In this document: positions 1-64,000 of the stretch, piece after piece
How positions within the stretch are numbered: position 1 is the stretch's first letter
How the letters are laid out: each line of letters begins with the position of its first letter
From: Symbiodinium natans
Lineage: Eukaryota; Sar; Dinophyceae; Suessiales; Symbiodiniaceae
Length of the DNA stretch: 64,000 nucleotides
Direction: 5' to 3'
Assembly (NCBI GenBank): GCA_905221605.1
Contig: CAJNDS010002111.1
Coordinates: 127,001-191,000 of the forward strand
Position numbers and translations under genes: made by a program
The notes under the pieces: generated by a model
What the model was told of the DNA's origin: nothing
The model's input: the letters and a program-made list of their open reading frames with translations, nothing else
The model's database searches: none

Positions 1-83
1 GGCTGCGGCAGTGTGTGTTTACCGTTCGCTTTCAGCCCTTGACAAGGCTCGAAGCCTGACACTCCGACGAGATGGTGGTGTTG

Positions 84-236
84 CACTACTATTTGCTTCA
101 GAACCCCCAGAAAGGTTCTTCCTTGTAAGGGTAATGTGGTGATTGCTATTTGCTTAAGAGCCCCAAAACATGTTCTTCCATATAAGGGTTTTTGTGGTGA
201 TTGCGATCTTTGCTTCTTGGGGGGTCCTTAAGCAAA
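84..236. mobile_element. Family C element, rearranged
   Basis: CTATTTGCTTCAGAACCCCC and GCTATTTGCTTAAGAGCCCC in direct order, then GGGGGGTCCTTAAGCAA inverted; two elements may be overlaid. Confidence 0.7.
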
Positions 237-699
237 AAGTTGTGCGCGTGCTCGCTCATCAAACCCAGGATGGGGTACAACATCTCTTGGCTCTGCTTCC
301 TTGCGGCGTCTACATGCGTCCCTATTTACCTTCGCTGCGTCGGGGTGTTAGGCGAGTCCGGAACATCGCGTCGAAAACGGCGAGGACAGAGCCAGAAAAG
401 CAAGGAAGCCACTGCCAAGCAAACAGGGCCCACCAAGTTAGAGAATAAGCCCTAAACCCCAAACCGCAAACCCTAAACCAAGAAAACAGGGCCAATAAAA
501 CAGGGCCCACCAAGTTAGAGAATTAAGCCCAACCCTGAAGCCTAAGCCGAAGGCCTTGTTTCCAATGTCGGCCGACGCTCCGCTCAACCCCAGAAACCTC
601 AGACCCAGTAAAACCCCAAAACCACCAGCAACGTGAACCCTATAACCCCTAGTAACCTATCAACCCTGTGACCTCCATCTCTATGACCGCAAATTTAGT

Positions 700-930
700 A
701 TAACCCCAAAAGTCCTACAAAGCCTACAAGCCCTTATAAGCCCTTATAAGCCTTCTAAGCCCTTGTAAGCCTTATAAGCCCTTATAAGCCTCACAAGCCT
801 TGTAAGCCCTTATAAGCCCTTAGAGCCCTTATAAGCCCTATGCCCTTATAAGCCCTTATAAGCCCTTAATGAGCCCTTATGCCCTGTATAAGGCCTTCAA
901 TAAGCCCTTATAAGCCCTTCTAGGCTCCGC
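700..930 (+). repeat. Decamer AGCCCTTATA tandem repeat
   Basis: About twenty degenerate copies, running into the first CCCTAAA array. The rest of 1-700 holds a degenerate family C copy and Pro/Lys-type CCCTAAA-like sequence without a supported gene. Confidence 0.85.
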
Positions 931-939
931 CCTCCAAAA

Positions 940-1031
940 CCCTAAACCCTAAACCCTAAACCCTAAACCCTAAACCCTAAACCCTAAACCCTAAACCCTA
1001 AACCCTAAACCCTAAACCCTAAACCCTAAAC
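940..1031 (-). repeat. (CCCTAAA)n array
   Basis: About 13 near-perfect tandem heptamers, C-rich strand on plus, adjoining the exon candidate at 1032-1112. Confidence 0.97.
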
Positions 1032-1112
1032 CCCTTTCTTGGTGCATCTCGGGCACCCAGTTTCATGGCAAGCGTCTCGGGCCCTGCCAAGATCGACTGC
1101 AAGCTTTCGGAG
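1032..1112 (-). CDS. Candidate exon, flanked by CCCTAAA and TTTAGGG arrays
   Basis: Minus strand: CCAAG acceptor, then exactly 27 open codons beginning LRKLAVDLGRARDACHETG, then donor GTTTAGGG, which is the first unit of the adjacent array. Phase 0 at both ends. The plus strand is also open (reads PSFMASVSGPAKIDCKLSEL), so strand is not certain; the minus reading has both splice sites and matches the neighbouring minus exons. Confidence 0.42.
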
Positions 1113-1139
1113 CTTGGCGTTCGGGGGTTTAGGGTCGGT

Positions 1140-2115
1140 TTCGGGTTTAGGTTTAGGGTTTAGGGTTTAGGGTTCAGGGTTTCGGGTTTCGGGTTTAGGG
1201 CTTAGGGTTTAGGGCTTAGGGTTTAGGGCTTAGGCCACCCAGGTCAACGACCAACATGGATTGCTTGGTCCAGCAAGAGGCGCGCCACCAACTTAGCACA
1301 CCCTAAACCTTAAACCCTAAACCCTAAACCCTAAACCTTAAACCCTAAACCCTAAGCCCTAAACCCTATACCCTATACCCTAAACCCTAAACCCTAAACC
1401 CTAAACCCTAAACCCTAAACCCTAAACCTACACCATCATCTACACCTGCAAGCTCTCCGGCCTGCGACTCCAGGCTGCGGATTTGGGGGACTTCAGAGGG
1501 GACAACAAGGCAGAAGCTGCCGAGGTCTTTAAATCTTAGGAGTTTCAGGGCTTTGTTTAGGGTTTAGGGTTTGGGGTTTGGGGTTTGGGGTTTAGGGTTT
1601 AGGGTTTAGGTGTGTACAGGCTGGAGTCAAAGCAGCAGCCCCGAACCCGAAACAGTGCAACCCGCCCACCCCACCCCCGCCTGTGCCAGCACTTGGGCTT
1701 GGGCTCTTGTCCTTCCCAATGGCCGTGATTCGGGGTTATCAGGGTGAGGGTTGTTGGGGTATTAGGCTTTAGGGTTTAGGGTTTAGGGTTTAGGGTCCCT
1801 AAAACCGAAACCCTCAACCCCCCCAGACCAGTCAGGGGTCGTGTCGGGGCGGGCTTAGGAAGCTCCTGTTCAGAGACCAGGCTGTGAGGCTTAAGGCACC
1901 TTAAGCTCCTCACTGCTGAGCCCCGTAAACTACTCAAAGCCCCAAAGCCGAAACCCTAAACGCGTCCTGGGGCGTGGACGGCGAGGCTGCCGGACCTTGG
2001 GAGCCTGGGATTAGGCCGGGTTTAGGGTTTAGGGTTTAGGGTTCAGGGTTTAGGGTTTAGGGTTTAGGGTTTAGGGTTCAGGGTTCAGGGTTTAGGGCTT
2101 AGGGTTTAGGGTTTA
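1140..2115. repeat. Cluster of alternating TTTAGGG and CCCTAAA arrays
   Basis: TTTAGGG at 1140-1232, 1553-1610, 1768-1795 and 2018-2115; CCCTAAA at 1301-1428. Variants TTCGGG, CTTAGGG and TTTGGGG are frequent. Confidence 0.93.
1446..1526 (-). CDS. Candidate exon
   Basis: Minus strand: acceptor TTTAAAG, then a frame reading LGSFCLVVPSEVPQIRSLES and on to QAGELA, then donor G|GTGTAGATG. Flanked left by CCCTAAA and right by TTTAGGG repeats. Between this and 1112 a further short open piece (about 1250-1300, reading LVARLLLDQAIHV on the minus strand) may be another exon. The plus strand is also open here. Confidence 0.42.
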
Positions 2116-2484
2116 CGCGCAGGAATCCTGCATGCGAACCAAGGCCTGTGGGCAAACCTATTAGTAGCTTTTCGCTTCGGGGCCTATGAGACCCCCTTCG
2201 AAAGCCCACAATGGGGGACACTTTGGATCCCTACAATGACACCTGCATATAGGGTTTCATCGATGCTTCACATTCAACCCAACTCAGCAGCGCAGACTAC
2301 TGAGAGAGTCTGAGAGATGAGACTTAAATGATAGGTTTTAGGGTTTCACGTGTTATCAGAAGCCCCAAGTCCCGAAGAAACCCTAGATTCTTAAGCTCCC
2401 CGATTCCCTTCCCCCCCCCCCCCAAAAAAAAAAAAAAAAACTAAGCCATGACCCCCTGAACCCAAAAATCACACTAAACCCGAA

Positions 2485-2848
2485 ACCCTGAACCCTAAAC
2501 CCTAAACCCTAAGCCCGAAACCCGAAACCCTAAACCCTAAACCCTAAACCCCCGCGGCACCTCGCCGCTTGAGCAGGCCCTGCCAGCTTCCTCCACTGCC
2601 CTCTGCGAAGGAGGCAGCCGCCTCCTGGAGCCCAATGGCCTCCCAGGGATATCTTTGGGAGGGGGGAGGGTAGGGTTTAGGGTTTAGGGTTTAGGGTTCA
2701 GGGTTCAGGGTTCAGGGTTCAGGGTTCAGGGTTCAGGGTTCAGGGTTCAGGGTTCAGGGTTCAGGGTTCAGGGTTCAGGATTCAGGGTTTAGGGTTTAGG
2801 GTTTAGGGCTTCGGGTTTAGGGTTTAAGGTTTATGGTTTAGGGTGTAT
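2485..2848. repeat. CCCTAAA array, exon island, TTTAGGG/TTCAGGG array
   Basis: CCCTAAA at 2485-2550. From 2697 to 2780 about twelve units are the homogeneous variant TTCAGGG, returning to TTTAGGG at the right edge. Confidence 0.93.
2561..2652 (-). CDS. Candidate exon
   Basis: Minus strand: acceptor CCAAAG, then YPWEAIGLQEAAASFAEGSG and on to SWQGLLKRR, then donor GAG|GTGCCG; the length is 1+90+1 bp. It lies between a CCCTAAA array (2485-2550) and a TTTAGGG/TTCAGGG array (2670-2848). Confidence 0.5.
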
Positions 2849-3084
2849 AGAAGGGAAGCTCGCTTGTGCTAAGAGCACCCGGGCCGCTCACCCCAACCAC
2901 CCAAACTATTCTCATTTAGGCTTTAGGGTTCCCCCCCCCAAACCCCCCTCAAGGGGGGCTTTCTTGCTTTTTACTTCTTGCCGTTTTGTAGGAGAGGAAT
3001 GTACTAGCTATTGGCCGGTATTCTGGCTCTTGTGTTCGAGAGGAACTGGAGCTGAGGAGCCTAAGGGACTGCCCAGTCTCCGGA

Positions 3085-3156
3085 CTAAGGGAGTTCCGAG
3101 GCCCTCCCGAAAACCCGGAGTGCCTGCTGCCTCAGCTGGAAGAGCACGGACTCCAC
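3085..3156 (-). CDS. Candidate terminal exon
   Basis: Minus strand: acceptor GTCAAG, then KVESVLFQLRQQALRVFGRA (numbering from the preceding Lys codon) and a TAG stop at 3085-3087. The helix-like composition resembles the other coiled-coil exons. No partner exon has been proved. Confidence 0.42.
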   Translation of the reverse strand: MESVLFQLRQQALRVFGRASELP

Positions 3157-3493
3157 CTTGACTCTGGGGTTTATGGGTTGAGGGTTTCGGGTTTAGGGTT
3201 TACGTTCGATGATGGGAGCCTTCCCCTATAGTTCAGGGTCTGACAACATGCATAAAGAGGGCCCAACAATTCAGATCAACCTCAGAGGCAGGAGCCCAGA
3301 GCATTCCTGAAACCAAGCTGTACCTGGTAGGGTTTCTGGCCTGGGGGCTGTGCAGGGCCTTACCTGGCCATCAAGGGGAACTTTGGGCAGTCCTCTTGTG
3401 GTGTCAGATCCTTTTTGTTAGCAGGAGGAGGTTGGAGAGGCTTGAATCTGGAATCTGAAAACCTTCAATCCTACACCCTGGCCGTACCTGCAG

Positions 3494-3722
3494 CAGATGG
3501 CCGAAGAGATCGCGCAGAGCTGGGTCCTTCAGCCGGGTCGCTCAGGGTAACGGGCGGCACGGGATTGGGATATGTACTCATTCTATACAGGTTGAGGGTC
3601 GGGTTGAGATAACTTATCTCTGGCCCGAGGTCGGCGGCAAATATATGTTTGAGATGCTTTTGAAACAGCAACTGCAGCAAGCTTTCACCCCCACGCAGAA
3701 CCACTCAAGCCTAAATCCCTGA
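3494..3722 (+). CDS. Two candidate exons on the plus strand
   Basis: First: CTGCAG acceptor, QMAEEIAQSW (3494-3523), donor TGG|GTCCTT. Second: acceptor TTCTATACAG at 3590, then VEGRVEITYLWPEVGGKYMF and on to EMLLKQQLQQAFTPTQ, open to TGA at 3722, where CCCTAAA repeats start. Both junctions are phase 0 and the joined peptide is fluent. The exact 3' end of the second exon is unknown. No family is assigned. Confidence 0.52.
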
Positions 3723-3842
3723 ACCCCTAAACCCTAAACCCTAAACCCTAAACCCTAAACCCTAAACCCTAAATCCCTGAACCCCTAAACTCCTCGATCT
3801 TCACTTCGAGACCGAGAGTCTTCTCTGCATCTTGACCTTCAG

Positions 3843-3959
3843 CAGGGGCTTCTGAATGAAAACAGAAGGCTCCCCAGAACCATCTCATCTGTTTCTGTGC
3901 AAAATGATTGCAGTTTTGTGGGTCCAACCACATCCTGGGATCCCCCACAGGATTTGGAT
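3843..3959 (+). CDS. Candidate exon, same gene as 3494-3722
   Basis: Acceptor GACCTTCAG at 3842, then 39 open codons beginning QGLLNENRRLPRTISSVSVQ and ending WDPPQDLD, then donor GAT|GTAGGA. It follows the plus-strand exons at 3.5-3.7 kb across a short CCCTAAA array (3723-3788). Confidence 0.5.
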
Positions 3960-4223
3960 GTAGGATTGGGCTGTATGAGTAGGATTAGTTGTAGGGGCCT
4001 TTCCCTTCATTTCTCCCAAAAACATCTCCGGTTTTGAAATCGGGGCCCTCACTGGGCCTTACAACGCCGAAGCCCCAAAAAGGGCCGAGTCTACCCGCTA
4101 CCCCTTTCCGAAGAGGGTTTAGGGTTCAGGGTTTAGGGCTTAGGGTTTAGGGATGTTTTCACGCCCTCGCCTGGCACACCCGAAACCCTAAACCCAGCCA
4201 AGACCGAAAGCCCAGCTAATATT

Positions 4224-4393
4224 AGGGGCCTGAATAATTAGAACAGGATTTTGGGTGGTTATTGTAGCATAAACATAAAGGGATCATGGGGGAATATTGC
4301 TAGTCCACAGAAGCCACTAAACCCAAAACCCTAAACCCTGAACCCTGAACCCTAAACCCTAAACCCTAGTTATTCCGAGCCCCTACAGTAGGC
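4224..4393. mobile_element. Family D element interrupted by a CCCTAAA array
   Basis: Left part GGGGCCTGAATAATTAGAAC matches 38156-38275. The right end TTATTCCGAGCCCCTACAG also matches, but a CCCTAAA array (4316-4370) lies between, where the intact copy has only about 15 bp. Confidence 0.82.
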
Positions 4394-4400
4394 CCCCCAG

Positions 4401-4463
4401 CGCAGCCGCCGCAAAGCCGACGCCGAGGCCTTGCGCAAGGCCGAGGGGAGGCCCAGAGAGCCG
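4401..4463 (+). CDS. Candidate coiled-coil-like exon
   Basis: After CCCCCCAG the plus strand reads RSRRKADAEALRKAEGRPRE, an Arg/Ala/Glu-rich helical sequence, then runs into CCCTAAA repeats. It abuts the end of a family D element at about 4393. No clear donor. Confidence 0.4.
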
Positions 4464-4786
4464 AACCCTAAACCCTAAACCCTAAACCCCAAACCCCAAA
4501 CCCCAAACCCTAAACCCTGAACCCTACCCCTTAGGAGCTTCGGCGCAAAAAAAAGGACAGGGATGGTACAGGGAACCAGAACATTTTTATTTAGGAACCC
4601 CTAAGTTAAGCCCTAACATATGTAGAGTTTAGGGTTTCGGGTTTCGGGTTTAGGGCTTATAGGGTTTAGGGTTTAGGATTTAGGGCTTATAGGGTTTAGG
4701 GAGATTCCGCTACGGAACCAGAAGAAAACACAGCAAGGCCTGCGTCGTGGACCGCGCCGAGGCGCTGAGTTCCACCAGGGCCTTGC

Positions 4787-4812
4787 GGCACGCGCGCACG
4801 CGCGCACGCGCG
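4787..4812. other. Alternating purine-pyrimidine (GCACGC)n tract
   Basis: 26 bp of CG/CA alternation next to a palindrome; Z-DNA prone by composition. Confidence 0.8.
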
Positions 4813-5046
4813 AGGCTTTTGGGGGCTCCTTTCCTTCGCTTGGGGCTGTTCAAGGCTTTAGGGTGTTGGGGTTTAGGGTTTAGGGTTTAGGGTTGAGGGT
4901 TGAGGGTTTTTGGGCTTTAGGGTTTAGGGTGAAGATGGGTGAAGGGGTTCAAGAGTTCTGGTTTCGAGTCTTGGGGGTTCGGTTTGTCAAAGGGTAGCAC
5001 AAGCGGTTAGGGAGCTTTGTGTCTTGGGCTTTTTTGGGGGGTCGTA

Positions 5047-5152
5047 CTTGGAGGTTCATGGGTATACGTAGGGTTATAAGTATGGTAGTTAGACTTACAA
5101 CCCCAGCTAGGGCACTTCTAACCCTACTTATAACTACCCATGAACCTCCAAG
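5047..5152. mobile_element. Family A inverted-repeat element (MITE-like)
   Basis: Ends TACTTGGAGGTTCATGGGTA and its inverted copy TGAACCTCCAAGTA; about 105 bp and largely palindromic, with AGGGTTATAAGTATGGTAG inside. Confidence 0.9.
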
Positions 5153-5518
5153 TAGGGCCTTAGGGCGGGTCACCCTGCAACCGGCACCCTCTGCGCACCC
5201 CTGGGCTCGAAGCACCCCAAAAAACCAAGAGTTAAACCCTAAACCCCAAACCCCAAACCCTAAACCCTAATTTAAACTCTTACATAACTCTGGAGGCCGT
5301 CGGAAGGGCCACTGGAAGGCATCCTCCTCTTCTTCTCAGAATGCAGAAAATGTAAAGGTTTACCCTCATCTACTTGGAGGTCGTGGCAGATGAGGGTTTA
5401 GGGTTTAGGGTTTAGGGTTCAGGGTTTAGGGTTTAGGGTTTCGGGTTTAGGGTTTCGGGTTTCGGGTTTCGGGTGTCGGGTTTCGGGCTTAGGGTTTAGG
5501 GTTTAGGGTTTAGGGTTT

Positions 5519-5625
5519 AGGAGGTTCATAGGTAGCTATAAGTAGGGTTGTAAGTGCCTTAAGTGGGGTTCTTGGCATCACTACCATACTTGTAGCCCTA
5601 CTTATACTACCGATGAACCTCCAAG
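5519..5625. mobile_element. Family A element
   Basis: Left end abuts a TTTAGGG array (TTTAGGAGGTTCATAGG); right end CGATGAACCTCCAAGTAGG. Confidence 0.87.
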
Positions 5626-5632
5626 TAGGAGT

Positions 5633-5696
5633 AACTTGGAATAAGAAGGGTGCCCTTTTTTGGTTCACAAAGGCGGGGCCTACTCTGGGCCCTAGT
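5633..5696. mobile_element. Family L element
   Basis: AATAAGAAGGGTGCCCTTTT to GGGCCTACTCTGGGCC. Diverged relatives at 22235-22300 and 27970-28062. Confidence 0.62.
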
Positions 5697-5870
5697 CATC
5701 ACCGAAACCCCTATAAAAGCCAGGTGCACGTCGTCAGAACCATCCTGGAACTCAGCCGATCTCTTCGCTTCGCTTTCGGGGATTCGAAGGACTTGGCATT
5801 GGAGGTTGGCCGTAGATTGGGCTACGGCGCAGCGGGTTTCCCCAAGCCCCAATGTGGTTGTTCTGAACTG

Positions 5871-6025
5871 CCCAGAGAGCCCAATACCCCTTAATTAAGG
5901 AATATACCTTAAATTCAATTAGGGTCCGGATTTAATTTAGGCAGTTTTTGTTTTTTGGTGTATATAAGGAACCTTCATATGGTTTAAGGTATATTCCTTT
6001 TTTCAGGGGTATTGGGCTCTCTGGG
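5871..6025. mobile_element. Family E element with long terminal inverted repeats
   Basis: CCCAGAGAGCCCAATACCCC plus AAGGAATATACCTTAAA, mirrored at the right end as TTTAAGGTATATTCC and GGGGTATTGGGCTCTCTGGG. TIRs of about 40 bp; only copy seen. Confidence 0.88.
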
Positions 6026-6278
6026 TATGTGGTCCCCTTCCAAGGAGCTCCGAGTGCGACGCGGTGTAGGGCAACCCAAGCTGGGACAATCAGGCAACTC
6101 TTCCATCCCCATCTTGGCGAAACCCTAAAGCCTAAACCCCAAGGCCTTAAACCCTAAACCCTGCACCCTGAACCCTGAATCCTGAACCCTGAACCCTGAA
6201 CCCTAAACCCTAAACCCTAAACCCTAAACCCTAAAGCCTTAACCCTAGACCCTAGACCCTAGACCCTAAACCCTAAAC

Positions 6279-6349
6279 CCGAAGCGAGTGCTCAGTGCCT
6301 CCTGCAGGGCGGCCCGGGAGACCGCGCCTGTGTCAGCAAGCTCCCAGGT
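6279..6349 (-). CDS. Candidate exon with telomere-repeat donor
   Basis: Minus strand: acceptor AACAACAG, then TWELADTGAVSRAALQEALS and on to TRF, then donor GG|GTTTAGGG (23 codons plus 2 nt). The donor is the first unit of the adjacent CCCTAAA array. A TTTAGGG array starts 25 bp beyond the acceptor side. Confidence 0.55.
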
Positions 6350-6537
6350 CTGTTGTTTTCAAGGCTTGCCATGCGGTTTAGGGTTTAGGGTTTAGGGTTT
6401 AGGGTTTAGGGTTTAGGGTTTAGGGTTAGGGTTTAGGGGTTCAGGGTTCAGGAAAAGACTTGCAAGGCGCGTCGGCGCAGTCACGAGGCTTGGCACCACT
6501 TGTAGCTCCAGGGTTTAGGATCTACAGGGTTTATGTG

Positions 6538-6606
6538 GGGGTTTACGAAACTAAGGGATCCCTTATATGGACCCCCAAAATAGTAGGATTCCCTCATAAT
6601 AAGTAC
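6538..6606. mobile_element. Family F element, left part
   Basis: GGGTTTACGAAACTAAGGGA, then CCCCAAAATAGTAGGATTCC shared with 30332-30500. Confidence 0.72.
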
Positions 6607-6609
6607 CAC

Positions 6610-8280
6610 AGCGCCACTGCAGCTGTGCATCTCGCCCTAGAGCGCTCTGGGGCATGTGTTGCATTTGGCGTTTTTACGCCTCACCACACCCTGCGCTTTT
6701 GACAGCGCCTCTTCTTTCTTTTCACGTGCTGCCTCTAACCACCTACGGGCCTAGGTTGTGTTGCAGATACAGTTTCCTGATGAAGAGGACTGATGTTTTT
6801 CTACGCTCGGGATTCCCTTTTACTTTTCTGTGGGCTAGTTATAAGAAGGCTTCTAAGTGCCCTAAGACCATACAGATCCGAACACTACACATGCGCTCCC
6901 CTAGGCCCTGAACCCTAAACCCCAAACCCCAAACCCTAAACCCTATGGCCTATAGGTGCCGAGACAGACGAGGATGCCGCCACCGAGGCGGCCATCGTGG
7001 TGCTCGTCTGGTCACTCATGGCCAATTGAGAGCTTCTGGGGTTTAGGGTTTAGGCTTTGGAATTTGGGAATTGCTGGTTTGAAGGTCTGGGCATTTGGGG
7101 TTTAGGGTTTAGGGCTTAGGGTCTGGAATTTTGGAATTGCTGGTTTGAGGGTCTGGGCGTTGAGGCCGACAATGCAAAAAAACAATGCATCTAGCAGTTT
7201 CTGATTTCGGCTCGAGTCGGATGGTGTGACAAGTGAGGTGGCATCATGGGGCTGCCTTTGGCAATCAACTAAAAAAGGTCTGGAAGTTGGATGTAAGTAG
7301 ACCTGACTTTCCAAACCATTCGTCGGTGGCCCGATTCCCGTTCGTGCTACAAGTAGACTCTTCGCGCAACGGCTACGCTTGAGCTGAAAGAATGGTGAAC
7401 GCTTGACATCACTTCTCCACCCTGAACGGGCCTAGCATTCCAGAACACACAACAGCGACAGCAAGGAACTCGAAAAGCACTGTCGAGCTGACAGTTTCCG
7501 GTAGCAGGGTGCGTCCTGAAGATGGTCATGACTCTTCTGCGCTGCGTTCGTACATGCTCTCGCCTCCGTTGATGTCTCTTAGTTTCTCAGTGTCTCTTAG
7601 AGTGGGCGGGTGAGAGGATGCGTGGATGGGTGAGTGGATGCGTGGTTGAGGGCGCGGCTATGTGGCTGATGCTTTTGCAACAAAAAACGAAGGGTAGCAT
7701 TCGACGTCTACACATGTCGGCGAATTTCTGCAAACGAGGGCAGCAGCAAGAACTGCAGAACATCTCATCAGTCGACCCAGGTTTAGCTGCGTCTAGCGGC
7801 ATTCAAAAAAACAAAGGACCAAGACATGTGTCCTGCCTTCCTGCCCCGCTTTCTCAATTGGATGCAAATGCACAAGCGCTTGGCGCAACATGGCTAATCT
7901 TCGGTACTGTCTTACCAGTCATGCCAATACGAAAGAAATCGCTGGAAAGATGTTGACAGCTGTCGGCGACGTGCCACTCTGGACAGTACCGAAAGGAAAA
8001 ATCAGGGCGACCGGAGTCTAGTGACCAGCTCAGTGTAACAAAAACGAAAGACATTGTTTGCACTGTAAACAGCAACTGTTGAGTTGCTCAGCACTAGAAG
8101 CTGCGGTCAACCTGATGTGGGCACACCGCCCCAGCAGCTTACATCTGTCCATCAGCTTTGTATGGAAGTCACCTGGGCTTGTGGGATGCAACGCCAAGTT
8201 TCCTGAGGCCTAGAGTGGGCCTGGAGCTTCATGAGGGGCAAATTTGTGTGGTATTTACCCTAAACCCTAAACCCTAAACC
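6610..8280. other. No supported gene
   Basis: Mixed sequence with a few TTTAGGG units (7038-7110) and a CCCTAAA stretch at 8260. Both strands are open in places, none with convincing ends. Confidence 0.5.
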
Positions 8281-8419
8281 TTTGTGAGCCTTGTGGCTAT
8301 TTTTAGTCGATCTGGGTCCAGCTTGCGAAGTCACCCAAATCGAAACGCTTCTCCGAACTTGAAAGCTGCATGGGCACGTGTACAGGCGGTAGAAACAACC
8401 AAAGGTAAAGGCCCCGCAC

Positions 8420-8584
8420 CCAGAAGCCGCTTGTCAAGTGCATACCGTCCCGGGGGGAGGTTCAACTCATCCGATGTTCTGCTACGACTTCAGCATGGAC
8501 CTCGCAGCTACCACAGATGCGGCAGCTACAACTGGCAACGATCCCTGCAATCAACCTGGTGGGTTCTCCGGGTCTGAGACATAG
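8420..8584 (+). CDS. Candidate terminal exon
   Basis: Plus strand, after CGCACCCAG: open frame reading CQVHTVPGGGSTHPMFCYDF, then SMDLAATTDAAATTGNDPCN, ending PGGFSGSET with TAG at 8582-8584. Three cysteines and Thr/Ala-rich composition suggest a secreted or surface segment (inference). The upstream exons are not resolved. Confidence 0.45.
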   Translation, partial: PEAACQVHTVPGGGSTHPMFCYDFSMDLAATTDAAATTGNDPCNQPGGFSGSET

Positions 8585-9099
8585 CATCTTTTGACCGCTG
8601 TGCCGCAGTTAAGCTGCTTGCTTCTATTTTTTCATGCTGGCATCTCCTGGCTCGTGACGTGATGTCCCAACAGCAACTTCTCCCTTTCCCTTTTGCATGC
8701 TTTGATGACCGGTCCCTTCCGATTTAGCAGGAGGCTCGTGAGGTTGATTGCACGTGTGTGCGCAAAAGCAATCAACCTGGCAAGTGAAATCGAGGTGGGT
8801 CTTTTGAGGAATGATATTTGCAGAGTACCACACAGACCCTGAAAGCACGAACCCCTAAACCCAAACGTGCCGCATTTCAGCTCCACGCGAGCTCCGCAGC
8901 CACAAGGGGTGGCCTCGTCCTGATGAGGATCACATTCTTAGAGATAGGCATGGCTAGATGGATGAGGGTCTGGGGTTAGTAAACGATACTCACCTCTTTC
9001 TCCAGAAAATACCCTTAAACAACATGAAATAACAATGTGTGTGCATCCCTTTGGCTTTTCGTCATGAGCACCTAAACCATTCATAATTTCCTCTATACT

Positions 9100-9175
9100 C
9101 CCCTGAGAACCTTAATAAAAATATGCTTAATATCCTCTTGGGTTTCATATAAAAAACAATCCCAAGGGGGAATAT
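9100..9175. mobile_element. Family J element
   Basis: CTATACTCCCCTGAGAACC, then AATATCCTCTTGGGTTTCAT, shared with 19467-19530. Confidence 0.68.
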
Positions 9176-9491
9176 AGTTCTAACGAGGCTACATAGTTAA
9201 GGGTCTCCTCTCAGAGTAACTTGGACAAGGCCCCGAGACTCTCAGCCGCCCGGCTTGCTCAACTTGCGCGCCTGCTTTTTTTCGGGGGTATCCCCTGCAT
9301 GGACATTGGAGGTTCATGGAGGAAAGCTCATGACCTGCCATAAGGTCGGCCTTTGGCCGGCTCAGGTCCTTCGTGCTCCGCAGATTGGGGCGAAAATGAC
9401 TCACGCAGGCTGACAGGTTGTTGTGACCATCGTTGGGATGTAGAGTTTGAGGAGTTTGGAAAATGTGGTGCCAGTCTGAGGCATGAAGCAG

Positions 9492-9803
9492 TCAGGGGTA
9501 TGCCCTGCATTTTACGATTGCAATCTTCAGAATGGCAGCCACAACATCCTGCCAGCCTCCAGTGAGTTGCGCATTAACAAAACGTAACCCCGGTGGGATG
9601 GAAAATTCCCTTGCTGAAAGCACAAAACTTCGGGCGCGAGATACCACCTCAGCATGAAGATTCCCCAAGCCCCAAGTACACTCAATGGAGTATGGGATCG
9701 TTACGATTGTGCGGGTTGTTGGGTCGCTATCCGCATTGGTGCAGGTGGAATCGTCGGAAGGCCCGCTGCTTTCGTCGCCAAGGGACTCCTGGGTCCAGCG
9801 CAA
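9492..9803 (-). CDS. Possible hypothetical frame downstream of the membrane protein
   Basis: A 100-codon minus frame without ATG reads RARSFVLSAREFSIPPGLRF and on to NAQLTGGWQDVVAAILKIAI. It could be a separate gene's exon. The plus strand is also open (9654-9857), so this is weak. Confidence 0.27.
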   Translation of the reverse strand: MRWTQESLGDESSGPSDDSTCTNADSDPTTRTIVTIPYSIECTWGLGNLHAEVVSRARSFVLSAREFSIPPGLRFVNAQLTGGWQDVVAAILKIAIVKCRAYP

Positions 9804-9925
9804 GTCTCTGAGCTGAGATCGAAACAGCCTGCGCGAGCGCGCCTACAGCAGCAGTGACATGCTAAGTAGTGCCACATTCATGATGTAAGTCCCGAGTCTG
9901 TGAGACTGGCCCATCCCCTCGGGTT

Positions 9926-11373
9926 CTACTCGCTGTCTTTGACGCGTCCTTCCTCAACTTCGCTAAGGACGGACGTGCTGACCCCTTTCTCAGCTTTGCT
10001 GACCCCTTGCTCAGCTTTGCTGAGGACGTCCATGACATCTTGGAAGTTGACAGACAGCCAAAGAAGGCTTCCCTGCCAACTGCCGTAAACATTTGTCAAG
10101 TGGTTGTGCAGGGCCTGCTGGAAAATTCTGCCGAGTCTCTCACCGCATTGCTCACTTGCGTAGTTCACTCGCCAGTTGAAGAACAGCCTGGCGGCAGTCT
10201 CCTGGGCCACGACAGGATTGAGGGTCCTACCTGTGTAAACACGAACAAACATGGCAGGCCACCAAAGCATCCTAAGAACCACCAAGATTCAATGCGTAGC
10301 TCTTCGATTTGTAGCAGTCCTGCAATGTTGTTCAGTAATCCCAAGAGGGTCAGCCACTGAAGAAGGTCCCAGTCCCAGAAGAGCATGCCGGAGATGAAAG
10401 CAGTAGCCCCGATTTTGCTGACCAAGGCTGCTATACCCAACGCAGCACCGAAAAAGGCGGAGGCCAGCTCTGCCAGAAAAACTGCAATGTTGCATTCGTA
10501 GTAAGCTCGCTGCAACCTCTCAAGACACTGATGAGGGTTGGCCAGCCGAAGCAATGCGAGAGCTGAGAAGTCAGCGAGGCTTCGGATTAAGTGAGCCCTG
10601 TGCGGTGCATCAATGACCTGAAGCCCAAGAGCCTTGCCACTAGCCACGAGCATGTCCTTGGTCAGAAACACAAGCACGATGAACCACACGCCGCAGAACT
10701 CAAGCCAGCCGAGCACGTGCTTTGTCTGGTTCAATGACTGCTCCGGGTGTCGGGGCGGCAGCTCAAAAAGAGCGTATGTGAACAGGAAGATGTTCAAAAG
10801 GGCGCGGGCGCAAATCCTGCAGGCTCGGAAGCCACGCGTCCAGTTAGCTTCAAAGACTTTGATGATCTTCTGGTCATTAAGCTTTTGCTGAGCAAGCGTG
10901 ATTCTACGGGGTTCCTTGCTTTGCAATCGGGCCATGTGTTCAAGCAGCACGGCCAACGTCACATATGGAATCAAGACCATGAGCAGAATGCTGGCCAGGC
11001 CAAGGCTAGTCAAGTACCAGGTCCCTTTGGGGGACAACACACTCGGCCCACGGTAGGCCCACTGGCCACCAACCAGGTAGCCCAGCACAAACATGGTGAG
11101 CGACGGAAGAACGCATATGAGTACAGCGGCAACAACACATCGTCCCTTGGGCACAATTTCGGAAAAGCTGTGACCAACCGCGGCATTGGAGACGGTGGAG
11201 TGGGCTGAGTCCAGGCGTTTGTATTGTGAGTCCCGAGCACCTTCCTCAGTCTTCTGGTCCTCCAAGTTGACAGTGTTGTTCAGTGGGTCCCGGGCATTCT
11301 CCTCGGGCTCCTCGAACGTAACCTTCCCGAGCTTGACAGCCTTCGCGCTTTTTACTTCTCCATGGCTTCGCAT
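9926..11373 (-). CDS. Multi-pass membrane protein, probably with one very short intron
   Basis: An ATG-initiated frame (11373 down) gives a hydrophilic N-terminus of about 75 residues followed by roughly seven hydrophobic segments near residues 79-103, 118-144, 190-204, 221-243, 296-320, 338-355 and 363-381. Read straight through it stops at 10165 (402 residues), but the last 20 residues lose membrane-protein character. At 10230 the minus strand has CAG then GTAGGACC, a good donor in phase 0, and at 10202-10203 GGCCCAG then GAGACTGCC, a phase 0 acceptor. Removing 10202-10230 (29 nt) joins to a 91-residue tail rich in Phe, Trp and Gln that stops at 9926, ending in a short repeat (SKAEQGVSKAEKGVS). 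A frameshift is the alternative. No family recognised; a transporter or receptor is possible but unsupported. Confidence 0.65.
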
Positions 11374-11399
11374 GATGAGTCCAGGCCTAGCTTGGAAGG

Positions 11400-12060
11400 G
11401 GGGTTAATTAGTGCTGAGGCCCAACTGTGAAGCTGTCGCACAATACTCGGTTCACAGTCTGCTATCATATGTTGCATCCTTGTATGCAGGATCGCATGGT
11501 TTTGCGCCCTGTGTCAGAACTTCAAGCCTGGGAAAGTGCGGCACTGCATGAATCGTGACTATCATAATATAATTACCCTTTCTAAGTTATGGTGTGCCAT
11601 TTCTGTACAATAAATGTAACTATAATACTATATACATATATGGAAAGAGAGTCTATTACAGTCACAGTGCGAACTGAGGGTGTAGGAACGTGCACATGGG
11701 CAGCGTCCCACAATTTGTGTTGTCTTAGGAAACGCACATATAAAACAACTCCGTCGCCATACAGCCGCCCGCCCCCGACTAAGGCCGACCAGCCGTTCTT
11801 GAAGCTTGTTTCTGAGCAGAGGCCCACACCAAAACAACTTAAGCTCTACCCCGCATCAAACTGCACTCACCTGCGTCGCCGTCCTGGACGTCGTCACCTT
11901 GGCGGAACAAGGGGAAAGCAGAACAGAAAAACTATTCTCAATGACCCCAGATGGGGGGTTACGAAAAGGTCAGGGCTCTTGTCCTTGGAGGTCCTGCGGG
12001 TCCTATATTCTGAGCCGAAGACTGAGGCACAGAGAGCCGGCAGATACTTAAGGGATTACA
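11400..12060. other. Upstream region of the membrane-protein gene, no gene seen
   Basis: AT-rich around 11560-11650, then ordinary sequence up to the purine tract. Confidence 0.5.
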
Positions 12061-12064
12061 CAAA

Positions 12065-13281
12065 GACAAGAGAGAGAAGAGGGTGAGAGAGGAGGAGAGA
12101 GAGAGGGAGGAGAGAGGGAGGAGAGGGAGAGAGGGAGAGGAGGAGAGGGGAGGAGGGGAGAAGAGACGGGATGGAGAGGGGAGAGAGGGAGGAGAGAAGA
12201 CAGGGAGAGCGAGAGAGGGAGGAGTGAGAGAGGACGAGAGATAGAGAGAGAGGGAGAGAGAGAGGGAGAGAGGGGAGAGAGGGAGAGAGGGAGGAGGGAG
12301 GAGGAGAGGGGAGGAGGGGAGGAGAGGGAGAGAGAGAGGGAGAGAGGGGGAGAGAGGGGGGGAGGGAGGGAGAGAGGGGAGAGAGCGAGGAGAGGGAAGA
12401 GGGGAGAGGGGAGAGAGGGAGGAGAGAATGAGAGGGAGAGGGAGAGGGGGAGAGAGGGAGGGAGAGGGAGAGGAGGGGAGAGGGAGAGAGGGAGAGGAGG
12501 AGAGAGGAGAGAGAGGGAGGAGAGGAGAGAGAGGGGGAGAGAGAGGGGAGGAGAGAGGGAGGAGAGGGAGGAGAGGAGAGGGAGGGGGAGGGAGGAGAGG
12601 CGGGGAGAGGGGAGCGGAGAGGGATGAGAGAGGAGGGAGAGAGAGGGAGGAGGGAGAGAGGGGAGGAGAGGGAGAGAGAGGAGAGGAGGAGGGGAGAGGG
12701 AGAGAGGAGGGAGAGGAGGGAGAGGGGAGAAGGGAGAGAGGGGGAGGGAGAGAGGGGGAGAGGGAGAGAGGGATGGGAGAGAGGGAGGAGAGGAGGGAGA
12801 GAGGGAGAGAGGGAGAGAGGGGAGGAGAGAGGGGAGAGGGGAGGAGAGGGGAGGAGAGGGAGAGAGGGAGAGGGAGGAGGAGAGAGGGGAGAGAGGGGAG
12901 GAGAGGGAGAGAGGGAGGAGAGGGAGAGAGGGAGAGAGGGAGGAGAGGGAGGGAGAGAGCGAGGGGGAGAGAGGGAGAGAGGGAGAGAGGGGAGGAGAGA
13001 GGGAGAGAGGGAGATGAGAGGAGGCGAGAGAGGGAGAGAGGGAGAGAGAGAGGGGAGAGAGAGGGAGAGGAGAGAGGGAGAGAGGGAGAGAGAGGAGAGA
13101 GAGAGGGAGAGAGGGAGAGGAGAGGAGAGAGGGAGAGAGGGAGAGAGGGAGAGAGGGGGGAGAGAGAGAGAGAGAGGGGAGAGAGGGAGAGAGGGAGGGG
13201 AGAGAGAGGGAGAGAGGGAGAGAGGGAGAGAGGGAGAGAGGGAGAGAGGGAGAGAGGGAGAGAGGGAGAGAGGGAGAGAGA
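12065..13281 (+). repeat. 1.2 kb polypurine tract (GAGAGGGA-like)
   Basis: Almost pure A/G on plus for 1.2 kb, with units GAGAGG, GAGGGA and GGAGAGAG and only isolated C or T. All long frames on either strand here are low-complexity artefacts. Such mirror-repeat tracts can form triplex (H-) DNA (established). Confidence 0.98.
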
Positions 13282-13855
13282 TTACTCAAAAGTCATGGGT
13301 TGTTGGCGTTGCGCGTCAAGCTCATGCACATCATGAACCATACGGTGGGAGCATCATTCTCTCAGCCCCATGCTGTGACAGTCGATAGTGCGGTCCTGGC
13401 ACTTGTTTTGCTGTTGCGCTCACTGGGATGAGGAGAGGGTCAAGTTGGTATTGGGAGTATGACATCGGGGTGTCAGAACAGGAGTTGCCCCGTCAGCCTT
13501 TCTCAAAAAAAGAATCTTTAGCGACGAATGTTGAACATGGCAGCGAAAGATGATCATGGCAGTGGGATACCATATGGGGAACGATCACTGTTGTGGCCCA
13601 TTTCTAGGATTTTGGTCAAAATTGCACGGCAACATCTCATGATGCGCGGGCTTGGGTGCTTTAAGGCTTCCGAAGCCAGAAGGCAGATGATCCAGATGAT
13701 GTTCGTCTGCAAATCCAAGCCCAGGACTCTTCCCTTTCAACTTTAAATTTCAGTCCAGATTCTCCAAGCAGCCTTGCACGGAAGGCCCCTGCCTAGTCAC
13801 TACAGATGATGGAAGACGCCAGACTTCAAAGTCTGCACCAGCCCCTTCGCAAAAC

Positions 13856-13957
13856 CTGTGCCCCAGGGGCGCCTAGCCGGAGTTTCGGCTCCCCGTGCAG
13901 GCTGGGGCCTGCTGCCGAACGAGGCGCAGAGAGTGGACGCAGCACCGCACACAAGTC
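13856..13957 (-). CDS. Candidate exon
   Basis: Minus strand: acceptor TTCAACAG, exactly 34 codons starting DLCAVLRPLSAPRSAAGPSL and ending APGAQ, then donor CAG|GTTTTG; phase 0 at both ends. A second frame (VRCCVHSLRLVRQQAPACTG) is also open, so the frame rests on the splice sites. Confidence 0.48.
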
Positions 13958-14034
13958 CTGTTGAACCCTGAACCCTAAACCCTGAACCCTAAACCCAAAA
14001 CGGCGCAGGATCTTGGCAGTGGCAAATTTGGGAC

Positions 14035-14065
<31 letters not shown>

Positions 14066-14206
14066 CATATGAAAATTGTACATACACACAAGAACAAAAA
14101 AGACAATGATACGAACGATACTGATGTTTATACTCAAAGTAATACTCAACACCAATTCCAAACTACATCTGAACCCTGAACCCAAGACCACAACCGAAAA
14201 TGGCTT

Positions 14207-14290
14207 CATGGCTGGTTATACGTAGGGTTAAAAATACGGAAATTATGACGTACTTATAACAGTACTTCTGACTACCCATGAACCTCCAAG
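14207..14290. mobile_element. Family A element, left end decayed
   Basis: Right end TACCCATGAACCTCCAAG intact; left end reduced to GGTTATACGTAGGGTTA. Confidence 0.75.
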
Positions 14291-14686
14291 TAGGGTTGAG
14301 GGCTGAGACCCCTAAACCCTAAACCCTAAACCCTAAACCCTAAACCTAAACCCTAAACCCTAAACCCTAAACCCTAAACCCTAGTTTAGGGTCAGCCAGC
14401 CTTGCTTCGGACGCGTCTGGGACCGGCCCACCGAGGGTGGCAGGGAGCGGCCTGGCAGCTCTTCAAAGGGCGTTTAGGGTTTAGGGTTGAGGGTTTAGGA
14501 TTTAGGGTTTAGTATTTGCATTCAGGGTGTAGGATTTAGGGTTTAGGGTTTCATGTCTCTAAGAAGCGGATTTTTCGGGCTTTGGGGCTTCATGGCTGAT
14601 TTAGGGTGTTTACCGCCAGGCATTCTGTCTTGCCAGCCAGGCAATAGGGAGGCGGGTTAGTGCCCTGATGCCGACTGTCCCCGGGC

Positions 14687-14770
14687 AGTTTAAACGTCTA
14701 CGAAAATAAGGGACCCCCTATATAGATCTAGAAAGGACCCAGTAAGGTACCCTTAATATTGTAAACCACC
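14687..14770. mobile_element. Family F element
   Basis: GTCTACGAAAATAAGGG at left and CCCTTAATATTGTAAAC at right are inverted. Confidence 0.75.
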
Positions 14771-14918
14771 ATATGCTCTCTTGCTTGCAAGCTGTGCCGA
14801 GAGTCTCAATCCCCACCCGTCAAACCCTAACTCCACGCTGAGCCCTGCTCCCCCGCCTAAACCCTAAACCCTAAACCCTAAACCCTAAAACCTGAACCCT
14901 AAAACCTGAACCCTAAAC

Positions 14919-15017
14919 CCGCATCGCTCCACCAGAGCCCTCAGCCCCTGCAACTGCTCGCTGCGGGCCTCGTCGCTCGAGCGCCACCGGCTCCGCAGCA
15001 GGCGCGGCCGTGGCAGC
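14919..15017 (-). CDS. Candidate helical exon with telomere-repeat donor
   Basis: Minus strand: acceptor TCTTGCAG, then LPRPRLLRSRWRSSDEARSE and on to QLQGLRALVERC, then donor GG|GTTTAGGG (1+96+2 nt). CCCTAAA array to the left (14857-14918) and TTTAGGG to the right (15028). Confidence 0.55.
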
Positions 15018-15879
15018 CTGCAAGAGCGAATTTAGGGTTTAGAGTTTAGGGTTTAGGGTTTAGGGTTTAGGGTTTAGGGTTGTTTATTTGGTAAGCCGGC
15101 GTGGCTTCGCCTGTCGTTAAGTTCCCTTCGTCATGGTCGTACAGGGTTCAGCTGGCTTCCCGGCTGCAACCGCATGGGTTGCGCTTACTTCACAAACCTA
15201 TGGACCTATGACCTAATTATGCCCAGCCTCAATTTTGGCTGGTCCGCCATTGGAGATTCGCCAGCCGCTCATGTAGACCTGGCGCCAATAGAGTTCAACT
15301 GAGCTGTCAGCCGCACACTACAAACGCCCACGTGGCCGTTTTCCACGCCAGAGTTTGCTCCCTGCAAGTGCAGGACACCGTGAAGCGAGTCGTGATGAGG
15401 CTGCGAAGCTCGATTTGAGGGTTCAGGGCTTAAGCTTCGGGTGTACAAATTCTAAGTGGCTCTCGAACATCTTGCTGCTGGCTCGTTGCAGGACTGCTAC
15501 ATCTAAAAGTGATGAAGACTGGCCTCCTTGGCTTCGGTAAATGCCAGCACTCGACCCGTGCCTGTTCCTAGGGTACCTCTTTTCTTTGAGCTGGATTTTT
15601 GAAGCGAATCCGAAATCCCGATGCAGATCTATACGACATATAAAACATAAAACAGCTCACTGATCTTGACAACTGCCAGCTGAGGACCCAAGGCAGGAAG
15701 CATTCGGTGAAACAGTCTTGCTGCCACCAGCCATCAAGGGCACGCAGTTTCGGCTGTGTTCGGCCATGTGCTCCGAGTGGCTGCAACACACATTCCATCA
15801 TGAAGGTGTCACGATGCTCATGCCCCTAAACCCTACACCCTAAACCCTAAACCCCTAAACCCTAAACCCTAAACCCATG

Positions 15880-16374
15880 TCATGACTTCGGCTCTGGCAT
15901 GCACCGCTGGGCAAGCTCCCGGCAGTAGTCCGACGCCAGACGGGCCGCCGTCCCCTTAAGCTGGTCACCGAGATTTAAGACGAATTCGGGGACGTCCTGC
16001 TCAAACTTGAGATCGATCTTGAAAAAGGGAGAGGCTGCACCCCCGGCCTGAAGAGCTGCAAGGTCCAGCATGTAGGTCTTGCCGACCTCGTCGGGCTCCG
16101 GGGCACGTGGGTCGGAGTTTCCGGAGTCGTAGAACGCCACCGTCAGCACCAGCTTGGCCTGCTCCTTGTCGAAGGCCCATGTCCCAGCTCCAGAAACGGC
16201 GGAGTTGCCTCTCGCGTGTGAATACTCAAAGCCTGAGGACTCTTCAATGCTCCAGGCACCATCCGAGCGCAGCTTCATGGTGGACTTGGTCCACTTTCCC
16301 TCGAACACTGCCCTTGGACCTTCGCCCTTCTGTTTCATGTCGGACTTGCCGCCGCTTAGAATAGCCTCAGCCAT
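15880..16374 (-). CDS. Hypothetical 164-residue protein, single exon
   Basis: The ATG at 16374 sits in a strong context (GCCATGGCTG) and starts MAEAILSGGKSDMKQKG; the open frame continues upstream but without another ATG. The protein has a beta-rich middle (GTWAFDKEQAKLVLTVAFYD) and a more helical C-terminus ending ...CRELAQRCMPEPKS, TGA at 15880. No signal peptide or membrane segment is visible. About 30 bp upstream the minus strand has a pyrimidine-rich TTTTCCTGTAAAAG, a plausible trans-splice acceptor for spliced-leader addition. CCATG is followed directly downstream by telomere-like TTTAGGG repeats (on the minus strand). I do not recognise the family. It lies among separately listed minus-strand candidate exons (17.1 and 15.0 kb), so it may be nested in an intron of another gene or those exons may belong to different genes. 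Confidence 0.62.
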   Translation of the reverse strand: MAEAILSGGKSDMKQKGEGPRAVFEGKWTKSTMKLRSDGAWSIEESSGFEYSHARGNSAVSGAGTWAFDKEQAKLVLTVAFYDSGNSDPRAPEPDEVGKTYMLDLAALQAGGAASPFFKIDLKFEQDVPEFVLNLGDQLKGTAARLASDYCRELAQRCMPEPKS

Positions 16375-16597
16375 GGCACCAAGAAAATGAACCCTTTTAC
16401 AGGAAAACTCATGCTCGTTAGTTGCTCCCGATCGTAGAGAAGGTGGCAAAGGCCTAGCAAAGAACGCCCATTGAACTGCCAGTCATGGGCCTTGTTGGAG
16501 ACTTCAACTTATTCACCCCCGGCCCGAAAGCTAAGTACAGGTGGCTGTACTGGCACTCTGGTGATCCATGGCAGCACAATGCGACAAGTGACAAGTA

Positions 16598-16692
16598 CTT
16601 GGAGGTTCATGGGTAGTCATAGGTAGGGACTTATAAAGTATGGTAGTTATACTTCTAACTTCTAACCCCACTTAGGGCACTTATAACCCTAC
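16598..16692. mobile_element. Family A element, right end lost
   Basis: Left end CTTGGAGGTTCATGGGTAGT; right part stops at ATAACCCTACTTC. Confidence 0.8.
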
Positions 16693-16798
16693 TTCAAAAG
16701 CTCAGGCAGGCCCGACCATCCCTCCCATGGGCCGGTTCGGAGATCCGAGGCCGAAGAACCCATGTATAACCCTCAAGCATGCAATCTCACTCTCCCCT

Positions 16799-16905
16799 GG
16801 TAGCCCAGCAATCAGCTGATAATGAGGGTGCCCATTTGGGGTTGGTTACTTGAGAAGGGGGCCTTGAACCAAAACAAAAACAGTGAAGAGGGCACCACTG
16901 GGCTA
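16799..16905. mobile_element. Third copy of family G element, outside a recognised gene
   Basis: The stretch begins GGTAGCCCAGCAATCAG and ends GGCACCACTGGGCTA, matching the ends and middle (GGTTGGTTAC, GAGGGCACCACTGG) of the two GTPase introns. The outer CTTGG/CCAAG termini are decayed. It shows the family is dispersed, not peculiar to the GTPase gene. Confidence 0.7.
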
Positions 16906-17022
16906 GAAAGTCTCAATGCTTTTTGGGGGACAGGAAGAGGCTTTGGGGGGAACCCCAAACCCCAAACCCGAAACCCGAAACCCCAAACCCCAAACCCCAA
17001 CCCCAAACCCTAAACCCTAAAC

Positions 17023-17094
17023 CCTGGTTTTGGCATGCACCCGGGGGCTTGGCCGTCAAGGCATCCACCACCAGCTGGTCCAGGCCGTCCCGCA
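17023..17094 (-). CDS. Candidate exon with telomere-repeat donor
   Basis: Minus strand: acceptor AATGAG, then RDGLDQLVVDALTAKPPGAC and on to QNQ, then donor G|GTTTAGGG. Length 2+69+1 nt. Confidence 0.52.
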
Positions 17095-17139
17095 CTCCTC
17101 ATTGACATACAAGACCTAAGGCCCCAAACCCTACAACCC

Positions 17140-17460
17140 TAGGGTTTAGGGTTTAGGGTTTAGGGTTTAGGGTTTAGGGTTTAGGGTTTAGGGGTTGGTT
17201 TAGGGTTTAGGGTTTAGGGTTTAGGGTTTAGGGTTTAGGGTTTAGGGTTTAGGGTTTAGGGTGTAGGGTTTAGGGTGTAGGGTTTGATGTTTGATGTTTG
17301 GGGTTTGGGGTTTGGGGTTTCGGGGTTTCGGGGTTTAGGGGTTTAGGGGTTTAGGGGTTTAGGGGTTTAGGGGTTTAGGGGTTTAGGGGTTTAGGGGTTT
17401 AGGGGTTTAGGGGTTTAGGGGTTCGGGGTTTGGGGTTTCGGGTTTGGGGTTTGGGGTTTG
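17140..17460 (+). repeat. TTTAGGG array with an octamer TTTAGGGG block
   Basis: TTTAGGG from 17140 to 17280, then TTTGGGG, then about twelve homogeneous TTTAGGGG octamers at 17330-17425, then TTTGGGG units. Confidence 0.95.
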
Positions 17461-17881
17461 ACCCCGAAACCACAGTGGTGGCTGCTTGCTTAGGACTGAG
17501 AGATTGAGCTTGATGTGTTGGCTTTGCAGTGCTTTGGGTCTCTTCTTGAAGCGGGTTCAGACTGAGGGATGCAAGGGTGACCCCCAAGTCGCCCTAAACC
17601 CCCAAAACCGGACATGGCATTATCGACCCAACTTAAGCACGGACCCGAACCCTCAAGCTAACACCCATCTTCTACGACCCCAACAAGCAAACGCCTCAAG
17701 TCCTAAACCCCAAAAGCTGAAACCCTAAATCCCTGAAGCCCTAAACCCTAAACCCCAAATCCCCCAGACCCAAAACACGAGACCCTCAAAGCCAAAACCC
17801 CAAACACCGAAATTCAAAACCCTCCATAGAAACGCAAAGCAAAGAGCCCTTGAACTGCCCTGGCTTTCCCTTGAACTGCCC

Positions 17882-18120
17882 TGGGTTTAGGGTTTAGGGT
17901 TTAGGGTTTAGGGTTTGGGGTTTGGGGTTTAGGGTTTAGGGTTTAGGGTTTAGGGTTTAGGGTGGGCCTGCAGGAGGTGCTTCCGCCGCAGCAGCCTCCG
18001 TCGTCGGCTCTGCAGAAGCTGGCGCCAGTGCTCCTTGCTGTTGCGGGCACTTAGGGTTTAGGGTTTAGGGTTTAGGGTTTAGGGTTTAGGGTTTAGGGTT
18101 TAGGGTTTAGGGCTTAGGGC
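17882..18120 (+). repeat. TTTAGGG arrays either side of an exon island
   Basis: TTTAGGG 17882-17965 and 18050-18120; both have the same orientation. Confidence 0.94.
17968..18037 (-). CDS. Candidate Arg-rich helical exon
   Basis: Minus strand: acceptor GCAACAG, then KEHWRQLLQSRRRRLLRRKH and on to LLQ, then a GC donor (CAG|GCCCAC). GC donors are known in dinoflagellates. TTTAGGG arrays lie on both sides, so this island breaks the usual flank rule. Confidence 0.5.
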
Positions 18121-18613
18121 GGGTTCAGATATTTTGGGGTATGGGTGTTGGGTTTCGCCTTCAAAGCTTAGGGCTTAGTAGCTTTGAGGGTTTAGGGTGC
18201 TAGGGACAATTAAAAATCCACATCTTTTCTTGTCCTAATACTTCCAATAATCGTTTTCGCTCACCTGCGCTGGGGTGATATCTGGTCAAACCCGGAGTCC
18301 CGAAACCCTGGCTGTTGTGGTCGTAGGAGGTCTGGATTGGGCTGTCGGTCGGGCAGGGAATCGGGCCCAGGGAACAGCGTAGCTGTGTTAAACCACCCGG
18401 CCACCGACGTTCTGGATCTATTTAGATGGCAGGCCAGACAACATAAACAATTGGCACATCTCATGTAGCAACTCATCATGAGAAGCCCCCCTCCCTGGAA
18501 CCCTGAAGCACCATATTCCACCCCTGAACCTAAACTGAACCCTTGAACCCTTAACCCCTAAAACCTAAACCCTAAACCCCTAAACCCTAAACCCCTAATT
18601 CCCTGAAAATCAC

Positions 18614-18698
18614 TCCATGGCCTGGTTCCGTCTCGGCGCAGCGCACGGCCAGAAGCTGCATGAGGAAGCTGGGCACTGCGCCGTCACTGGCGCAGAGC
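18614..18698 (-). CDS. Candidate exon
   Basis: Minus strand: acceptor CTCGAG, then LCASDGAVPSFLMQLLAVRC and on to AETEPGHG, then donor GGA|GTGATT; length 1+84 nt. It is the island between the CCCTAAA repeats at 18.5 kb and the 470 bp TTTAGGG array. Confidence 0.55.
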
Positions 18699-18724
18699 CT
18701 CGAGGATTTCGGGGGGAAGGAGGT

Positions 18725-19195
18725 TTAGGGTTCAGGGTTCAGGGTTCAGGGCTTAGGGGTTTAGGGGTTTAGGGGTTTAGGGTTTAGGGGTTAGGGTTTA
18801 GGGTTTAGGGTTTAGGGTTTAGGGTTTAGGGTTTAGGGTTTAGGGTTTAGGGTTTAGGGTTTAGGGTTTAGGGTTTAGGGTTTAGGGTTTAGGGTTTAGG
18901 GTTTAGGGTTTAGGGTTTAGGGTTTAGTGTTTATGGTTTAGGGTTTAGGGTTTCGGGTTTAGGGTTTAGGGTTTAGGGTTTAGGGTTTAGGGTTTAGGGT
19001 TTAGGGTTTAGGGTTTAGGGTTTAGGGTTTAGGGTTTAGGGTTTAGGGTTTAGGGTTAGGTTTAGGGTTTAGGGTTTAGGGTTTAGGGTTTAGGGTTTAG
19101 GGTTTAGGGTTTAGGGTTTAGGGTTTAGGGTTTAGGGTTTAGGGTTTAGGGTTTAGGGTTTAGGGTTTAGGGTTTAGGGTTTAGGGTTTAGGGTT
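18725..19195 (+). repeat. Largest TTTAGGG array (about 470 bp)
   Basis: More than 60 units, with few deviations, preceded by TTCAGGG and TTTAGGGG units. Confidence 0.98.
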
Positions 19196-19207
19196 TAGGT
19201 GAGGCAC

Positions 19208-19278
19208 GGGTAGGGGCTGCAGTGTTTGCGCCTAAGCTTTTGGAATCTCCGTGTGCTTCTCAGCTCCAGAACCTCGAT
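19208..19278 (-). CDS. Candidate exon
   Basis: Minus strand: acceptor GGTTTTAG, then IEVLELRSTRRFQKLRRKHC and on to SPY, then donor CC|GTGCCT (23 codons plus 2 nt). The neighbouring candidate exons at 18.7, 18.0, 17.1, 15.0 and 13.9 kb are also minus. Confidence 0.52.
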
Positions 19279-19466
19279 CTAAAACCCTACCCCTAAAGAA
19301 CTCATGTCACATAGGCTGGCAGAGGGTTTAGGGTTTAGGGTTTAGGGTTTAGGGTTTACGGTTTACCATATGGAAGGATGGGTGGCAAGCCACGCCGCCA
19401 AGGGCCCCACGGCATCATGTCCTGCAGGACTGCTTGGGTTTGCACTTGGGGAGTCTTGGTGGCAAA

Positions 19467-19530
19467 TCCTATACTCCCCTTAGAACCATAATCAAAAGAA
19501 TATGTTCAATATCCTCTTGGGTTTTATATA
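19467..19530. mobile_element. Family J element
   Basis: CTATACTCCCCTTAGAACCA, then AATATCCTCTTGGGTTTTAT. Confidence 0.68.
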
Positions 19531-19715
19531 TATATATATAAACAAAACTAAAAAAATTAATTCCCCAGATACTCTCCGCTCACGACTGCGGCGTAGTCTC
19601 CGGGAGCTTCCGCAACTCATTCGGGGGTTTCCGGGGATGGGTTTCGGAAGCTCCCATCCTTCAAGCTACAGCAGAACTCATTGACGCCACACTTCCACAG
19701 AGTTTCAGGGCTCCT

Positions 19716-19829
19716 CTTGGAGGTTCATGGGTAGTAACAAGTAGGGTTATAAGTATGGTAGCTATACTTAAAACCCCCACTTAGGGCACTTCTCAACCCT
19801 ACTAAAATAACTGCCCATGAACCTCCAAG
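19716..19829. mobile_element. Family A element
   Basis: CTTGGAGGTTCATGGGTAGT to CCCATGAACCTCCAAG. Confidence 0.9.
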
Positions 19830-19853
19830 CAGGGTACCCGAAGCCCCAAACCT

Positions 19854-19951
19854 ACTATTTGCTTAAAAACCCCAAAAGACTGAAAAATAGCAATCCCTAT
19901 ATTGCCTTAATAAGGAAGAATATTCTTATTATTTTCGGGGTTCTTAAGCAA
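19854..19951. mobile_element. Family C inverted-repeat element
   Basis: CTATTTGCTTAAAAACCC to GGGGTTCTTAAGCAA, with AATAGCAATCCCTATA inside. Confidence 0.85.
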
Positions 19952-20449
19952 CTTGTAGAAACAGTCCTGTAGCTCCTGAAGCTGCGCGCGGGATCCACCT
20001 CGAGGGGGTCGGAAACTTTGGGGGGGAGCGGGGGAAGCCTCCACGAAAGTTACCCAAAGCCTAAAAGCCACACAGACACGAACTTAAAACTAAATGACGG
20101 ATGATACAGTACACACAAGTGAATGCATAAAATCGTAGCTGACGTGCAGTAGGAGATAGGAGCCTTTGTTCTCAGCGCTGCTTGGCCACCCCCGGGCACT
20201 AACGTTTTCGTCCTAGGAAAGCAGCCCTCGACGAACACTTGCTTGAAGGCGTGCTGCCATGTCACGACAAGCCCTACTCCAAACTTTTGTATGAACGTTC
20301 TTGTTATCTGGCTCAGGACATGAACCCTTCTGATTCGGGCGATGCGCCCTGCAGTTAGTTGGCTGATCCTGACCTCCCCGAAAGAGCACTGCTCTTACGA
20401 ATCGCTCTTGGAGGGCGAGGTCTGTCACGTCTAGCACAATAGGACCTTG

Positions 20450-20530
20450 AACCCCTAAACCCTAAACCCTAAACCCTAAACCCTAAACCCTAAACCCTAA
20501 ACCCTAAACCCTAAACCCTAAACCCTAAAC
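20450..20530 (-). repeat. (CCCTAAA)n array
   Basis: About eleven units. The island that follows (20531-20620) reads KCQAASGRGEAVRQATSGPK on the plus strand and may be an exon. Confidence 0.95.
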
Positions 20531-20630
20531 GGGCGTCCACACGCAGGGGCCACTAAGTGCCAGGCCGCGTCTGGGCGGGGCGAGGCCGTGCGCCAGGCCA
20601 CCTCGGGACCGAAAGGCTTGGGCTTCTATA

Positions 20631-20750
20631 CTTGGAGGTTCATGGCACTTACTAACCATGTATAACTGTCATTATAACCCACTTTATGAGCCCCTTAAGT
20701 GCCCGAATATGGTTAGAATTGGGTTATAAGTACAGTAGGGGCACTTGCAG
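20631..20750. mobile_element. Family A-prime element
   Basis: Shares CTTGGAGGTTCATGG with family A, then a distinct core (ATATGGTTAGAATTGGGTTA) also seen at 32598. Confidence 0.75.
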
Positions 20751-21026
20751 CTAAGGCAGCTAAGAGCATTGGGGTTGTACACGGCTGCAGGTGCTTCGGG
20801 CTCTTTGGATTTTGGGGCCTGCCACGGCTGGAAAGGCTTTGGTTGTGTGGCCTACGTACACAGTGCAACAGTGCAGAGGGCTCAGGGGGATGTTGCACGG
20901 TGACATGCTGGTGCTTTCGGGCCGGTGGGGACGATGTAGGCGAAAGGGTCTTGGAAAACTGAGCTGCGCACTGTTGCACCGTTAGTTTGTAGTTGCTTTT
21001 CGTTTCGACACTTTGCTCACAAGGCA

Positions 21027-21082
21027 TATACAGACACCGATGTGAGGCTGCTAATATACAGACACCGATGTGAGGCTGCTAA
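21027..21082 (+). repeat. 28 bp tandem duplication
   Basis: ATACAGACACCGATGTGAGG and the next 8 nt occur twice in tandem. Confidence 0.93.
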
Positions 21083-21954
21083 CCTACATGTCTTACAAAC
21101 GAATGCTGTTTGTGCCTTTTTCATGCCTTCCTGACGACATGCTTCGGCATCCCAGTCTCTGCAACACGGAAGACCTGAAAACATCCCTGTCCGTGCAATC
21201 CTCTTTACGGGGTTTAGGGTTTAGGGCGTTTGCTGTCACCTCATCTGAGCCTTCTGCTGACACCTCTGTGCACCGCCAGGCGAAACTGCAGGTGCGAAAG
21301 GCAGGTTGGGAAACCGAGACGAGTGCTTCAAGACCGAATCCTAAACAGGACCAATGAAGCTTTCCGAGCGTAACCTCCCAAATCCTCAAAAAAACTCAAC
21401 CTGCAGGTGCAAAGGGTGCTTAACCCCAGGCGAAGGCACGACCTGGAGTCCTAACTCCGTAAAATTTGGGTTGCAGGGTTGGCCCCTTGGGGCCTTGGCC
21501 TTAAACTGACTCCAGTTAGTCATCCAGAAGCCGAAGCTGATCCCCAGAGCCTAATTAGGGGTGGTGACGGACTTTTAAGCACGTCGAGACGTCTTGGAGA
21601 ATTCGAAGCCTCAACTCCGAAATTCTGACGCAGGGCTCAATAATTCGAGCACTTGGGGTTTTTTGGGCTCTCATCGTCTCAGGGCGCTCAACCAACCGTC
21701 AGATCATCTGGTGACTCCCCTGGCCTTGTATGGTAGCACGTAGAAAGGAACCGGCACGAGGCGGCTCACAGGGTCCCGCATGGTCTCCTGCAGGAAACTT
21801 AGGAGCTTTGGGGAAGTTTAGGGTTGCTTAGGGTTGCTTAGGGTTGTTTAGGGGTTTAGGGTTTAGGGTTTAGGGTTTAGGGTCTCAGACTTAGAGTTCC
21901 CCGACTTAGGGTTCCCCCTGGGCTTGATCTAGACTACACAGCGTAACCTGGGAA

Positions 21955-22550
21955 AGGGAGCTGAAATAAAGGAGCCCTAAACCCTTAACCCCAAACCCCA
22001 AACCCTAAACCCTAAACACTAGCCCTAAACCCTAAACCCTAAAGCCTAAAGCCTAAACCCTAAACCCTAAACCCTCAACCCTAAACCCTAAACCCCAACC
22101 CTCAAAAAAGGGGAAGAGGGGCCTATCCCCGGGTCCGAGTGATTGAAACGCAGTCATGCCCTTTTGCGCGTCAGGTTCACAGATCTTTGGAAGCGGGAAG
22201 CACCTTACGTATCAACAATCACTAGACCTAAGGGCAACCTAGGATTAGAAGGGTGCCCTCTTGGGTTTAAAGGGGCTTATATGCGAACCTACTCTGACCA
22301 AGTATCTACTGTATCCTACTCCCTGTCTGCCAACGGCTTGAGCGAGCCTGTCGGGTGGGCGTGTGAGTCTGGGGAGGGGGGAAGAAAGAGAGAGCTTGTT
22401 CCCGAAGTGGATAAACCCTAAACTCCAAACCCCAAACCCTAAACCCTAAACACTAGCCCTAAACCCTAAACCCTAAACCCTAAACCCTAAAGCCTAAACC
22501 CTAAACCCTAAACCCTAAACCCTAAACCCTAAACCCCAAACCCTAAACCG
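21955..22550 (-). repeat. Two CCCTAAA arrays sharing an irregular order of variants
   Basis: Arrays 21980-22105 and 22412-22550 both contain the order CCCCAAA, CCCTAAA, then ACACTAG, then CCCTAAA and CCTAAAG, suggesting a segmental duplication about 430 bp apart. Confidence 0.85.
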
Positions 22551-22639
22551 ACCACGGGGCATGCCTCCAGCTCGGAGGGAACCAAGGTCCTGGCCAAGGG
22601 GCTCCGGCTCGGTCGGCTTTGGGCTTCGAGTTGCTTCCG

Positions 22640-23390
22640 GGCTTCTTGGTTTTAGGGTCCTTTTCGGGGTTCTTTTAAGGGGTTCTTTTAAGGGGTTGTT
22701 TAGGGTTTTTGTTTAGGGTTTCTTGGTTTCAGGGTCTTTGAGGGTTCTTTTTAGGCTTTCTTTTTTTTGGGGGGGGAGGGGGGGGGGGTAAGGTTTTTTG
22801 GGGGGTTTTAGGGTCTTCGGGTTTCCTTGGCTTCCTGGCTTTAGGGTCTTTTTAGGGTTCTTTTGGGGGGTCTTAGGGTCTTCGGGTCTTAGGGCTTTAG
22901 GATCCTAAAGTTTAGTCTTCTATTTTGCTTCTGGTCTTAGGGTCTTAGGTTTTAGGACCTTTGGCTCTTTTAGGGTTTTTTGAGTTTTTAGGATCTTCGG
23001 GTCTTAGGGTTTTAGGGTTGTATTGAGGGTTGGCGATCAGCATAGATGTTGCGTTGGTTGAAGGCTTACTCTGGGGGTTACGGGTCCCTTGTCGATGGGA
23101 TTGTGTAGGGCTTCGTGGGCCGGGTAATAAGTAGGTGCACTAACAAGACTGCTCACCGCTGAACCCGAAACCCCAAATATCTTGTGCCCTGAAAGGTCCT
23201 CAGCTTCTGGTAGAGGAAAAGGGACGCATGCCTGAGCTTTCCGTGCGGTTGCGGGATCGGGTTTTTGCAGTCTGCAGTGCTGTGATGCGACCTTGTGCAT
23301 GCTCACAGAGTGCACCAGCTGCAAGAAGCTTGCGCAGAGCTGATCTAGCCGACTCGTGCTGACTTGCCTTCTGCTCCTTAGCTGTCTTCC
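22640..23390. other. GT-rich degenerate TTTAGGG-like DNA and GTPase 3' flank
   Basis: 22640-23030 is decayed GGGTTCTTTT/TAGGGTCTT sequence. 23030-23390 is the downstream flank of the GTPase gene. Confidence 0.55.
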
Positions 23391-24289
23391 TTAGCTGTCA
23401 GCCACCCGATAGGCCATGACCCTGTCTATGTACATGTCCAGCCATGCATAGAACGGGTCGTCGATCCGCTCGCCAGTTTTGCAGGAAACCGCAAAGAACG
23501 GCCACCCCTGCTCCGCAGCCATCTCCAGCGCCTCCTCTTGGGTCACTTCGGGCTCAGCCGCATCTGCATGCGTGCCCACCATGCAGATACACCGGCAGGA
23601 CTCGGGGTGCTTCTCCTGAGTTTCGCCAATGAGCCTCCGAATCTCCTCTAAAGAGGCGCGGCTTTTCAGTGAGAAAACTGCCAGGAAGCCCTGTGCTCCC
23701 TTGTAGTAGGCCGTTTCAATGGGCTTGAATCGCTCAAGCCCCGCTGCGTCCCAGACCTGGAGCTTCGTAGTGAGCCCTTCCTCAGACAGCCACTGAAAGG
23801 TGCTGAACTCCACACCAACCTTGGTCCAGCAACCATCTTATAAGGGCAACCTTTTTTGGGTTGAGTTATTGTATAAGGGAAACCAGAACCCGAGAAAAGG
23901 GCAAAGGGCACCACTGGGCTGCCAAGCAACCGTAGGCGTGTATGCCTCGACGAAGGCTTTGCGGCCGACTGCCCTCAGCAACGAGGACTTTCCGGAGCCC
24001 GCTCCACCTTGGTAGCCCAGCAACCATATCACATTAAGGGCACCCTTTTTCTGGTTGGTTACGTTATAAGGGAACCCATAACCAAAAAAAAGGGTCAAGG
24101 GTGCCACTGGGCTACCAAGCCACCGATGAGAAGGCACTTGGCCGACACGTCGTGGTCGCTTGTAGACGCCAGGTTGCTGTACTTGCCCAGGGTGGTGTAC
24201 TTGCCCGTGGTCCTCCTGACCAGGTGCCTTAGTTGGCGCTCGACGGCTTCCCCCAGCCAGAGATCCCGTAACTCCGATAGATGGCCCTA
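23391..24289 (-). CDS. Ras/Rab-like small GTPase, three exons visible, 5' end not found
   Basis: Exons (minus strand) are about 24289-24124, 24007-23931 and 23819-23391; removing 24123-24008 and 23930-23820 gives one open frame. The join restores a P-loop reading CLLIGGAGSGKSSLLRAVG (G1), then AYTPTVGVEFSTF (switch I/G2), VWDAAGLERF (G3, matching WDxAGxE), VGTHAD (where NKxD is usual, so the G4 Asn/Lys are replaced) and SCKTGE (G5, usually SAK). The protein ends ...YRVADS, with a TAA stop at 23391-23393 and no C-terminal prenylation cysteines, unlike typical Rabs. The upstream exon reads ELRDLWLGEAVERQLRHLVR and is open to an in-frame TAG near 24290, so a further 5' exon is needed. Family members bind and hydrolyse GTP as trafficking or signalling switches; the altered G4 makes nucleotide specificity uncertain. 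Both introns are transposon-like insertions (listed separately). Confidence 0.85.
23820..23930 (-). mobile_element. Introner-type intron 1 of 2 in the GTPase gene (family G)
   Basis: This 111 bp intron interrupts the switch I codons. On the minus strand the exon ends CCTACG, the intron starts GTTGCTTGGCAGCCCAG and ends GGTTGCTGGACCAAG, and the exon resumes GTTGGTGTGGAG. Termini CTTGG...CCAAG form an inverted repeat, and GTTG is duplicated on both sides as a 4-bp target site. The donor GT is from the duplicated target and the acceptor AG is the end of the element, so splicing removes element plus one target copy and restores the frame. Confidence 0.82.
24008..24123 (-). mobile_element. Introner-type intron 2 of 2 in the GTPase gene (family G)
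   Basis: This 116 bp intron lies inside the P-loop coding sequence. On the minus strand the exon ends CTCATCG, the intron starts GTGGCTTGGTAGCCCAG and ends CTGGGCTACCAAG, and the exon resumes GTGGAGCGGGC. Terminal inverted repeats CTTGGTAGCCCAG are perfect and GTGG is duplicated as the target site. It shares its organisation and internal motifs (a run reading AAGGGTG, then GGTTGCTGG near the end) with the intron at 23820-23930, so the two are copies of one element. Confidence 0.83.
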
Positions 24290-24559
24290 CTCCGTGTAAG
24301 TCCGAGACGACGACCCAAAACAAAACCAACAGGTAAGGCTTCGGAAGAACTTTCTGGAACTCTCCGGGCCCCTTAACATTCAAACATGCCCCAAGCCCTG
24401 CCTATAAACCCCCCAAAGGCCCTGCGTAGGACCCTGGTCTAAGGAGTCATACTCGGACCCCCTAATTTTGTTGTGAATGGAGAAGGAACATACATTTAAG
24501 AGGTTCCCTTCATATCCTCCAAAGGTGGCCCTTATCTATGCCCTGAGGGGATCTTTAAA

Positions 24560-24820
24560 ACACCCCTAAACCCTAAACCCTAAACCCTAAACCCTAAACC
24601 CTAAACCCTAAACCCCCCAAACCCAAGGGTGCAACCCAAGGTAGAGGGCTAAAGCCCGCAAGGACCCCGCTTTAGACTGCAGGGCCCGAGCTGCAGGGAC
24701 TCATCCTCGGTGAGATTCAGCTCCCCAAGCCTCAACCCCAAACCCTAAACCCTTCAGGGTTCAGGGTTCAGGGTTTAGGGTTTAGGGTTTAGGGTTTAGG
24801 GTTCAGGGTTTAGGGTTTAG
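24560..24820. repeat. CCCTAAA then TTTAGGG/TTCAGGG arrays
   Basis: CCCTAAA 24560-24615 and TTTAGGG 24752-24820 enclose a GC-rich island of about 130 bp. Confidence 0.92.
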
Positions 24821-24904
24821 GGCTTCAGCCTCTGTTCACCACCAAGGAGGCGCAAGTCTCAGGGGGCTAAGGGTGGAAGGGGCGGCATTTCGAAGGCTAG
24901 TAGT

Positions 24905-25050
24905 CATTTTAATACAATCTTGATTGTGCTTGTTGTTATTGCTATTGTGATTGTTATTGTTATCGTTCTTGTTATTGTTGTCATTATTATTGTTACTATT
25001 ATTGTAATTCTTGTTCTTGTTATTATGATTACTGTTTTACCAGTACTATT
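24905..25050 (+). repeat. Degenerate TTGTTATT microsatellite
   Basis: T-rich strand with ATTGTT/GTTATT units; no gene. Confidence 0.85.
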
Positions 25051-25319
25051 CTGCATACTACTGTTGGTATGCTGGGGGGTTCGATTTCCGCGTGTGGAAA
25101 ACTTATCGCAAGGAGTCGGGGCCCTCTCAGTTCGGGCCCTGAAGGTCCGAAAAGAAAATTGGGAACGCCTTCGAAAACCCAACCCCCATCAATCCACCCC
25201 CTTTACGCCTCACCTAACCCTAAACCCTCAACCCTCAACTCTAAACCCTAAACCCTAAACCCTAACCCCTAACCCCTCAACCCTAATCCCCAAACCCTAA
25301 ACCTCCTCAACCCACAAAC

Positions 25320-25413
25320 CCATCTCCGCACACAGCCGCTGCGAGCGCCTCGCCGTGCGTGCCAGGAGCTCGGTGCCGCGCAGCAGAGAGAGGCGACCGG
25401 TGGAGGCCTCGAG
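25320..25413 (-). CDS. Candidate exon
   Basis: Minus strand: acceptor CTCAAAG, then LEASTGRLSLLRGTELLART and on to ARRSQRLCAEM, then donor G|GTTTGTGGG (31 codons plus 1 nt). Flanked by CCCTAAA-like repeats left and TTTAGGG right. It lies upstream of the GTPase gene on the same strand; whether it belongs to it is unknown. Confidence 0.52.
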
Positions 25414-25589
25414 CTTTGAGGCTCTGAGGCTAAGGAGTTTAGGGTTTAGGGTTTGGGATTTAGGGTTTAGGGTTTAGGGTTGAGGGTTAGGGCGGGTTTT
25501 TAAGGCGGGTGGTTTCGAGGAGGGAATAAGGTTTGAGGGCATTGAGGTCCATGGAACTGAGGGGTTTTGAAAGATGAAGCCGGAGGAAA

Positions 25590-25735
25590 GTTCGATGATG
25601 ATGATGACGATGATGATGGTGACGATGGTGACGATGATGATGATGATGATGATGATGACGACGACGATGATGATGATGATGACGATGACTAGACGATGAC
25701 GATGATGATGATGATGATGATGATGATGAGCAGGA
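25590..25735 (+). repeat. (GAT)n/(GAC)n microsatellite
   Basis: Trinucleotide GATGAC tract of about 145 bp. On the minus strand it would encode His or Ile runs, not treated as a gene. Confidence 0.93.
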
Positions 25736-26039
25736 TGAGCTACTGCAGTGAACTCTGGGTAGGGACAACACCTGACATACGCGCAACCCCTTGAGGAGCT
25801 TTTTGAAGCCTCTGCGACTCTGCGATGTTCCATTACCCAACAATTTTTCATAACCAACAGCGGGATCCTCACGGCAAACAACAACCAACCCCTTTTCTCC
25901 AACATGCTCAAAACACCTGCCCAGGCGAAATAGGGCCCAGCCGCACCCTGCAGAGATTGGAGCAGCACGGCCACCGACCGACCGGCGGGCAGCGCCTCCT
26001 TGAGAACCACCTGCAAGAAGTTTTTCGGGGAACTAACTG

Positions 26040-26640
26040 CTAGCCTTTAAGGCTTTATAGAAGCTTGCATTTGTCGCTTGAGGGCTCGGACTCTTGGGCC
26101 TGGGCAGAGCGCAACAAGGTCTTCCAAGCTTCAACCTATAAATTTCTACATCCCCTCTACGCCCCACGAGACTTGACACTGTAGGGATGGCTGGACCCTA
26201 AACTCAAGGCCTAGGCCGCCCCCTACGGCGCAAGGTCGTTCGCCCGCCTCCCACAACTCGGAGGTCGGTAGCCCCCTTATTCAAGTCAACATGCCCCAAG
26301 CGGGAGGGCAAAGCCTGTTCGCGATTCTTGGACCCCAAAACCCCCGTAGCACCGTTCCTGGGAGACCCCTCGCGAATCTGAGACTTAACAGCTGTTGGAG
26401 CCATGGGATCTTGAGACCCGCCTGCCACCTCGGCGATGACCTCGCTTGGACCGCCCAACCCAAGCTCCCCCCTGGGACAGCCTGTTCATCTTCATCAATT
26501 CCTGAGGCCACAACAACCCTCTGAGTTTATGGCCACAAAAAAAGGGAATAGGTTTGAGTGAGCTTCGCACCTGGCGAAGCTTTCGAGCCTATCCTGCATC
26601 CCAACCTTCACACCATCTGCGCCACGTTACAGCAAAACCT
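26040..26640. other. Non-repetitive stretch, no gene decided
   Basis: Both strands are open between 26200 and 26520 and I cannot choose; no splice-bounded exon stands out. Confidence 0.4.
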
Positions 26641-26812
26641 AAACCCTAAACCCTGAACCCTAAACCCTAAACCCTAAACCCTAAACCCTCAACCCTAAAC
26701 CCTAGGAGCTTGGGGGCCCCGCCTCGCCGGAGGGGGCCAGGATCCGCACCGGAACCAAGGGCTCGGGCTCCGGAGGAGCTTCTCTCGCTGGCAAAGCCAT
26801 CATGACAATTGG

Positions 26813-26813
<1 letters not shown>

Positions 26814-26850
<37 letters not shown>

Positions 26851-27045
26851 GGGTTAGGGTTTAGGGTTTAGGGTTTAGGGTTTAGGGTTTAGGGTTTAGG
26901 GTTTAGGGTTTAGGGTTTTAGGGTTTTAGGGTTTTAGGGTTTAGGGTTTAGGGTTTAGGGTTTAGGGTTTAGGTTTCCTGTAGGGTTTAGGGTCTAGGGT
27001 CTAGGGTCTATGGTCTATGGTCTAGGGTTTAGGGTTTAGGGTTCC
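26814..27045 (+). repeat. 36-nt G run followed by TTTAGGG array
   Basis: An unbroken run of about 36 G (26814-26849) runs straight into TTTAGGG repeats with TTTTAGGG and TCTAGGG variants. Confidence 0.95.
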
Positions 27046-27281
27046 GGTTCCACGGGCCTTGAAGGGATGTGAGCCTGTAAGACAAGGGAACGCGGACACG
27101 ACCGGGCATCCTCGAATCCCGCAACCCCTTGAAGCACGAGCCCAGCCGAGTCACAAAAAACCCTGAACCCCGAAACCCCTACCCCTACACCCGAGGCCCC
27201 ACAGACCTGAAGCCCAAAGCCCTGAAGGCCCCCTTAAGCCACCCTCCCTCTCACCCACGCTCCCAAACTTCTGAACCCCTT

Positions 27282-27404
27282 CTTGGAGGTTCATGGGTTA
27301 GAAGGAGGGTTATAAGTACCCTGAGTGGAGTTATATAAGCATAATTACCTAAGCATAATTACCATACTTATAACCCGAATTATAAACACCCGTGAGCCTC
27401 CAAG
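27282..27404. mobile_element. Family A element
   Basis: CTTGGAGGTTCATGGGTTAG to CGTGAGCCTCCAAG, with an internal duplication of AGCATAATTACC. Confidence 0.88.
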
Positions 27405-27469
27405 TAAGCGGTTTAGCTTGTCAGGGGCTAAGGTGCTCCTGGTCACCATGATGCCCCGGAACCCTGCAA

Positions 27470-27760
27470 ACCTACAAACCCTGAAGCCCTGAAACCTCAA
27501 AACCCTGAAACCCTTGAATCCCTGAAACGCTAGAGCCTTGAAACCCTCACAGGCCCCAGGCACTCAAGCCTTGAAACCCTCAACCCTAAGCCTGAAACCC
27601 CTGAAACCCCTGAAACCCCTGAAACCCCTGAAGCCCCCGAAAGCCCTGAAACCCCTGAAGCCCCTGAAACCCTCAGAGGCCCTAAACCCTAACCCTAAAC
27701 CCTAAACCCCTGAAACCTCTGAAACCACCGAAACCCCTGAAACCCTAAAGCCTTGAAACC
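27470..27760 (-). repeat. Degenerate CCCTGAAAC repeats
   Basis: CCTGAAACC units of 9-10 bp in loose tandem, distinct from the heptamer arrays but similar in composition. Confidence 0.75.
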
Positions 27761-27841
27761 CTCATAGGCTCCAGGCAGCAGCCGCCCAAAGGAACCGCGG
27801 CCTGCACAGAGTGGGGCAAGTCCTGTGTGAAACCAGGGTTG

Positions 27842-27985
27842 GGGCTTCAGGGTGTAAGGTTTAGGGTTTAGGGGAAGAGTAACCCGGGAATAGAAATGGT
27901 ACCCAATGCTAGGGTTGAGGGTTCGGGGTGTAAGGTTTAGGGTTTAGGGAAGAGGGACCCAGGAATAGAAATGGTACCCTTTTGG
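27842..27985 (+). repeat. About 80 bp direct duplication
   Basis: GTGTAAGGTTTAGGGTTTAG followed by AAGAG..ACCC..GGAATAGAAATGGTACCC occurs twice (27852 and 27928). Each copy carries a small telomere-like stretch. Confidence 0.8.
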
Positions 27986-28062
27986 CTTAAAGGGGCTTCG
28001 AAGGGAACCCCCCCACCGCCCAAAAAAAGTAATAAGGGCCTACTCTGGGCCCGCGTGTGTAG
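27970..28062. mobile_element. Family L element
   Basis: AATAGAAATGGTACCCTTTT to GGGCCTACTCTGGGCC. Confidence 0.65.
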
Positions 28063-28675
28063 GGTACAAGTTAGGGCAAAATATGACCCTTAAAATGCCA
28101 GAACTGCGAGTAGGTTCGATGCTTTTGACTCGGCTGGGCAAACAATCCTCGTTAGAGCTGGGGGGTCGCCCTGAAGCAAAACAAGCTCGCCTTTGTTGGC
28201 TTGGGCCTCCCATCAGGCCTGAAAGCCGAAAACCCTAACTCCTAAGCCAAAGCCTGAACCCTAAACCCTCCAAAGCCGTAAGCCCCAAACCCTAAAACCT
28301 AAACCCTAAATCCTCAAATGTAAGGCTGAAGGATGCTTATATCTAAATTTATCGGTCTACTATCTAAATGTTTGCCTTCAAGCCAAGGGGACTTCAGGGC
28401 TTTGGGGGTTGGGTCGAGGGAGCCTCGACTCCCCAAACACCCGCGGAAACAAAGGTACGCTCTACGTTGCAGGGGGGGGTCCCAGCCGAAGAACAAGCCT
28501 GAAAATCGCTGACATTCAGGGGTTAGGGTTTTGGGTTTAGGGCTTAGGGTCGTAGAGCCGTACCCCCACGCCGGTCAGACTTGGACCGTTTTCCCGTTGT
28601 CGGGTCTGGGCAGTTTGGGCTTCGCATTTAAGGTTTTGGGCCTTGGGTGGGTTTAGTTTAGGGCTTAGGGCGCAG

Positions 28676-28773
28676 GAGAAGACCTGATCCAGGCAAAGAA
28701 CCGCGCCTATCTCGAGCGTGGTCTGAAAGGCTTGGCCCTGCCAACGGAGGCATTCTGCGCAAGCTACCGTTGA
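28676..28773 (+). CDS. Candidate terminal exon
   Basis: Plus strand: acceptor GGGCGCAG, then EDLIQAKNRAYLERGLKGLA and on to LPTEAFCASYR, with TGA at 28771-28773. Preceded by TTTAGGG-like repeats. Confidence 0.48.
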
Positions 28774-29325
28774 AGACCTGCATCCCTGAAAACTCTGAGC
28801 CCTGCCCCAATTCCCTCAAAACTCTAAACTCTGCCCTAAAACGCTGGAATGCTTGGGTACCCCAAGCCATCCTAAACCCTCCTACACCTCCTCACCCTAA
28901 ACCCTAAACCCTAAACCCTAAACCCTAAACACAGACCCCAAAACCCTAAAACCCCGAACCTTACAGGCTTTAGGGCCAACGGAAGCCGAGGGTTTGGGCT
29001 TTTGAGAGGCGATCTCGCGTAGGGGCTTGGGGCTTACGGGGCCTTGGGGGACGTAGGTTTAGGGTTTAGGGTTAAGGGTTTGGGGTTTAGGGTTTTCGGG
29101 TTCACTAGGACTTACCGGGTTTCGGATTCTTAGCTCAAGGCGTCCAGCAGCATGTTAAACCTAAACACCTTGCAGGCTTTCACTTTGCCAAAGCTGCAAG
29201 AAGGTGTGTGTGTGTGTGTGTGACCTGGGGTGCAACGACACAAAGTACCAGGGAAGCAGATACCACAGTGGCCGAGGGCGATGCAACGTCTGTCCGCATG
29301 GGATTACCCAAACTCGACGCCGTAC

Positions 29326-29437
29326 TATAGGGGTTCAGAATCATTACTACTTGCATTCCCTTATGACCCCCTACATGAAGTTACGAGAATGCCCCCCCAA
29401 AACCCTGTTCCAATTCGTAAGGCCCCTATATTACACT
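29326..29437. mobile_element. Family D element, reverse orientation
   Basis: TATAGGGGTTCAGAATCATT to CAATTCGTAAGGCCCCTATA. Confidence 0.82.
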
Positions 29438-29649
29438 GAACCCAAAAAATTAGTTTTAGCGGCTTCTGAGTGATATACAGTACCCAAAGAATGCGAAATT
29501 CTTCCCAAGAATCCCTAAGTTTACGCCCCCTCTTGCAGCACACTGCCGACCTGCCTCGGCGAAGCCGTTGAGGGCACCGGGGAGCTGCGAAAGAGGGCAC
29601 CCAGGAGGATGGGAGGCTTCAAGGGCTTGAGGGGTTGGGGGATATGACA

Positions 29650-29940
29650 TTGCTTAGTGGGGGGGGAGCGCGGCATGGCATGGTATCGTTTCGTTCGTAT
29701 CGTATGGTATAGTACAGTATATCGTATGGTGTAGCGTAGCGTAGCAAAGCAAATAGCATCGTATAGTATAGTCTAGTATGGTATGGTATAGTATAGCACA
29801 GTACATTATAGTAGAAAACAGTATAAGTATAGCATGATCCAAAAAGATAGGAGAGTCAAAACCCAAACACCACATCTAATTAGATAGGACCGTCAAAACC
29901 GAAACACCATACATCGGTATACACACACACACACACCGGT
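29650..29940. repeat. Degenerate GTATAGTATG tract and CA repeat
   Basis: AT-rich pentamer-like repeats 29680-29830 and (CA)n 29918-29936; no gene seen. Confidence 0.8.
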
Positions 29941-30064
29941 GTACACGACCACACCACACCCCCAGAAGTGCCGCTGGATGTAGGGCAGGCCTACACGGGT
30001 TCACGTGCGTCCCTTCTCATACGAGCAGAAAACTGACAGCGCGCAAAAGCCTTGCACAGACTTC

Positions 30065-30132
30065 TCAACCCTGGGTGGCACGAGCCTCCGCCACAGCTTC
30101 AGCCACCCGCTTGCGAAACTCGAAAATGAAGC
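30065..30132 (-). CDS. Candidate terminal exon
   Basis: Minus strand: acceptor GGCACAG, then FIFEFRKRVAEAVAEARATQ, then Gly and TGA at 30065-30067. Amphipathic helix with alternating Ala/Glu/Arg. Confidence 0.47.
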
Positions 30133-30331
30133 CTGTGCCGGGCACACTCGCGCATTAGAAGGTTTAGGATTTGGATTTGGGCTTTAGGGTTTAGGGTTTA
30201 GGGCTTTTGGGTTTAGGGTGTAGGGTTCAAGAAACAAAGGCTGCTGCTGACCGAAGGCCCAAAACCCGACCGGGCACCAAAGACCACACCGTCCGCAAGC
30301 CCCCGCTGCCATCGCACGAAAGGTGCCCACA

Positions 30332-30500
30332 TGGGAGTTTACGAAAATAGGGTTTAGGGTTTAGGGTTTAGGGTTTAGGGTTTAGGGTTTAGTAGGGTTT
30401 AGGGTTTAGGGGTTAGGGTTTAGGGTTTACCCCCAAATAGTAGGATCCCCTTATTCAGAGGACCCCGATAAGGTACCCCGAATTTCGGAAACCCCGACAT
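30332..30500. mobile_element. Family F element interrupted by a TTTAGGG array
   Basis: GGGAGTTTACGAAAATAGGG at left; TTTAGGG repeats at 30347-30430; then CCCCCAAATAGTAGGATCC, which follows the left end directly in the copy at 6538; right end GAATTTCGGAAAC. Confidence 0.78.
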
Positions 30501-30906
30501 GATCAGCCACATGATCCCAAAGGCCTCAACACCGAACCCGCAAGGGGCAGCTGGCACTTAATTGACAAAGAATTTCCCCTCGAAAGCCCTTGTTTCAAAA
30601 CCCAGAAGATCCCGGAAATAGCTTCTAATTGAGGACCTTGAGTTCAGCCCAGCTGGGGGCTCTGGCTTTTCATGATGAACAGCTTCCTCTCCAGCGATCC
30701 TCCGGCGATCAGAGCGTAGGACTGGGGCGCTTAGGCTTTCGGCTTGCGGGCGCTGCAAGAAGAGTTCAGGTGCGACATTTACAGAAAACAATTGTAGGAA
30801 CTGAACAAGCATATGAAACATTACAGTCTGTATGAAAATCCACCTGCCCATACAACCAACGAGCACAGTTTGCTTGCCACACTGGCCATGCAGTAGACGG
30901 GCATGA

Positions 30907-31225
30907 CAGGGTTTAGGGTTTAGGGTTTAGGGTTTAGGGTTTAGGGTTTAGGGTTTAGGGTTTAGGGTTTAGGGTTTAGGGTTTAGGGTTTAGGGTTTAG
31001 GGTTTAGGGTTTAGGGTTTAGGGTTTAGGGTTTAGGGTTTAGGGTTTAGGGTTAGGGGTTTAGGGTTTAGGGTTTAGGGTTTAGGGTTTAGGGTTTAGGG
31101 TTTAGGGTTTAGGGTTTAGGGTTTAGGGTTTAGGGTTTAGGGTTTAGGGTTTAGGGTTTAGGGTTTAGGGTTTAGGGTTTAGGGTTTAGGGTTAGGGGTT
31201 TAGGGTTTAGGGTTTAGGGTTAAGG
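30907..31225 (+). repeat. TTTAGGG array (about 320 bp)
   Basis: About 45 units, two of them altered to TTAGGGG at 31050 and 31193. These lie 143 bp apart, hinting at internal duplication. Confidence 0.98.
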
Positions 31226-31378
31226 GTGTAGAGCGCTCAAGTGGGGGAAGTGCCAGGGGGAAGTTTGGGGCTCCTTGCGCTCTCCAAAACAAGCCGCGAA
31301 ACATGGCAAGGTGCGGTGCTTTACCGGGACCTTGCTAACAGGTTTAGGGTGTAGGGTGTAGGGTTTAGGGTTTAGGGT

Positions 31379-31804
31379 TTAGGGTTTAGGGCTGCACTCG
31401 CTGCCAGCCGCGCGAATCGGTCCACCCACTCCGGGGGACCCTGCCGCGCGCGCAGGTCTTCCGCAAAGCGGGCAGCAGCTCAGCTTGAAGGTGTCCGACG
31501 CCCATCCGGGGTACTCGTCCAACCATGTCAAGCAGCACGGCGTTGGTCGACTACAACTCGGTGTGTCCCAGGGATATCGTCTCGACTCACGTAAGCTGTG
31601 GCTCCAGGCCGGGTGGATCTGGTCTGGCCGGCGGCCCACTCCAGTCCTGCGATTCGACAGTCCTGCGATTCGACTCCGACACGCAAGACCCCTCCTAGCT
31701 TCACCGCGGCGCATGGGTGCGCAAAGACAGTCTTGCAAATCTTCCAAGCGTCGCGCCTCGTCATAAACGTTCAGATGCAAAGGTGTCATGCACGGCTCCG
31801 GCAT
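31379..31804 (-). CDS. Possible hypothetical gene, frame uncertain
   Basis: An ATG at 31804 starts MPEPCMTPLHLNVYDEARRL and stays open 141 codons into a telomere-like array. A second minus frame (31764-31528) is equally protein-like. From 31478 to 31393 a third frame reads AARFAEDLRARQGPPEWVDR and on to FARLAASA, bounded by a CTGAG acceptor and a GC donor. I read this as one or two minus-strand genes with exons in different frames. Confidence 0.4.
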   Translation of the reverse strand: MPEPCMTPLHLNVYDEARRLEDLQDCLCAPMRRGEARRGLACRSRIAGLSNRRTGVGRRPDQIHPAWSHSLRESRRYPWDTPSCSRPTPCCLTWLDEYPGWASDTFKLSCCPLCGRPARAAGSPGVGGPIRAAGSECSPKP

Positions 31805-32165
31805 CCGGATTCATGTGGGTTCATGTACTGGAAACCACGGCAATTGGAATGCGCGGCAGGGTTGCCTCGCTGAGCTAGCCGGAGTAAGTGGCTCAAACCC
31901 TATAGCACTCAATGAATGTGCATCGTGCGCGTTCTTTGGGACGTTTTCCCACTGGAAAGCCACTGCAGCCCACATCGCAAGCCAGGACGTAACTTCCGTT
32001 TGGAGCGGTGGAGTGTCCGAGGAGTTGACCTAGCACCCCGGGAAGCTTGGCAGCCGCCCCTCAATCAAACTCATGGCCGCTTGGGCGCGAGATTCGGGAG
32101 TGCGCGTGCAGGCACTTCCTCACAAAACCGACTTCAACAGTTTTCAGCACAAGCTGCACCAAGGT

Positions 32166-32332
32166 TTATTTTAAGAAGGCCTCTACAGCCCTTAGAATCC
32201 TCAGGTCCATCATTTCCTTGAGCAACTCTGGCTCCGCTCCTGCTTCGGCTTGTCCGTCCGAGGTCTCACCCCCGCCTGCGCTCCACGAGTTCACTTTTAG
32301 GAAGTTCTTAACGTTGAAAATCTTAAATGCTT
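32166..32332 (-). CDS. Terminal exon of a minus-strand gene
   Basis: Acceptor CTCTTAAG, then 54 codons and TAA at 32166-32168. The peptide starts AFKIFNVKNFLKVNSWSAGG, has an acidic middle (GQAEAGAEPE) and ends LLKEMMDLRILRAVEAFLK. Codon use and amphipathic pattern make this one of the most convincing islands. Likely 5' exons at 33.6, 34.7, 35.1 and 36.5 kb. Family not recognised. Confidence 0.62.
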
Positions 32333-32597
32333 CTTAAGAGCCGATTCCCTCCTACTCTCTGTAGGGGAAACTGATCTACGAGATATGGGAAAACCTGCTA
32401 ATCTACTGGATGTGGGCGGATTTCCCCCTAGATGTAGTTGGCGTGCATGCGCCTAGTCAGACGCCGAAGGAACCCAAAGCACAAGCAAGCCAAGCCCCTT
32501 GAGCTCTTCCCGCCGCTGCCGATGTTTCTTCGACCGATCCTCCCCTGCTGTCCACATCAGACCCTAACACTCTGCCAACGAGTCCTGCTTGGAAAAT

Positions 32598-32727
32598 CAT
32601 GGTACTTGTTGACCAATTACAACTGCACTTCTAACCCACTTATACACCCCGTAACTGCCCGATATGGTTAAAATTGGGTTAGAAGTACAGTTGGTATTGG
32701 GTTAACAAGTACCCTGAGCCTCCGAGT
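32598..32727. mobile_element. Family A-prime element
   Basis: Begins CATGGTACTTGTTGACC and ends GGTTAACAAGTACCCTGAGC, an inverted pair; core matches 20631-20750. Confidence 0.78.
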
Positions 32728-32860
32728 GAATAGCCAGCATGCAAGCCCTTCAATGCTAAGAAGAGACCTTGAATCCAATCCTAAACCCTAAACCCTAAAC
32801 CCTGAACCCTGAACCCTGAACCCTGAACCCTAAACCCTAAACCCTAAACCCTCTCACTAG

Positions 32861-32960
32861 GCCGCATGCCAACGCCCCCAAGTTTCCGGCAGGGCTCTAC
32901 ACCCGCTGGCCCACCAAAAACCTGGCAAGGGCCATGGGCCATGGCAGTCCAGGGACTTCA
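32861..32960. CDS. Coding-like island, strand ambiguous
   Basis: Plus strand reads HANAPKFPAGLYTRWPTKNL and on to ARAMGHG. Minus strand reads PGLPWPMALARFLVGQR ending at donor CGG|GTGTAG. Neighbouring exons are minus, favouring that strand. CCCTAAA array to the left. Confidence 0.4.
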
Positions 32961-33573
32961 GGCTACACGATACTAATATAATAATGTAGTAATCATATAA
33001 TAACTATACTATTACATTAATATGATAAATGGTACTATAAGGATACTAGCAGGTCGTCTAGGGGCTTCAGGATTCGGTATGTACTGGCATCATCAGGGAG
33101 TAGAACGGCTTTGAAGGGCTTCGGGAGGGGAGAGTTTCGATGGAGGTTTGGCTTGTTGGGACTCAGGGTTCAGGGGTGGAGGGTTTAGGGGTTTAGGGGT
33201 TTAGGGGTTGAGGGGTTTAGGGGTTTAGGGGTTTAGGGTATAGGGTTAAGGGCTTCGCCTTTAGGGAGTTCGTGAATGCGCCGATCTTGCTCTCTTGAGC
33301 TCTACTTTGCAGTCCTGTCTCCCTGAGCCCGAAGCCTTGGCAGTCGAAGGCCACCCTGTGAACCGCGGTTTTGGGATTCGGGTTTTGGGTTTCGAGCTAT
33401 CCTAAACAAAAAATCGGAGATGAGCTATGAAAAGGAACATGATACTCATCATAACCATAAAAATGCTCTAACAATCAAAATACTGATAATCCTAAAACAT
33501 ACTAATCAGCAGTAGCAGTAGCAGTAGCAGTAGCAGTTGTTGTTGTAGAAATAATCAGCATAACAAAGTCAAC

Positions 33574-33653
33574 CGAAGAGCTGAGGGCGCCTGGGGCCAC
33601 AGTTCGGGACTCCGGAGCTTGGGCCGCAGAAACTGCGACAGCTCCCGCTGGAC
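33574..33653 (-). CDS. Candidate exon of the 32.2-36.5 kb gene
   Basis: Acceptor CCTTGAGAG, then VQRELSQFLRPKLRSPELWP and on to QAPSAL, then donor CG|GTTGAC (26 codons plus 2 nt). A TTTAGGG/TTCAGGG array starts about 40 bp upstream on the transcribed strand. Confidence 0.57.
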
Positions 33654-33689
33654 CTCTCAAGGAGGGCGGTATAGAACCCAAGGTTTAGG

Positions 33690-33805
33690 GTTTAGGGTTT
33701 AGGGTTCAGGGTTCAGGGTTCAGGGTTCAGGGTTCAGGGTTCAGGGTTCAGGGTTCAGGGTTCAGGGTTTAGGGTTTAGGGTTTAGGGTTTAGGGTTTAG
33801 GGTAA
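33690..33805 (+). repeat. TTTAGGG array with homogeneous TTCAGGG core
   Basis: About ten TTCAGGG units flanked on both sides by TTTAGGG. Confidence 0.96.
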
Positions 33806-33978
33806 CCTAAGGTTCCCCAATACTCCCCACGCATCCCTAAGGCTCCCTACGCTTCCCTAAGGTTCCCGAGAGGTACCCCCCATGAACCCCCTCCCTTACG
33901 AACCCTATGACTCCGGGGGCGGTATTTGAGGGTTTCCGGTTGCAGGGCTTGGGGCTTTAGGGTTCATGGTTTAGGGTT

Positions 33979-34075
33979 GGGATGTTCCCCCTTGTACTAG
34001 CAGTTCTGAATAGGGATTAGAATACGGGGTACTCTAGTCCCTATTAAGGACTGATACTATGAGGGGGAACATCCC
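33979..34075. mobile_element. Family B inverted-repeat element
   Basis: Begins GGGATGTTCCCCCTTGTACT, ends GAGGGGGAACATCCC; near-palindromic, about 97 bp. Confidence 0.9.
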
Positions 34076-34308
34076 AACCCCAAACCCTAAACCCTAAAAG
34101 CCTTCGAAACACTCTGAATTTTGATCACTACTAAAGTTACAGGGATCTAACCAACTGCAGCTTGCACATGCAACCACGAAATCAAAAAAAGTAAACAAAA
34201 TAACTATACCCCAAACTCTAAACTCAAGACAAGAAGAAGCTGCCGCAGGCCCTAGAGGCATTGGATGTAACAGGTCCCCTGTGGAGGGCAGTCTGGAGAT
34301 ACTTTTCG

Positions 34309-34425
34309 GAGGGTGGAAAAATTACTGAGAGTATTCCCTTGTGGTCCCTCTATAATTATACTACCATAACCCCTAAAATAAACCCTAAACCCTATTCACA
34401 GTATTAAGGCCCTTGTAGTACTTTT
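34309..34425. mobile_element. Family D element, reverse, with a few CCCTAAA units
   Basis: AAAATTACTGAGAGTATTCC to ACAGTATTAAGGCCCTTGTA; CCCTAAACCCTA lies in the segment that has AAACCCTA in other copies. Confidence 0.72.
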
Positions 34426-34636
34426 CGGGGGGCAGGGGGGGTCTGGAGCCCGAGGCTTTGGCCAACCGAGGGTTGTCGGGCTTTTTGAGCTCAGGATCGA
34501 GGGGGGAGGGGGGGAGGGGTTTCAAAGGTTTAGGGTTTAGGGTTTAGGGTTTAGGGTTTAGGGTTCAGGGGTTTTTGGTTTAGGGTTCAGGGTTCAAGGT
34601 TTAGGGCTTAGGGTTTAGGGTTTCGGGTTTCGGGTT

Positions 34637-34690
34637 CTGCTCGCCTCCTCACGAGCTTTGGCGAGGCGCAGCTCATCCAGCAGGACAAGC
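34637..34690 (-). CDS. Candidate coiled-coil exon
   Basis: Acceptor CTTCGCAG, then LVLLDELRLAKAREEASR; the open frame also extends upstream as AELRR. No clean donor before the following repeats, so the 3' edge is approximate. Confidence 0.5.
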
Positions 34691-34717
34691 CTGCGAAGTT
34701 CAGCGGTTTAGGGTTTA

Positions 34718-34827
34718 CTTGGAGGTTAATGGGTACTTAGAAGTAGGGATACAAATGCCCTTCATGGGGTTAGAAGTATCATTAGCATACTTATAACCCT
34801 ACTTATAACTACCCATGAACCTCCAAG
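34718..34827. mobile_element. Family A element inside telomere-like repeats
   Basis: GTTTA precedes CTTGGAGGTTAATGGGTA, and the right end CCATGAACCTCCAAG is followed by TAGGGTTTAGGG, so both flanks are telomere-like, with TA at each edge. Confidence 0.9.
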
Positions 34828-35022
34828 TAGGGTTTAGGGTTTAGGATTTAGGGGGGGGGGGGGGGGCGTCCGGGTTTTAGACGCAGAATTCCCAAAACGT
34901 CTGAGTGGCCTTGGGTCTTGTTGCCGACTCTACGTCTCAACCCGAAGCCCGAAGCCCTGAAAGTGCTGCCCGAATTCTGACGTGCTACCCTAAACCCCGA
35001 AATCTTCAACCCCCGAAATCTT

Positions 35023-35151
35023 TCAGATTTTCACAAGAGAATTTCCGGGTCTTGGGCGTTGGGGGTTGTGGGGTGTTGGGCTTTGGGGCTCCGGTTTCTG
35101 GCTTGTGGGCGACTGGGACCCCGACTCCAGACGCGCACGGAGGGCCGACAC
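35023..35151 (-). CDS. Candidate exon, possibly terminal
   Basis: Acceptor GAATCAAG, then VSALRARLESGSQSPTSQKP, a Pro/Gln-rich middle and GNSLVKI with TGA at 35023-35025. A donor CTT|GTGAAA just before the stop would let it continue to the next exon. Confidence 0.52.
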   Translation of the reverse strand: MSALRARLESGSQSPTSQKPEPQSPTPHNPQRPRPGNSLVKI

Positions 35152-35154
35152 CTT

Positions 35155-35320
35155 GATTCAAGGGGTATAAGGAGGGACGCCTAGAAGGGAGCCTTAAATC
35201 TGGTTCCCCTACATAACCCCTCTGTATACCTCATGTAGTCCCTATCTACCTAAGTAGCCCCTAAATCACCCCCAAATATCCCCTAAGGTCCTTTATAAGG
35301 GTCCCTCCTTGAGTCCCTTG
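35155..35320. mobile_element. Family H inverted-repeat element
   Basis: CAAGGGGTATAAGGAGGGAC at left, GTCCCTCCTTGAGTCCCTTG at right; about 165 bp, single copy. Confidence 0.78.
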
Positions 35321-36415
35321 ACTGATGGCGCGCACGGCTAGGAACTCACGGCCGGTGGTTGCTTCACTCTTCTCAATCTCATCTCAATCTCTCTCTCCGC
35401 TGCTCTTGACGTCACTTCTCTCGTCTTCGTCAAGATCTCCGTGTCTCTTAACTCCACTTGGAAAAAACTAGCCACTTAACCCTGAACCCGAAGCCCTAAA
35501 CCCTAAACCCGAAAACCCCAAGCTCCAAGGTTCACCCATTGAGGGCCAGGCTTTGGCCGGCCCGGCCCTGGTCCCAGCTGGAGATATGGTAAAACGAGAG
35601 GGGTTTGTTTGTTTGTGCGTGTTAGGGTTTAGGGTTTAGGACCTAAAGTTTAGGGCGGATGCTGTTGTTTGCGGCGGTACCTTCGTCGGGGGTATACGCT
35701 TGGGCTCACTGTGCCTCAGACGACCCATGCCCCCTGCCAATACCCAACAACCAACCAACCAGAACGCGTTCAGCATCCTTCCCGTCAAGCTCCATCATCC
35801 GGGTCCTCGACTCAACCCCCTTAAGACCACCTGGATCCCGACAGTCCCAGAAGCCTGAACCCTCAACACCAAAACGCTCGCACTAAACACCCTAAACCCA
35901 TCACTTGAAACTTCTGATTCGCCCTAATTCTAAGCCCCGCGCAAGCTGTGGGTCTGGGTCTCGGGCCATAGCCGCCAGACCACCGACAGGAGCTGCCTGG
36001 AAAGGAGGGTTTCAGGCGTTGGGGTTTGGGATTTGGGGTTTCGGGCTCAGGTCGCTGGGTTTAGGGTTTACGGTTAGGCTTAGTTTGCGAGCCTAATTCC
36101 GCAACGCTTCCCTCGGCTACCTTCCGACTTCAACCCAAATGCTGAACAGTTCAGAGTGCCCCCTCCCTCTCCAAAAGAAAATCCGTCAACATTGTAACTT
36201 TGTAAGCTAGCGGCCCCAAATAGATCGCAACTCTCCACGGGACCGACCCACAACCTCAAAACCATGAAGGCCCCGAAAACCCTAAACCCGAAACCTGAAG
36301 CCCTAAACCCTACATCCTAAACCCTAAACCCGACACCCTAAACCCTAAACCCGACACCCTAAACCCTACACCCTAAACTCTACAGCCCTCAACCCTACAG
36401 CCCTCAACCCTACAC

Positions 36416-36502
36416 CCAAGATCCACTGAGGGCCCCTCCACCGCTCCAGCCCAGTGAGGTGCCGGTGCCAGGCATCCAGGCTGCGCGCCTCGTTCGGCGT
36501 GG
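36416..36502 (-). CDS. Candidate exon next to a G/C homopolymer
   Basis: Minus strand reads TPNEARSLDAWHRHLTGLER and on to WRGPQWIL, then donor G|GTGTAGGG. The acceptor side is a run of 17 C (minus strand) that could act as a pyrimidine tract; the exact acceptor was not found. Confidence 0.48.
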
Positions 36503-36788
36503 TGGGGGGGGGGGGGGGGCTTAGGGTTTAGGGTTTAGGGTTTAGGGTTTAGGGTTTGGGGTTTGGGGTTTAGGGTTTGGGGTTTAGGGCTTGGGGCATA
36601 CGGCTTAGGGTTTTTGGGTGTAGCTAAGGGGTTTCTGGGTGGGGGATGGCTGGGCTCAGGTTTGCAAGACGAGTAGCGGTATAAGGGAACCCTGATCCCA
36701 ACCGCCGGCCTGGATCCGAGACTGGGCTATGGACAGCTCCTGGGCCATCGCCTGGGTGACCACCTGCGTGCCCCAAGCTCAAAGCCCC

Positions 36789-36902
36789 GACCCCTGGGAG
36801 GATCCACAAAGAAGATCCCTGGAAGGGTTCCTAAACATGACCCACTTGTTGTATAGGGGTACTAGTTTTTGGGGCTCTACTTTTTGGATCCTCCCAGGGG
36901 TC
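36789..36902. mobile_element. Family K inverted-repeat element
   Basis: GACCCCTGGGAGGATCCACA and GGATCCTCCCAGGGGTC; about 114 bp, single copy. Confidence 0.75.
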
Positions 36903-37417
36903 TGGGAAGACTCGCAAGATCTTAGGGGGACTGCTGTGGCATGCGCAGCAAAGCCTAAACCTCTGGGTTTTTTCGGGCCATCTGCGGGCCAGAATGTTGG
37001 GCCTGCTGTCACGGAACGTAACTACAACAGGGAAGGAAGCCACGTTTCTAGAAATCCCCTATGAGCAGCAAGCCATTTTGAAAACCCCAAACCCTAAACC
37101 CCAAACCCTAAACCCCAAACCCTAAACCCCAAACCCTAAACCCTAAACCCTAAATAGTAGCCAGGCTCCGAGTCGGGGCAGGTTCACGAGCAGTTCTCGA
37201 CCATTCGTCCCGTCAAGCTGCTAGTCTAAGAAGACTTCGGGATGCTCAGACATGTTGCCCACGTTCTATCTCTGACATCTCCAAACCAGCTATAGGCTTT
37301 CAGGGCATTTGGGGCTCTGGAGTGTTTCTGGTTTGGGATTTCGGGTTCAGGGTTCTTTGGGGGCCTGAGATGTGATCTCGGACTCTAGGGCCCTTGTAAA
37401 CAACAAGACAGCTCTAG

Positions 37418-37501
37418 GGGATCGGGCAATCCTCCTCGCACTCTCGCAGGCCCCGCCTGATGTGAAGAACTGGGCGCGATCTCCGGAATGTGCGGTGGAG
37501 G
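37418..37501 (+). CDS. Candidate exon
   Basis: Acceptor AGCTCTAG, then DRAILLALSQAPPDVKNWAR and on to SPECAVE, then donor G|GTCCGCC (2+81+1 nt). Plus strand, unlike most of its neighbours. Confidence 0.48.
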
Positions 37502-38155
37502 GTCCGCCGGCATTTCCTTGAGCGGGTCTGCTTAGTTAGGGCAGATCCCAACTGTCGCCGCGGCTGCTCGCGCGGCAGATCACGACTGTTCTTGCGATTC
37601 TGAACTGAAAGGCAAGTTTTCAGTTTTTAGGAAGGCTTGCGGACGCGGGCATGTGAGTGCGTGCGCTTGCAGTAGCACTCGCTTGGTGTTGATGCTGCAC
37701 GTATGTTAAACCGATGGATGCAGCAGCGGCAACGATGCATTTTGCCCGGATTTCCCCCACCCTAAACCCTAAACCCTAAACCCTAAACCCCAAACCCTAA
37801 ACCCTAAACCTTGAATGAAGGCCATTCGCCTGCTTTCTTGACGCGGCCGAGAGAATGGGCAGCTCCACAGCATCCGGCGGCAGAGGGTCCTTTCGAGTGG
37901 GTTCAGGCAGAAGAGGCGAACACACGCCTGGCTTGAACATGTGGCTGGTTCTTATGATGACTAGATGCTGCGTTTTATCAGGGTGTGCGTGTGTGCTTCA
38001 TCTTCGCAATTCCCAGCGTTCTTTCGATGCACATCCTTGGGAGATCGTGACAGTTAGCGGCAACTAGCGCGTTGCACAGTGCAAAGTTAAAAAGCTTCCA
38101 TTGCTACTTTGAGCATTGAGCTGCACTGCCACTCATAACTCGATATCAACAACCT

Positions 38156-38275
38156 ATAGGGGCCTGAATAATTAGAACAGGGTTTTGGGGGGTTATATAA
38201 TGATATAGTATAATTACAAAGGGACCCTAAGGGAGTACTATTAGTAATTATTCCGAGCCCTATATTAGGGGCTTG
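38156..38275. mobile_element. Family D element, intact copy
   Basis: TATAGGGGCCTGAATAATTA to TTATTCCGAGCCCTATATTA; inverted ends, about 120 bp. Confidence 0.85.
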
Positions 38276-38506
38276 GGCCCTTAGCTGAGAGCTGAGCCAG
38301 GGACTTCACACGCGGATGCAGCCCGACCCAGAACTAACCCAGAACAAACCCTCAAACCCTCAACCCGCGGTGATCTAGATTACGATGGCCTTGCTGAGGT
38401 CTCCATTCTAGAAGACTCCTTTCAGTTGATAATTAAAAAGGCCACAACCTAGATTAACCTGCGTATCCTGAACCCCGACACCTTAAAATTTCACCCCTAA
38501 ACCCTA

Positions 38507-38656
38507 CTTGGAGCTTCATGAGTAGTCAGAAGTAGGGTTATCAGTAGACGTATCAGTATGGCAATTATACCTATAACCCCATTTAGGGTACTTATAACCC
38601 TACTTATCACCCTACTTACAATTAACCCTACTTATAACTACCCACGAACCTCCAAG
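38507..38656. mobile_element. Family A element, long copy
   Basis: CTTGGAGCTTCATGAGTAGT to CCACGAACCTCCAAG. Extra copies of the ACCCTACTTA core lengthen it to 150 bp. Confidence 0.87.
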
Positions 38657-38668
38657 CAAGCCCAAAAC

Positions 38669-38753
38669 CTCGAGAGTCCTTGGGGGCCAGGGCCGCCACC
38701 AGGTCCGACGGGCGCTCCGCGACCGGTGGCTTCTCGGAGGTGCGCGGCGGGTG
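38669..38753 (-). CDS. Candidate exon
   Basis: Acceptor CCCAAAG, then HPPRTSEKPPVAERPSDLVA and on to ALAPKDSR, then donor G|GTTTTGGG. A family A element ends 13 bp beyond the donor. Confidence 0.52.
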
Positions 38754-39401
38754 CTTTGGGCGTTCTTTTGGCTTTGGGGGCTTTGGGCTTTGGTTTAGGA
38801 GGGGGGGTTCATGGGGGGTTGGTACCTAGGGGCCTTAGGGAGTAGTGGGGAGTATGGTTATGTTGCCTTTGGGAGGTTGGGTTTTTAAGTTCAGGTGTTT
38901 GGGTCAAAAGGTTTGTTTAAGGGTGTTAGGTGTCATTTGCAGGTTTGCTTTGGGATATGGGATGGGGTGAAGCATCCGGGAAGACTTCGCATGATATTCA
39001 TCGAAACAGGCCGTTGCAAACCGGCACCAACACATACAAGCACGATCTCTCGAATAGCAGCAGCGTTTCACTTACACTTGCTGAAGCAAACCTCTGAATC
39101 CTTTTTACCAGAACTCGCCTGAAATCAGCGTTCGCAAGTATGTCCAATATATGGGGCCGATTCAATCGGAAGAGTATGGGGTTTAGGTACTAGGGCCTAT
39201 TGAAATACGCGGGGATGTTTCATCAAGAGGGAACGATTCAGGCCCCTGCATAGAGATCCATGTCATAAAGCTATCCTGAAGTCGGTTCCACCGTAACCTA
39301 GGGCCTAGGAATGAAACAGAAACCCTTCTCGGTTCCATGGGGGCTTCATATTATAAGGGAACCTAAAGGACACACGCTGGAGTCCCAGCAAGCCCTCTCA
39401 C

Positions 39402-39512
39402 AGCGAGGCGGCGGAAAATCGGAGCCTGCGGCTCCGGGGCTGCTGTGGGAGCCTGCGGCTCAGCCTCGGGCCAGGGCGGCACCTCGCCCAAGGACGCGAG
39501 GATCCCAGCATC
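39402..39512 (-). CDS. Candidate exon
   Basis: Acceptor GACTTAG, then exactly 37 codons starting DAGILASLGEVPPWPEAEPQ with EPQAP repeats and ending FRRLA, then donor GCT|GTGAGAGG, close to consensus. The plus strand is also open but lacks such sites. Confidence 0.57.
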
Positions 39513-39666
39513 CTAAGTCAAGACCATCCTCTCGCAATCCTGTTTAAGTAGCAACATAGCCTACCCCAAAGCAGAACACAACGAGCCCCAAAAAGTAATT
39601 CCAACTGAGTAGACTCCTATATTGGGGGGCACGCGTGGGCATGACTCCTTGGCACTTCATAAGCAA

Positions 39667-39746
39667 CCGCCAGCAAGATTTGCTACTTTAGAGCTTTGTG
39701 GAGTTGACCGCCAGCAAGATTTGCTACTTTAGAGCTTTGTGGAGTT
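39667..39746 (+). repeat. 41 bp tandem duplication
   Basis: CCGCCAGCAAGATTTGCTAC and the following 20 nt occur twice head to tail. Confidence 0.93.
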
Positions 39747-40064
39747 GTGAGAAGGCCTTAAACCAAGATCTGTACTGACGCCCGTTCCTTTTTCATGACG
39801 AGTGTCATATTGATCATGTGATGTGCGGTGATGGTTGTTGTGGCAACAGTTGCGATGCTGCGGGATCGTACAGCAGAAAAGCATGGTAATGCTGTGAAGT
39901 GCCCCCTCTAACCCCCCCTCCAAACAGAGCTTAGCTTCGGAACGTGATAAGGCGATTGGGAAGGAGGAGGGATGGGTTTCCCACATGGGGCTTATCTCTG
40001 AGAATCTGAGCTGACGGGTGGGGAAAGACAGACAAACTCTTCACTAAACCCCAAGCCCTAAGCC

Positions 40065-40465
40065 CTAAACCCTAGGCTCTAAACCCGAAACCCTAAACCC
40101 TAAACCCTCAACCCTCAACCCTCAACCCTCAACCCTAAACCCTAAACCCCAAGCCCCAAGCCCTAAATCCTTGGCCCTAAACCCTAAACCCTAAACCCTA
40201 AACCCTAAACCCTAAACCCTAAACCCTAAACCCTAAACCCTCAACCCTAACCTAAGGTGGCCCTTTGGCCTCCGCCCCGCAGGCACTCGCCGCCTCCCTG
40301 GAACGTGGCTCCTGCTCATCGGCTAAAAGATCCAGGGTTTAGGGTTTAGGGTTTAGGATTTAGGGTTAAGGGTTTAGGGTTTAGGGTTTAGGGTTTGGGG
40401 TTTGGGGTTTAGGGTTTGGGGTTTAGGGTTTAGGGTTTAGGGTTTAGGGTTTAGGGCTTGGGAGT
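40065..40465. repeat. CCCTAAA array, island, TTTAGGG array
   Basis: CCCTAAA with CCCTCAA units 40065-40252; island 40253-40335 (plus strand reads GPLASAPQALAASLERGSCS); TTTAGGG 40336-40465. Confidence 0.93.
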
Positions 40466-40830
40466 GCTTGGAGAGGATCAGTTGTGGTTCCGGGGCCTTT
40501 GGCTTTGGGGGCTTTTGAAGGTTTGGGGCTAAACCTCTAAAGCCCCACCATCCCCCAAACCCTTAGGCCAAGAACTACTGTAGAGATGGGGAGGCTATTT
40601 GGGAGTCTATATTGGGGGTCCCCTACTCTTGAAAACCGCCTTAATCCCTTCCCCCTATTATTAAACGGGCGGTCCCCCCCCCCCCCCCTCCAATAGAAAC
40701 TCGACATGTGTTTTTAATGCTAAGGGGATGTTTTTATCCATGTGTCATGTTTGGGTCCAAAGGGTTGAGGGTCTGGGCTTCAGGGTTTGGAGGCTTTAAG
40801 TACTCAATCGGGTTTAAACTGAAAGAAAGA

Positions 40831-40831
40831 G

Positions 40832-40872
<41 letters not shown>

Positions 40873-40925
40873 TGGAGATGGAGATGGAGAGACAGAGAGA
40901 GAGAGAGAGAGAGAGAAAAAAAAAA
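40831..40925 (+). repeat. (GA)n/(GGAGAT)n microsatellite with A run
   Basis: GA repeats with a GATGGA block, ending in ten A. Confidence 0.95.
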
Positions 40926-41241
40926 AACAAAAACGACCCACTCACGCAGCACAGCAAGGCTCGGGCAGAGGCTTTGCAGCCACTCACTCACACGCAAGCA
41001 AGGTATCTGCAGGATGTTGGTTGGTTTGCGGGTTTTGGGAGCCCTCCACCCACCCCCTAATTCGGAATAGGATTAAAAGGCAGGGTCGGTCTCGGCAGGA
41101 CTCTCCGGCAAATGTTTTTTTTTAGTTAGGGGTACGTTTACTACTAGGGGGAAGCGATGATGATCCCCTTGAAGGATCCCCTTGTTACTACAAATAATTG
41201 AACATGCTTCGCCCCTAAACCCTAAACCCCAAACTCTTCAG

Positions 41242-41338
41242 GCTCCTGTATGTGTGGCTCGGGCTCCCGAGCGACACGGGAGCGCCGCGGCTCCTTGAGA
41301 GAGCGGCGGGGGCAAGTGCTTCAGGAAAGGCAGAAGGG
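41242..41338 (+). CDS. Candidate Arg-rich exon
   Basis: Acceptor CTCTTCAG, then SCMCGSGSRATRERRGSLRE and on to RRGQVLQERQK, then donor GG|GTTTAAGG (2+93+2 nt). CCCTAAA repeats left and degenerate TTTAGGG right. Confidence 0.5.
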
Positions 41339-41379
41339 GTTTAAGGTTTAGGGTGTAGGGTTTAGGGCCTGTGGGTTCA

Positions 41380-42370
41380 GAATATGATGTGTCTCGCGCA
41401 GGTGCAGGAATCACCGTGGGTACATCCCAAGCACTATGGTTCGCGACTTAGGGTTTATGCAGTGTTTATACGGCTCACATGACCCCTACAAGACATCCGA
41501 CAAAGTCGGACCTACTCCGCTGAGGTGGATGCCTTGGGGAGTGTATCTACAACGGGCTTGCTTAGTTTGGACCAATCGCCCCGTGTATGTATCATAGTAT
41601 CACCACTATCATCCCCCCTTGGGATGTTCCCCCTTATACTAACAATCCTTAATTGGGATTATGATGGGGGTACTATAATCCCTATGAAGGACTGTCAGTA
41701 TAAGGGGGAACATCCGAAATCTCCCCTTTATCATCCCTAAACGTTACTCAAGAATTATGAAAACCCAGGACCCCCGATCCCAGAGTTGAGATAAAACCCC
41801 CTTTTGAGGGCTCAAGGAAGCCCTGGGCTTTGGGTTTCGGGTTTCTCGGCTGTTGGGGTTCAGAGTTTAGAGCTTCGGGTGTAAAGGCTTTAGGGGTTTA
41901 GGGTTTAGGCCCTTATGCTTTCTAGGATTTTGGGGTTTAGGGTTAAGAGTGTAGGGTTTGTAGGCTTTTGTGGTTTCGGGTTTAGGTGAGCGCTGTTGAC
42001 AATTCAGGGTGTAGCAGTGGGCTTTCCCTGAACATGCCGCATGTTGCCGCTGCCTCTCGACGGCCAGCGATGGGCTCGTATGTCACGGGTCGCAAAGTGG
42101 CCTAGGGCGGTCGATGCGTAACTTATGAAGTATACGTTCCTGCCGCTAGTCTAAGAACAACATTCCCAACTTACCGTAAATCGTACGGCGTAGGGTTGCC
42201 TGGCCGCGCGCATGTTGCTTGACATTCTGGGGCACCAGCTTGCCGAGAGCTTCCCTCACAAATCCCAAACCCTCTTCCCTGACCCTGAAAGCCACAATCC
42301 CCTAACCCGAATCCCTGAAGTTCTGAAAGCCCCGAACGCGAACCAAAACATCCTCGAACCTTGAACTTCC
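41380..42370. other. No supported gene
   Basis: Contains a family B element and degenerate TTTAGGG units (41895-41985). The remainder shows no convincing coding pattern. Confidence 0.45.
41621..41715. mobile_element. Family B element
   Basis: GGGATGTTCCCCCTTATACT to AAGGGGGAACATCC. Confidence 0.9.
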
Positions 42371-42544
42371 CTAAGCCCTAAACCCTAAACCCTAAACCCC
42401 AAACCCTAAACCCTAAACCCCAAACCCTAAACACTAAACCCTAAACCCCAAACCCCAAACCCCAGCCCGGATCCGAGGTTCGGGGCCAAGGGCTCCATGG
42501 CGGCCATGGGCTCCTGTCTTGGGAGATGAAGCTTCTTGGGGTTT

Positions 42545-42778
42545 GGGGTTTAGGGTTATAGGGTTATAGGGTTATAGGGTTATAGGGTTATAGGGTTATA
42601 GGGTTATAGGGTAGGGTTATAGGGTTATAGGGTTATAGGGTTATAGGGTTAAGGGTTTAGGGTTTAGGGTTTAGGGTTTAGGGTTTAGGGTTTGTTTAGG
42701 GTTTGTTTAGGGTTTAGGGTTATAGGGTTATAGGGTTATAGGGTTATAGGGTTATAGGGTTATAGGGTTTAGGGTTTA
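42545..42778 (+). repeat. Octamer TTATAGGG array with TTTAGGG core
   Basis: About 18 units of TTATAGGG, interrupted at 42650-42715 by TTTAGGG units. A homogenised variant of the telomere-like repeat. Confidence 0.95.
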
Positions 42779-43074
42779 GGGCTGGCTCTTCGTGGCTTGA
42801 TGAGGGCTTACGAGGGTTTATTGGGCTTTCTGAGGGTTTTTGTATGGGGCTCTATGGGGGCCTTATTGGGGCTTCTTAAGGCTTGAGGACTTGCGGTTTC
42901 GAGATTTGATGGCGTAGGAGGCTTCGAGCTAGAGCTTTAAGATCCTACAACCTAAGCCCTAAAAAACTAACCTTCAAGACTTTCGTTTCTGTGTAGCCCA
43001 AGACCAACATTGAGGGTGTAGGTAAGCCGAAAAAACCCCTCAGCCCTGAACCCCAAACCCGGAGCCACCGTCAG

Positions 43075-43167
43075 CTCTCCTGCAACAAGTCGGACTTGGA
43101 GCTCGAGGCAAACGTCGACGAGCTCTCAAGGCCTTCCTGCCATGCCAGGGCGTTAAAACCGCCCTGA
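43075..43167 (+). CDS. Candidate terminal exon
   Basis: Acceptor CACCGTCAG, then LSCNKSDLELEANVDELSRP and on to SCHARALKPP, TGA at 43165-43167. Preceded by degenerate CCCTGAA repeats. Confidence 0.5.
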   Translation, partial: LSCNKSDLELEANVDELSRPSCHARALKPP

Positions 43168-43169
43168 CT

Positions 43170-44480
43170 TCACTATAGCATCCTGAATAATGAGTGTCCA
43201 GGCACTCTGCTGACATGTGTCGCAGCTCTGGTCTTCGCATTTAGGTCTATCAGAAAACGCACGTGTGCTCTCACACGCGCAGTCGTTCTTCCACGCTCAA
43301 CACAAAGGCTCGGAACGGCAGGCAAGGCCAGAAAAAGAAGCCACACAACACCCGCAAGGTCCCGTTCTGAGCCAAGCGCTCTCGCTTGCATGCCCAGCCG
43401 CCGGCCAGGCAGGCCCATGGGCTCTGACGCGCCTCTCTGGAGGATTTAGGGTTTAGCGTTTAGGGTTTAAGGCCACACTTACAGGCAACCGAAAAGAGCT
43501 CTGTACTCTGGGCTGTAGACGTCGCACATGCAGTAAGACGTTGCGTATTACGCTGCCAGTTGCTACCAGATCCGATGGTAGTACATGACAAATCGCAACA
43601 CGACGCCTACCACAACACCCAAAACAATGCGGCACACAACTTGAATCTAACGGGATGCAATGCAACATAGGATAGACATGGATCTGCATTACTTTACCGG
43701 ACATTCCCTTCTATTGCATGACATCCGCAGTGCATTCGCTAAAGCTTAGCTCTGCTTCCATGATTCGACAAAGCTCAGAGTCTCACAAACCGCAGAAAGT
43801 GCCAAGCAAAAATCTGGGGGGGACGCTGCGCCGCGCAGGCGCACGCCGCCCTGGCAACAGGCAACCGAGAACTAAGACGTCATTTAACCAGGGCTGATTT
43901 TCCAAGAAACCAACCTGCCCACCAGGATACACCCCCCCCACACTATCCCTCCCCCTCCACCCAAATGGCTGACGTATGATCCCGGGTCCCCGGCTCCGAT
44001 CCCCGCCCTTGGGAATTGCAGATCGACATAGATCAACATTGTGGCAAGCGTGGCACAGGCCACGACCTGTGGCCAAACTAGAGCAACATTTATTGCAGAA
44101 AGTGTTGTATGTCCGCCATTTTGCTGTCTTGATGTTAAAACGACTGCTGATGTTGCAGGGCCACACGTGTGTCGTTTTGCAGAACTCCAGTCAATATTGC
44201 GAACAGTGTGGCAGTGCCGTTGTTGTCGAAGGAACCACAGCAGTTACGAGGATAGTGACCTTGACTCATCGGAGCCCGAGGGCAGTTGATGACATGACCA
44301 AACCGACGACAGTTACGCTGATCGCGACCTCGTTTGACAGACAATGATGCCTAAACGTCTGTTTTCGCAAGAGGAGCCCCCTGTAGGGGGAAGGTACGAG
44401 AGGGTGGGGGGGAGGACGCGCAGGGTCGGAAGGGAGGGGGTAGGTAGGGAAGCATTCCTTTCAAGACTTTAACAGTCGTA
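43170..44480. other. Non-repetitive stretch, no gene decided
   Basis: Two overlapping frames (minus 43783-44166, with FCNKCC and CHACHN motifs; plus 44041-44289, starting at GTG) are protein-like. Neither has ATG and clear ends. Confidence 0.4.
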
Positions 44481-44526
44481 CCGTTACGATACCCTTAAAG
44501 ATAACCCTCTCGAAACCCCAAACCCT

Positions 44527-44641
44527 ACAGTATAATGTAGGAGCCGGAATCATTACTATTAGTATTCCCCTATGGCCCCTTTGTAGCTATACTATAAGAA
44601 ACCCCGAAACCCTACTCTAATTATTAAGGCCCCTATATTGC
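44527..44641. mobile_element. Family D element, reverse orientation
   Basis: GGAATCATTACTATTAGTAT to CTAATTATTAAGGCCCCTAT. Confidence 0.83.
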
Positions 44642-44957
44642 CCTCTGCACCATGGGCTCAGCTCGATCTTATGCAGCTGGGGGGCCTTGATCGCCCCTCC
44701 ACGTTGCTGCCAGCTCGTCCTGGCTATAGGTATTATATATAATTAGTTGTACTTAGCAAGGTTTCAGGATTTGGGATTTACAGGGCTTTCGACCCTTTCT
44801 GTTCGGAGCATTGTGGCCGCCTTGTCTCTTGCATAGCTCTTATGAGATACTCCCCGGCGAGAAGCTGCAGGAAAGCTGTTTTTTTTGCAAATTTCGAGAT
44901 GCAAAGGTCCCCTTTTCGCAGCCCAGTTGGCATTGGTTCCCTTCCCTGCTGCGCCGG

Positions 44958-45035
44958 GTTTAGGGTTTAGGGTTTAGGGTTTAGGGTCTAGGGTTTAGGG
45001 TTTAGGGTTTAGGGTTTAGGGTTTCGGGTTTAGGG
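44958..45035 (+). repeat. (TTTAGGG)n array
   Basis: About eleven units with one TCTAGGG. Confidence 0.95.
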
Positions 45036-45718
45036 TCCACGCCTTGACACTCAAACCCAAAGGCGCCACAAGTTTGGCATTTGTAGGTGGTGTCGGGCAG
45101 ACTCCAGGGCTGAAGGTGCAATCGGTGCAATCTTCATACTACTATATTGTATGATCATATTCTCATATTATAACATATATGCTTAATAAGAATAAGTATA
45201 TATATATATATATATTCGATATAGAACTATATTCTAATCTTCATCTGCTATGTGAAATTCGTATATTCACCAAGGCGGTGTCATGCTGCAACTATAATCT
45301 CTCCTGGGTCAAAGCCCATTGCAGCTCCATGCAGGATGGAAAGCGTCGCTCCAAAATCCTCATTTTTCCTGAGCCCCAAGCCCTTGGGCCTCGAGCCCCT
45401 ATAAGCCCACATAAGCCCTAAACCCCTAAGTCCTTAAACGCATTTAAACACCTTAAACCCCAAAGCCCTAACTCGTAGCATCTGGCGGCCTGCCCACCAT
45501 GGCGAGCGGCGGGGCCTGTAGCGATGCAGGGAGTGCCGCAGGGAAGCAGGAGACCAGCTAAACGAACTTGAAATCCACTGCTCGGCTAAATCTGCGGGTT
45601 ACTAATTTAAGAAGATGCATGCATGCATGCATGCATGGCAAACTTTAATTTGTAAAGGTGAATATATAAAAGTATACGTGACCTAATTACATACGCTTAC
45701 ATACATACATCAACATAT

Positions 45719-45722
45719 ATAC

Positions 45723-45774
<52 letters not shown>

Positions 45775-45790
45775 ATATATATACACATAT
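45719..45790 (+). repeat. (ATATGT)n microsatellite
   Basis: About ten hexamers running into (TA)n; (GCAT)n lies at 45616-45637. No gene between 45040 and 46038. Confidence 0.95.
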
Positions 45791-46038
45791 TGTACATTCG
45801 TGGAATGCCGCTGCATCAGAGCTGTCGCCGCATCGCCACCCGTGTTTTCCAACATCTTGTGCGACGTTGCTGTGACATCTTCCTTGCGAGTGAATTCCTG
45901 CAGCGCGTGGAGGCCCGAACCACAGCATTAGAGGCTCAGGCCCTGCGTCTGCGATTGGAACAATCTGTTCGGCTGCCTGCGAAGAGTCAAAATGTTCTCG
46001 TGTTGATCTCGCCGCAGCAGTCCGCTGCCATGACCAGG

Positions 46039-46851
46039 TCACGGCAGAATGGGCGTCTCGGCTGGTGCCTCAGTGACGACGAGAGGCGCGACAGTCGAGG
46101 TGTAGCCAAAGAGCTTCTGGATCTCCCAGTCCGCCCCGGAGGCCGAGCTCTGCGCCGCCGCGGAGGTGGCCCCCGCCGCAAGAAGCATCTCCACCATGCG
46201 GGCATCATTCTGCCAGACCGCGCGCGTCAGCATGTCGACTCCGTCACCGTCATGTGGCGAGAGGTTCTTGGCCGTCTTGAGCATCTCTTCCACAGCATCA
46301 TGCAAGTAGTAGTGCACTGCGTGGTACAGCGGCGTGCGTCCACGATTGTCTGCAAAGTCTGGGTCAGCTCCGTGCTCAAGCAGCCACAGGGCCCTGGCCG
46401 AGTCGCGGGCAACGCAGGCCTCAGCCAAGGGAGTCCAGCGGGGTCCACTTGTGGACACATCGTCGATGTCGGCACCGTTTGCCAGCAGTGTCTCGGCCGT
46501 TGCCGTGTCCATGCTGCGAATGGCCCGGATGAAGTCGCGGTTGAGCTGGGCCTGCTCCGCTGCTGTGATCCCCCCCGGAGCCTCAGTGGCCACAGCTGGG
46601 GCCTCGGTGGCCACAGCTGGGGCCTCGGTGGCCACAGCTGGAGCCTCAGCTGGAGCCTCAGCTGGAGCCTCAGCTGGAGCCTCAGCTGGAGCCTCAGCAG
46701 GGACCGCAGCAGGGGCCTCCTCAGCTGGGGCCGCGGCTGGGGCCTCCGCGTCCTGCAAGCGGCGAGCTCCCCGCAGACCCTTGGGGATCTCCTGCGACAC
46801 GGCTCCCTGGAAGAGAGCCAAAGCCAAGCTGGCAAGGACGAGCCTGAACAT
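46039..46851 (-). CDS. Secreted Ala/Pro-rich ankyrin-repeat protein, 270 residues
   Basis: The ATG at 46851 gives a signal peptide (MFRLVLASLALALFQGAVSQ), so entry to the secretory pathway is likely. Residues 35-92 are a low-complexity linker of EAPA and VATEAPA units, nearly identical at the DNA level. Residues about 108-232 hold three to four ankyrin repeats: motifs TAETLLANGADIDD, TPLAEACVARDSARALWLLE, HGADPDFADNRGRTPLYHAV and DARMVEMLLAAGAT. The last about 40 residues return to a VTEAPAETP tail and stop at TGA 46039. Ankyrin repeats bind other proteins; a secreted or lumenal one suggests a cell-surface, endomembrane or extracellular partner, which I cannot name. One uninterrupted exon, unlike most coding sequence here; a retroposed origin is possible but no relic leader is seen. 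Confidence 0.83.
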   Translation of the reverse strand: MFRLVLASLALALFQGAVSQEIPKGLRGARRLQDAEAPAAAPAEEAPAAVPAEAPAEAPAEAPAEAPAEAPAVATEAPAVATEAPAVATEAPGGITAAEQAQLNRDFIRAIRSMDTATAETLLANGADIDDVSTSGPRWTPLAEACVARDSARALWLLEHGADPDFADNRGRTPLYHAVHYYLHDAVEEMLKTAKNLSPHDGDGVDMLTRAVWQNDARMVEMLLAAGATSAAAQSSASGADWEIQKLFGYTSTVAPLVVTEAPAETPILP

Positions 46852-46859
46852 GGTGCCAC

Positions 46860-47282
46860 GCGAGGGAGGGCGCTAGCTGCTCTTTCTCGACTGTCTTTGG
46901 CTTGGGCCCAACTGTCAAGAGAGGAAAGACGATAGTCCAGCTAGGCAAGTTCTGCGAAGCGTGTGATGCAACTTATTGCAAGTTGTGCTGAGCACAAAGT
47001 TGGAAGCCGAGGTCACGACTCCCCCCTCGCTCGATGAAGCGGCGGCGGGACGTCATGACAGCCTCTGCTCAGAGATGCAGCTAAGAGTTGTTGGCAGGAT
47101 AGGCCACATTCTGCCAGTAACAGAACGCTCACCCTGAAACCTCTGATTTCAAACCCTAAACCCCCTTCCATCACTACTAAAGCCTAAATAGACAAGCACC
47201 GCAGAGTTTATCCTACTGTTTAGCCTACTGAACGCTCTACCGAAAAACGGCGGGAACCCTGGAAATGGAATCGAATAGATTG

Positions 47283-47285
<3 letters not shown>
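46860..47285. other. Upstream flank of the ankyrin gene
   Basis: No repeat or gene seen; would hold the promoter and trans-splice acceptor of the ankyrin gene, which I cannot place. Confidence 0.45.
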
Positions 47286-47287
<2 letters not shown>

Positions 47288-47333
<46 letters not shown>

Positions 47334-47562
47334 TTATTTATTTATTTATTATTTATATTTATATTTACATTTCTATTTTAATTTCTATTTATATTTATAT
47401 TTATATTTACATTTCTATTTCTACTTCTATTTCTATTTCTATTTCTATTTATATTTATATTTATATTTATATTTGTATTTGTATTTATATTTATATTTGT
47501 AATTGTATTTATATTTACTTAATTAATATCTATATGTACATGTGTATATATATATATATAAT
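47288..47562 (+). repeat. (TA)n and (TTTATA)n AT-rich tract
   Basis: (TA)n then about 200 bp of TTTATA/TTTCTA hexamers and a second (TA)n. Confidence 0.95.
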
Positions 47563-49140
47563 ATGTAGGAGTCTAGGTGCCAGGCTCCTTGTACTCCAAT
47601 CATTAGAGTACTACATTCCTAAACGTTCATGGGGTTTCCCTTTCAAGGCTTCTCACAGCTCTTCCTGCAGAAAGACAAGATTTTGAGACGCGGAGGGGTC
47701 AAGGACTTCAGATTCAGCCTCTGGGATTTAGGGCTCGGGCTTGTTTAGGGCATGTGGTTTGGCTCAAGAGGTTTTCGTTTGGTCCATGGCTTTGGGAAAA
47801 GGTTTTTACGTTGCTTGCACGCAAAGAACTCATCTGGGTCTTAGTGGGTAGTTCTCTACATCAATGGTCGCTCCTGGGGTGCCTTACATATAAGAAGTCG
47901 CATGCCGCCGACATCTTGGTTCGAGTTGCGCAGTGCTTGCTATTTAGGATTCAGCGGGTCAGCCCTTAACCCTTAATCTTGAAACTCTGACCCCAAACGT
48001 GGGATGGTCCCCCTTATACCAACAGTCCTTGTTAGGACCAGGATCCAGACCCCCCATCCCGCAACCGCCGAATCCGTCGAAAAAGAACACGAACGAGGGA
48101 AAAAAAGTCTCCAACCGAGGCTCCAATTAAGCCTTAAGCAGGAGAAAACAAACAACCACCCATAAACCAACAAACCAAGGCAAGCCACCAAACTCCAAAA
48201 ACACGAAGTCCCTGCAAATTACTAGGGTCCAAAAAAACTATTAACATAACAAGGGTTCTACAAACATGGTTTTCCAGAATCCCCCTGAAAGTGGCCCTGT
48301 TACCGCAATAGCAGGACCCTCATGTTTGTGTGGTTTTTGGGGCCCCTAAATTACCGTCCTCACACAAACTGTAGCAGCACCTTCTCACTGTGGGACAGCT
48401 CCTGCAGCCTTCGGAAAGCCTGAATTCTCAGTTGAGGGCGGAGGTTTGGGCCTTAAAGCTTCAGTGGTTTCGGGTTTACGCAATGCCCACAGCCGCAGGG
48501 GCACAACCCCCCCCCCCCCCCCCCCGGCGCAACTAGTCATTCATTCTCATGGAATTCCGTCAGACCGAATACACACTAACCTGAACACGTTGCACTATCA
48601 GGAAGCACAGGAGAGATCAGCGCACTCTCTGTCATTGCGTTGACGCGGGGCGTCCACTTGGAGGCACTGACCAAACTTCAGTGGAACTGCATGAATGCAA
48701 TGCAAGCTTTCATGATCAGGGCACGGCCTCTGCGCGCGCAACATGGGCCTGTCATGACGGGAAGGTCTTAGAGGACTTGGCATCATCAAAAGTCGGAGTA
48801 GCCTCTTCTCACCAGACTTTACGAAACTAAAAACGCTGCTAGGGTTCAGGGACCCCGAAAAAACCCTAAACCCTGTCGTGTACGGTTTGGCCAGTGCAGT
48901 CAGAACTGCCCAAGCCAGAGCGCGGTTCAAGTAGGATTCTGTGCCCCTTTCACGTGGTGCCTATGATCAGAATCTTACACCAAAACCAATTCAATACCGA
49001 AACTCTGCCCCTAAACCCCGAAGGTGTGCAAAGCAAAGCAGGGCCTCTTTCTTTGCTTCTCTGTGCCTGCACACATCTTGTGCTTCAAACCGTAAGCCCA
49101 GGATTCTCCCGCGCAGTGATGCTCCATCTGTGCCATGAGC
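47562..49140. other. No supported gene
   Basis: Holds a half family B element, a 17-nt C run (48509), an inverted pair around 48215-48350 and an 11-nt spliced-leader-like match at 47758. Confidence 0.45.
47998..48055. mobile_element. Family B element, left half only
   Basis: GGGATGGTCCCCCTTATACC then AACAGTCCTTGTTAGGA; the right arm is missing. Confidence 0.72.
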
Positions 49141-49649
49141 ATCCCAAGTACCCTGAACCCTAAACCCTATAAACTAAACCCTGAAACCCTGAACCCTAAA
49201 CCCTAAACCCGAAACCCTAGACCCTAAACCCCAAACCCAAACCCCAAACCCGAACCAGCAATCCGAAAGACCCAGTCGCGCCTCCTCCAGGCGATCTCTA
49301 AGGCAGCTTGCGTGAGCCTGGCCCACCCAGGACGCGCTTGGGGCTCAGTTTTCTTAAGAGAGTTCAGGTTATTTGGGGTGGTGTGGGAGGGGTTCTCTAA
49401 GTTGGGTTTAGGATTTAGGGTTTAGGGGTTCTAGTGTAAAAGTGGCGCTTTATATTGGGACCCAAGAAAGCCACAGTTTCGAGAACTGCCCAGTCGGGGT
49501 TTCGGGATTAGCAGTGGACAGATTCCGGTTCTTTTGATAGGGTCTATTGGGAGGGTTTAGGGTTTAGGGTTTAGGGTTTTTAGGGTTTTAGGGTTTAGGG
49601 TTTAGGGTTTATGGTTTTAGGGTTTAGGGTTTAGGGTTTAGGGTTGCCG

Positions 49650-49800
49650 ACTACACTCTTGGGAAGTCCTACAGACAGACACGAAGAACCAAACATTGGG
49701 TCCCCCACGCGTCGTGCATCTTCGTGGTTTTGGAGTTTAGGGGGAGCTTCAGAGGGCGGCAGAGTTAAGATTTCTTCCTCCCCCGGCCCACGCAGGCACG
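49650..49800 (-). CDS. Possible exon or hypothetical frame
   Basis: Minus strand reads EEEILTLPPSEAPPKLQNHE and on to DARRVGDPMFGSSCLSVGL before entering TTTAGGG repeats. No clear splice sites; the plus strand is also open. Confidence 0.3.
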
Positions 49801-50376
49801 CGCTCCCAGCCCATCCCCCAAACTCCCAACACCCCAACAACACCCTGAAGCGCAAAGAGCCCCACACCCCAAACCTGATCAGATCCGTCAACCCTTGATC
49901 CTCAAAACCCCACCCTTCATCCCCACTGAAGCTCCGAAAGCTCAACTCCCTTGACTCCCACCGCCCTGCTGAGCTGAACCTCCATCCTCTCCAAGCGGAG
50001 TGTAGAGCTGGAGCTATCCGGGTGAAGGCGTGTAGGATGTGTGGCTCAGGGTTTAGGGCTTGGGGTTTCGGTCTGAGAATCTCCCAAAAGCCTCAACAAG
50101 TTTCACAGGCTGAGCCTTCACAAGCTTTGTGGAGCTCTTCAAAACTTCGTGGGTTTTGCGACTTGGGCATCTAGGGCCTGAATGCAGGGCCTGGGGTCTC
50201 TAGGAAAGCCGCTACAAGCTCCCGAAGACCTAAACCCTAAACCCCAAACCCTAAACCCTAACCCTAAACCCTCCCTAAACCCAAACCCAAAACCTTACAG
50301 GTGAAAGCCTCAACCTTGGCAGATGGGTCAGTATTCACCCAAGAATAGGGGGTAGGGGGTACCCCTCCAACCCGCC

Positions 50377-50408
<32 letters not shown>

Positions 50409-50617
50409 AGAAAAACTAAACAACACATGCAATCCATAACATGGGACACCCCAAAAAGGGTTTCTACCCTATTTTCGGAAGCCCTCAATACCCCAAACCC
50501 TGAACCCCAAACCCCTAAACCCCTTCACCCCCAAACACCTAAACCCTAAACCCTAAACCCCAAACACCTAAACCCTAAACCCTAAACCCTATGTTTCCGG
50601 AACCCCGGCAGCTGAAC

Positions 50618-50677
50618 CTGGGCTCCTGACTCGGCGGAGGAGCGGTTCCGGTCTCCCAGCTGCTCCATGAGCTGCCT
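50618..50677 (-). CDS. Coiled-coil gene, exon
   Basis: Acceptor AACCAG, exactly 20 codons reading RQLMEQLGDRNRSSAESGAQ, donor CAG|GTTCAG; phase 0 both ends. Most 3' exon identified of the minus-strand coiled-coil gene. Confidence 0.6.
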
Positions 50678-50796
50678 CTGGTTAAGGGTGTAAGGTTGCC
50701 TTAAACCCTAAACCCTAAACCCCTAAACCCCTAAACCCCTAACCCCCTAACCCCCCCCAAAACCCTCTTCTGCTTAACAAAGGAGACAATCAGAAC

Positions 50797-50867
50797 AAAG
50801 GCCCAGGCTGCAGCTGCTCTTCAAGGCGTTCCACTTCCGCACCGAGCCGGGCAGCCTCAACCGCGGC
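50797..50867 (-). CDS. Coiled-coil gene, exon
   Basis: Acceptor CTAGCGCAG, then AAVEAARLGAEVERLEEQLQ and PGP, donor TT|GTTCTG. Textbook heptad pattern with A/L/V at a and d positions. CCCTAAA left, TTTAGGG right. Confidence 0.6.
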
Positions 50868-50889
50868 CTGCGCTAGGGTTTAGTTTAGG

Positions 50890-51980
50890 ATTCAGGGTTC
50901 AGGGTTTATAGGGCTTGAGGATGTTTGGGGTTCAGGGTTTGGGGCTTAAAGGGTTTAGGATTTAGGGGTTTGGGGTTCGGGGATTTAGGGTTTAGGGTTT
51001 GGGGATTTAGGGTTTTTGGGGCTGTAGGGTTTCGGAGGTTGAGGGGTCTTGGGGTTTTGAAGTTGTAGGGGATAGGGCTTTCTAGGGGGCAGGGCGACTC
51101 CGCGGTGGGGCCGTTAGGGCTTTCATAGTAGTTCTGGGGGGTTTTTCTTGCTTTACAGGTGGTAGGGCTTAGGGTTGTCCTAGGACCCAGGACTTCTGAA
51201 GGGTTATCAATGTAGAGCTTTTGGGGTTTAGAGCTTGGTGGGGTGTATGGGGGCCGGAGGGAAGGAGAGGGGGGAGCCGGAGTTTGGAGGTAGGGTTGGA
51301 GGTTGTTGGCATCTCAACCGGACCCTGAATTCCTGATCCCTAAGCCCTGCCAGTCTACGGGATGGGCACCCTGAACCAGTTTCGCAGTATTCTTCTGTGG
51401 GTTGCGGTCAAGAGGATCTCACTTAGGAGTTGGGATGTTCCCCCTTATACTGACAGTCCTGAATGGGGATTCCAGTACCCTCTGTTATTCTTCCAGCACC
51501 ACCCTGAGCCCCAAATCCCCACACCCCCTGAACCCAAGGCCCGATGGACATGGGCTTGTCCCGAATATTGTCATCGTTTGTTTTCTACTCCTCATCGTTT
51601 TACAGCGTTTGCACACAAAACACAATGTCTTTGGCTAAAATTCTTATCGTTTTACAGTGATTGCGTACGACAAGGTCATGCTTCTGGGTACATGGCTGGC
51701 TTGCGTTCCAAAGCCTAGGTGGCTTCAACATCGAACCTACAGCCGTGGGTTTGAAGGGTTAACGGGTTTATTTAGAGTCGAGCCCCCAAACCTGAACAAC
51801 CCATCGGCCCTCAGAGCCAGAGACCCCGAAATGAGGTTTCTGAGGGGGGTTCACCCAGACAGTAAAAACCCTGCAAAATGTTATCGTTGTTTTTTACTCC
51901 TTATCGTTTTACAAGCTAAACGCTACTCAGGCGCACTCCTTTCTAAACCGCAAGCCGCGGGGTCATTTTACAACCCGTCC
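50890..51980. other. Intron-like DNA of the coiled-coil gene
   Basis: Degenerate TTTAGGG units to 51250 and a half family B element; no exon recognised. Confidence 0.5.
51432..51478. mobile_element. Family B element, left half only
   Basis: GGGATGTTCCCCCTTATACT then GACAGTCCTGAATGGGGATT; right arm missing. Confidence 0.75.
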
Positions 51981-51998
51981 TTACCCTAAACCCTAAAC

Positions 51999-52049
51999 CC
52001 TAGGTCGGGCCTTTTTGTCGGCCCGCTGCTGCAGCTCGGCCCGGGCGGC
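51999..52049 (-). CDS. Coiled-coil gene, exon with telomere-repeat donor
   Basis: Acceptor CTTGTAG, exactly 17 codons reading AARAELQQRADKKARPR, donor AGG|GTTTAGGG; phase 0 both ends. The donor is the first unit of the CCCTAAA array at 51983-51998. Confidence 0.6.
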
Positions 52050-52090
52050 CTACAAGCAAGAATTTGACCGCCAAACGGGGGATCGTGACC

Positions 52091-52202
52091 TACTAATTGC
52101 TTAAGAACCCCGAAAAAACACAAAAATGAAAACGTTCTTCCTCATTAAGGACAAATATAGGGATTATTATTTGTTATTCTTTTCGGGGTAGCAAATAATA
52201 GT
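52091..52202. mobile_element. Family C element
   Basis: CTAATTGCTTAAGAACCCCG to CTTTTCGGGGTAGCAAATA; right arm altered. Confidence 0.8.
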
Positions 52203-52439
52203 GACTGGGATAACTTCTGTTATCAGTGATTCTAGCCTCATGCTGAGGTACTTACAGCCCTGCTTACGTAGTCGTGGCTAAACCTTAAACCCTAAACCCC
52301 AAAACCCGCTTACGTAGTCAGGGCGTAGTCCTGAACCTTCACACCTAGGTCTTGGCCCCTGGGGCGAAGAATCTGTGGAAGGTTTGAGGTTGGACGTTTT
52401 CTACTACGCCGAGGTGGCCTCAACGGAAGTGGTTCTACA

Positions 52440-52655
52440 CACTCTCACTCTCACTCTCACCTCTCACCTCTCACCTCTCACCTCTCACCTCTCACCTCTC
52501 ACCTCTCACCTCTCACCTCTCACCTCTCACCTCTCACCTCTCACCTCTCACCTCTCACCTCTCACCTCTCACCTCTCACCTCTCACTCTCACTCTCTCAG
52601 TCTCACTCTCACTCTCTCACTCTCACTCTCTCTGTCTCTCTCTCTTTCTTTCTTT
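52440..52655 (+). repeat. Heptamer (TCACCTC)n array then (CT)n
   Basis: About twenty perfect TCACCTC units, then CT-rich repeats. Same period as the telomere-like repeat but unrelated sequence. Confidence 0.96.
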
Positions 52656-53048
52656 CTAGGGGCTTGGGGTCAGCGCCCCGGGCATCTTTGCCCGCCCCTG
52701 TTTCGGGGTGGTTGCGGTTGGAGTCTGGTGCCCGGGTGTCCTCTGCCGACTGTTACCCCCCCCCCCCTCTCTGTTATGGCCCTTATGTCGGCAGCGTGGT
52801 TCCCCGGCCCCCGACCTGACGTGAAACCTGCAGTCAACGACCCCTGCTATGTCCCCCTAACCCTCAACCTCAAGTACGAAGTACGAAGAACGAACCAAGC
52901 CTCTGAACGCCCCCTCCCCACAGGGTTCCTCCTTGACTGCTGTAAAGGTGAGACGACGGGGTCGTGAGGGCAATTCGGGCTCAGGTACTTCACAGACACA
53001 CCCCCTTAAGGCGTAGCAACAAGAACAGTGCCCCCGTCTAGGTCAAAT

Positions 53049-54096
53049 CTACTCGAGCCCCGCATGCTCTCGTCTACGTCTGTGCTCATCCGGCAGACTC
53101 AGTAGCTCTTGTCCTGCTGGTAGCCCCCCAGCCCGTCTTCTGCTGGGCGTCCCACCGCTGCGTGCCACTCGTCTTCGGAAAGGTGGCCCCCCACTTCTTG
53201 ATCTTCGGGTTCTTTGCCCCCATCCCAGGCGTCTTCTTTGCTTCGACCGTCTTCTCGCTGCTGCCTCCCCTCTCTGCGCCTCCCCCCTCCTGCGGACTGG
53301 CCCTTCGAACTGGGCCGGTGTCAGCGTGGAGCTCAGCGGTGGTGGTGGGCTCCACGGGACGGTGGCTTGGGTGCCTGGCCCCCCCGCCCCCGTTGTGTTC
53401 GGCAGTGCATTGCCGTGCCCCCCTTCCACCCCTCCATCCAGGTCGCAGATCTCCGTCTCAGTGTCCTTGCCATTGTCACGATCATGTAGTTCTTCTTCGG
53501 GTGGCGGCAGCTCGCGATGTTCTTCCGCGCCCCCCCCTCCCCTGCCCCTGCCGCCTCCAACTGCCCCCCTCCCTGGCCCTTCTGTGTGGTGTTCGGGTGG
53601 TGGTGGTGGTGGTGGGTGCGCCCCCTCCCCGCTGTCGCCAGGCGTGTCTTCGATCGCCAGGAGTTCTTCCCCCCATAATTAGGTCGGCGCTCCACTCATC
53701 CAGGGCCCCGAGTGCCGCTTGCACTTGTTGTCTGACCTCCCCGCCGGTGAAGGGCAGCAGGTGTCGGAGAATGCCTCTCGCTCGCATTGCTGGGTGTCCC
53801 CCCGTTTGCTGTCTCTCTCTCTCTCTCTCTCGCTCTCTCTCTCTCTCACTCTCTCTCTCTCTCTCGTCTTCTTCTTCTTCTTCTTCTTCTTCTTCTTCTT
53901 CTTCTTCTTCTTCTTCTTCTTCTTCTTCTTCTTCTTCTTCTTCTTCTTCTTCTTCTTCTCTTCTTCTTCTTCTTCTTCTTCTTCGCGGCTTGAGGGGAGT
54001 GCCCCCCCCCCCCCCCCGTGCTCGAAGCGCGCCCAGAATGCGTCCGAAGTCCGTGTGATACTTTCGCGTGGGGACTGTGAACACTTCCATAACCAA
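53049..54096 (-). pseudogene. Frameshifted coding block with microsatellite insertion
   Basis: Minus strand is protein-like but changes frame. After a (GAA)n/(GA)n tract (53811-53985) it reads ILRHLLPFTGGEVRQQVQAA and on to LGALDEWSADLIMGG (to about 53680). A second frame then reads ELLAIEDTPGDSGEG, a His/Pro/Gly-rich stretch and EELHDRDNGKDTETEICDLD. From about 53290 a third frame reads EKTVEAKKTPGMGAKNPKIK and stops at 53086. Either a decaying gene or retroelement, or several exons with unrecognised introns. The simple-sequence frames on both strands here should not be called genes. Confidence 0.42.
53811..53985 (+). repeat. (CT)n and (CTT)n microsatellite
   Basis: About 58 bp CT then about 115 bp CTT. 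Frames through it give Leu, Phe, Ser or Glu runs. Confidence 0.97.
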
Positions 54097-54258
54097 CTCT
54101 CTCTCTCTCTCTCTCTTAGCTCACTGCGGGGGCATTCAGGCTACTGACCATAACTCTTGCAGAACCACGGAGGCATGTCAGGTAGCGACTCAGACAAGGC
54201 TTTAGTTAAGGCTTGGGCGTCTCCAGATCGACCAGAAGACCCAGCCTCCTCCTCACAC

Positions 54259-54329
54259 CTGACGCGCTCCAGCTCCGAGCGTGCCTGCTTCCGCTCCCCG
54301 CGCGCACGGGATTTGTAGATTCGAATCAC
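54259..54329 (-). CDS. Coiled-coil gene, exon (5' edge approximate)
   Basis: Minus strand reads RARGERKQARSELERV and then donor CAG|GTGTGAGG. If not spliced there the frame continues RCEEEAGSSGRSGDAQALTK to a stop at 54141. The composition matches the neighbouring coiled-coil exons. Confidence 0.5.
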
Positions 54330-54701
54330 GGTGGGGATCGGAGCTCAAAAGCCGATGCACTCAACATGTCATTGAGATTTAAAGCTCTTTGGGGGATCTC
54401 TAGACTCTAGCACAACATCCTGAGTTTCCCGAGCACCATCATCGAACACCAAACAACTTCAGCAAACCTACTTCAGCCGTTGAAGCCGAATCTCCAGCAT
54501 AGTCAGTGCAACCACGAATCACTCGCACCCCAGCCCACTCGCCGCACAGAGTCAACCCCTCAGCTCCTACAGTGCACACCGGAAAGTTTGTCCGAAACTG
54601 GTCCTAAACCCTTTAAACATCAAACCCAGAAACCTTTAATCCAAAACCCTGAAACCCAATGCAACCCCCCCCCCCCCGTTTGGCATCCCCTCCCTCCCCA
54701 C

Positions 54702-54800
54702 GATCCCTTCCCAAGCACGGCAGCCGCGCAGACGACTGTCCAGCCCGTGCGGCTTGAAGGTCAGATTCCAGGCGCTGAACGATGGTCTTCTCCTCGGTCT
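54702..54800 (-). CDS. Coiled-coil gene, exon
   Basis: Acceptor CTAATCCAG, then TEEKTIVQRLESDLQAARAG and on to QSSARLPCLGRD, donor C|GTGGGG (2+96+1 nt). Clear heptads in the first half. Confidence 0.6.
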
Positions 54801-55154
54801 CTGGATTAGTATGATATTATTGTATTTTCATGTCTTATTGTATATATACTGAAATATTCTTATCATACTATGGTTGTGAGATGTTTAGATTCTGGTGATG
54901 ATATTAGTAAGTCTGCATATTGTCAGGGATTAGGTGGCTTGGAGTCTTAGAGTTTGGGCTTGTTGTTCGGGCCTTGGGTTTTCGGGTCCGTGGCTTTGAG
55001 AATGCCGCAGGCCCCTCATGCGAACGAATTTCCGAGGTCAGACTCGAAACTGCTCGGGCCCGAATTCAACCTTAAACTCCCCAAGCAAAAAACATCCCTC
55101 AGTCCCTAAACCCTAAACTTCCTGAACCCTCAGTTTGCTTCCTAGTTGTCCAGT

Positions 55155-55232
55155 ACCTAGGGGAACTAAAGGTTAACCTTTGGGATGATAAGGGGATTAT
55201 ATCACCCCAAAAAGGTTAAACGTTACCTACTC
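55155..55232. mobile_element. Family I element
   Basis: GGTTAACCTTTGGGATGATA, then GGGGATTATATCACCCC and AAAAAGGTTAAACGTTACC; shares the core with 56056-56157. Confidence 0.65.
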
Positions 55233-55325
55233 CCAAACCCCAAACCCCAAACCCCAAACCCCAAACCCCAAACCCCAAACCCCAAACCCCAAACCCTAAA
55301 CCCTAAACCCTAAACCCTAAACCTT
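55230..55325 (-). repeat. CCCCAAA block grading into CCCTAAA
   Basis: About nine homogeneous CCCCAAA units then five CCCTAAA units. Confidence 0.95.
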
Positions 55326-55332
55326 GCTGAAC

Positions 55333-55419
55333 CCTCAGATTGCTTTGGGTGCTCTGAAGGCTTCGGGTAGCAAACGCCGGGGCCGAGGCCATGAGCAGCG
55401 CAGCCTGCGCCTGGCGCTG
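55333..55419 (-). CDS. Coiled-coil gene, exon
   Basis: Acceptor TTAAAAG, exactly 29 codons starting QRQAQAALLMASAPAFATRS, donor AGG|GTTCAG; phase 0 both ends. Plus strand also open (IALGALKASGSKRRGRG). Confidence 0.52.
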
Positions 55420-56055
55420 CTTTTAAGGGTTGAGGGTTGAGGGTTGAGGGTTTAGGGTTTAGGGTTTAGGGTTTAGGGTTTGGTTTTGGAGTTGGGAGCT
55501 GGGAGGCTGTTAGGGGTCTAGGTTTTGGGCTGGAGGGTCTTGGGGTTTAGGGTTAGGGTTTTGGGTTTATGGGAGTTTTAGGGTTTTAGGATTCAGGGTT
55601 TTAAAAATCTAGGGTTTTAGGGTTGAGGCTTTGTAGGGGTTTGGGCTTCAACAGGCTTCGGGGATTAGGGTGCCTGAGTCCCGAAGTGGGCAGAAGACCT
55701 CATCGTCTTTGGGGTGTTGGCCCTTACAACCCACTTAAGAACTTCCCTGAACCCCCAGAAATGATAGGATATCCAGGATTGCCAAGGCTTCAGAACCCCT
55801 GAGGCCCTCAACCACAACTATGAGACCTCAACTCACCCCCCAATCATCAAAGACCCTGCCAGTGTTCGGCCCCACATTGAGACCTTTCACATCCCTAAAC
55901 CCTACTCCCTAAACCCTAATCCCTTGAACCCTAAACCCTTAAACCCTAAACCCTAACCGCTAAATCCCAACCTTTAAACCCTAAACCCTAAAATCCTAAA
56001 CCTCAATGGAAGCCCCAAGTTAAGACCTCTCGACCCCCCTGAATGCTGTCCTTTT

Positions 56056-56157
56056 CTTAGCTGCTGAGTTCAGAAGCCCCAAAAAAGTGTACACTCTCAG
56101 TTCTATACGGGGGGTTATAGTATCCCCAAAAAGTGTAAAGTGTACTCACTCAGCTAC
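56056..56157 (-). mobile_element. Family I element, possible introner
   Basis: Minus strand starts GTAGCTGAGTGAGTACAC and ends ACTCAGCAGCTAAG, so the ends TAGCTGAGT/ACTCAGCAGCTA are inverted and the whole begins with GT and ends with AG. It directly follows the exon at 56158-56238, and the sequence after it (KRTAFRGVERS, stop) continues the frame. Confidence 0.55.
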
Positions 56158-56238
56158 TAGGTTTGCGAGCTGAGGGGCGGTGTCGGCACGCGACTGCTGC
56201 TGCGCGACCTCGAGTGTTGGGCGGGAGGTGGAGGACAT
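56158..56238 (-). CDS. Coiled-coil gene, exon next to a family I element
   Basis: From ATG at 56238 (or acceptor CTAAAG just before) reads MSSTSRPTLEVAQQQSRADT and on to APQLANL, then donor CTA|GTAGCTGAG. The following 102 bp to AAG at 56056 is a family I element with inverted ends, so that element may be the intron. Confidence 0.5.
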
Positions 56239-56249
56239 GGGCTTTAGGG

Positions 56250-56355
56250 TCGGTTTAGGGTTTAGGGTTTAGGGTTTAGGGTTTAGGGTTTAGGGTTTAG
56301 GGTTTAGGGTTTAGGGTTTAGGGTTTAGGGTTTAGGGTTTAGGGTTTAGGGTTTG
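56250..56355 (+). repeat. (TTTAGGG)n array
   Basis: About fourteen near-perfect units. Confidence 0.96.
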
Positions 56356-56820
56356 CTGTATTAGGGCGTAGATGCTGTGGAGGTTAGGTTTTGGCACAAC
56401 ATGAGGCGCGAAGAGCAGCTCTGGCCCGATGGCGGAGGGCCATCTCACACCTTTCTCCCACCCCACGCCGTCCGATGCGGCAAAGCCACCCAAACCTATG
56501 CCTTCTAGGGCTTAGGCCTAAACTCAAGTCAATTGCTTACTTACAACAAAACTGCCTTCCTTCCGTCACGAATGGTCGCCAGGCCAGGTTTCCTATTTTC
56601 GGAGCCCCCGAAGATGTGGGCGATGGAAGCTGCCCTTTGCAGCTCCCAGCCTCGGCCCGTGGGGGCAGTTGCTTGGGGCAGCTGCTCTTTGGGCTTTTGA
56701 AGCTTCGGGTTTAGGGTTTAGGGTTTAGGGTTCAGGGTTCAGGGTTTAGGGTTCAGGGTTTAGGGCTACATGGAACTACCTCTCACTGGCTGCACTGCCA
56801 CACCTAGCAGAGTCCGTCAC

Positions 56821-56868
56821 CTGTTCGTTGAGCTGCTCTTCCCGGCGCTGCGCAGCATGCAGGGCCAC
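56821..56868 (-). CDS. Coiled-coil gene, exon
   Basis: Acceptor CCTCAGAG, exactly 16 codons reading VALHAAQRREEQLNEQ, donor CAG|GTGACG; phase 0 both ends. A near-consensus donor. Confidence 0.6.
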
Positions 56869-56913
56869 CTCTGAGGGTTTAGGGTTTAGGGTTTAGTGGT
56901 TCAAGGGTTTACT

Positions 56914-57012
56914 CCTATTTGCTTAAGAACCCCCACAAAATGACAAATAATAGTCCCTATAGTACCCTTATGAGGAAGAATATTTGTGTTTTTGGGGGGG
57001 TTCTTCAGCAAT
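56914..57012. mobile_element. Family C element
   Basis: CTATTTGCTTAAGAACCCC to GGGGGGTTCTTCAGCAA, with AATAATAGTCCCTATAGTA inside. Confidence 0.87.
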
Positions 57013-57497
57013 TGGTAGTTTAGAGCCTTGGGACTTAGGGTTTAGGATAGGGGCTCAGGGTTTTTTTGGGTTCTGGGTTGAGGGTTAGGGTTTGAGGCCG
57101 CATGCCAGCCGTAATTATGAAGGGTTAATAAACATGAGATCTGCACATAGTCTGCACTTTTGCGTCTACCCTTTGCGCTCTTGATGCTGCAATGTGAGAC
57201 GACTGAGTCAAACAGGGGCGTTCGCGCCAGGCGACAAACCACTATTTGGGGGGGGATACCATGACTGACCGTGGGCATCGTCGAGTCGTCGAGTTCCGTT
57301 CATCACCAAGTGAAACCAATCAATCAAAGCGGACAGAAACATACCCTACCACACGAGAAGCTCCACGAACCCCACCTCCGCACTTCCGAAAAAAGTAGCT
57401 GCTGGCACTGGAAGGCAGGCCCCAGAGCAAGTGACCCCAACGTCACAAGTCCTCAAAAACCATCAACCTCCTGCCCTTTAAAATTAGGAGAGCCTCT

Positions 57498-57565
57498 ACC
57501 CTAAACCCTAAACCCTAAACCCTAAACCCTAAACCCTAAACCCTAAACCCTAAACCCTAAACCCT
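57498..57565 (-). repeat. (CCCTAAA)n array
   Basis: About nine units, left of the exon island at 57628-57706. Confidence 0.96.
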
Positions 57566-57627
57566 CTACACTTAGGCTCTGAAGAATCCAACCCACGCCG
57601 CAGCCCTATGTAAACCATTGTAAAGAC

Positions 57628-57706
57628 CAAGGGTTTCGAACCACTTCGACCACGCCTCCCGCTCGGATGCCAAGGACTCTGCACGAGCAAGCTCCTTCAG
57701 CTTCGG
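57628..57706 (-). CDS. Coiled-coil gene, exon
   Basis: Acceptor TCCACGGAG, then PKLKELARAESLASEREAWS and on to KWFETL, donor G|GTCTTTAC (26 codons plus 1 nt). Lies between CCCTAAA (57498-57565) and TTTAGGG (57717-57874) arrays. Confidence 0.6.
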
Positions 57707-57716
57707 CTCCGTGGAG

Positions 57717-57874
57717 TTTAGGGTTTAGGGTTTAGGGTTTGGGGTTTGGGGTTTAGGGTTTAGGGTTTAGGGTTTAGGGTTTAGGGTTTAGGGTTTAGGG
57801 TTTGGGGTTTAGGGTTTAGGGTTTAGGGTTTAGGGTTTAGGGTTTAGGGTTTAGGGTTTAGGGTTTAGGGTTTA
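57717..57874 (+). repeat. (TTTAGGG)n array
   Basis: About 22 units, right of the same exon; it ends in a half family A element. Confidence 0.97.
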
Positions 57875-57912
57875 GGAGGTTCATGGTTAGTTATAGGTAG
57901 GGTGAGAAGTAC
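57875..57912. mobile_element. Half family A element
   Basis: AGGAGGTTCATGGTTAGTTA, then lost at the edge of the 148 bp satellite. Confidence 0.75.
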
Positions 57913-59035
57913 CTGGGGCTTTGGGCTCAACATGTCGCTGGAGGGTTCCGGGCTGTCCCGCCGAGTGCTACTGATGCTCCGGGCTGTTGCGGCTGATGCT
58001 CGTGATGCGCGGGCGGGCTGGGGTGACAAGTCGCCGCCGTCGCGGCTGATGCTCATGATGCTGGGGCTTTGGGCTCAACATGTCGCTGGAGGGTTCCGGG
58101 CTGTCCCGCCGAATGCTACTGATGCTCCGGGCTGTTGCGGCTGATGCTCGTGATGCGCGGGCGGGCTGGGGTGACAAGTCGCCGCCGTCGCGGCTGATGC
58201 TCATGATGCTGGGGCTTTGGGCTCAACATATCGCTGGAGGGTTCCGGGCTGTCCCGCCGAGTGCTACTGATGCTCCGGGCTGTTGCGGCTGATGCTCGTG
58301 ATGCGCGAGCGGGCTGGGGTGACAAGTCGCCGCCGTCGCGGCTGATGCTCATGATGCTGGGGCTTTGGGCTCAACAAGGGTTCCGGGTTGTCCCGCCGAA
58401 TGCTACTGATGCTCCGGGCTGTTGCGGCTGATGCTCGTGATGGCGGGCGGGCTGGGGTGACAAGTCGCCGCCGTCGCGGCTGATGCTCATGATGCTGGGG
58501 CTTTGGGCTCAACATGTCGCTGGAGGGTTCCGGGCTGTCCCGCCGAATGCTACTGATGCTCCGGGCTGTTGCGGCTGATGCTCGTGATGCGCGGGCGGGC
58601 TGGGGTGACAAGTCGCCGCCGTCGCGGCTGATGCTCATGATGCTGGGGCTTTGGGCTCAACATGTCGCTGGAGGGTTCCGGGCTGTCCCGCCGAATGCTA
58701 CTGATGCTCCGGGCTGTTGCGGCTGATGCTCGTGATGCGCGGACGGGCTGGGGTGACAAGTCGCGGCCGTCGCGGCTGATGCTCATGATGCTGGGGCTTT
58801 GGGCTCAACATGTCGCTGGAGGGTTCCGGGCTGTCCCGCCGAATGCTACTGATGCTCCGGGCTGTTGCAGCTGATGCTCGTGATGCGCTCGCGGGCTGGG
58901 GTGACAAGTCGCCACCGTCGCGGCTGATGCTCATGATGCTGGGGCTTGGGCTCAACATGTCGCTGGAGGGTTCCGGGCTGTCCCGCCGGATGCTACTGAT
59001 GCTCCGGGCTGTCGCGGCTGATGCTCGTGATGCTA
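57912..59035 (+). repeat. 148 bp tandem repeat, about eight copies
   Basis: Units start AACATGTCGCTGGAGGGTTC at 57928, 58076, 58224, 58509, 58657, 58805 and 58952, with one truncated copy near 58372 that lacks about 11 bp. Units differ by a few substitutions. Because 148 is not a multiple of 3, no frame stays open through the array. Each unit holds two short sub-repeats (GCTGATGCTC followed by GTGATG or ATGATG). GC-rich satellite, no gene. Confidence 0.95.
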
Positions 59036-59039
59036 GTTT

Positions 59040-59600
59040 AGGCTTAAAGTTAAAGGCATGTTGGTTTAGGGCTTGGGGCTCACGAGGGTCTCCTCCCGAA
59101 GTTGCGCATTCACGCTCTTCTCCTTCTCTGCCTGCAAGAGGGGTCCTACTGTTCAACCCTGTTTAGCCCTCGAACTGCCCACCCTCCTTAACAAACCCTA
59201 CGCCGCAGTTCCCACCAGAATCTTGCGTAACCCAAGACCCACCCCTAGCCCCAGGCTTAGATTCCAGAACGTCCCTCGCCAAGTCGTCTGGTATCCCCAA
59301 CCCCCCAAAACACGACCCGGATGGGGAGCATCGCACGATGCTAGTTGGGGATCCGCTGCCTCTTGGGCACCAGTACGGCCCATGCAATGGGTTAAGGGTC
59401 AGGATGGCCCGGACCCACCATTCAGGAGCCAAGTACTATCGGGCCTTTAATTTATTGATGGCTTAGAACCCGGTTTTGGGGGTTCAGATAGTATAGTTGT
59501 CTAGGAACCATAAGAGGATCCTACTAGCCATTGTTCCGACCTTTAGAGTATGAGAGAGGGAGGGGATGGCCTGCTGCACAGCAAGACCCGAAAAAACATC
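59040..59600. other. Open on both strands, no decision
   Basis: Minus strand reads LGIPDDLARDVLESKPGARG near 59230-59300 but the plus strand is open too; a family D element follows. Confidence 0.4.
59448..59543. mobile_element. Family D element, diverged
   Basis: TTGATGGCTTAGAACCCGGTTTT to ACTAGCCATTGTTCCGACC; the same order of motifs. Confidence 0.68.
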
Positions 59601-59603
59601 CAC

Positions 59604-59684
59604 GTTCCCCTGGTGGCGCCAGGCCTCCTTCTGCAGTTGCTCCAGCTTTGCCTGTCCACTTCGCGAACGCTTCGGGTCTTTGCC
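59604..59684 (-). CDS. Coiled-coil gene, most 5' exon identified
   Basis: Acceptor AATCCAAG, exactly 27 codons starting GKDPKRSRSGQAKLEQLQKE and ending AWRHQGN, donor AAC|GTGGATG; phase 0 both ends. Here a CCCTAAA array lies right of the exon, so the flank rule is broken. Confidence 0.57.
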
Positions 59685-59689
59685 CTTGG

Positions 59690-60340
59690 ATTAACCCTAA
59701 ACCCTAAACCCTAAACCCTAAACCCTTACGGTCTGTCTCAGGAGTTTAGGATTAACAGCCTTTCGAGCTGGCTGAACCTGAAGGATGCTGTGAGCCGTTG
59801 CCTTGGTAGACTGCTAACTTTTTAAAAACGATGGGCGCCAGAACCTTTGCTCCCGGGGACTAGTCTTAGGGCTTAGGGTTTAAGATTCAAGCGGCTTGCC
59901 CTGCCTCTAAGTCGCAGACACGCGTCTGCAGCGCCCGCGCCTGCGGTGGCAAAACGCTGTGGAGAAGCTGCCCACAAGATTGCGTCGCTTGGGCAGTTCC
60001 CTTCAGGTGGCGTTCCCAGAAGTACCGAAACATAATTAAAAATCCCTATATAATTGTTTAGACAACCACTCACACGTTTCCGAGTGCAGGCGGAAGGACT
60101 CCATGCAATGCTAAGAGATAACTCCGGAAGAAACACGCGAGCAGTCGTTACTTAAGAAACTGCGAGATTCTGGGCAGAGAGCGTTTGCGCGCAATGTTTT
60201 CGGCTGAGCCCGCAGGCAGTCATCCGCTACTTGCAGGATCACCTCCCCTTGTGACACACTGCGGCATGGTTTCCTCGCATGCCGGAGGCGCTGACAAGCC
60301 CTGGTAGGTTGAAAGGCCCTGGGGTTTTTGCCGCAGCCGC
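59690..60340. other. No supported gene
   Basis: CCCTAAA array 59694-59727, then unique sequence with no convincing frame. Confidence 0.45.
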
Positions 60341-60345
60341 AGAAT

Positions 60346-60636
60346 TCACTGGGCCATCGTCTGGACCTCCTTAAGGGCTCCCCAATGGCAGCTTGCCAAG
60401 AACCCTACTATTTCCAGATCGGTACGAGCACCACAGGCATGGTGGGGGGGGAAGGGGGGCGGGAGGGTGCGTCCTTCGTCCCCCCCCGTGCTCTGAAAAG
60501 CTGCAACTCTCATCAAGGCCGCCGTGCCGAAGCGGTATGCTCGTCCCGCAAACCTACAGCACCGCCCTGTGCTCCAATTTCTGCGTAACATTGGCGCAGG
60601 GGGCGGGGGGGGTGGGGGGGGGGAGGGCGATCGCAA
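60346..60636 (-). CDS. Possible hypothetical protein end
   Basis: Minus strand frame ending TDLEIVGFLASCHWGALKEV, QTMAQ and TGA at 60346. The upstream half is Pro-rich and partly homopolymer derived. Low support. Confidence 0.3.
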   Translation of the reverse strand: MRSPSPPPPPPPPAPMLRRNWSTGRCCRFAGRAYRFGTAALMRVAAFQSTGGDEGRTLPPPFPPHHACGARTDLEIVGFLASCHWGALKEVQTMAQ

Positions 60637-61033
60637 TGGTGTGGCTCTGCGGGATCTCTATTGTAGGGTTTGAGGTTTCAGGGCGTGTAGCCAGAGCTTA
60701 GGGTACCAACAAGCACATGAAAAGAAATCGTATACTCTGAACTTTAAGCCCCATTGCTCAAAGGCCTTCGAATGCAGCGTTTAGGTCTTTGCGGTGCGCG
60801 GTTAGAGAGCCCCAACCCTGAAACCTTAAACCCCAAAGCTTACAGGGGTAGGCAAGGGGGACGTACCTGCACGACGCTCTAGCTACCGGCTCGCCGCTGA
60901 GATTTTGAGGAGATGGAGGTTGGAACCCAAATTAGGTCATTTTTGCCATGCGCGGGTGCCGCACGGTTGCCAGAAGAGCTTTGGCCTCTCAGCCCGATAC
61001 TATATGCACAAAAAACTACAGACACCTCTCGTT

Positions 61034-61144
61034 CTTGGAGGTTCACGGGTCGTTATACGTAGGGTTCTATGTACCCCAAGTGGGGTTATAAGCATAACTT
61101 CCATACTTATCACCCTACATCTAACTACCCAATGAACCTCCAAG
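61034..61144. mobile_element. Family A element
   Basis: CTTGGAGGTTCACGGGTCG to CCAATGAACCTCCAAG. Confidence 0.88.
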
Positions 61145-61271
61145 CTGGCCTAGGCCACATCGTTCTTTGGGTTCCACCTCCCTTCTTTGGGGGGCACGCC
61201 CCGCGTTGGAAACGTTCGTAACATTCGTGAGTCTCCCAGGCAGCTCAGGGGCCACCACCTAACAGGAAGCT

Positions 61272-61335
61272 GGTTTAGGGTTTAGGGTTTAGGGTTTAGG
61301 GTTTAGGGTTTAGGGTTTAGGGTTTAGGGTTTGGG
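61272..61335 (+). repeat. (TTTAGGG)n array
   Basis: About nine units. Confidence 0.95.
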
Positions 61336-61529
61336 GTTAACGGTCTAGTGTCCGAGGCAGCAACCGGTAGGTGGTGTTGGTTGATTCGGTACCCCAACCT
61401 TGAAGGAAGTTGCGATAATGGAGAATCAATGAGAGCCAATGGCATGACCACTGGGAGGTCACTTCCCAGCATGACCATCCGGCCCCCCTTTCAATCATGA
61501 TAGGCATGAAATCATGCTTGACTACTCCC

Positions 61530-61600
61530 TGTAATATATATATATATACTTATATATATATATATATACTTATATATATATACTTATATATACTCATAAA
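61530..61600 (+). repeat. (TA)n with ACTTATATA units
   Basis: Simple AT repeat. Confidence 0.93.
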
Positions 61601-61726
61601 AATATAAGCATCATAATCTCAGAATATCATCAGATCATCTCTTCCAGTCAGGTTGTGGCGCGGCTGCTGCGACCGCTCTCACTGCTCATCTCCATCCGCC
61701 CTGCCACGCTTCGTGGGATGTGGATT

Positions 61727-61821
61727 GGGATGTTCCGCCTTTGACTAGCAATCCTTAAGTGGGATTTAAAAAAAAAACTCTGATCCCTGTTAGGGACAGT
61801 TAGTAGAAGGGGGTACATCCC
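61727..61821. mobile_element. Family B element
   Basis: GGGATGTTCCGCCTTTGACT to GTACATCCC, with an A run in the loop. Confidence 0.86.
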
Positions 61822-62009
61822 AACTCAGGCATCTCAAGCCAGGCAGCTTAGAGCGTTCGAAATCCCTGCGGGAGCTGGGCCTCCAAAACTGGGGACCTGC
61901 AACAACCCCCCCTCGAACCCCGACGGCCCCGCAACGCCTAGAGACCCCGAAGCCTGAAAAATCCGAGGTCCGACATCAAAAAGTCCTCAAGCCAGCTTCG
62001 GGCTCAGGA

Positions 62010-62125
62010 GTTCAGGGGTTCAGGGGTTCAGGGATTCAGGGTTCGGGGGTTCAGGGGTTCAGGGGTTCAGGAGTTCAGGGGTTCAGGGGTTCAGGGGTTC
62101 AGGCGTTCAGGGGTTCGAGGTTCAG
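62010..62125 (+). repeat. (GGTTCAGGGG)n tandem repeat
   Basis: About ten units of GTTCAGGG/GTTCAGGGG, a further variant of the G-rich repeat. Confidence 0.9.
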
Positions 62126-62219
62126 GGGTGTTCAGTTGCGGAGGGTCTGGGGCCTTCGCCACCCGCCCGGCACGACCCGAGCCAACGGCCAAGGCCTTGA
62201 GGTCCCGCGGGACCTGCAG

Positions 62220-62965
62220 CAGGGTCGTACGTATATTACTACTACGATTGTACATATTTTTCCCATTTATAGGTGATCAACTATATACATATTATATTTA
62301 ACTGCGATGTTGTTGTTTGTGGTACTCTGCGATTCTATATGCTTATCATCTTTAAACGATTGTATTATTCATTATCTGCGAGTTGTATTCTTATGGTAAC
62401 ATTCCGTAAACTACTCTGATAATTTCTTATTATATTTAAGTATCTATATGGCAGTACTTTATTCTTACATTACTACCTTCATATATATATATATATATAT
62501 ACATATATAGATATATAAATATATTTTTTGCGCTTCTTGTATAGTATAGAACTAGATTAGTCTGCAACTATATTTATCCCTATATCCCTATATTGCAATA
62601 TTCTCATAGTATTCTAATATTTTACTTTCTGTAGTATTCTAGTACTATATATTACTCTGCCTCTGGATTACTATGACGTTGTATTCTTCTTTGTCATATT
62701 GTTATGTTACTATATGTCTTATTACTATGCTATCATAAAATCATATCATTACACTAGAATATTACTATATGATTATGTGACCGAATATGTCAGCATACTA
62801 CATTATTATGTTATTGTGCTTACACTAGTATATTCGTATATTCATATATTCGTATACTAGTATGTTAGTATATCAGTATATTCGTATATATAGTCTATTA
62901 GTATATATAGTCTATTAGTAGATTTGTATATTAGTATATTGTATATTAGTATATTAGTATATGTG
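62220..62965. repeat. AT-rich low-complexity tract
   Basis: About 745 bp, with (TA)n near 62483 and TATTAGTATA/TATTCGTATA units 62830-62960. No gene; it precedes the spliced-leader relic and gag-like frame. Confidence 0.9.
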
Positions 62966-63076
62966 AGCTGACATGAGTGCATATGCATCTTCTGCTCTGT
63001 GATGCATTAGGACTCGGCAGACCACCTTGTAGTTTTCCTTTGCATGTAGAGTTTTGCAATTCGTAACAATGCCAAT

Positions 63077-63089
63077 ATTTTGGCTCAAG
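63077..63089 (+). other. Match to the 3' end of the dinoflagellate spliced leader
   Basis: ATTTTGGCTCAAG here equals the last 13 nt of the conserved dinoflagellate trans-spliced leader, and GCCA just upstream (63071-63074) matches the leader with a 2-nt insertion. Such relics mark retroposed mRNAs in this group (established). It lies about 385 bp upstream of the gag-like ATG. Confidence 0.5.
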
Positions 63090-63473
63090 TACCGAGCTTG
63101 TGCCTTTGAGCACAGTAGAGTCGTACAGTAGCTCCTAGGTTGCTGTGCGGTCCGACCGGACGCACTCAGGCGTAGCTGCACAAGTGCTTGGACTCGCGAA
63201 GTCGTAAAACAGCGTGACCGGGCTGTGATTGCATTGGCTTAGTGCAAGTCCAGTGCTGGTCGACTTCACAATTGGGGGCTGTTCTGGGAAAGTACAGCTC
63301 TTGTGCCTACGGCCCGAGTGGGCAAGCATTGCTTTGCTTGTCTGTCGCGGTCCGTGACCTGGACGCGTGGACTGTGTGCCACGCTTGCGGCCTGTTAACC
63401 AAGGCGCGGCGCTTCGCGTGCCACGCCTGCGGCCTGCTTACCAAGGCGCGGCTTTTCGCCTTGTGTTGCGGCA

Positions 63474-64000
63474 ATGTCCGCAGAGGTTGCAGGTCAGGCT
63501 GAGGGCGTCACCCTCCTCGAAGCTATCGAGGGTGGAGACGTTCCCTATCCCGAGCGGATGAGCTACGTCGCTTGGCTTAAGTGGCGTAGGGAGACTGGCA
63601 GCCGTCCATTGTCCAAGCGGGATGGGGTCAGCACTACGCCAGAGCAAGAGGCGGCTCTCTGGCGGAAAGTCATGAAGTTCCTCCATGACGCCGAAGAGGA
63701 GGACGAGGATGAAGAGGAAGAAGAAGAGGACTCCGAGCTAGTCCCTGAGGCCTCGGGCGCTGGAGGCGACAGTCCGCCGCGGGTGGACGTCAGCGCCGCG
63801 GCTAGGGAGCTGGCCATGGTCCCTACCGGTGCTGCCTATGTCCCTGCTACGGCACCAGGGTCCCGCCCGGCGGGACCGTCCGGTCCGCCGTCGACAGCAG
63901 GTTCAGTGCCAGGCACCGCAGAGGGCTTGCAGGCGGAGCTGCGCGCGATTTTCCGTCCAGACCAAGAACCGGTCGCGGACTACTTGACGCGCGTTTCGCG
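63474..64000 (+). CDS. N-terminal part of an acidic, gag-like polyprotein, cut by the window edge
   Basis: ATG at 63474 (GGCAATGTCCG) opens 175 codons without a stop to the end of the window. It starts MSAEVAGQAEGVTLLEAIE, has a basic patch YVAWLKWRRETGSR, an acidic run of about 15 Glu/Asp near residues 75-90, a Pro/Ala/Gly-rich linker and ends LRAIFRPDQEPVADYLTRVS. The layout recalls the N-terminus of dinoflagellate retrotransposon polyproteins (known to be abundant), but no zinc knuckle, protease or reverse transcriptase is in view, so this is inference. A 39-42 bp tandem duplication (63379-63458) and a spliced-leader-like 13-mer (63077) lie upstream. An ordinary host gene is the alternative. 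Confidence 0.6.
   Translation, partial: MSAEVAGQAEGVTLLEAIEGGDVPYPERMSYVAWLKWRRETGSRPLSKRDGVSTTPEQEAALWRKVMKFLHDAEEEDEDEEEEEEDSELVPEASGAGGDSPPRVDVSAAARELAMVPTGAAYVPATAPGSRPAGPSGPPSTAGSVPGTAEGLQAELRAIFRPDQEPVADYLTRVS

Follow-up and report, generated by a model that had tools for sequence, protein, structure and literature searches.

Oriented telomere-type repeat arrays beside small exons in the Symbiodinium natans genome

Arrays and islands in a 64-kb window

The window, by which we mean the whole 64-kb stretch of Symbiodinium natans DNA analyzed here, has 46 arrays of the CCCTAAA type (C arrays) and 57 of the TTTAGGG type (G arrays), an array being at least three heptamers with at most one mismatch and at least two exact. 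It also has a Ras gene with two related introner-type introns, which carry short duplications and have terminal inverted repeats of the CTTGGTAGCCCAG type, imperfect in one of the two. TTTAGGG is the telomere repeat of dinoflagellates, according to the available text of two reports (PMC11453091, PMC11508785), and by location the arrays are interstitial telomeric sequences, as they are internal and the window begins 127 kb into its contig. Arrays are also internal to a 3.4-Mb contig (C1) of the same assembly. True chromosome ends are ruled out as the origin of the window arrays, which are short and internal. We note that many arrays adjoin no C-to-G island, an island being the segment between neighboring arrays. 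Rfam, searched at gathering thresholds, and a scan for tRNAs gave zero matches in the window.

The initial annotation described exon-like islands with CCCTAAA on the left and TTTAGGG on the right, and this arrangement is confirmed. Among the 40 gaps of 70 to 165 bp between adjacent arrays, 27 are C-to-G, 8 are G-to-G, 3 are G-to-C, and 2 are C-to-C. When gaps of up to 250 bp are taken, the counts are 28 C-to-G, 16 G-to-G, 5 C-to-C, and 4 G-to-C, and 20,000 shuffles of the array labels gave a C-to-G mean of 13.2 and a maximum of 25. The 27 C-to-G islands span 81 to 161 bp, and all nine islands offered as examples fall inside one of them. The exceptions named at the outset likewise hold, with 17968 and 31393 coming after a TTTAGGG array and 59604 preceding a C array at 59695.

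Each island is given below as C array/island/G array, with the p value of its coding-signal test; a strand is given only where stated. The minus strand is assigned to 14855-14917/14918-15030/15031-15079 (p = 0.065), which reads CCCTAAATTCGCTCTTGCAG|GCTGCC ... GTTTAGGG, the strand being inferred from the acceptor-like site. Minus-strand readings are tentative for 25218-25301/25302-25437/25438-25505 (p = 0.05; CCCTAAACTCCTTAG|CCTCAG), for 50699-50762/50763-50923/50924-51045 (p = 0.01; CCCTAGCGCAG|GCCGCG), and for 57499-57561/57562-57716/57717-57877 (p = 0.005), where the frame is open and rich in E, K, L, and A and is followed by GTTTACATAGGG. Coding p exceeds 0.5 in 6 of the 27, the coding status of which is unsupported: 4466-4521/4522-4627/4628-4701 (p = 0.60), 14310-14378/14379-14472/14473-14507 (0.83), 27680-27714/27715-27845/27846-27873 (0.73), 28895-28950/28951-29057/29058-29100 (0.67), 40161-40251/40252-40337/40338-40456 (0.60), and 41213-41233/41234-41339/41340-41367 (0.53). 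The others are 940-1030/1031-1127/1128-1228 (0.06), 1301-1426/1427-1543/1544-1611 (0.005), 2454-2548/2549-2675/2676-2843 (0.15), 5237-5271/5272-5396/5397-5522 (0.10), 6123-6277/6278-6376/6377-6446 (0.41), 6906-6940/6941-7093/7094-7121 (0.01; with a short internal TTTAGGG run at 7042), 16953-17021/17022-17144/17145-17282 (0.005), 17701-17804/17805-17885/17886-17962 (0.10), 18548-18607/18608-18723/18724-19200 (0.14; its G array is the longest array of the window), 22416-22547/22548-22650/22651-22772 (0.18), 24564-24621/24622-24752/24753-24822 (0.03), 26637-26699/26700-26852/26853-27006 (0.08; with a poly-G run at the island's end), 35480-35514/35515-35620/35621-35655 (0.37), 36272-36414/36415-36519/36520-36589 (0.35), 42369-42459/42460-42541/42542-42781 (0.09), 49151-49248/49249-49406/49407-49427 (0.13), and 55238-55321/55322-55421/55422-55478 (0.48).

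Coding signal and array polarity at anchored exons

The coding signal of the islands is modest, with p < 0.05 in 7 of the 27 and in 21 of 178 intron-interior segments, and as a group the islands score higher than the intron-interior (G..C) segments (Mann-Whitney p = 0.0016). A codon-score gene call, made island by island, gave no clear strand assignment. Pfam found nothing above cut-off in the part of the read-through frames that was scanned (L038 in six frames; window plus 1 to 15 kb and minus 49 to 64 kb in three frames each; window minus 15 to 30 kb in two frames; and ten long open reading frames), with weak matches to SR-25 and DNA_pol_phi. Because the scanned frames yielded no homologue, the polarity was tested on dynein and HSP90 exons elsewhere in the genome.

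The anchored set comprises 34 homology-identified dynein and HSP90 exons, each scored for the nearest array within 100 nt on either side. Upstream the nearest array is C in 11, G in 4, and absent in 19, and downstream it is G in 11, C in 1, and absent in 22 (Fisher p = 0.0014 for array type against exon side). With introns shorter than 150 nt set aside, the counts are 10 C and 2 G upstream and 9 G and 0 C downstream (p = 0.0002). The skew of heptamer orientation with splice side is thus the one that the initial annotation had predicted, and it holds, as also foreseen, for genes of either orientation: dynein exons with flanking arrays lie on both contig strands. The C-to-G gaps around seven dynein exons (97 to 191 bp) are similar to the window islands in size. 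The proposal that each intron starts with TTTAGGG and ends with CCCTAAA survives as a tendency of array-bearing introns, as judged from sequence, and fails as a rule, since many introns have no array beside these exons.

The boundaries themselves are less simple than was first suggested. A G array was thought to supply the GT donor, and GGGTTTAGGG does stand immediately after the matched exon in two of eight array-flanked dynein exons (L059 and L062), but none of the six resolved array-bearing HSP90 introns starts with its array, their donors being GA, GC, or GT. By HMM edges, G arrays of the dynein set start anywhere from 8 nt inside the matched exon end to 53 nt past it. The C arrays end 9 to 79 nt ahead of the matched exon, so the acceptor AG is supplied by other sequence and not, as had been proposed for some cases, by the array.

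Across the 759-Mb assembly, (CCCTAAA)3 has approximately 1.18 million overlapping matches per strand, and C and G units are equally common over both strands because an array that reads as C on one strand reads as G on its complement. Two C units followed after 75 to 105 nt by two G units match 63,099 times, compared with 30,350 for the reverse order (overlapping starts inflate both), and the C-to-G skew of the window exceeds this ratio. Arrays are distributed very unevenly: of 20 stretches of 10 kb chosen on randomly drawn contigs ten existed, and six of these have no array and the others have 1, 2, 10, and 28. In 22 viral-contig loci with the repeat there are one or two arrays each and zero C..G brackets. 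The acceptor-like motif YYYYNCAGG lies within 30 nt after two C units 16,573/8,312 times (forward/reverse) and after two G units 8,073/4,453 times, an approximately twofold excess that could reflect base composition beside C arrays. The looser YYNCAGG shows no C-side enrichment (48,515/26,275 after C arrays and 48,854/28,912 after G arrays), and its reverse-complement control is higher still (69,747/39,316). In the subset of sequence inspected, array variants made up 9 of 15 G-side matches and partial repeat units 15 of 21 control matches; these counts were therefore judged confounded, and the stricter motif was used. Though confounded, they do not support the splicing reading, and the genome-wide motif counts are mixed, with the stricter motif in favor and the looser motif, in part confounded, against. 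An apparent strand block among the YYYYNCAGG matches listed is an effect of the listing; all YYNCAGG matches listed are on the plus strand.

Intron gain and the origin of the polarity

Three HSP90 paralogues with exon blocks 88.6 to 97.5% identical differ in introns: 18 introns of two copies are missing from the third, and only two intron positions are common to the two intron-bearing copies. Heptamers are present in 6 of the 18. All 18 have junction overlaps (short direct repeats) of 1 to 17 nt, although those of 1 to 2 nt, in three introns, are possible by chance. The donors are GA in 11, GC in 3, and GT in 4, with AG acceptors in all 18, as in dinoflagellate-type spliceosomal introns, within a junction search that admitted only AG acceptors and GT, GC, GA, or GG donors no more than 3 nt from the overlap. 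One intron has a second solution with a GG donor. These differences would fit recent gain, with loss by retroposition as the alternative, and on the best reading arrays have spread into introns, some of which would be recent gains.

What is observed, then, is that arrays lie in introns next to small exons, with a fixed polarity, on both contig strands, and in only some introns and genes. We lean, somewhat beyond an even balance, towards the explanation that arrays spread through introns and that splicing decides which copies stay beside exons and in which direction, and the interpretation first put forward is partly supported. Selection or tolerance by splicing, rather than the process that makes the arrays, would set the polarity. 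On the acceptor side the transcript would carry (CCCUAAA)n, which is CCCU-rich, lacks AG and GU, and stops short of the exon, so that it would present no decoy acceptor and could act as a pyrimidine tract or branch region. On the donor side, (UUUAGGG)n would provide GGG runs and GU, at times directly after the exon, and ahead of an acceptor it would present UUUAG|G decoys. Strict avoidance of decoys is at odds with the G arrays found before acceptors (4 of 15), and avoidance alone leaves the rarity of C arrays after donors (1 of 12) unexplained; arrays may also aid exon definition. The pattern suggests that the splicing machinery may have recruited telomere repeats, or that they may have been adapted to it. 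A bolder form, possible but doubtful, is that they constitute a genome-wide exon-bracketing code, in which a repeat that the cell can add or expand, perhaps supplied by the telomere-repeat machinery, serves in complementary orientations as donor-side and acceptor-side signals for exons of 60 to 100 nt. If true, such exons would be recognizable within introns that are hundreds to thousands of bases long.

The complementarity of the two arrays invites a different account, in which (UUUAGGG)n and (CCCUAAA)n of one intron form a stem that joins distant splice sites, selection keeps complementary ends, and the end that has to be free of AG determines the direction. The complementarity is perfect (a toy construct of 30 nt facing 30 nt has a folding energy of -53 kcal/mol), one resolved intron (L052 at 1848) has G then C, and dinoflagellate introners have inverted repeats near their ends in the available text of two reports (PMC7789003, PMC10666404). 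We nonetheless consider it unlikely: array lengths across G..C gaps are uncorrelated (rho 0.16, n = 40, p = 0.34), an intron of L051 at 2555 has a C array only, and any C array can pair with any G array, leaving no specificity for an intron. Nor do we favor an introner family, that is, mobile elements with ends that consist of, or are based on, telomere repeats, although insertion in either orientation would give the same polarity, the Ras introns place introner-type introns in the window, and the HSP90 introns all combine AG acceptors with nearby junction overlaps, some with heptamers. This origin seems improbable in that the arrays are near-terminal, with other sequence between C array and dynein exon, and the sequence demonstrated as common to array introns is the heptamers alone. 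By eye, copies with arrays (L063, L064) and without (L055) have the same exon start before the dynein P-loop motif, so that for some arrays the host intron need not be array-borne.

The polarity of the islands is also exactly that of a telomere-capped linear fragment, and DNA ends flanking exons might have been capped by telomerase and then rejoined, independently of gene strand; in mammals, insertion of interstitial telomeric repeats at double-strand breaks has been documented (PMC7215372, in its available text). Such healing would require breaks near both sides of exons, not anywhere in introns, and filler between G and C arrays that often runs to hundreds of bases, and it is very unlikely also in view of the many window arrays that flank no C-to-G island. 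The islands might, finally, not be exons at all, with the window polarity having another cause, such as short repeated units or assembly error. The lack of Pfam matches above cut-off in the frames scanned, the six islands with coding p > 0.5, and a genome-wide C..G excess of only approximately twofold point that way, but the same bracket surrounds homology-identified dynein and HSP90 exons and the islands outscore G..C interiors as a group, and we regard this as very improbable.

Comparison with known systems

Intronic G-run enhancers lie close to donors, and pyrimidine tracts close to acceptors. The S. natans arrays are similarly G-rich after the donor and C-rich before the acceptor, but here one repeat and its complement supply both, as long arrays. 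An earlier description of exon-bracketing telomere-type arrays was not found in a partial literature search. The introners of Amoebophrya (PMC7789003), for which stem formation has been proposed, and of Prorocentrum cordatum (PMC10666404) share with S. natans inverted repeats near both intron ends and short direct repeats at the two junctions. In the available text of these reports, however, the inverted repeats are 8 to 20 nt and are not called telomeric, whereas those of S. natans are near-terminal tandem arrays of TTTAGGG/CCCTAAA that extend over tens to hundreds of nt and have one polarity relative to splicing. Plant telo boxes have the same telomere motif within genes, but as described in the available part of PMC3022908 they are short copies in 5' regions and early introns, tied to expression activation, and not exon-bracketing arrays.

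In an alga of the coral-symbiont type, the lineage of which has unusual splice sites, the arrays link intron gain, the spread of telomere repeats, and the recognition of exons. Mammalian interstitial telomeric sequences are likewise internal and in some cases intronic, but their intron share is compatible with random insertion and adjacency to splice sites is not reported in the available text (PMC7215372), whereas the S. natans arrays cluster at exon edges with polarity. The effect of such repeats on splicing is left open by those authors in the same text (PMC7215372), and a genome with polarized arrays beside splice sites bears on that question.

Array polarity around exons anchored by homology

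HMM searches of the genome located HSP90 exons and dynein AAA_6 exons, and these anchored exons provide a known direction of splicing against which the orientation of the (CCCTAAA)n (C) and (TTTAGGG)n (G) arrays can be read. The dynein sample comprises 14 exons at 13 loci from 37 matches, selected as small exons prior to any inspection of their own flanks; strong intron-poor matches and other small matches were left out, and three exons of the second batch come from two contigs with arrays already known, which affects array frequency and not polarity. Arrays flank 8 of the 14, five on the plus strand of their contigs and three on the minus strand, and the polarity is thus the same for genes on either strand, as the initial annotation proposed. 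Downstream, TTTAGGG is the closest array to all eight; upstream, CCCTAAA is the closest to seven, the exception being locus L053, with TTTAGGG 16 nt upstream of the matched exon. The acceptors at L059 and L062 read CTCCGCAG/G and CACTCTCAG/G, respectively (slash, splice junction), and GGGTTTAGGG lies directly 3' of the matched exon in both.

For each of 34 anchored exons (14 dynein and 20 HSP90), we scored whichever array lay closest on each side, up to 100 nt away and containing one or more exact heptamers. C arrays lie upstream of 11, G arrays of 4, and no array of 19; downstream there are 11 G, 1 C, and 22 with none. The placement of CCCTAAA before and TTTAGGG after exons is therefore largely borne out, but not the claim that each intron is bracketed by arrays. 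Requiring two exact heptamers gives 10 C and 3 G upstream, and 9 G and 1 C downstream. The main count takes an array common to both sides of an intron shorter than 150 nt twice, once per side; without the arrays of these introns, by our own sorting, there are 10 C and 2 G upstream, and 9 G and no C downstream. The P values (Fisher, 0.0014 for the main count and 0.0002 without the short introns) are a guide only, because exons within one gene are not independent.

The six array-free dynein exons are at L055 (two), L057, L060, L061, and L065. The exon start before the dynein P-loop motif, judged by eye, is identical with arrays (L063 and L064) and without them (L055), and arrays can therefore enter pre-existing introns. 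We note that the dynein heavy chain genes of this genome seem to fall into two kinds, one nearly intronless (e.g., a 3,242-amino-acid open frame on contig C2492) and the other intron-dense, with matched exons of 60 to 100 nt spread over many kilobases (e.g., contig C1812).

Introns of the HSP90 copies

The three HSP90 copies are L045 (contig C1224), L051 (C754), and L052 (C41), and their exon blocks are 88.6 to 97.5% identical. The HSP90 of this genome, which we read as the ER type, is 94% identical to symbB.v1.2.018894, a Breviolum minutum protein, 98% to an ENA protein, and 87% to a Polarella glacialis protein. With the relatives of the window protein described below, these similarities suggest that the source is a dinoflagellate near the Symbiodiniaceae. 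L045 is uninterrupted over positions 1507 to 2632, a region split by 11 introns in L051 and 7 in L052, with only two intron positions in common, reflecting either very recent gain or loss in L045 and in one or other copy. All 18 introns resolve with an AG acceptor, and the donors are GA (11), GC (3), and GT (4) in a search that admitted only GT, GC, GA, and GG. Heptamers are present in 6 of the 18. In the L051 intron at 2555 (207 nt) a C array ends 24 nt upstream of the exon block, and the L052 intron at 1848 (806 nt) has a G array followed by two C arrays; contrary to the polarity rule, one TTTAGGG unit stands alone in the L051 intron at 2315 (279 nt), 37 nt upstream of the exon block. In introns shorter than 150 nt one array flanks both sides and polarity is not assignable; two of the three array-bearing cases in L051 are G and one is C.

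Array abundance and arrangement

The window (contig C1799, positions 127001 to 191000) has 46 CCCTAAA and 57 TTTAGGG arrays. Among gaps of 70 to 165 bp between neighboring arrays, 27 of 40 run from C to G, as do 28 of the 53 gaps of up to 250 bp, a level reached by none of 20,000 label shuffles. The exon-like islands in these C-to-G gaps score better for coding as a group than intron interiors; coding P exceeds 0.5 in 6 of the 27 islands, and intron interiors are themselves over the 5% chance expectation (21 of 178). None of the islands matched a domain above the cut-off in the subset of window frames covered by HMM scans. A long perfect array is noncoding: the repeat length of 7 is not divisible by 3, and no frame therefore runs beyond seven codons before it reaches a stop, which is TAA for C arrays and TAG for G arrays. 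Elsewhere in the window, a minus-strand protein (10168 to 11403) is related to proteins from Symbiodinium sp. CCMP2456 (48%) and from an ENA source (54%), and a single long open frame on the minus strand (46042 to 46872) codes for an ankyrin-repeat protein whose start is signal-like and which includes a stretch of repeated EAPAEAPA. There is also a tandem repeat at 57765 to 59090 (148-bp unit, one step of 138), and an ∼1.2-kb purine-rich tract (12050 to 13300), whose plus strand is GAGAGGG-like; it is likely noncoding and has several frames open on both strands.

In the whole assembly (759,417,921 bases, 2,543 contigs), exact overlapping (CCCTAAA)3 occurs 1,184,385 and 1,185,204 times on the two strands, and the reversed pattern 33 and 41 times. 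Taking 7 bp per start, we estimate that arrays occupy roughly 16 to 17 Mb, or ∼2% of the assembly. Two perfect units separated by 75 to 105 nt from two complementary units are found 63,099 times as C-to-G versus 30,350 as G-to-C. The distribution is patchy: 6 of 10 usable 10-kb stretches lack any array (20 were sought; the contigs of the other 10 were too short), and on the 3.4-Mb contig C1, among the matches listed, the first forward (CCCTAAA)3 is at 235,081, with none in 1 to 235080 and many thereafter. Arrays thus look compartmentalized along chromosomes. In the window, L036, and L038, variant heptamers occur in unequal numbers in C arrays and in G arrays read as the reverse complement (e.g., CCCTATA, 3 versus 20; CCCCAAA, 61 versus 31), hinting at strand-specific mutation or selection.

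Up to 30 nt downstream of two perfect C units, the acceptor motif YYYYNCAGG occurs 16,573 (forward) and 8,312 (reverse) times; for two perfect G units, the corresponding counts are 8,073 and 4,453. The forward counts are taken to repeat each array start. This excess after C arrays supports the splicing-polarity reading and may partly reflect base composition. The looser YYNCAGG shows no difference between C and G arrays genome-wide, and its mirrored control is higher; array variants and partial units confound both counts, as a check on a subset of sequence showed.

Proposed sorting by splicing, and known elements

(CCCTAAA)n has neither AG nor GT; (TTTAGGG)n has both, with TTTAG/G resembling an acceptor. 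A C array upstream of an acceptor would not compete with the true AG, and a G array could. Decoy avoidance alone does not account for how rarely a donor is followed by a C array (1 of 12); GGG runs or GT therefore probably contribute positively at the donor, or the G array pairs with the C array. G and C arrays are free to pair as RNA, but array lengths across G-to-C gaps do not track each other. On balance, sorting by splicing is the preferred explanation of the polarity. Arrays may also function in exon definition.

We found no report of telomere arrays bracketing exons with polarity in the literature searched, which includes few subscription papers. The telomere repeat of Symbiodiniaceae-related dinoflagellates is TTTAGGG (PMC11453091, PMC11508785). 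A Ras-family gene on the minus strand of the window has two introns (23820 to 23930 and 24008 to 24123) that are 78% alike; they start GTTGCTTGGCAGCCCAG or GTGGCTTGGTAGCCCAG, finish with the inverted form, imperfectly so in the first, and carry short duplications, features by which we identify them as introner elements. There is a relative (72%) at 16798 to 16905. The main paper on dinoflagellate introners is reportedly that of Roy et al. from 2023. Earlier work has described telomere repeats at interstitial sites, telo boxes, and introners whose ends are inverted.
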